The notes under the pieces: generated by a model | The model's input: the letters and a program-made list of their open reading frames with translations, nothing else | Told to the model about the DNA's origin: nothing | The model's database searches: none | In this document: positions 1 to 29,694 of the stretch, piece by piece | How the letters are laid out: every line of letters begins with the position of its first letter | Numbering within the stretch: the stretch's first letter is position 1 | Source of the DNA: a virus | Direction: 5' to 3' (one strand) | Length of the DNA: 29,694 nucleotides | Virus record (IMG/VR): IMGVR_UViG_3300034954_001305 | Location: 1 to 29,694 of that record | Translations under genes and position numbers: made by a program

Positions 1-3000
1 CTAAAACCATCATTTGCAGAATATATTAGAAGAAGAGTTCTAGTAACCGAAGTTATTTCGGGTGATCCAAATAAATTGGTTGGACAAATGATCAGTAACT
101 TTACTGATACTGCAACTGGTCCAGTTTCTGAAGTAGAAATTTTAACCAGAAATAAAAAAACATTTTATAAGTTACAATTATTTTCTGGATATAATGAAAA
201 AAGTTTAATTGAAGGAACTTTTAATATCACTCCCAATAGTTTAGTTTCTGACAGTGTTTCCATTGGTTCTTCAGTAATTACTGTTGATAGTACTATTGGA
301 TTTGATTCCTCTGGAACACTGACTATTGATAATACTAATATTGAGTATGAGAATAAGAGTGTTAATCAATTCTTTGGTTGTAGTGGTGTAACTAGTGCCA
401 TTGATCCAGGAGCATTAGTATATTCTAATACAGATACCATTTATGGGTATGAAGATGGTGATACAACAAAAAGAGTGGTTCTTAGAATTACTGGCGTTAT
501 GTCAGATATTGAGAATAAAGATACTTATAACTTACTATTCGAAAATGACCTAGTTTCAGTAAAAAATCTGGGTGAAAGTATTCGTAATAATAATGAAAAT
601 TATAAGCAGTTTGCATTTAATACTTGGATTTACAATACGAGAACCAGATATGAAATTGAAAGTTTTTCAAATAACACTGTAACATTATTTGAAACTCCAG
701 ATAAGTCAAGTTTAAAACTTGGTGATACTGTTGATATTCTTGATAGAAATGCAGAGAACATTGTACTTTCTAATGCAGAAGTTACTTCAATTGTTGATAA
801 TGAAGTTCAATTAAATCAAAGTCTTACCGTCGCTTCAAACAGAGATTTAAGTATTAGAAAAAGATTTGAATATGCAAATTCTACTGCAGTTCAATTAGAG
901 TCTGATAAAATTTTATCAAATGTTCAAAATACATATAATGAAAAAGATGAGAGTATGTATGTTGCATCAAACTCTCTTCCAGATTATACAATAACTAAAG
1001 AAATTTCTGAAGTTTCAGTAGATATAACCCCATCAACAAATTTAGACTCTGTCTATCAAGGATTCGTTGCTACTAGTGGTAAATATTCTATTTTATCATT
1101 TGCTAATGATGTTCCTTTCATTACTGGAGATGAAGTAATATATTCGGGTAATGATGATCCTATTGTTGGATTAGTTTTTGGTAGAACTTATTATGTTGAA
1201 GTTATAAGAGATACCAACCCTGTTAGAACGAATAGAATTAGACTATTTAATGCAAGATCTTTTATTGGAACCGATCAAAGAGTAGAATTCCATAAGACAT
1301 CTTTTAATGTTAATACTACACATTCTTTTACTCTTAGTGAACACTATGGTAAAAATTTAAAGGCAAAAACGTCTTTAGTAAAAATACCATTAGTACCAAA
1401 CATTGAATCGGGAATAGACACTCCAACAAAACCAGGAACTGTTGGTGTAATGATCAATGGTGTTGAAATACAAAACTATAAATCAGATGATAGAGTTTAC
1501 TATGGACCTCTTGATAATATTAAAGTTTTAAATGGTGGAACAGATTATGATGTACTAAATCCACCTCAAGTTGCAATTTCGAATCCTAGTGTTTCTACAG
1601 GAACTACTGCCAAAGCACAAACAGTTGTTAGAGGGTCTGTTAAAGAAATTATAGTTGACCCACAAAACTTTAGTATTAATAGAGTTTTATCAACAACATT
1701 AGAAGGTGGAAACGGACAGGGTGCAGTTTTGGAATCTGTCGTTTCAAAACAATTTAGGGAAATCGATTTCAATGCATCTAGAGTTGGTGTGGCAGCAACT
1801 GGTGGTATCGATATTACAAATGATACATTAACCTTTGAGGAAAGACATAATCTTGTTGCTGGTCAAAAAATTGTTTACAGTTCAAATGGTAATCCAACAC
1901 TTGGTATTGGATCATTTGATGGTTCTAATCTAGACCAAAATGAAAACTTAGTTAATGGTGGTATCTATTACCCACAAATCATTAATACACGTTCAGTATA
2001 TCTCTATAGAAGTCTCGATGATTTTAATGCAGGTATTAACACCGTTGGTTTTACTACTGTTAATACTGGTGGTATTCATAAGTTTAGAACCTATGATCAA
2101 CAAAATGTTGTTTCTGAAATTAAAGTACTTAATCCTGGTTCGGGATATGAGAATAGAAAATTAAGAGTTGAACCTACAGGAATTTCAACTATTACAAATG
2201 TTGTTAAGTTTAATAATCATGGATTTAATGATGGTGATTTAATCAATTATACATTCCAAACTTCTGCAGTTTCTGGTCTTTCTAGTTCTACACAATATAG
2301 AATTCTAAAATTAAATGATTCTGAGTTCCAAGTAGCAGAAGCAGTTGGTGGGGCTAGAACAGATTTTGATAGAAAAAATTATGTAAGTTTTGGATCTACT
2401 TCTGGAGAAGGATATCAAATATTTTCATATCCACCAATTGTAGTAAATGTTAATGCCGAATATGCTCCAGGTAGTAGTGGTGCTGCAAGCACAATTGTAG
2501 CAACTCCGTTAGTAAGAGGTGAAATTGTAGATGTTTATGTTTATGATGAGGGAACTGATTATGGATCAAATATATTGAATTTCCATAGAAATCCAACAAC
2601 TACAGTTAAAACTGGATTAGGTGCTCAATTAAAACCAATTATAAAGAGAGGTAAAGTAATAGCAGTTGAAGTTCAAAATGGTGGTAAATTTTATGATGCG
2701 GCACCAGATTTAGAAGTTGTTGGTGATGGTGTTGGTGCAAGACTTAGAGCAGTTGTTTCTAATGGACGTCTTGTAAATGTTATTATCATTAATTCTGGAA
2801 CTGGATACTCAGAAATAAACACTTCAGTTAAAGCAAAACCACCTGGAAGAAATGTTGTATTAGAATCTAACGTAAGATATTTAAATGTTAATAATTTAGA
2901 AAGATTCTCCGATGAATTATTAGTATCTTATGATGATGATCTTTCATATGGTGTTGTTGGTTATTCTACTGATAGAGATGGAGTATCTTTTGTTGATGCT

Positions 3001-6000
3001 ACAAGTGAAGAAGATCACTCAAAAGTAATTGGATGGGCAAATGATGGTAATCCAATTTATGGTCCTTATGGATTTTCTAATCCAGATGATAGTAGTTCAG
3101 CAACTAGACGTTTGCAGGTAGGATATACCAAGTCAGAAAATAACATTAAAAATAGACCTTCATTAGATACGTTTAATCTTGGATATTTTGTTGAAGATTA
3201 TAAGTTTGATGATAGTGGCGATTTAGATATTCATAATGGAAGATACACCAAAACACCAGAATTTCCTAATGGCGTATACGCATATTTTGTTGGTGTTTCT
3301 ACTAACGCATCTACTGGTAAATTAGATCCAGAATTCCCATATTTTATTGGTGATACTTACAGATCTAAAGTTGCAACTTTAACCTTAGATCAAAATTTTG
3401 ATTTTAATAAATCATCACTGGTAAGAAATACTTTTCCATACAGAACAGCGAAAAAATATTCTGGTAGTGATTTCTTATTTGAATCAAATTCACCAATTAA
3501 TCAAATAACCAAAATTGAATCTGTATCTAAAGGTTCTATTGATGGTTTTGTAATCGTAAATCCTGGGGAAGATTATAAGGTTGGAAACTCATTAATTTAT
3601 AACAATGACAATACCGAAGGTGGCGGTGCAGAATCTGAAGTATCAAGAATTAAAGGTAAAGAAATTAATTCAATAGTTACTGAATATTTGGAATATGACA
3701 GTTCTATTGTAGTTAGAGAAGATTCGGAAAATCTTCGTGTACATACTTCATCAATACATCAATTATTTGATGGTGATACAATTCAAATTTCAGGTCTCTC
3801 CACTCATGTTAATAATTTAACCGGAGCACATTCAATTGGAATCACATCAGTATTTTCTCGTTTGAGTGATACTGTTATCCAGAATACTGGAGTAACAACA
3901 GATATTTACGTCACAGAAATTCCATCCATCGTAAGTTCTGGATCATCAATTGGAATTGGAACAGAGACATTACGTGTTCTCAATGTTTTCAATGAAAACA
4001 ATATTTTGAGAGTAAGAAGAGGACTAGTTGGTTTATCACACACTTTCTCAGATATTGTTGAATTTAAAAATGATTCATTTACAATTCCTGTAAAAACCGA
4101 TTCTCTTGATTCTAAGAAAAATACAAAAGTTTATTTCAATCCTTTCGAATCTTTTGGAGTTGGAATTCAAACTGGAGTGGAAGTTCCTCTTAACTATCAT
4201 TTGGGAATAGAACCAAAAACAATATCAGTTCCATCACAGTCTATATTTGTACCAAATCACCCATTTAAAAATAATCAAGCTATTGAATTGAGAATTCCTG
4301 GTGGATTTAATGCACTACCAGTTAGAACAAATGCAAATGATACTGGTTTTAATATACCTGAAAATGGAACAAATCAAACATTTTATGTTATTAACAAGGG
4401 AAAAGATTTTATTGGACTGACAACAGAAGTTGGATTAACAACATCAACTAATGGTTTATTTCTTGTTTCAACAGATGCAAATACTCATAATAGTTTCGAA
4501 TATTATTTTGAAACTCAGTTTAATGAAATAACTGCAGATGTTCAAAAAATAAAAACAAAGGTTTCAATATCAACAGTTCATGGATTATCGAGTGGTGATA
4601 TTGTAGATCTCACAGTAAAACCAAATATCTCTGTTGGTATGGGAACAGATGATCCAATATCAATTAGATATGATTCTTCATATAATAAAATTTTAATAAA
4701 TCCTGTTGGATTTTCATCATCTCAAGTCAATATTTCTAATGATTCTATTCAAATTAATTCTCATGGATTAAAAACTGGTGAAAAAATATTCTATAGTTCT
4801 ACTGATGATAACGCATCTGGATTAACAACTGCTGGTTACTTTGTTTTACGTATAGATGATAATAACTTTAAATTATCCCAAACATATAATGATACAGTAT
4901 CAGATCCACCAATAGTAGTAAGTATTGCCAGCACTGGTGGAGCATCTCAAGAAATTAGTTTACTTAATCCACAAATCAAAGTATCAAAAAATAATGATAT
5001 TGTTTTTAATGTATCGGATACTTCTTTAGATGAATATCAGTTTAAGTTTTTCTATGACAAAGGTCTAAATAACGAATTCGTATCTACGGGAACAACGTCA
5101 ACATTCTCTGTTGTAGAAACAATTCTAACTTCGGGTATTTCAACATCATATAAGATTACATATAATGATGATCTTCCAACAAAATTATACTACTCATTCC
5201 AAAAAAATGGTGTAACAATTGATCCTGATACAGATGTAGTTAATCATTCAGAAATTGTTTATGTTGATAGTGACTATAATGGATCATATAAGATATTTGG
5301 CATAGGAGCAACTACATTCCACATTTCACCAAATTCTGTACCAGAGAGACTTGATTATACTAAATCACAAACTGATGTATTAGAATATACAACAAATTCT
5401 TTATCAGCTTCTGGTCCTATCTCTAAGATTGATATTGTTTCTCCTGGATTCAATTATTCTAGATTACCATTCATTGCAGGTTTCTCGACTGGAACATCTA
5501 CAAATGTTGGTTCTAATGCAATTATCAGACCTACAACAACATCGATTGGTAAGATAAACAATTTTAGAATCGTGAATGAAGGATTTGAATATGCATCAGA
5601 TAAAACTCTTAGACCAGAAGCAAATATTTCAAAATTATTAACATTAACAGGAACCGATCAAATTGATTCTGTTACTATTTTGGATGGAGGTAGATTTTAT
5701 CTTTCTCCACCACAGTTAGTTGTGGTGAATATGTATAATAGAGAGATTGTTGATCCATCTACCTATAGTTTAAATGCAGAATTTGTAGGGAATACAATTG
5801 TATCTGTTGAAGTTGTTTCACAACCAAAAGGACTGCAATCTGTGCAGCATAATATTTTTGCTGTTAATAATAGTAATGGTATACAAGTAGAAAGAATTAC
5901 AGGTTATTCTAATGGTGTCGTAACTTTAGAATTGAGTACACCACCAATTGATGGGTTCTCAACTCCACCATTTGCTGTGGGAGATAAGATTTTTGTTGAG

Positions 6001-9000
6001 GGTTTACAAAAAGAATCTCAAACAGACAGTCTTGGTAACGTAACTTCTTCTGGTAGTGGATTTAATTCTGCAGATAATGGATATAATTATTTTACAGTTA
6101 CTGAGTTTACTAATTCAAATCCAGCAGTATTAAGCTATGATATTGGTGAATTTACGGATGATGCTGGAGTTCGTAAAATAATTCAAACAGGATTTACTGC
6201 AGTAGTTAAAAAAGACAATTTACCATCATTTAAATTAAACACATCATCTGGACGTTTCTTCTTAGGAGAAAAACTGGCAGTAAAAAATAGTGAAGTTGAT
6301 TTAACAACAACTGTTGTTGAGAAAAATTTAGTAAAAGTTGATGGTGATTATGATATTAAAATCAATGATGTTATTGAAGGTGTTATATCTGGAATAAAAG
6401 GAACTGTAGAATCTATAACTTCTTACAGTGGAAGATTCTCAGTAGATTATTCCAGTAAAAAGAGATATGGTTGGAAAGATGATATTGGTAAATTAAATGA
6501 TAGTTTACAAGTACTACCAAATAATGATTACTTCCAGAATTTATCATATACTCTAAAGAGTACCAAAGAATTTAATACAATTCAGGAAAACGTTAGCAGA
6601 CATGTTCATCCAACTGGAATGAAGAACTTTGCTGATATGCAAATTGAATCCGTTGCAAATATTGGAATTGGAATTTCTGACTCTTTTATATCACCTACTT
6701 TAGATTTTATTGCTGAAAGAAGAGTTGATACAATTAATGCTTTTGATTTGGTTCAAGATTATGAAGCAACTAATAACAGCTCTAGATTCCTAATATTTAA
6801 GAATAAGAGACTTGCTGATTTTATTGAATGTAGAACCAATCGTGTTCTTCAAATAGATGATATTAGTAATAGATTCTCAAGTGCAGAATCTAATAGAGAT
6901 CCATTCATTGAAACAATAGAATATCCAATTACAGATTTCTATTCAAAATTCTTAATTCAAGTAACAGATGAACTAAAACAAAGTACTCAAGTTAGTGAAG
7001 TTGTTGTTTTAAATGACTACAACAACACATATACACTTAATAAAGTAGATTTATTTACCGATGAAAAACTTGGTGATTTTAATGCAGATTTTGCAGCAAG
7101 TGGTGATCCAACTTTAAGATTTGATCCAGTTAATCCAAATGACTTCAGTTATAATTTAAAAGTTTATAGAGAATCATTTACACCAGCAAATGTTGGTTCT
7201 GGATTTACTGATGTAGGATTTGTAAGAATTGATGCTAGAACCAATGCTTTGGGACCTGCAAATGGTGGAGGACTTGTAGGATTTACTACAGATGTTTTTG
7301 AAGCATTATCTAATCAATTTGATACCACATATACATTTGCTCAGGTATTAAATACCGACACAAATGAAATGAACTATTTTGAAGTCGTTGGTCATTATGA
7401 TGGTTCAAACACTCATATATCAGAATACTACTACGATACTGCAAATTTACAATCATTCTCTGGTCAAAACATTGGTACTTTTGGATTAAATGTTTCTGGT
7501 GGTGTTATAAGATTAACCTTTGAAAATGATGTAAATAGCAATCTTGTTGTAAAAACTAAAACTGTAGGTATTGGAACTACTGCTGCTGGAATAGGAACAT
7601 ATCGTTATCTTGTAGCTGGTCAAATTCCAGGTACGGAAAGAACTGCTAAGTTTGATTCACAATTTAAAATTACTAGTGGAATATCAACAGTATTTGAATT
7701 TGATAGCGTTGTTCAGTTTAGCCAAAAATCAATTATCAAAGTTGGTGTAGGTGAAACTGTTTCAGTTCATAATTTGATGGTAGTTGCTGATCAGACTAGA
7801 AGCAACATTCAACAATCCCCATTTGTAAATGTTGGAACAAATAATGGAATAGGAACATTCTCATCTGAAATGGATGGTACGAATGTTATTGTTAAATTCC
7901 ACCCAGATGCTGAATTTGCATCTGATAGTATAACAATACAGTCTTATAATCAACATATTTACGCAGATGTTGATGAATTTAACATTCCAAGTGACTTTAA
8001 TATTGGTACATTAGATGAAGGCATAACAAATGCCTTCTATGGATCGATTAATGTATTTGGTAGAGATAAGACTGATTTTGATCTGAATTATAAGAGAATT
8101 CCTATTTTTGAAAAGACTTTCAACCCAGCAAGTACAAATACATTAAACAGGTCTACAGGTGTATTCACAATTAATGACCATTTCTTTGAAACAGGTGAAG
8201 AGTTAATCTACACCCCAACATCAACATTAATTGGAGTTGCAGCATCAGCAGTTGGAATCGGAACTACAATTACAAGTGGAACTATTGTAACTGGCGACAT
8301 TGTTGAAGTTGGTTTCTCAACAATTACTGGTATTGGTGCATCAACAGGTTTGAGTATTGGAAGTTTAGTTTTTGGTGATGGTGTCCCAACAAATACGACA
8401 ATAACAGGAATTCAAACATTTAATAGTTACTTTAGTGGAGATGTTGTTGGAGCAGGTTCATCAGTAATTACTGGAATCGCCAATACCTCAATACTTACAG
8501 TTGGTGCTGGAATATTCTCTGGTGATAATACATCATTAGGTACTATCTTTGCTATTGGAATTAATTCTATAACAGCAGATCAAGTTATAGATGGTGGTGA
8601 TGATAGAACATATTTCGCTGATAACTCTAATTGGTCAGTAACTCTATCTAATGTATCGACCGCTTCAACAACTAGAGAGGTCTTTACTACTGGTATTACA
8701 ACTGATATCATGCCCGAAAGAGTGTATGCAATTAGATTAACAAAAGATACTTTCAAATTAACTGGAACTGCTGGTGGTAGTGGAATTGGATTTACATTTA
8801 CAGATATTGGATCTGGTAACCTCCATAAGTTGGAGATGAAGAAAAAACTTTCCAAATCATTAATTACAATTGATGGTGTAACACAATATCCATTGGCATA
8901 TACTCCATTATCGTTTGATTTGGAAAATAACGGAGGAACAACTATTGGTGCCGCTGTTTCTTTCTTATCACTTTCTGGTATTTCTTCAATCAGACCAAGA

Positions 9001-12000
9001 GATATTCTCAAAATAGATGAAGAGTTCTTAGAAATTCAAAATGTAGGTTTAGGAACGACAAATACTGGACCAATTACTGGAGTAGGAACTTTCCCTGTAA
9101 TTAATGTATCTAGAGGATTTGTTGGAACTGCTGCAACAGATCATCAAGATGGATCCGAAGCAAGAATTTATAAAGGTGCATTTAATATTGTTGGTAATAA
9201 AATCCACTTCACTCAGGCACCTGATGGTAAGGGAAACAATGATAGAGTTGATGCAAGTGCGCTATCTCTTCCAAAATCAACCTTTAATGGTAGAGTTTAC
9301 TTAAGAAGAGATTACACTGGAAACAAAGTTTATGATGATATTTCCCTGAGTTTTAACGGAATTGGAAGAACTTTTAGTGTATATAACGAGGGTGAAAATA
9401 CTTTAGGATTAGAAGCGGGAAGTAATTTAGTATTCATTAACGATATTTTCCAAACTCCAGATACTGCCAATAACACTGGTAATAACTATTCATTCTCTGC
9501 AGATGAAAATACTGGTATTTCCAGTGTTACATTCACTGGAATCACCAGATCAGGATCTAGCGATATTATCATCTCTGAAGAAGATGTTAACCAGAATCAA
9601 ATTCCAAGAGGTGGTGTTGTAATCTCTGTTGCAGCTACTGGTGGACTCGGATATGCATTACCTGTTGGTGCTAAAGTAAAACCAACCATCGGTGCTGGAA
9701 AATCAATTTCTGGTTTACTTGGTGTTTCTACATTCAGTTCTTCTCAAATTAATATCAGCACTTCTCGTTATAATGAAACGACAGGTATTCTTGAAATTAC
9801 AACATCTACACCACATAATCTCTGTGGATCTGGTGAATTTGTATATTTAAATGATTTAGAGTTCTCTTGTGCTGCACCACATGCTGGTGTAACTACAACA
9901 ATTTTCCCAGATGGAACTCAAGGATTTGAATATCCAGTTACTGGTATCACCTCGATTAAGACCTTTGAAGTTAATGTTGGAACAAGCACAATTCCGCATA
10001 CATATGAATCTGGTGGAACTGTCCGTCAATACTTCCCACAATTAACCTTTGGTTCTGGATATCGTGGATCTGTTGGTGTTGCAATCACTGATCTTGCATA
10101 CGCACACAGATTCGTTGAATCTCAAACAGACTCAATTGCTGATGATACTGCTGGTGTATTTACAGCAACTAATGCAGTTTATACCCCATCCAACGGTACT
10201 TTAGTGCTTACTATAGGTAATCATACATTAACAACTGATAATGTAATTACTATTGCTGGAAATTCGTTAACATTTACATGCACAAAAGATAGTAATGGAT
10301 CTAATCATTCATATCCACGCACAACAGATCCAGCATTTGGTGCTACTTTAGATATTACTGCAACAACTTCAAATACAATTACCGTTAATGTTGGTGCATC
10401 TGGTCCTAACGATCAATATGCACACACATTTGTTAGTGCCGTTGCTAATTCTATTGTTGCTGGTAATGCCAAAACACCAACAAATGCCAAATATACATCA
10501 CATTCTGGTGTTCTTGTATTGACAATTCCAAATCATGGATTGACAGTTAATGATGAAGTTCAGATTGCCAAAGAGTCGCTTATATTTAAGTGCTCTAAGG
10601 ATAATTATAAAACTGATCATCCATATCCAAGATCATCTGATCCTGTTGTTGGTATTCATACCGCAATTACTGCAGTTACTACAGATACAATTACAGTCAA
10701 TATTGGTCCTGGTGGTGGTGCAGGAACTGGAGCAAATATTACAGCAACTGTAGGTGCTGGTGGAACATTAGCATTTAACATTGTTAGTGGTGGTAGTGGA
10801 TATGTTAATCCTATGGTATCGGTTGACAGTCCCGTATATGAAAATTTACCTGTAATTGGCGTTTCTAGATTAGGACTTGGTGCTACGACAGCAACTGGTA
10901 TTGGTTTATCAATGACTCTTGAAATGGGTCCATCATCTGTTGGAATTGGAACATCATACTTTGAAGTTGCAAGATATGAAATTACAAATTCTGGTTATGC
11001 ATATAGAAAAGGTGATGTGTTCAAACCTGTTGGTCTTGTTACTGCCGCTGGTTTATCACAACCAATTGAAGAGTTGTTCTTCACCGTTGAAGAAGTGTTT
11101 AATGATTCATTTGGATCTTGGCAATTGGGTGAATTTGATTATATTGATAGTAATGCATCTAGACAAGATGGCATAAGAACTAGATTCCCACTATTCAGAA
11201 ATAGTCAATTACTTAGTTTTGAAAAGAATAATGCAGATGTAACATCATCTTTAATCGACTTTGATTCAGTGTTACTAATCTATGTTAATGGTGTTATGCA
11301 AGAACCTGGTGTATCATATACATTTGAAGGTGGAACAACATTCTCCTTTACTGAAGCACCAAAAGCATCAGACAAGGTTGATGTGTTCTTCTATAGAGGA
11401 ACTCGTAACTCTGATAGTGTTGAGGTTAATATTAATGAAACTATTAAGCCAGGTGATGAAGTTAGAGTTTATAAAAACGATGCTCTAACGAATACAGTAA
11501 CTCAAGATAGTAGAATTGTTGCTGATATTACTTCTGCAGATACAATTGAAACTGGAATTTATCTTGGTGATGGTATAAATGAGACCGATCACAAACCATT
11601 ATCTTGGTCTAAACAAAAACGTGATTTATTAATCGGAAGTATAGAACAAACTAAATCTAGAGATTCAATTGAGGGAATGGTATTCCCAACTGCTAAAGTC
11701 ATAAAAGATTTTGGTTCTAGTGATACTCAAATATTCTTAGATGATGCACAATTCTTTAATTATGAAGAAAATGAATCTACAATTGATATTGGAAGTGTAT
11801 CAGGTCTCTTAGTAAGTGGTAAACCATCACCTGTAGGTGCTTCCGTAACAGCAGTTGTATCTACTGGTGGTACAATCACATCTATTGATGTAATTGATGG
11901 TGGTAGTGGTTATACGGCAGGATCAACTGTTGCTATTAACATAGCATCACCAATTGGTGGAATTGGAACAGTATTTAAAACACAAGTTGCAGATAAAGTT

Positions 12001-12897
12001 GGAACAATAGGAATTGGATCTACAGCAATTAGTGGAATTGATACTTCATCAATTTCTATTGGTCATTTCTTGGACAAGGTTTATCAAGGATCTAATTTGA
12101 TAATTGATGAAACATTCAATGTAATTGGAATAACTACATTGAATGGTGGTGAGATTGAACTTAATAAATCTGTAGGTAATTCAATTCAACTAACAAGGAC
12201 CTTTGATTTTGGTTTATATCAAGATCAACAAAAAGCGGTAGCAAATACTGTGGTTTCTGCTGCAGGAACTATTGCATCAATTACAATATCAAATGCTGGA
12301 TCTGGTTATACAGCAACTGCTGCACCAGCAACACTAACAAGACTTCCTGATGTTACTGATGAATTAATTACTGGAATACAGTTTGTTTCTGGATATTCTG
12401 GAATTGTAACTGGTATTACAACGAGTGTTGGTATTGATGGCAATTCTTTAGCATTACGTTTAGATTTAGAATTTGATCAAGGAACAGATATTGATACGCT
12501 TGAAGTTGGTTTCCCAATTATGGTTTCTAGAACCACTGTTGGAAATGGAGTTACATCAATTGATAATGGTGATAGTGCTGTTGTTGGAATTGGAACTACT
12601 TTTGCAGATAACATTTACTATGTTCACGCATTTACGCGCCAAAATCTAACTGGAATTATTACTACGAATATCTTATCATCAACTAATCATGTTGCTATAG
12701 GAACTACATCTGGATCTAGAAGTAACCCTTGTGGATTCTTCTCATGGGGTAGATTGGCTGGATTTACTAGAGGAACTAATGCGGTAAGTATTGGAGTTTC
12801 TGGATTTACTGTTAATTCTGGATTAACAACATACCCAACGTTACAGCGAAGAGACTTTGGATTACGTGATAATGGATCTCTTAGAAAAGAATTGTAA
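1..12897 (+). CDS. Giant gp7-like baseplate wedge / virion structural protein, 5'-partial
   Basis: The frame is open from base 1 to the TAA at 12895-12897, so at least 4298 residues are visible and the true start lies upstream. The codons before the first in-frame TTG (76) and ATG (88) read as ordinary protein (LKPSFAEYIRRRVLVTEVIS). The gene sits directly before gp8, where T4 has gene 7 (about 1030 residues), and its last part (FSWGRLAGFTRG ... RRDFGLRDNGSLRKEL) resembles, from memory, the C-termini of marine T4-like gp7-type wedge proteins. Between the ends lie beta-rich modules: about 13 GxGY repeats, 'HGLxxGD' units, 'VxRGxxGT' units, a YHYH-like domain (bases 3034-3369), a Gly/Thr-rich GIGT stretch (8220-8580) and a tandem 106-residue duplication (from 10099). 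No membrane segment or catalytic motif was seen. The structural role is well supported by context; assignment as gp7 is an inference from position and termini. A separate giant fibre protein is the alternative. Confidence 0.8.
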   Translation, partial: LKPSFAEYIRRRVLVTEVISGDPNKLVGQMISNFTDTATGPVSEVEILTRNKKTFYKLQLFSGYNEKSLIEGTFNITPNSLVSDSVSIGSSVITVDSTIGFDSSGTLTIDNTNIEYENKSVNQFFGCSGVTSAIDPGALVYSNTDTIYGYEDGDTTKRVVLRITGVMSDIENKDTYNLLFENDLVSVKNLGESIRNNNENYKQFAFNTWIYNTRTRYEIESFSNNTVTLFETPDKSSLKLGDTVDILDRNAENIVLSNAEVTSIVDNEVQLNQSLTVASNRDLSIRKRFEYANSTAVQLESDKILSNVQNTYNEKDESMYVASNSLPDYTITKEISEVSVDITPSTNLDSVYQGFVATSGKYSILSFANDVPFITGDEVIYSGNDDPIVGLVFGRTYYVEVIRDTNPVRTNRIRLFNARSFIGTDQRVEFHKTSFNVNTTHSFTLSEHYGKNLKAKTSLVKIPLVPNIESGIDTPTKPGTVGVMINGVEIQNYKSDDRVYYGPLDNIKVLNGGTDYDVLNPPQVAISNPSVSTGTTAKAQTVVRGSVKEIIVDPQNFSINRVLSTTLEGGNGQGAVLESVVSKQFREIDFNASRVGVAATGGIDITNDTLTFEERHNLVAGQKIVYSSNGNPTLGIGSFDGSNLDQNENLVNGGIYYPQIINTRSVYLYRSLDDFNAGINTVGFTTVNTGGIHKFRTYDQQNVVSEIKVLNPGSGYENRKLRVEPTGISTITNVVKFNNHGFNDGDLINYTFQTSAVSGLSSSTQYRILKLNDSEFQVAEAVGGARTDFDRKNYVSFGSTSGEGYQIFSYPPIVVNVNAEYAPGSSGAASTIVATPLVRGEIVDVYVYDEGTDYGSNILNFHRNPTTTVKTGLGAQLKPIIKRGKVIAVEVQNGGKFYDAAPDLEVVGDGVGARLRAVVSNGRLVNVIIINSGTGYSEINTSVKAKPPGRNVVLESNVRYLNVNNLERFSDELLVSYDDDLSYGVVGYSTDRDGVSFVDATSEEDHSKVIGWANDGNPIYGPYGFSNPDDSSSATRRLQVGYTKSENNIKNRPSLDTFNLGYFVEDYKFDDSGDLDIHNGRYTKTPEFPNGVYAYFVGVSTNASTGKLDPEFPYFIGDTYRSKVATLTLDQNFDFNKSSLVRNTFPYRTAKKYSGSDFLFESNSPINQITKIESVSKGSIDGFVIVNPGEDYKVGNSLIYNNDNTEGGGAESEVSRIKGKEINSIVTEYLEYDSSIVVREDSENLRVHTSSIHQLFDGDTIQISGLSTHVNNLTGAHSIGITSVFSRLSDTVIQNTGVTTDIYVTEIPSIVSSGSSIGIGTETLRVLNVFNENNILRVRRGLVGLSHTFSDIVEFKNDSFTIPVKTDSLDSKKNTKVYFNPFESFGVGIQTGVEVPLNYHLGIEPKTISVPSQSIFVPNHPFKNNQAIELRIPGGFNALPVRTNANDTGFNIPENGTNQTFYVINKGKDFIGLTTEVGLTTSTNGLFLVSTDANTHNSFEYYFETQFNEITADVQKIKTKVSISTVHGLSSGDIVDLTVKPNISVGMGTDDPISIRYDSSYNKILINPVGFSSSQVNISNDSIQINSHGLKTGEKIFYSSTDDNASGLTTAGYFVLRIDDNNFKLSQTYNDTVSDPPIVVSIASTGGASQEISLLNPQIKVSKNNDIVFNVSDTSLDEYQFKFFYDKGLNNEFVSTGTTSTFSVVETILTSGISTSYKITYNDDLPTKLYYSFQKNGVTIDPDTDVVNHSEIVYVDSDYNGSYKIFGIGATTFHISPNSVPERLDYTKSQTDVLEYTTNSLSASGPISKIDIVSPGFNYSRLPFIAGFSTGTSTNVGSNAIIRPTTTSIGKINNFRIVNEGFEYASDKTLRPEANISKLLTLTGTDQIDSVTILDGGRFYLSPPQLVVVNMYNREIVDPSTYSLNAEFVGNTIVSVEVVSQPKGLQSVQHNIFAVNNSNGIQVERITGYSNGVVTLELSTPPIDGFSTPPFAVGDKIFVEGLQKESQTDSLGNVTSSGSGFNSADNGYNYFTVTEFTNSNPAVLSYDIGEFTDDAGVRKIIQTGFTAVVKKDNLPSFKLNTSSGRFFLGEKLAVKNSEVDLTTTVVEKNLVKVDGDYDIKINDVIEGVISGIKGTVESITSYSGRFSVDYSSKKRYGWKDDIGKLNDSLQVLPNNDYFQNLSYTLKSTKEFNTIQENVSRHVHPTGMKNFADMQIESVANIGIGISDSFISPTLDFIAERRVDTINAFDLVQDYEATNNSSRFLIFKNKRLADFIECRTNRVLQIDDISNRFSSAESNRDPFIETIEYPITDFYSKFLIQVTDELKQSTQVSEVVVLNDYNNTYTLNKVDLFTDEKLGDFNADFAASGDPTLRFDPVNPNDFSYNLKVYRESFTPANVGSGFTDVGFVRIDARTNALGPANGGGLVGFTTDVFEALSNQFDTTYTFAQVLNTDTNEMNYFEVVGHYDGSNTHISEYYYDTANLQSFSGQNIGTFGLNVSGGVIRLTFENDVNSNLVVKTKTVGIGTTAAGIGTYRYLVAGQIPGTERTAKFDSQFKITSGISTVFEFDSVVQFSQKSIIKVGVGETVSVHNLMVVADQTRSNIQQSPFVNVGTNNGIGTFSSEMDGTNVIVKFHPDAEFASDSITIQSYNQHIYADVDEFNIPSDFNIGTLDEGITNAFYGSINVFGRDKTDFDLNYKRIPIFEKTFNPASTNTLNRSTGVFTINDHFFETGEELIYTPTSTLIGVAASAVGIGTTITSGTIVTGDIVEVGFSTITGIGASTGLSIGSLVFGDGVPTNTTITGIQTFNSYFSGDVVGAGSSVITGIANTSILTVGAGIFSGDNTSLGTIFAIGINSITADQVIDGGDDRTYFADNSNWSVTLSNVSTASTTREVFTTGITTDIMPERVYAIRLTKDTFKLTGTAGGSGIGFTFTDIGSGNLHKLEMKKKLSKSLITIDGVTQYPLAYTPLSFDLENNGGTTIGAAVSFLSLSGISSIRPRDILKIDEEFLEIQNVGLGTTNTGPITGVGTFPVINVSRGFVGTAATDHQDGSEARIYKGAFNIVGNKIHFTQAPDGKGNNDRVDASALSLPKSTFNGRVYLRRDYTGNKVYDDISLSFNGIGRTFSVYNEGENTLGLEAGSNLVFINDIFQTPDTANNTGNNYSFSADENTGISSVTFTGITRSGSSDIIISEEDVNQNQIPRGGVVISVAATGGLGYALPVGAKVKPTIGAGKSISGLLGVSTFSSSQINISTSRYNETTGILEITTSTPHNLCGSGEFVYLNDLEFSCAAPHAGVTTTIFPDGTQGFEYPVTGITSIKTFEVNVGTSTIPHTYESGGTVRQYFPQLTFGSGYRGSVGVAITDLAYAHRFVESQTDSIADDTAGVFTATNAVYTPSNGTLVLTIGNHTLTTDNVITIAGNSLTFTCTKDSNGSNHSYPRTTDPAFGATLDITATTSNTITVNVGASGPNDQYAHTFVSAVANSIVAGNAKTPTNAKYTSHSGVLVLTIPNHGLTVNDEVQIAKESLIFKCSKDNYKTDHPYPRSSDPVVGIHTAITAVTTDTITVNIGPGGGAGTGANITATVGAGGTLAFNIVSGGSGYVNPMVSVDSPVYENLPVIGVSRLGLGATTATGIGLSMTLEMGPSSVGIGTSYFEVARYEITNSGYAYRKGDVFKPVGLVTAAGLSQPIEELFFTVEEVFNDSFGSWQLGEFDYIDSNASRQDGIRTRFPLFRNSQLLSFEKNNADVTSSLIDFDSVLLIYVNGVMQEPGVSYTFEGGTTFSFTEAPKASDKVDVFFYRGTRNSDSVEVNINETIKPGDEVRVYKNDALTNTVTQDSRIVADITSADTIETGIYLGDGINETDHKPLSWSKQKRDLLIGSIEQTKSRDSIEGMVFPTAKVIKDFGSSDTQIFLDDAQFFNYEENESTIDIGSVSGLLVSGKPSPVGASVTAVVSTGGTITSIDVIDGGSGYTAGSTVAINIASPIGGIGTVFKTQVADKVGTIGIGSTAISGIDTSSISIGHFLDKVYQGSNLIIDETFNVIGITTLNGGEIELNKSVGNSIQLTRTFDFGLYQDQQKAVANTVVSAAGTIASITISNAGSGYTATAAPATLTRLPDVTDELITGIQFVSGYSGIVTGITTSVGIDGNSLALRLDLEFDQGTDIDTLEVGFPIMVSRTTVGNGVTSIDNGDSAVVGIGTTFADNIYYVHAFTRQNLTGIITTNILSSTNHVAIGTTSGSRSNPCGFFSWGRLAGFTRGTNAVSIGVSGFTVNSGLTTYPTLQRRDFGLRDNGSLRKEL
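3034..3369 (+). other. YHYH-like domain inside the giant structural protein
   Basis: Residues about 1012-1123 of the visible frame contain WANDGNPIYGPYGF, followed by a spacer, then DLDIHNGRYTKTPEFPNG, VYAYFVG and PYFIGDTYRSK. The order 'DGxPIYGPYG ... DLDxxNGR ... TPExPxGxYxYxxx' is that of the YHYH domain family, whose molecular function is not established. The namesake YHYH tetrapeptide is here VYAYF, so both histidines are replaced. Variants with 'GTYAYFVT' are what I recall from marine phage structural proteins. If the histidines bind metal in cellular members, this copy probably does not do so in the same way. Confidence 0.7.
10099..10704 (+). repeat. Tandem duplication of a ~106-residue domain in the giant protein
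   Basis: Copy 1 starts with YAHRFV at 10099 and copy 2 with YAHTFV at 10417, a period of 318 bases (106 residues). Both copies follow the same order: a 'Y.p..G.LvLTI.NH.Lt..d.v.IA..SL.F.C.KD' strand-rich half, then 'HxYPRxxDP', then 'IT..T..TITVN[VI]G'. By eye roughly half the residues agree, so the duplication is old and diverged at the DNA level. Each copy keeps a single Cys in [FI][TK]C and the YPR..DP motif. Similar domains occur, as I recall, in structural proteins of other marine phages. Confidence 0.85.
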
Positions 12898-12903
12898 TTA
12901 ACT

Positions 12904-12911
12904 TATAAATA
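12904..12911 (+). promoter_or_regulatory. T4-type late promoter octamer TATAAATA upstream of gp8
   Basis: An exact TATAAATA lies in the 32-base gap between the giant gene and gp8, ending 18 bases before the gp8 ATG. This is the consensus -10 element recognised by the phage late sigma factor (gp55) in T4-like phages, which need no -35 element. Transcription would start near 12917-12918, leaving a leader of only about 12 bases. No clear Shine-Dalgarno sequence is visible in that leader (AAAAAAGCTGATAAT). Confidence 0.75.
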
Positions 12912-12929
12912 TAGAAAAAAGCTGATAAT

Positions 12930-14486
12930 ATGGCTGCGATTGTCACAGATCAATTTAGAATTTTGAATGCAAAGAACTTCGTGGATTCTGTTAGTAATCC
13001 CGATAATTCTTTTTACGTATTCTTGAGTTTACCAAATCCGAGTGCTGTCGGTTTTGGTAGATCTACTACTTGGGATAGTAATGTTCCAACACCCGTAGAT
13101 AATTTAAATTATTTGAGTCACGTCAAAGACACTATGATTTTTGGTAAGAGAATTACCAAAAATGATATTAGACGTTTAGTTAGACGTGTTGATTGGAAGC
13201 AGGGAACTGTTTATGAAATGTATCGCCATGATTACAGTTTATCTAATCCATCACCACAAACGAACTCAACAAGACTCTATGATGCAAATTACTATGTAAT
13301 GAATAGTGATTTTAGAGTTTACGTTTGTATTGACAATGGATCTTCTGAAGCAAATACAACCGGAAACTTTTCTCAAGATGAACCAACATTCGTTGATTTA
13401 GAACCATCAAGAGCAGGTGAAAGTGGAGATGGATATATCTGGAAATATTTGTTTACGGTTTCTCCATCTGACATTATTAAATTTGACTCAATTGAATATA
13501 TTCCGGTTCCAAATGACTGGGAGAGTACAACAAACTCGCAAATCGTATCAGTAAGAGATAATGGTGATTCAACAATTAACGAGAATCAAATTAAAAAAAT
13601 ATATGTAGAAAAACAAGGATCCGGATATAACACAACTGATGCAGAGTTAGATATTCTGGGTGATGGTGAAGGTGGCAAGGTTGTTGTAAATGTTGTTGGT
13701 GGAAAAATTACTTCAGCAACTGTTTCTGCTGGGGGTAAAGGTTATTCTTACGGAAGAGTTGATCTTTCAACTATAAACTCTGGTGCTACTTCTTTTGCAC
13801 ATTTAATACCAATTATTCCTCCATCTAGAGGTCATGGTTTTGATGTTTATCAAGAATTAGGTACAGATAGAGTTTTAGTTTACGCTAGATTTGATGATTC
13901 CACAAAAGATTTTCCTCTCGATACTAGATTCTCTCAAATCGGAGTTATTAAAAATCCAACTAGAGTTGGATCTGCTTCTTCAGTATTCCAAGAAAGTCAA
14001 TTCTCAAATCTTGGTGGATTTAAACTAACCTCTGTTTCCAATCCTGAAGATGCAACTCCAGGAAATCAACTATTCCAAACGATTACTGGTGTTGGAACAG
14101 CAACTGGTTATCTTGCTTCATATGATACCGAAACAAGAGTTTTAAAATACTTCCAAGATAGATCTTTGTATTTTAATGATGGTTCTTACGATCAAAAAGA
14201 TTCTAAAGAAGTAGTTTCAGAAGCAACTAAAGTTTCATTTACAAATGATGGTGGAACTATTACTTCAAGTAATAACTTTAGTGGTGCAATAGACCAAAAC
14301 TTCACTGGAATTACAACGGCGATTACTTCTTCCAAGAATGTCAATTTAGCAACTCAGTTTACGAATGGCATTTCTCTTGGTGAGATAAATAAAGGATCAG
14401 GGGAGATTATTTACATTGACAATCGCCCCCGTGTCTCTAGAAACCAAAGACAAAAAGAAGATATTAAAATTATACTGGAATTCTAA
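12930..14486 (+). CDS. gp8: Baseplate wedge protein gp8
   Basis: Baseplate wedge subunit that in T4 assembles with gp7, gp10, gp6, gp53 and gp25. The 518-residue product has hallmarks I associate with marine T4-like gp8: an N-terminal block (MAAIVTDQFRILNAKNF ... IFGKRITKNDIRRLVRRVDW, residues 1-89), the DGYIWKYLFTVSPSDIIKF and YIPVP segment (167-194), a PPSRGHGFDVYQELG segment (297-311), and a C-terminus of the form INKGSGEIIYIDNRPRVSRN...QKEDIKIILEF (486-518). It is much longer than T4 gp8 (334 residues). One visible insertion is a pair of GxGY repeats at residues 221-280 (KQGSGY and AGGKGY) of the type that fills the giant protein and gp14. The start is the first ATG after the late promoter; the next gene begins 2 bases after the stop. 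Confidence 0.9.
   Translation: MAAIVTDQFRILNAKNFVDSVSNPDNSFYVFLSLPNPSAVGFGRSTTWDSNVPTPVDNLNYLSHVKDTMIFGKRITKNDIRRLVRRVDWKQGTVYEMYRHDYSLSNPSPQTNSTRLYDANYYVMNSDFRVYVCIDNGSSEANTTGNFSQDEPTFVDLEPSRAGESGDGYIWKYLFTVSPSDIIKFDSIEYIPVPNDWESTTNSQIVSVRDNGDSTINENQIKKIYVEKQGSGYNTTDAELDILGDGEGGKVVVNVVGGKITSATVSAGGKGYSYGRVDLSTINSGATSFAHLIPIIPPSRGHGFDVYQELGTDRVLVYARFDDSTKDFPLDTRFSQIGVIKNPTRVGSASSVFQESQFSNLGGFKLTSVSNPEDATPGNQLFQTITGVGTATGYLASYDTETRVLKYFQDRSLYFNDGSYDQKDSKEVVSEATKVSFTNDGGTITSSNNFSGAIDQNFTGITTAITSSKNVNLATQFTNGISLGEINKGSGEIIYIDNRPRVSRNQRQKEDIKIILEF
14384..14391 (+). promoter_or_regulatory. Weak candidate late promoter (GATAAATA) inside gp8
   Basis: A single-mismatch version of the late octamer lies within the 3' end of gp8, about 100 bases before the DUF4815 gene. 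It encodes Glu-Ile-Asn-Lys of a conserved protein segment, so it may be coincidental. It is listed because marine T4-like late promoters tolerate variation at the first base and no other promoter is seen before the 7-kb gene. Confidence 0.2.
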
Positions 14487-14488
14487 AA

Positions 14489-17400
14489 ATGTCACAAAAA
14501 ACAAACTTAAATGTTTCACCATATTATGACGATTTTGATCCTAATGATAATTTTTATAGGGTCCTTTTCAAACCAGGATTTCCAGTTCAGTCTAGAGAAT
14601 TAACTTCTCTACAATCTATATTACAAAATCAAGTAAAATCTTTTGGAAATCATATTTTCAAAGATGGATCAATTGTAATTCCAGGAAATATTACATATAA
14701 TCCAACATATTATGCAGTTAAAATTAATCCAACACATGTTGGACTTAGTGTTGGAATATATCTAGATCAACTAGTTGGCAAAAAGATAAAAGGACAAACA
14801 TCACAAATTACTGCCGTAGTTCAGAAAGTTCTTAAGAATACAGAATCTGAAACTGGTGATTATACTCTATACGTAAAATATATTACCGCAGACGCTAATT
14901 TTTCAGTATCCCAGTTTACGGATGCTGAAACTTTAATTGCATTAGATAATGTCACTTATGGAAATACAACAATTCCATCTGGAGATACTTTTGCAACCTT
15001 ACTTAATTCTGAAGCAACCTTTACTTCATCTGCTGTTTCGATTTCAAGAGGTGTCTATTATATTAGAGGACATTTTGTAGATGTTGCTGCCGACACTATT
15101 GTCCTAGATCAATATTCTAATACACCATCGTATAGAGTTGGTCTGTCTGTATCTGAAACTATTGTTGATGCACAAGATGATAATTCTTTATATGACAATG
15201 CGAGAGGATTTTCAAATTATGCGGCACCTGGTGCCGATAGATTAAAAATTTCAACAAAACTTTCTAAGAAGAGAATAACTGATACGGAAGATAAAGATTT
15301 TATTGAAATTTTAAGAGTTTCTGGTGGTGTAGTTAAAAAAATTCAAGACACAAATACTTATTCTGAAATTAAAGAGTATATTGCTAAGAGAACTTTTGAA
15401 GAATCTGGAAATTATGCAGTAGATTCTTTTGAAGTTGATGTAGAGAATTCATTAAATGATAGATTGGGATCTGACGGAGTATTTTTCTCAAATCAAATAA
15501 CAGAACAAGGTAATGTACCAAGTGAAAATCTACTTGCAGTTAAAGTTTCACCTGGAAAAGCTTATGTTGGTGGATTTGATGTTGAAAAAACATCCACAAC
15601 AATTCTTGATGTAGATAAACCAAGGGCAACTAGAACTATTCCAAGTGCTTCCATTCCATTTGAAATGGGCAATAAAGTTCTTGTCAACAATGTTCACGGA
15701 ACTCCTGTACTTGGGTTAGGTAATAATTTTAGTGTTGGTTTATATCGCAGAAGATTAGATAGTGATATTGCACCAAATGGTCAAAGAATTGGTGATGCTA
15801 GAATTTACTCTTTTGCGTTAAATGATCCTGCAGATACATTTGGTAATGCAAATAAGTGGGATTTATATCTCTATGATATTCAAACTTATACTAGAATTAC
15901 TTTTGGATCAAACACTTCATTAACTGAATGTCCTGTTGGTTCTCATATTAGAGGATTGAGCAGTGGTGCTACTGGATATACCACGGATGAAAGAGATTCG
16001 AATGGCACCATACAGTTTTTAACTGATACTAGTGGTGTTTTCCAAGCAGGAGAACAAGTTGTTATTAATGGCGGATCTGTCACGCGCACTATAAGTACAA
16101 CAAGAACCTATGGTGTGAATGATATTAAATCAGTATATCAAAACGTAAATGGTGGATCTACTGAGACTGCTGCAGGTAGTGCTGGTTTATCTACAGCATT
16201 TGCAGCAGACACTATTTTAAATGAAAGTATAGTCCCTGGATTTAGTTCAGCAGATATAATTACAATTGATGCTACAGCAGGAATTGCTACTGTTACTGGT
16301 AGAAATTTGGCAGGAAAAATTAAAGGTGGAGATATTCTTTCTTATAATGTTGCTGGTAATGATTATCCGAATTACCTAAGAGTTGTTGGAATAACTACAA
16401 CAGGAACAAGTGCTACTGTTGCGTCTACACAATCTGTAGATGGTGTTGCTCATGGTTCCTTAACATCTGGTAATTATACTTTTAAATTGGCATCACCATC
16501 TATTAGTGGTGGTGATAGAGCACACTTGTATGCAAAATTAAATTCTGAGAATATTTCTAATGTATCTTTCAGCGGTTCAAATTTAGTTGTTGATAGACAA
16601 GTAAGTGGAAAATCAACAGATAATAACGGTGTAGTTAGTATTGATAGAACAGATATTGGAATTACTAGTTCTTTCTTTGAACCATATGCATTCGATAGAT
16701 ATGCTATTTTCTACTCTGATGGAACTGCTGCAAATTTAACCGCAGATCAAGTTGTAGTTGGTGGCAATTCCTTAGATGTTACGTTTAGTGGATTAATACC
16801 AAATCAAAATAACGTATTCATAAATGCTTCAGCTAAGAAAAACTCTATTACAAACAAACAAAAAAATTATATTAGAAGTGAGAAGAAAGAAATTTCTTTA
16901 ACCGTTTCTGGTGTTACTACTTCAGTTTCTGGATTAACTCAAAATAATAATTATGGATTGCGTGTTGAAGATCACGAAATTTCACTTAACGTGCCTGATG
17001 TTGCTAATGTAATCGCAGTTTATGAATCTTTAGATAATGGTAGTGTAATTCTCGATAAATTAACGTTCTCTGCAGGTTTGAATTTAAATACGTCAGCAAT
17101 TCTTGGTGAAAAAATTATTGGTCAGGGAAGTGGCGCAGTTGCACAACTAGTAACAAAAACTTCTTCTACAGAAGTAGAGTTTGTTTATTTAAACTCCAAT
17201 CGTTTCTCACCATCAGAAACTGTACTATTTGAAGAGTCAAATATTAGATCTGCTATCAACTCTATAGTAAAAGGTAATTATATTAATAAAACTCAAGATT
17301 ATACCTTAGATAAAGGGCAGAAAGAACAATATTATGATTATTCTAGAATCGTAAGGAAAAGAGATGCATTAATTCCATCAAAGAGATTAACAATCATTTA

Positions 17401-20400
17401 TAATTGTTATAAAGTTCCTGCAAGTGATGTTGGAGATGTATTCAGTGTTAATAGTTATGATGATGAAAGATACACATCAGATATTCCACTGATTGGTCCT
17501 AATGTAAGATCAACGGATACTTTGGACTTTAGACCAAGAGTTGCAGAATTTACATCAACAACATCATCTCCATTCCGTTTTAGTGGAAGAGATTTTGGTT
17601 CTAACACATCTAGCCCAACTCTAGTTGTTTCTCCAAATGAAACATCAATTCTTGGATATTCATACTATCTACCAAGAATTGATAAGGTTGTTATAACCAA
17701 AAATGGTCAAATTAATTTAATTAAAGGTGTTTCTTCAACAAATCCAATTGAACCATCTTCAATAGATGATTCAATGGACTTGGCAACCATAGAACTCCCA
17801 GCATATCTCTATAATCCAGATGATGCAAAAGTATCTCTGGTCAATAATAGAAGATATACAATGCAAGATATTAGAGATATCGAGCAAAGATTGGAAAATG
17901 TTGAAGAACTAACATCACTTACTTTATTGGAACTTGATACAAAATCATTGCAAATTCAAGATGCTGATGGTTTGAGTAGATTTAAGTCTGGATTCTTTGT
18001 TGATAGTTTTAATAACACCAATTTTATTAATGTTGATAGTTCTGATGCAAATTCAACAGTTGATACTAAAAAATCAGAATTAAGATCAGATTTAACTTTC
18101 AACTCATTAAAATCACAAATTGTTCCTGCCGCAACTGAGAATATTGATTCTTTAGATTTCTCTTCTAATTTCACATTACTAGATCCAAATGTTAGAAAGA
18201 CTGGAGATTTAGTAACTTTAAATTATTCTTCGGTATTGTGGAGTGATATACAACAAACTTTTGCAACTAAATCGCAAGAGATTAATCCATTTGGTGTTGA
18301 AAACTATAATGGAAATGTAAAACTAATTCCATCGGCAGACACATGGGCAAAAACATTAAACCCATCTGCTGGTGTTATTACAAGATCTCAAAGTAATTGG
18401 AATAATACTTATATTTCAAATCTTATAACCAGTTCTAATTTCAATAGGAGATTCAGATCTAGAAATATTGGATTTGAAGCATCTGCACTACAACCATCAA
18501 CAAATCACTTCTCTTTCTTTGGTGGAAGTTCTAATATTGACACAATTCCAAAACTTCTTCAAGTTACTATGACAAGTGGATCTTTCCAAGCAGGAGAGAC
18601 TGTGTATGCGTATGAGGATGGTACAAAGGTTGCTGCATTTAGATTGGCAAATGCAAATCATAAGTATGGTGGTTATTTAAATCCATCTGAGGTATTTACA
18701 AAAAATCCATACGCACCAACATTAGATATTGCAACGGTATATTCATCATCTTCGCCATTAATTAATATTGATATTCATTCTTTAGCAGATAGTTCAATTG
18801 GTAGATTTTATGGATATGTTTCTGAAGGCATGACTCTTGTTGGGGAAACCAGTTCTGGTCAAGCAACAGTTTCATCCCAGTCTCTTACAACTGATATTGT
18901 TGGTGATTTAATTGGATGTATGTTTATAAGAAATCCACTTTCAAATCCAGCACCATCAGTATCTTTCAGAACTAGAGAAACTACATTTAGATTATCAACT
19001 AGTAGCACTAATTCTAACGCTTCTGATGTTAAATTTACACAAGCAACTTTTGGTGCTAATGGAGTAATGAATTCGGATGTTTATCGTGAAAGTATTGTTG
19101 TTAGAAAATCACCAGCGGCATTACCATTAAATGCTCTCAGAAGAGATCCATTATCACAAACATTTAGATCCGATAATACTGGAGGATTTTTAACAAAAGT
19201 TGATTTATACTTTAGATCAAAAGATTCTACTGAAAAGGTATTTTTAGAAATCAGAGAAACTGACATTGGCGGAACACCAAAAGATAAATTAGTACAAGAC
19301 TTTGCGCGTGTTTCCATACTTCCAAGCGACATAACCACTTCTACAGATGGATCTACTGCAACAGAAATTACTTTACCATCCCCACTTTATCTACAACCAA
19401 ATAAACAGTACTCATTAACTTTATCTTGTCCAACATCTGAAGATTATGAAGTTTGGGTTGGTGAAACTAATCAACCAACCATTGAAACTCAAAATTATCC
19501 AAATGCTGATCAGGTTGTATATTCAAATCAATATACTGGTGGAAACTTATTTAAGCCACAAAATGGATCAGTTTGGGCACCAACTATTTCCGAAGATTTA
19601 AAATTCCGTTTATATAAGGCAGAATTTGTTTCAACAGTTGGTATTGCATATTTTAATAATCCATCAATTTCTATTGGTAGTACATTTGCATCAATAGATG
19701 CAAACCTTGAAACTTTGACTAATAATCCAATCAAAACCTTACCCAGAAAGTTAACGGTTGGTATGTCAACTTCATATGCATTGGACGATATCCTAACCAT
19801 AGGTGTTCAAGTTGCCGAGGGTTCTAACACTGGATTCATCGAATCTGTTGGTGGAAATATTAACACTATTGGTATTAACACTACTGGTATAGGTTATTCA
19901 AATGGAACTTATAATAACGTTCCACTATATACAATAAATGGTAATGGATCTGGTGCAACAGCAAATATTACCGTCACAAATAATGGTGTTTCTAATGTTG
20001 CTTTAGCGGCAACAGGAAATGGATATAGAGTAGGTGATTTGGTTGGAGTTACTACAGCATCTGCTGGAGGAGTAGGTGAACGTGCAGAGATTGAAATTAC
20101 GGCAGTTCCAAATATTGATACACTTTATTTGACTAATGTTAAAGGTGAAACTTTTGGAACAAGTCAAGATCTTTCATACTATAGTGGAAGTACTCTAGTT
20201 GCTATGGCAGGAACTGAAGTTAGAGGAACCCCAACAGTTCCTGATGATATCTTCTCTGGAAATGTAATCCATGTTACACATTATAATCATGGAATGCAAT
20301 CTAATAATAATATTGTAAATATAAGCGGTGTTTCTCCAAATACAACGACCACCACTTTAGATGCAGCAATTATTTCAACAAATACAACTATTTCCGTTGC

Positions 20401-21526
20401 AAATACTTCAAACTTTGTTAATTTTGAAGGAACTGCAGTTAGTGGAACAAATCTAGGATATGTTCTTGTAAATGATGAGATTATTTCATACAGTCAGGTT
20501 AATGTTGGTTCTATAACCATTAATGCTCGTGGTGAAAATGAATCAACAGTTAGAAATCACGCAGTCGATGATATTATTAGAAAATATGAACTTAATGGTA
20601 TTTCTCTAACAAGAATTAACAATTCACACAATTTACCAACAGATCAATCAATTTCTTCAAGAAGAGATATTGATTCGTATCATATTCAAATTCAAAGACC
20701 AGGAACAAAAAATAGTGGTGCAAATTTACTGAATTTTGATGGTGAAGGTTCTTTTGGTGGAGATCTATGTAGAGCAACTCAAAATATTCAGTTTAATGAA
20801 GTGCTTCCATACTTTAATGTTATTAATCCAGAAGGAACAAGTGTATCATCAACATTAAGAACAGTTTCTGGAACAAGTGTTGGTGGAAATGAAAGTTCTT
20901 TCCAAGATTTAGGGTATGAAAGTGTTGCCTTGAACAGAGTTAATGAACTTTCATCACCAAGAATTGTTTGTTCTAGAGTAAATGAAACTGAAAGATTATC
21001 CACATTACCAAGAAGTAAATCCCTTACACTTGGTGTGAGAATGGAAACTACTAATAATAGTATATCACCAGTTATTGATTTGCGAGATGCAGCAACATTT
21101 GTATTTGGTAGAAATAGACTAAACAATCCTGTTTCTAATTATGAAAATGATCTCAGAATTCATTCTGTTTCTGAAGATCCACATGCTTCTGCATATCTTT
21201 CAAATACAGTTAACTTACAACAACCTGCAGAGTCGTTGAAAGTCATTCTTACTGCGTATAGAAATTCTTCTAGTGATTTTAGAGTTCTCTATAAATTAAC
21301 TAGATCCGATTCCAGTGAAATTGATCAAACATATGAGTTATTCAATACTGATGGAACATCAGATGTACGTGTGAGAGCAAGTGAAGATGGTGAATATCTT
21401 GAGTATGAATTTACTGCAGATAATCTACCACAATTTACAGGATTTGCTATTAAGATTGTAATGTCTGGAACCAATGAAGCATATTCAACTAAATTCCGTG
21501 ATCTGAGAGCAATTGCTCTGGTATAA
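14489..21526 (+). CDS. DUF4815-type virion structural protein (baseplate/tail fibre region)
   Basis: The 2345-residue product begins with a conserved block, SPYYDDFDPNDNFYRVLFKPG, SRELTSLQSILQNQV and HIFKDGSIVIPGN (residues 10-70), which is the hallmark of the DUF4815 family of phage structural proteins. Later family-like blocks are RRYTMQDIRDIEQRLENVEE (from about 1121, probable coiled coil), RSRNIGFEASALQPSTNHF (about 1323-1345), a DPLSQTF ... GGFLTKVDLYFRSKD ... IRETDIGGTP section (about 1550-1670), and a C-terminal Lys/Tyr-rich beta domain (SLKVILTAYRNSSSDFRVLYK, about 2245). Phage-wide modules are inserted at several points, including a GxGY pair (bases about 19870-20045) and a VNDEIISY...RG module (20440-20600). 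It occupies the place of T4 genes 9-12, so a baseplate-periphery or fibre role is inferred. The start is the only ATG near the gp8 stop, 2 bases away. Confidence 0.85.
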   Translation: MSQKTNLNVSPYYDDFDPNDNFYRVLFKPGFPVQSRELTSLQSILQNQVKSFGNHIFKDGSIVIPGNITYNPTYYAVKINPTHVGLSVGIYLDQLVGKKIKGQTSQITAVVQKVLKNTESETGDYTLYVKYITADANFSVSQFTDAETLIALDNVTYGNTTIPSGDTFATLLNSEATFTSSAVSISRGVYYIRGHFVDVAADTIVLDQYSNTPSYRVGLSVSETIVDAQDDNSLYDNARGFSNYAAPGADRLKISTKLSKKRITDTEDKDFIEILRVSGGVVKKIQDTNTYSEIKEYIAKRTFEESGNYAVDSFEVDVENSLNDRLGSDGVFFSNQITEQGNVPSENLLAVKVSPGKAYVGGFDVEKTSTTILDVDKPRATRTIPSASIPFEMGNKVLVNNVHGTPVLGLGNNFSVGLYRRRLDSDIAPNGQRIGDARIYSFALNDPADTFGNANKWDLYLYDIQTYTRITFGSNTSLTECPVGSHIRGLSSGATGYTTDERDSNGTIQFLTDTSGVFQAGEQVVINGGSVTRTISTTRTYGVNDIKSVYQNVNGGSTETAAGSAGLSTAFAADTILNESIVPGFSSADIITIDATAGIATVTGRNLAGKIKGGDILSYNVAGNDYPNYLRVVGITTTGTSATVASTQSVDGVAHGSLTSGNYTFKLASPSISGGDRAHLYAKLNSENISNVSFSGSNLVVDRQVSGKSTDNNGVVSIDRTDIGITSSFFEPYAFDRYAIFYSDGTAANLTADQVVVGGNSLDVTFSGLIPNQNNVFINASAKKNSITNKQKNYIRSEKKEISLTVSGVTTSVSGLTQNNNYGLRVEDHEISLNVPDVANVIAVYESLDNGSVILDKLTFSAGLNLNTSAILGEKIIGQGSGAVAQLVTKTSSTEVEFVYLNSNRFSPSETVLFEESNIRSAINSIVKGNYINKTQDYTLDKGQKEQYYDYSRIVRKRDALIPSKRLTIIYNCYKVPASDVGDVFSVNSYDDERYTSDIPLIGPNVRSTDTLDFRPRVAEFTSTTSSPFRFSGRDFGSNTSSPTLVVSPNETSILGYSYYLPRIDKVVITKNGQINLIKGVSSTNPIEPSSIDDSMDLATIELPAYLYNPDDAKVSLVNNRRYTMQDIRDIEQRLENVEELTSLTLLELDTKSLQIQDADGLSRFKSGFFVDSFNNTNFINVDSSDANSTVDTKKSELRSDLTFNSLKSQIVPAATENIDSLDFSSNFTLLDPNVRKTGDLVTLNYSSVLWSDIQQTFATKSQEINPFGVENYNGNVKLIPSADTWAKTLNPSAGVITRSQSNWNNTYISNLITSSNFNRRFRSRNIGFEASALQPSTNHFSFFGGSSNIDTIPKLLQVTMTSGSFQAGETVYAYEDGTKVAAFRLANANHKYGGYLNPSEVFTKNPYAPTLDIATVYSSSSPLINIDIHSLADSSIGRFYGYVSEGMTLVGETSSGQATVSSQSLTTDIVGDLIGCMFIRNPLSNPAPSVSFRTRETTFRLSTSSTNSNASDVKFTQATFGANGVMNSDVYRESIVVRKSPAALPLNALRRDPLSQTFRSDNTGGFLTKVDLYFRSKDSTEKVFLEIRETDIGGTPKDKLVQDFARVSILPSDITTSTDGSTATEITLPSPLYLQPNKQYSLTLSCPTSEDYEVWVGETNQPTIETQNYPNADQVVYSNQYTGGNLFKPQNGSVWAPTISEDLKFRLYKAEFVSTVGIAYFNNPSISIGSTFASIDANLETLTNNPIKTLPRKLTVGMSTSYALDDILTIGVQVAEGSNTGFIESVGGNINTIGINTTGIGYSNGTYNNVPLYTINGNGSGATANITVTNNGVSNVALAATGNGYRVGDLVGVTTASAGGVGERAEIEITAVPNIDTLYLTNVKGETFGTSQDLSYYSGSTLVAMAGTEVRGTPTVPDDIFSGNVIHVTHYNHGMQSNNNIVNISGVSPNTTTTTLDAAIISTNTTISVANTSNFVNFEGTAVSGTNLGYVLVNDEIISYSQVNVGSITINARGENESTVRNHAVDDIIRKYELNGISLTRINNSHNLPTDQSISSRRDIDSYHIQIQRPGTKNSGANLLNFDGEGSFGGDLCRATQNIQFNEVLPYFNVINPEGTSVSSTLRTVSGTSVGGNESSFQDLGYESVALNRVNELSSPRIVCSRVNETERLSTLPRSKSLTLGVRMETTNNSISPVIDLRDAATFVFGRNRLNNPVSNYENDLRIHSVSEDPHASAYLSNTVNLQQPAESLKVILTAYRNSSSDFRVLYKLTRSDSSEIDQTYELFNTDGTSDVRVRASEDGEYLEYEFTADNLPQFTGFAIKIVMSGTNEAYSTKFRDLRAIALV

Positions 21527-21529
21527 ATA
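21522..21529 (+). promoter_or_regulatory. Late promoter octamer TATAAATA overlapping a stop and a start codon
   Basis: An exact TATAAATA spans the TAA stop of the DUF4815 gene and the A of the next ATG (21529). Transcription would begin around 21535, inside the 64-residue gene. A transcript from here could therefore not use that gene's start, but would serve the 60-residue gene (21710) and those beyond. The octamer is forced partly by coding (Val-stop-ATG), so chance is possible. Confidence 0.5.
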
Positions 21530-21723
21530 TGAAGCGCGTTGAAGGTACAAATCTATTTCGTGATGATTCTGGTGCTATTGTTAATTACGACACAAAAGAA
21601 TATAATCAGTATATTAGAATGAAGAGTGAGCGTCAAAAACAAAAAGATGAAATCAGTGAATTAAAAAAAGACGTTCATGAAATCAAAAATCTACTTATGG
21701 AGTTAATCAATGCCCGATCATAA
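21529..21723 (+). CDS. Small coiled-coil protein of unknown function (64 residues)
   Basis: The 64-residue charged product begins MKRVEGTNLFRDDSGAIVNY and ends in a heptad-like helix (about residues 31-61, DEISELKKDVHEIKNLLMEL), so it probably forms a coiled coil. I recall small proteins with the same 'MKRVxGTNLxRD...GAIxN' start beside structural genes of marine T4-like phages, with no assigned function. It follows the DUF4815 gene with its ATG 2 bases after the stop and no clear Shine-Dalgarno, suggesting translational coupling. Its 3' end overlaps the next gene by 14 bases. It could be a chaperone or small tail component, but nothing in the sequence decides this. Confidence 0.75.
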   Translation: MKRVEGTNLFRDDSGAIVNYDTKEYNQYIRMKSERQKQKDEISELKKDVHEIKNLLMELINARS

Positions 21724-21892
21724 CGAAATTTCTTTGGATTCAATGGCTAAAATGTTTGAGTTTGAAAAACAAGCAAGGCAGATTGATGAATGCAATGATA
21801 TTAATGAACTAAAAAGTATGCTTAAGTCATCAATGAAGTTATTTCTGAAGCAACAGGAAGTTGTATCTAAACTCGGATTTGAAGGCGTATAA
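21710..21892 (+). CDS. Small helical protein of unknown function (60 residues)
   Basis: The 60-residue product contains MAKMFEFEKQARQID (12-26) and INELKSMLKSSMKLFLKQQE (31-50), predicted by eye to form two or three amphipathic helices. A similar 'FEFEKxxRxID ... LKxxxxxxxKLxLKQQE' pattern is something I recall in small conserved proteins next to tail genes of marine T4-like phages, with unknown role. The ATG at 21710 is preceded by a GGAG at 21699-21702 with 7 bases of spacing, the best ribosome site in this small-gene block. The start lies inside the preceding gene (14-base overlap). Confidence 0.75.
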   Translation: MPDHNEISLDSMAKMFEFEKQARQIDECNDINELKSMLKSSMKLFLKQQEVVSKLGFEGV

Positions 21893-21895
21893 ATA
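21888..21895 (+). promoter_or_regulatory. T4-type late promoter octamer TATAAATA upstream of the 76-residue gene
   Basis: An exact TATAAATA overlaps the stop of the 60-residue gene (TAA at 21890-21892) and ends 30 bases before the ATG at 21926. Expected transcription start is near 21902, giving a leader of about 24 bases. This is the most natural promoter for the run from the 76-residue gene through gp13-gp16. Confidence 0.75.
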
Positions 21896-21914
21896 TATTT
21901 TAGATCCTGAAAAT

Positions 21915-21926
21915 TACCAATTGGTA
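21915..21926 (+). repeat. Perfect 12-base palindrome over a start codon
   Basis: TACCAATTGGTA is a perfect inverted repeat whose last base is the A of the ATG of the 76-residue gene. It lies in the leader expected from the late promoter just upstream. There is no loop, so an RNA hairpin would be weak; a protein-binding site or RNA dimer contact are other possibilities. It also replaces the usual Shine-Dalgarno position, where no GGAG-like sequence is seen. Confidence 0.45.
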
Positions 21927-22156
21927 TGCCAGATATAAAAGTAAGAGTAGGTCAGCAAAATGCAATCAAGGTTGTTTCTTCAATTGCTGGAGAAACGTCG
22001 GGAACTCTTTCTGGTCTGAGTGATGTAAATGTAAGTGGTGGATTACAGAACGGAATGGTTCTTGTATATAATGCCGCTACAAATAAATTTGATGCAACAT
22101 TAGAATTAACACCAGGAACTACACAGAATTTAGATATTAATGGAGGTTCATTCTAA
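21926..22156 (+). CDS. Small virion-associated protein (76 residues), fibre-like
   Basis: The product starts MPDIKVRVGQQNAIKVVSS and contains LSDVNVSGGLQNGMVLVYNA (31-50), a pattern I associate with phage tail fibre and adhesion proteins ('LSDVxxxxxxxGxVLxYN...xxxW'). It ends LDINGGSF. The following 545-residue fibre-like protein ends TIDGGTF, so the two neighbours share a C-terminal signature. It is transcribed from its own probable late promoter, and its stop overlaps the next start as TAATG, implying coupled translation in matched amounts. A small fibre or adaptor subunit is inferred; a function is not proven. Confidence 0.75.
   Translation: MPDIKVRVGQQNAIKVVSSIAGETSGTLSGLSDVNVSGGLQNGMVLVYNAATNKFDATLELTPGTTQNLDINGGSF
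22142..22146 (+). promoter_or_regulatory. Ribosome binding site GGAGG for the 545-residue gene
   Basis: GGAGG stands 9 bases before the ATG at 22156 and lies inside the last codons of the upstream gene. The same bases encode the Gly-Gly of its C-terminal NGGSF. It is the strongest Shine-Dalgarno seen in the window. Confidence 0.8.
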
Positions 22157-23793
22157 TGGCTAGTATCATTAGAGTTAAAAGATCTACTGGTACTTCTGCG
22201 CCAAGTACTCTAAATTATGGTGAGTTAGCAATAACTATTGGAAATGGAACACATGGTAATAGGGGCGGAAGATTATTTGCTGGAGACAACTCTCAAAATC
22301 CACAATTAATCGGTGGACGCTACTATACCGACCTTTTAAGTATTGCACCTGGATTAGTTGCAGGGCAAGATAACCCAACAACACCAGCAAATGGTTTTGT
22401 TCCTGTTCTCCTCACAGAAAACAGTGGTAATCCTGGCGGAACTGGAGCGATTACTCGCTTACCAAGAGTTGATCAGTGGAGCGTAGATAATTTAACTTTA
22501 GATGGAAATACTCTTTCATCTAACGATACTGATGGTGATATAATTGTTAGAACAAATGGAACTGGTGAAGTTGTAATCCCAGATGATCAGTTCCTAACTT
22601 TCGGTGACAGCAAAGATGCTAAAATCGAATACGATGAGAATGGTACGGATTCTGTTCAGGTAACAGGTGCTCCGTGGGTTTATAATGTTAATGTATCATA
22701 TAACCTACCAACTGGTAGTCAGTTTATAGTTGATAACGTTGGTATTTCATCTAACGTTATTTCTACTAGAGCTGGTGGTGGAAATGAACTATACATCGAT
22801 CCATATCCCGATGGATTAAGCAATGAGGGAACAGTAATTGTTAAAGGTGACCTTCAAGTTGATGGTACTACCACCACTGTTAATTCGAGTGCGGTTACTG
22901 TAAACGAATCTATTTTTAATCTAGGTGATGTAACTAGTGCTAGAACTGTCATGACGACAGTTAATTCTGGTGTTAGTACTGTTAGATTAGATTCTGTTGT
23001 TGGTATTAATACTGGAGATACCTTGAGTGTCACAGGTATTAGTGCTTCTGGTATTGCAACAGTTTCTGCTATTGATATTGCAAATAAGGTTGTTACTTTT
23101 GGTGGAACGGCAACTGCTGGTATTAATACAACCACACAGGTTACCGTAACACATGGATTTGATACTAATACCGATCGTGGTATTTCTTTTGATTATAATA
23201 CTAGTAGTGGAACTAACAACAATAAAACTGGATTCTTTGGTTTAGATGATAGTTCTATTGCTGCAAGTTCGGCAGGTGCTCTAAACCATGGAACACATGC
23301 TGATGATAGTAGAAGATGGACTTATATTCCAGATGCGACTATTTCGAATAGCGTTGTATCTGGAACTAAAGGTTTCTTAGATGTTAAAGGTATCTATTAT
23401 CAATCTGGTGATTTTGATACCAATGGTATTGTATACTTTGATAATCAAGGTCTACAAAGATCTACAAATCAACCAGGTGATGCTGATACAACAGTAACTT
23501 CGACCCAAATTCTTACTGCGGTTACTGAAATTGTTTTGACCTTGAGTGGTAATGCTAGTTTGACTGCTGGAGCACAAATTACCCAGCAAAATAACAGTGC
23601 AGCATATGGTATGGTGAAGACTACAACTTCTTCATCAAATAGTGTTACTCTAATTGGTGTTCAGGGAACTTTTGATACCACCAACGATATTGTTGCTGAC
23701 GGAACTAGTGTTGCCGAAAACCCAACCAACGTTGCTACTACATACACTAGTAAACCAACTTGGACTACAACCATTGACGGAGGAACCTTCTAG
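22156..23793 (+). CDS. Fibre-like virion structural protein (545 residues)
   Basis: The N-terminus MASIIRVKRSTGTSAPSTLN followed by YGELAITIGNGTHGNRGGRLF (1-41) is typical, from memory, of a marine phage structural/fibre family that opens with 'IxxKRST....P..L..GELA'. Further family-like segments are LTLDGNTLSSNDTDGDIIV (113-131), FGDSKDAKIEYDENGTD (149-165) and VIVKGDLQVDGTTTTVNSSA (227-246), all repeating beta-strand sequence as in trimeric fibres. Residues 468-517 carry an 'xITQQNNSAAYGMV ... GTF' unit related to modules in gp14 and the DUF4815 protein. The protein ends TIDGGTF. It replaces the T4 fibre/whisker genes in order before gp13. The start is set by the GGAGG and TAATG overlap. 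Tail fibre versus other surface structure cannot be decided. Confidence 0.8.
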   Translation: MASIIRVKRSTGTSAPSTLNYGELAITIGNGTHGNRGGRLFAGDNSQNPQLIGGRYYTDLLSIAPGLVAGQDNPTTPANGFVPVLLTENSGNPGGTGAITRLPRVDQWSVDNLTLDGNTLSSNDTDGDIIVRTNGTGEVVIPDDQFLTFGDSKDAKIEYDENGTDSVQVTGAPWVYNVNVSYNLPTGSQFIVDNVGISSNVISTRAGGGNELYIDPYPDGLSNEGTVIVKGDLQVDGTTTTVNSSAVTVNESIFNLGDVTSARTVMTTVNSGVSTVRLDSVVGINTGDTLSVTGISASGIATVSAIDIANKVVTFGGTATAGINTTTQVTVTHGFDTNTDRGISFDYNTSSGTNNNKTGFFGLDDSSIAASSAGALNHGTHADDSRRWTYIPDATISNSVVSGTKGFLDVKGIYYQSGDFDTNGIVYFDNQGLQRSTNQPGDADTTVTSTQILTAVTEIVLTLSGNASLTAGAQITQQNNSAAYGMVKTTTSSSNSVTLIGVQGTFDTTNDIVADGTSVAENPTNVATTYTSKPTWTTTIDGGTF

Positions 23794-23798
23794 AGATT

Positions 23799-24044
23799 AT
23801 GAACAGTGAAGTAGATATTAATGTGTTAGTGACTCTTTATAATAAAAAATTAGCATCACTAACAAATCAAAACGTTTTGTTGGAGGCAAAAATTCAAACA
23901 CTAACACAAGAGTTTGAAGATGAGAAAAATAAATTACTGGCTCAACTTTTAGAATTAAAAAAACCAGAACCAGTAACTATAAAATCTAAATCAAAACCTC
24001 CAACAAAAGATGATGATTATCAGAACTCAGAGGTTGAAGAATAA
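23799..24044 (+). CDS. Small coiled-coil protein (81 residues)
   Basis: The 81-residue product is a long amphipathic helix at about residues 8-52 (LYNKKLASLTNQNVLLEAKI and following) with regular Leu/Ile spacing, so a coiled coil is likely. A Lys/Pro-rich and then acidic tail (KSKSKPPTKDDDYQNSEVEE) follows. I do not recognise the family. It starts 5 bases after the fibre-like gene; a GGAGG at 23779-23783 is rather far (15 bases) and GAG at 23793-23795 rather near. Its stop overlaps the gp13 start as TAATG. By context it may be a small neck/tail component or an assembly helper. Confidence 0.7.
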   Translation: MNSEVDINVLVTLYNKKLASLTNQNVLLEAKIQTLTQEFEDEKNKLLAQLLELKKPEPVTIKSKSKPPTKDDDYQNSEVEE

Positions 24045-24886
24045 TGGCAAAACCATCAACACGTCAAGGATTAATTGATTACTGTTTAAGGCGTCTAGGT
24101 GCTCCTGTCCTAGAGATAAACGTTGATGATGATCAGATTGATGATTTAGTTGATGATGCCATTCAATACTTTAATGAGCGCCATTTTGATGGTGTGGAGA
24201 GGATGTTCCTCAAGTATGAGATACAGCAGGCAGATATTGATAGAGGAAAGGCAAGCGGAACAAACGGAGTTGGAATTGTAACTACAACAGCAACTTCTGT
24301 AGATAGTGGTTCTGGATCTTTCACATCAAGTTTTTACGAAAATTCTAATTTTATTCAAGTTCCAGATTCAGTTATTGGAATTGAAAAAGTATTTAAATTT
24401 GATACGAGCAGTATCTCTGGTGGGATGTTCAGTATCAAATACCAATTATTTTTAAACGATCTATATTACTTTAACTCCGTAGAATTGCTACAATATGCAA
24501 TGACGAAGAGTTATTTGGAAGATATTGATTTTTTATTAACTACCGATAAACAAATAAGATTCAATAAGCGTCAAGATAGAATGTATCTTGATATTGACTG
24601 GAATGCTCAAAATGCTGGAGACTTTTTAGTTATTGATTGTTATAGAGCACTCGATCCAGCATCATTTACTCAAGTATATAATGATAGTTTCGTTAAGAAA
24701 TATCTAACATCACTCATTAAACGCCAATGGGGTCAGAATCTAATTAAATTTAGAGGAGTTAAATTACCAGGTGGCATTGAATTGAACGGTAGAGAAATTT
24801 ATGAGGATGCTGAAAGAGAAATAGAACAACTCAAGCAGACAATGATGCTTGAGCATGAATTACCACCTCTCGATCTTATTGGATAA
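24044..24886 (+). CDS. gp13: Neck protein gp13 (head completion)
   Basis: gp13 and gp14 form the T4 neck that closes the filled head and receives the tail. The 280-residue product (T4 gp13 is 309) has the conserved helical start MAKPSTRQGLIDYCLRRLGA with the acidic DDDQIDDLVDDAIQYFNERH (28-47). The C-terminal block of the family runs from about 211 to 266: DSFVKKYLTSLIKRQWGQNL, FRGVKLPGGIELNGREIYED and a final charged helix. A short Thr/Ser-rich stretch at 78-95 (IVTTTATSVDSGSGSF) looks like an insertion. gp13 is followed by gp14 in the T4 order through a TAATG overlap, consistent with equal expression of partners. The AGAGG at 24029-24033 can serve as the ribosome site. Confidence 0.9.
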   Translation: MAKPSTRQGLIDYCLRRLGAPVLEINVDDDQIDDLVDDAIQYFNERHFDGVERMFLKYEIQQADIDRGKASGTNGVGIVTTTATSVDSGSGSFTSSFYENSNFIQVPDSVIGIEKVFKFDTSSISGGMFSIKYQLFLNDLYYFNSVELLQYAMTKSYLEDIDFLLTTDKQIRFNKRQDRMYLDIDWNAQNAGDFLVIDCYRALDPASFTQVYNDSFVKKYLTSLIKRQWGQNLIKFRGVKLPGGIELNGREIYEDAEREIEQLKQTMMLEHELPPLDLIG

Positions 24887-26508
24887 TGTTAAACCCCTTT
24901 TTTCTACAAGGTTCTCAGTCTGAACAAAGACTTGTTCAAGAACTAATTAATGAGCAACTTAGAATGTATGGGGTTGATGTTACCTACATTCCAAGAAAGA
25001 TAGTCAATAGAGATACTATATTAAATGAAGTTGAAACTTCCAAATTTGATGATAATTATACTATTGAGGCATATGTCAATACATATGAGGGACATTCTGG
25101 TGCTGGGGATATTTTAACTAAATTTGGTATGTCACTCAGAGATGAGTTGACAATTACGATATCAAAAGAAAGATTTGATGATTTCATCGCAATGTTTATT
25201 GAGGGAGAAAGTGATGATGAAATTATTGTTTCTAGTAGACCAAGAGAAGGTGACTTAATTTATTTTCCTCTAGGACAAAGATTATTTGAAGTTAAATTTG
25301 TAGAGCACGAAGATCCTTTCTATCAGTTAGGTAAAAACTACGTTTATCAACTCAAGTGTGAACTATTCGAATATGAAGATGAAGTTATTGATACGTCAAT
25401 TAACGAAATTGATACTCAAATTCAGGATGAAGGATATATCACAACATTGAAACTTATCGGTATTGGTGAAACAGCGAGCGTATCTGCTGTTACTAATAGT
25501 GGTTATGTAAGACAGTTATTTTTAAACAATGATGGAAGTGGTTATACATCTACACCAATTGTTCAGTTTGATGACTCACCTGTTTCTGGTGGTACTGCAA
25601 CAGCAGTTGCGATAACAACATCAGTTGCTGGTGTTCATTCAATAAAAGAAATTTTATTAACAAACGCTGGATTTGGATATACTTCTGCTCCAGAAATAAC
25701 AATTTATGGCGGTGGTGGTGTCGGTGCTGCAGCAACTGCTTTAATCGAACCTACTGAAAGAGGTGTTGTTTCTATCGCTTTAGTTGATGGTGGTTCTGGA
25801 TATCCTACAGTCCCTACAATTACAGTTGCTCATCCAAATGTTGGTGCTGTTGCAACAGCTTCTACCACTAATGGTGTTATTACATCACTCACTTTAACTA
25901 ATCCAGGAACAGGATATAGTACTGCCCCAACAGTTACATTCTCAACTCCATCTTCTGGTATAAACACAGCAACTGCAACTGCAACGATTGGTGCAGGTGG
26001 CACTGTAACTGATTTAACCATTGTTAGTGGTGGAAGCGGTTATGATGCTCCAGTAACTGTCACTATTTCTAATGAGGAGTCTAATAAAACTGGAGTACGA
26101 GCAACCGCAAGGGCAGAAGTTTCCTCTGGAAATATTCTTACTGCAGTAAGAATTATTAATCCTGGTATTGGTTATACAGCAAATCCAACAATTACCGTTG
26201 CAGATCCACCAGCAATCTCAGGAATTGGTACATTCCAGTTTAATGAAGTTATTACGGGATCTAGTTCTGGAACTACGGCAAGAGTTAAAGAGTGGATTCC
26301 CTCAACCAAAACACTCAAAATTTCATATGTTGATGGAACATTTACAAATGGTGAATTAATTGTTGGTGCAGCATCTTCTGCAACTTTTGCAGTTGACTTA
26401 TATACCAATGATGATACCTATGATAAATATACTGACAACGATTCTATTGAGACTGAGGCAGATCTCATAGTTGACTTCACAGAATCGAATCCTTTTGGTA
26501 ATTATTAA
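24886..26508 (+). CDS. gp14: Neck protein gp14 with a long repeat-filled C-terminal extension
   Basis: Residues 1 to about 175 carry the gp14 core: MLNPFFLQGSQSEQRLVQEL, the YGVDVTYIPRKIVNRDTILNE segment, GMSLRDELTITISKERF and the YFPLGQRLFEVKFVE and YQLKCELFEYEDE blocks. T4 gp14 is 256 residues; this one is 540. The excess comprises six GxGY repeats (residues 211-438, period 38-45) and then an 'ITGSSSGTTARV ... GTFTNGE' module (453-505). The same repeats occur in the giant protein, gp8 and the DUF4815 protein. The extra domain probably projects from the neck, perhaps in place of the T4 whisker collar, since no fibritin gene is seen; that role is inference. It is coupled to gp13 (upstream) and gp15 (downstream) by TAATG overlaps. 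Confidence 0.9.
   Translation: MLNPFFLQGSQSEQRLVQELINEQLRMYGVDVTYIPRKIVNRDTILNEVETSKFDDNYTIEAYVNTYEGHSGAGDILTKFGMSLRDELTITISKERFDDFIAMFIEGESDDEIIVSSRPREGDLIYFPLGQRLFEVKFVEHEDPFYQLGKNYVYQLKCELFEYEDEVIDTSINEIDTQIQDEGYITTLKLIGIGETASVSAVTNSGYVRQLFLNNDGSGYTSTPIVQFDDSPVSGGTATAVAITTSVAGVHSIKEILLTNAGFGYTSAPEITIYGGGGVGAAATALIEPTERGVVSIALVDGGSGYPTVPTITVAHPNVGAVATASTTNGVITSLTLTNPGTGYSTAPTVTFSTPSSGINTATATATIGAGGTVTDLTIVSGGSGYDAPVTVTISNEESNKTGVRATARAEVSSGNILTAVRIINPGIGYTANPTITVADPPAISGIGTFQFNEVITGSSSGTTARVKEWIPSTKTLKISYVDGTFTNGELIVGAASSATFAVDLYTNDDTYDKYTDNDSIETEADLIVDFTESNPFGNY
25516..26199 (+). repeat. Six tandem GxGY beta repeats in gp14
   Basis: Six copies of an 18-residue core occur at residues 211, 256, 297, 335, 377 and 421 of gp14, all in the pattern hydrophobic-x-hydrophobic-x-N/D/S-x-G-x-G-Y-x-x-x-P-x-[IV]-x-[VIF]. 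Examples are LFLNNDGSGYTSTPIVQF, IALVDGGSGYPTVPTITV and LTIVSGGSGYDAPVTVTI. Spacings are 45, 41, 38, 42 and 44 residues, with Ala/Thr/Gly-rich linkers between. The even spacing suggests a stacked beta structure with one rung or strand pair per repeat. Confidence 0.85.
26422..26429 (+). promoter_or_regulatory. Weak candidate late promoter (GATAAATA) inside gp14
   Basis: A one-mismatch late octamer lies 78 bases before the gp15 start and encodes Asp-Lys-Tyr within the gp14 tail. Support is only sequence resemblance; gp15 is already coupled to gp14 by a TAATG overlap. Confidence 0.2.
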
Positions 26509-27554
26509 TGTTAGGCACCTATTTCTATCACGAAATAATTAGAAAAACAGTCGTTTCTTTTGGAACACTGTTTAATCAAATTTACGTGAAACATGATGAT
26601 GCAGATGGAAATGTTGAGAGTGAAATCAAGGTTCCACTAGCATATGGTCCTGCTCAAAAGTTCTTGGCAAGATTGGAACAGCAGGCAGATTTAAACAGAG
26701 CAGTTCAAATTACATTGCCAAGAATGTCTTTTGAAATGAATAGTATTTCATATGATCCTACAAGGAAAGTTTCTGTAACTCAAACTTTTAAAGCAGTAGA
26801 CGATAATAGCAGAATAAAAAAGGTTTATATGCCTGTTCCATATAACCTTGGATTTGAATTAAATATTCTTACAAAATTAAACGATGATGCTCTACAAATT
26901 ATAGAGCAAATTTTACCATATTTTCAACCATCATTTAATATTACTGTTGAGTTAGTAGATTCAATTGGTGAAAAAAGAGATATTCCAGTTGTTCTTGACA
27001 ACATATCATTTCAAGATGATTATGAAGGTGATTTCTCTACTCGTAGAGCTTTAATTTACACGTTACAATTTACAGCAAAAACATATCTATTCGGTCCTAT
27101 CGCAGATAGCACGGATGGAATTATCCGTAAGGTCCAAGTTGATTACTACACTAAGACTGATAGGAAGCAAGCAAAGAGGCAGGTTAGATATACTGCTACC
27201 CCACAGGCAAGAAAAGATTATGATGATGATACTGGTGCATTAACAACCGAATCCATTGATCTTACAGAAACTGTAATTGAATTGAATGATACCTCTGGTA
27301 TTGCGGTTAATAACAGAGTTATTATTGATAGCGAAATTATGAAGGTAACTAAGTTAACTAGCACCTCTATAACTGTTAAGAGAGCACACAGTGCAACAAT
27401 TGCAGCAGAACATCGTAAGGGATCAAAACTTAATGTTCTTAGTACTGCTGATGATGCTCTTGTTGCACCAGGGGATGACTTTGGATTCAACGAAAATCTT
27501 GATTTCTTTGAGAGTGGAGCAGATTTTAGTCCAACCAGAAAAATTGACCTTTAA
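26508..27554 (+). CDS. gp15: Tail sheath stabilizer and completion protein gp15
   Basis: gp15 caps the tail tube and sheath and is the tail's contact with the neck. The 348-residue product has the gp15 core at about residues 1-215: MLGTYFYHEIIRKTVVSFGT, LFNQIYVKHDD, VPLAYGPAQKFLARLEQQAD, a PRMSFEMNSISYDPTRK block, MPVPYNLGFELNILTKLND, and TRRALIYTLQFTAKTYLFGP. T4 gp15 is 272 residues; the extra C-terminal part (about 250-348) contains VIIDSEIMKV ... ITVKRAHSATIAAEHRKGS, a module also present in the giant and DUF4815 proteins. The start is fixed by the TAATG overlap with gp14; no strong Shine-Dalgarno is seen, so translation is probably coupled. Confidence 0.9.
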   Translation: MLGTYFYHEIIRKTVVSFGTLFNQIYVKHDDADGNVESEIKVPLAYGPAQKFLARLEQQADLNRAVQITLPRMSFEMNSISYDPTRKVSVTQTFKAVDDNSRIKKVYMPVPYNLGFELNILTKLNDDALQIIEQILPYFQPSFNITVELVDSIGEKRDIPVVLDNISFQDDYEGDFSTRRALIYTLQFTAKTYLFGPIADSTDGIIRKVQVDYYTKTDRKQAKRQVRYTATPQARKDYDDDTGALTTESIDLTETVIELNDTSGIAVNNRVIIDSEIMKVTKLTSTSITVKRAHSATIAAEHRKGSKLNVLSTADDALVAPGDDFGFNENLDFFESGADFSPTRKIDL

Positions 27555-27557
27555 TTT

Positions 27558-28007
27558 ATGTCTGACAAATTTGATTCTATCGATGATGCTCTTAACACTA
27601 AGTGTGAGATCGTTAAAACAGAGGGGCAACCTGCTGAACTGAAGGTTCCTGATAAGGGTACTCAAGATCTCACAAAAGATTATGAATACACGAGAGCAAA
27701 CTTGTATTCATTAATAGAAAAAGGTCAAGAAGCAATTAACGGTATCATGGAACTTGCCGGCGAAGGTGGAAGTCCTAGAGCATATGAAGTTGCTGGTCAA
27801 CTTATTAAAAGTGTTGCGGATACAACAGATAAGTTAGTAGATCTTCAGAAAAAAGTAAAAGATCTTGAAGAAGATTCAGGAACAAAAACAACCAATAATG
27901 TTACAAACAATGCATTATTTGTTGGATCAACATCAGATCTTCAAAAACTACTAAAGCAAGGTTTTCTAAATAATAGTAACTCAGACACTAATAATGAAAA
28001 AGTGTAA
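27558..28007 (+). CDS. gp16: Terminase small subunit gp16
   Basis: gp16 recognises viral DNA and regulates the gp17 packaging motor. The 149-residue product (T4 gp16 is 164) is largely helical. It has DLTKDYEYTRANLYSLIEKG (residues 37-56), QEAINGIMELAGEGGSPRAY and EVAGQLIKSVADTTDKLVDL (56-96), followed by a charged helix, then NNVTNNALFVGSTSDLQKLL (113-132) near the end. This 'YxxxRxNLxxLIExG.xAIxxxxxLAxxSxxPRAYEVxxxLIK' pattern is the T4-like small terminase signature. It follows gp15 in T4 order. Unusually, the next gene is not gp17: a 556-residue gene starts inside the 3' end of this one (14-base overlap). Confidence 0.9.
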   Translation: MSDKFDSIDDALNTKCEIVKTEGQPAELKVPDKGTQDLTKDYEYTRANLYSLIEKGQEAINGIMELAGEGGSPRAYEVAGQLIKSVADTTDKLVDLQKKVKDLEEDSGTKTTNNVTNNALFVGSTSDLQKLLKQGFLNNSNSDTNNEKV

Positions 28008-29664
28008 GCAGGGTTATTATTACTGCTATAAAGATAAAAAGTGTAAAAAGATTCCACTAGGATATCGCGTGGGTCTGGGTGGATGGCTTCGCCGCGAAAA
28101 AGAGGAAGAAAAGGAAGAGGAGACGAAAAAGAATGGCAATGGAAATGGTGCGAATGGCAATGGAAATGGGAATGGGGAGTCTAATGGGGGCTCTAATGGC
28201 GGAGGAGTATCAGAAGCGTGGAGTGCAAAATATAAAAAATCCATCGATTGCAATAATCCAAAAGGATTCTCTCAACGAGCACACTGTAGGGGTAGAAAGA
28301 AAGTGAACGAAGAAAAGAAAGATCACGAGTATTCTATGGCTCGTTCCGAACTTAAAACTATCAAGAATGCTGCTTCTCGCCTTGAAAAGAAGATGGGTAA
28401 AAAAGGTGAGGGTGAACTCAAAGCATGGGTTCAATCAAAAATCACCAAAGCAGCAGATTATATTGATACCGCTGCAGATTATGTAACTAATGAGGAAACT
28501 ATTGCAGAAAAACGTGATGGTAAATCCGCAAAATCTAAAGGTTACTCTCTTCGCGATTGGTTCAAAGGCGGGGGATGGGTTCAGGCGGGAGGTAAATATG
28601 ATGGGAAACCTTGCGCCAAACAACCAGGTCAAAAAACAAAACCTTTCTGTCGTGACGCTGATGATCGTGCATCAATGAGTAAGGACGAGAGAGAAAGAAG
28701 AGCAGCGAAAAAACGCAGAGAAGATCCAAATCCAAATAGAAAAGGTGCAGCAAAAATGGTTAGTGAACAAGGTAACGTTCCAGATTTAAATGCATATCGT
28801 GATGCTAAAAGAGATATTGCTTCAGATAAGTTATTAAAGAAAAAAATTGGAACAGGAGAAGGTAAGAAACTTCTAGATCGTCTTGTGGGACAACCACCCC
28901 TCGCAAATTCATATGAACCGCAAGGTGATATGGTTGATGAGGGTAAGAAAGATGCTTGCTACCATAAGGTCAAGTCACGTTATTCTGTTTGGCCAAGTGC
29001 ATATGCATCTGGAGCACTAGTTAAGTGTCGTAAGGTTGGTGCTAAGAATTGGGGTAATAAGACTAAGAAAGAAGGGTATGACTTCTCTAATTGGAGAGAT
29101 GATTTCAAAGAAATGAGATTTGATTTTATTGATGTTATCAAACCAGAACCACTTCAGGCAACTGATGGTATTGGAAGCAGAATGCTCGATGAAGTAACAT
29201 ATCCTTCCGATTTTAAAAAAGGTTCACCTGTTGCAACCAAAAAGAAAGGAAGACCTAATGCACAAGGTCCTGAGAGTGGTAAAAAAGAAATTGATGAAGC
29301 GAAAAAGTGCTGGAAAGGTTATAAAAAAGTAGGAACTCAAAAACTCTTTGGTAAGACTTATAATCGTTGTGTAAAAGAAGGTGCTAAAACTTTCGGTCAG
29401 TTTGTAGAAGATTGGCAGAAAGTTAATAAAGGTGATAAAACCGATGGTATGAGTCAGAAAGCAGTTAATGCTTACAAGCGTGAGAACCCAGGTTCAAAAC
29501 TACAAACTGCAGTAACTGAAAAGAAACCAACTGGAAAAAGAGCAAAACGTCGCACTTCATTCTGTGCCAGATCTAAAGGGCAGAAAGATATGCATAATAT
29601 CGATTGCACTAAAACTCCAGATAAAGCAATCTGTAAAGCACGTAAGAGGTGGAACTGCCGATGA
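27994..29664 (+). CDS. Lys/Cys-rich multi-module protein with DUF5872-like segment, function unknown
   Basis: The 556-residue, highly basic protein is built from short modules. These are a three-Cys N-terminus (C4, C11, C17, then GYRVGLGGWL); a charged and NGNGNG linker (34-71); DCNNPKGFSQRAHC (85-98); a helical HEYSMARSEL ... WVQSKITKAADYIDTAADYV unit (111-164); SLRDWFKGGGWV...KPC...KPFC (185-219), resembling DUF5872; DACYHKVKSRYSVWPSAYAS...C345; CWKGYKKV...YNRC (439-459); KTFGQFVEDW (465-474); and RTSFCARSKG ... C538, C547, C555. I recall these modules, in varied combinations, in marine phages and giant viruses. There is no signal peptide or membrane segment. The Lys-rich content and capsid-targeting-like motif suggest a packaged, DNA-associated head protein; this is inference. 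Starting at the next Met (115) would lose the first Cys modules, so ATG 27994 is preferred despite a weak ribosome site. Confidence 0.8.
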   Translation: MKKCKQGYYYCYKDKKCKKIPLGYRVGLGGWLRREKEEEKEEETKKNGNGNGANGNGNGNGESNGGSNGGGVSEAWSAKYKKSIDCNNPKGFSQRAHCRGRKKVNEEKKDHEYSMARSELKTIKNAASRLEKKMGKKGEGELKAWVQSKITKAADYIDTAADYVTNEETIAEKRDGKSAKSKGYSLRDWFKGGGWVQAGGKYDGKPCAKQPGQKTKPFCRDADDRASMSKDERERRAAKKRREDPNPNRKGAAKMVSEQGNVPDLNAYRDAKRDIASDKLLKKKIGTGEGKKLLDRLVGQPPLANSYEPQGDMVDEGKKDACYHKVKSRYSVWPSAYASGALVKCRKVGAKNWGNKTKKEGYDFSNWRDDFKEMRFDFIDVIKPEPLQATDGIGSRMLDEVTYPSDFKKGSPVATKKKGRPNAQGPESGKKEIDEAKKCWKGYKKVGTQKLFGKTYNRCVKEGAKTFGQFVEDWQKVNKGDKTDGMSQKAVNAYKRENPGSKLQTAVTEKKPTGKRAKRRTSFCARSKGQKDMHNIDCTKTPDKAICKARKRWNCR

Positions 29665-29694
29665 AAACTTTCAAACAATTCATAGAACAAGTAA
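29661..29694 (+). CDS. Start of a further gene, cut by the window edge (MKTFKQFIEQV...)
   Basis: An ATG overlaps the stop of the preceding gene as ATGA and is preceded by AGAGGTGGA (29645-29653) with 7-11 bases of spacing, a good ribosome site. Only 11 codons are visible: MKTFKQFIEQV. This is not the start of a terminase large subunit. It resembles the T4 internal-protein N-terminus MKTYQEFIAE (capsid-targeting sequence) and the KTFGQFVED motif inside the preceding protein. The product cannot be identified from this fragment. Confidence 0.7.
   Translation, partial: MKTFKQFIEQV

Follow-up and report, generated by a model that had tools for sequence, protein, structure and literature searches.

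The virions of cyanomyoviruses contain very large proteins, most of which are unannotated. Ig-like decorations of tailed phages are shared by unrelated virion proteins and sit outside the assembly core, as insertions in, or additions to, tail and sheath proteins (Fraser et al. 2006, cited in PMC9230969, where extra sheath domains are also described); for them an accessory function involving weak contact with carbohydrate has been proposed. The tail spike Dpo31 of Cobetia phage Carin1 (PDB 8ck1, 28lx, 28mg), a depolymerase, has an inserted, protruding Ig-like domain, D3* (residues 434-536), for which distant DALI similarity was reported in a carbohydrate-binding context; the available portion of the source (PMC13317679) describes it as a single Ig-like domain and does not mention a repeat. 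Tandem arrays of a beta domain within a phage protein are represented by the BACON repeats of crAssphage (PMC6949934). Smug et al. 2023 (PMC10684548), the domain-based part of whose study sought ECOD domains, found domains common to unrelated phage proteins of different functional classes. The neck protein gp14 of T4 (head closure Hc2, PF11649; PDB 9mkb, 9lu4) contacts gp15 through its C-terminal region (PMC12270204).

The window analysed here is a stretch of 29,694 nucleotides (positions 1-29,694 of IMG/VR record IMGVR_UViG_3300034954_001305) from a marine T4-like virus. An earlier note on this DNA had reported a GxGY beta repeat in four structural proteins and the repeat is confirmed: a unit of ~40 residues is present in the giant protein gp7, in gp8, in a DUF4815 (VrlC-like) protein and in gp14, all encoded on the + strand. 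The window proteins contain 14 matches to a strict motif, [VIL]x[VIL]x(2-3)[GN]xG[YF], whereas 200 composition shuffles averaged 1.1 and reached at most 5; for GxGY the count was 19, with a shuffle average of 2.8 and a maximum of 8. A loose expression of the type used in the note gave 41 matches where 23 were expected by chance; because this is close to chance, the case depends on the whole ~40-residue unit, and the literal motif was abandoned as a test. A profile was trained from the copies, and since one built on gp14 alone missed those of the DUF4815 protein a broader profile was used. With this profile gp14 had six units (25465-26211), gp8 had two (13563-13787), the DUF4815 protein had one (19946-20062) and gp7 had 11, and reversed sequences yielded no match at E<1. 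A control with reversed sequences of identical composition gave 0-1 matches, against 1074-1110 in the forward direction (E<1).

The gp14 array had no match in Pfam or NCBIfam and nothing on it was found by PADLOC, while none of the BACON, fn3 or other Pfam repeat models matched the units. BACON is a separate family. Phage Ig-like decorations also differ, the GxGY unit being short, paired and arrayed, without a Pfam family, and in the window copies no more than a candidate for an Ig-like fold; nor, in comparison with the domains of Smug et al., does it have a curated model in the libraries searched. A plasmid search gave no match. No paper naming such a repeat was found, which, given the limited literature coverage, is weak evidence.

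The window gp14 is identified as the counterpart of T4 gp14 by its PF11649 core and by the gene order gp13-gp14-gp15. Its core (residues 1-174; 24886..25407) is homologous to the T4 neck protein (PF11649, E 2.9e-34; PDB 9mkb, E 6.9e-27) and its conserved C-terminal tail (DFTESNPFG; 26413..26505) corresponds in position to the C-terminal region of T4 gp14 in an alignment with T4 and Sinorhizobium phage phiN3 (PMC12270204). Between core and tail sits the array, which T4 and phiN3 gp14 lack whereas cyanophages have 2-8 units, P-SSM2 four and Syn9 two. The profile recovered six units, the number given in the note, at 25465..25581 (iE 2.2e-12), 25594..25719 (2.8e-10), 25723..25839 (6.5e-8), 25843..25956 (1.5e-12), 25966..26073 (1.8e-7) and 26092..26211 (1e-10). 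Units 4 and 5 are extra in a 6-unit clade, unit 4 having no counterpart in 4-unit orthologues and unit 5 being assigned by orthologue comparison, and unit 6 is orthologous to unit 4 of the 4-unit arrays.

Of the four proteins, gp14 is where changes in unit number are observed. The first set of gp14 proteins had 4, 6 or 8 units, with one automated count of 7 in a protein whose length falls in the 8-unit class. A further 222 complete proteins, collected after the even pattern had been noticed, had 0, 2, 4 and 6 units in 75, 70, 73 and 4 cases respectively and never an odd number; the even counts represent perhaps 8-9 events, some of them left unseparated by the tree, and not 300 independent ones. 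Array lengths are likewise quantised (123, 196-223, 279-292 and 372-386 aa), with a step of ~83 aa. Taken together, the even counts and the length steps make it probable that two units form the working module. Local duplication does occur, as some arrays have adjacent extra units of higher mutual similarity (0.53-0.58), and in single lineages other kinds of module have been inserted in gp14, where the site also takes FG-GAP propellers. The array evolves faster than the core yet is constrained, with dN/dS of 0.24-0.28 against 0.055-0.074.

Copy number is constant in the gp8 and DUF4815 orthologues aligned. Both gp8 units of the note were recovered by the profile (13563..13667, iE 6.3e-7; 13665..13787, iE 1.6e-4), the first is present in 80/80 orthologues and the alignment places the pair at an identical position in all 80. 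The DUF4815 pair, of the GD type (GYxxGD; 19832..20134, second unit iE 8.9e-4), also agrees with the note, one unit being found by the profile and the other through orthologue alignment and a two-unit profile; its place is constant in all orthologues covering the region. In gp7 the picture was less complete: the profile backed 11 of the 13 proposed positions, giving two of these weak support, and missed the ones near 2527 and 10975, whose sequence looks degenerate. An adjacent pair lies 5' of the YHYH domain (2614..2730 and 2728..2817, both iE 5.5e-5) and is conserved in 31/31 mapped alignments down to 28% identity. Units at 3514..3615 (iE 0.034), 5509..5610 (2.9e-6) and 11836..11940 (3.3e-5) are kept in 35/37, 38/39 and 54/54 mapped alignments. 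Those at 5647..5727 (0.055), 1504..1590 (weak, 0.31) and 2104..2148 (partial and weak, 2.5) are at orthologous positions, and the remainder are at 5395..5466 (weak, 0.12), 10723..10833 (2.6e-6) and 12235..12318 (4.8e-4). Several gp7 units are single, with no recognised partner, whereas pairing is seen in gp14, gp8 and the DUF4815 protein.

The copies are old and have been inherited vertically at fixed positions. Repeats at the same places in distant phages, which the note had said would count against spread, were found in all four proteins, the gp7 units being aligned in proteins of 28-41% identity. The note had also expected copies spread within a genome to resemble one another more than they resemble the units at orthologous positions, and the opposite was observed: the window gp14 units share 26-44% identity with each other and 72-93% with the best orthologous unit elsewhere. 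When 4-unit genomes were compared, gp14 units 1-3 had the unit of the same number as their match 96-97% of the time. At the DNA level copies in different genes were 0.455 identical; random synonymous recoding gave 0.447 +/- 0.006, so that their likeness is about the level to be expected from protein sequence and codon usage.

AlphaFold2 modelled the gp14 array with three strands per unit at a pLDDT of ~90, the core being poorly modelled (pLDDT below 50), and the gp8 units showed an identical strand order, so the different folds that the note had named as evidence against a common module were not seen in these two proteins. Foldseek linked gp14 to neck, baseplate-wedge and YHYH proteins of other phages. 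Against the PDB it matched only the T4 gp14 core, and weakly; since nothing significant was found over the array, an Ig-like fold for the window copies is a proposal from sequence. Searches of solved structures by sequence (gp14 array, whole gp14, unit profiles and DUF4815 pair) stayed at chance level over the repeat, with Dpo31 as the one lead. Residues 440-462 and 479-506 of Dpo31 score as two GxGY units (9.0 bits), a match to be read as post hoc because a weak search (E 0.64) had found it before the targeted test. D3* is probably a solved domain that contains a GxGY pair. It differs from the window proteins in belonging to a spike, as opposed to neck and baseplate, and in its low sequence similarity, and Dpo31 was absent from the PDB matches listed for the gp14 model.

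The unit is not confined to the window proteins. Two units lie inside a match to a lambda-like tail tube domain, a pair is found inside a contractile tail sheath protein, and secreted bacterial multicopper oxidases and a lectin-domain protein carry units in arrays of up to 35. Shuffling of the unit over long times between tail tube, tail sheath, baseplate, neck and bacterial secreted proteins is supported.

The explanation we prefer, and to which as a whole we give a probability of about two in three, is that one small three-stranded beta unit of ~40 residues lies behind all the GxGY copies. Two units (~83 aa) would probably fold together as one protruding beta domain, and long ago pairs or arrays would have been inserted at the surface of gp7, gp8, the DUF4815 protein and gp14; descent since then has been vertical, at fixed positions. 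Separate lineages have added one or two pairs to the gp14 array, that of the window going from four units to six. The domain would most likely serve as an accessory, decorating the exterior of neck and baseplate or acting as a spacer there, comparable to the Ig-like domains of phage tails, with weak contact to host-surface polysaccharide, packing between neighbouring subunits, or both. Pairing as one fold, surface exposure and glycan contact are points that we infer, and glycan binding by the domain would be plausible.

It is possible, though less likely, that the units bind nothing and are a rigid spacer, rung-like elements that lengthen the gp14 arm or brace baseplate subunits, copy number setting reach and an even number keeping the C-terminal tail in register with gp15. 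The place of the array, between a T4-like core and a tail situated like the gp15-contacting region of T4, agrees with such a role, as do the quantised lengths, the purifying constraint and the invariant pairs of gp8 and the DUF4815 protein, but spacing is unneeded in tail tube and tail sheath, and the secreted bacterial proteins and the FG-GAP propellers at the gp14 site speak against it. That the module moves from gene to gene within one phage, through recombination at GGTGGTAGTGGTTAT-like stretches, was proposed in the note and is very improbable. The beta module it postulated, shared by otherwise unrelated virion proteins, stands, and a 38-nt stretch common to gp7 and gp14 (79% identical), the local duplications and the foreign modules in gp14 would accord with movement; recent spread within the genome is nevertheless already refuted by the conserved positions, the low identity among units and DNA identity at the recoding expectation. 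Convergence of low-complexity, beta-rich (Gly/Thr/Ser-rich) sequence without common origin, for which the short units, biased composition and near-chance loose motif might speak, is already disfavoured and scarcely credible given the reversed controls, the common strand order and a two-unit profile built from DUF4815 orthologues only that finds gp14 (4.6e-13) and gp8 (9.6e-4).

A single unit explains the repeated parts of four large virion proteins, and it also makes up parts of numerous other phage proteins and of secreted bacterial ones. Profile and two-unit boundary rule would allow these to be annotated, with D3*, as a probable solved relative, for a template. Should the gp14 arm be displayed at the neck, these abundant ocean viruses would have there a candidate site of host contact for which T4 offers no counterpart. 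More tentatively, the pair may define an unrecognised promiscuous family of surface domains, on phage neck, baseplate, tail sheath, tail tube and spike and on secreted bacterial proteins, that obeys the two-unit rule, the cyanophage gp14 arm being a variable site of host contact, displayed externally, that gains and loses pairs or FG-GAP propellers. The four window proteins had been described as otherwise unrelated, which holds for all-against-all blastp (E<=0.5), where the sole matches among them lie within the repeat, but not entirely for a more sensitive profile: a weak second module, M4, lies 3' of the gp14 array (26221..26403; iterated profile, reversed control 0) and is also present in the DUF4815 protein.

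The window, a 29,694-nt IMG/VR virus fragment, comes from a T4-like cyanomyovirus and contains its late gene cluster, in a gene order matching that of Prochlorococcus phage P-SSM2. The baseplate wedge protein gp7 (1-12897), the giant protein of the earlier note, identified by matches to phrog_2885 and P-SSM2 gp7, is followed by gp8 (12930-14486), a DUF4815/VrlC-like protein (14489-21526), further ORFs and gp13, gp14 (24886-26508), and then gp15 and gp16. The DUF4815 gene is separated from the ORF that follows by ~630 nt (21527-22155) without any ORF of at least 80 aa; several short genes lie at the equivalent position in P-SSM2. A 556-aa ORF adjoining gp16 (27994-29664) has a C-terminal DUF6321 match (E 5.1e-11) and Lys/Arg-rich stretches.

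The earlier note had described a GxGY beta repeat, here taken as a unit of ~40 residues, in gp7, gp8, the DUF4815 protein and gp14, and that observation stands. A strict form of the motif occurs 14 times in the window against about 1 expected, whereas a loose version of the motif first proposed is near chance. Trained on the copies and iterated over all the loci gathered by that stage, a profile gave 967 matches at E<0.01 in forward sequences and none at that threshold in the reversed-sequence control. In the window it found six units in gp14, two in gp8, one in DUF4815 and eleven in gp7, where about 13 had been claimed. The second DUF4815 unit was recovered by orthologue alignment and a two-unit profile, which independently finds gp14 and gp8. 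Within-window blastp (E<=0.5) linked the repeat-bearing proteins through the repeat only; a more sensitive profile found an additional module common to gp14 and DUF4815. A YHYH domain (3001-3309; PF14240, E 1.4e-26) lies in gp7 shortly 3' of a GxGY pair; a prediction made elsewhere is that this domain is a metal-dependent hydrolase associated with the tail (PMC7824862). A second beta module is common to the gp15 C terminus (27249-27455) and DUF4815 (20369-20569; iterated profile iE 0.012, reversed control empty), and a third, the one of GExIxGxxSGAxA type, is that shared by gp14 (26221-26403) and DUF4815 (17102-17266; iE 6.4e-6).

It had also been suggested that the repeat is a mobile module spreading between genes of one phage. 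The gp8 pair occupies an identical position in 80/80 aligned orthologues, the DUF4815 pair is unchanged in position in every orthologue covering the region, and gp7 units align with those of other gp7 proteins, including P-SSM2, Syn9 and P-SSM4, at only 28-41% identity. Comparisons between four-unit genomes matched gp14 units 1-3 to the same-numbered unit in 96-97% of cases and unit 4 in 64%. Of 330 gp14 units, 296 had a median best match to other genomes above their best match within their own genome; among themselves the window gp14 units share 26-44% identity, and with orthologous units they reach 93%. Copies in different genes had a DNA identity of 0.455, compared with 0.447 +/- 0.006 after random synonymous recoding, and only one direct repeat, a weak one, connects two genes at the motif. 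The intragenomic-spread reading falls, at least for recent spread, on conserved orthologous positions, higher identity to orthologues than within the genome and DNA identity close to the recoding level.

The part seen to change is the gp14 array, which lies between a T4-like core (residues 1-174) and a conserved C-terminal tail; the T4 region corresponding to that tail (178-256) contacts gp15 (PMC12270204). T4 gp14 shares the core but has no units, as is also the case for Sinorhizobium phage phiN3, whereas there are two in Syn9 and S-RIM8, four in P-SSM2 and S-SKS1 and six in the window, whose extra units 4 and 5 sit between ancestral units 3 and 4. In a gp14 core tree six- and eight-unit arrays arise in separate places; the seven-member clade of the window is well supported and locus L058 groups with a four-unit sister with strong support, other placements being less resolved. 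Against three close relatives dN/dS was 0.24-0.28 for the array and 0.055-0.074 for the core, a faster evolution under constraint that is expected of an exposed accessory part, short of proof. A query with phiN3 gp14, which lacks the array, retrieved four six-unit gp14 proteins (L413, L414, L419, L422) that apparently reflect a separate array gain. An ISGI-like beta segment is inserted 3' of the array, near the C terminus, in gp14 of two lineages (L013:503-2143, L035:3415-5043), and a similar-looking segment occurs in window gp7 (12001-12213).

Array lengths fall into classes of 123, 196-223, 279-292 and 372-386 residues, with steps of ~83 residues, or two units. An even pattern was first seen in 77 gp14 proteins and four reference phages, the 77 having four units in 66, six in nine, eight in one and seven in one; the seven-unit case (L058) has an array length in the eight class and, by reading, a degenerate unit, and L027 was counted as six with the length of eight. 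The pattern was then tested by the same criteria on 222 additional complete gp14 proteins, gathered in three new scans with Syn9, S-SKS1 and phiN3 as anchors; they had no units in 75 cases, two in 70, four in 73 and six in 4, with an odd number in 0/222. These counts represent an estimated eight or nine events, not hundreds of independent ones. In gp8 and DUF4815, too, there are exactly two units each. A joint fold of two units is the simplest interpretation. One gp14 (L211:1613-3070) has a GYxxGD-type pair apparently nested between the two units of a usual pair.

In an AlphaFold2 model of gp14 each unit of the array has three strands and pLDDT there is about 90, the core being poorly modelled, and the modelled gp8 pair has the same strand order (223-228, 237-244, 247-256, 259-270, 275-277). 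In Foldseek searches of predicted viral proteins, gp14 was linked with neck, baseplate wedge, YHYH and P22-gp10-like proteins, and gp8 showed a weak link with a cyanophage gp14; among the matches listed against solved structures, gp14 matched the T4 gp14 core only. Searching with a unit profile pointed weakly (E 0.64) to Dpo31, which is the tail spike of Cobetia phage Carin1. In the full-length Dpo31 sequence two units score, at 440-462 (9.0 bits) and 479-506 (16.3 bits), whereas the best whole-sequence score among 500 shuffles was 7.8 bits; both fall within the D3* domain (residues 434-536), a protruding domain described as Ig-like (PMC13317679). By sequence, Dpo31 is the only probable solved example found. 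An Ig-like fold for the window copies is a lead, short of a result, because the Dpo31 link was post hoc and was not reproduced among the Foldseek matches listed. The copies are best explained as an accessory surface domain built from pairs of units, which would have been placed long ago in several virion proteins, with the gp14 arm then expanding by pairs. Such a domain may work like the Ig-like decorations of phage tails, a likeness in way of working and not an established family membership. As its function we infer weak host-glycan contact or subunit packing, in preference to a role of the pairs as pure spacers.

Neither Pfam nor NCBIfam has a model that covers the unit. The gp14 protein matches 21 PHROG families, mostly phage structural proteins matched via the array, and in genomes, proteins from Chloroflexota, Verrucomicrobia, Bacteroidota and others contain arrays of 2-35 units. 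Several of these bacterial proteins have a putative signal peptide by reading, four have multicopper-oxidase domains (three of them also with fn3 above cut-off) and one has C-type lectin and laminin-G domains. A secreted-looking Dehalococcoidia protein (L170:679-7017) carries 35 units in 1,500 residues. Two internal units occur in the tail sheath protein of Escherichia phage vB_EcoM_ECOO78 (L187:3563-4990, residues 149-213), and a lambda-like tail tube protein in a Pseudomonas genome (L181:2653-3417) has two similar units within its PF16460 match, perhaps a recent duplication. In gp14 of Syn9-like viruses an FG-GAP beta-propeller separates the T4-like core from the GxGY pair (L224:2501-4774 and L227:2501-4744, PF14312, E 1.9e-69 and 5.3e-77; by reading in L234) and is a candidate for a binding domain displayed on the outside of the phage neck.
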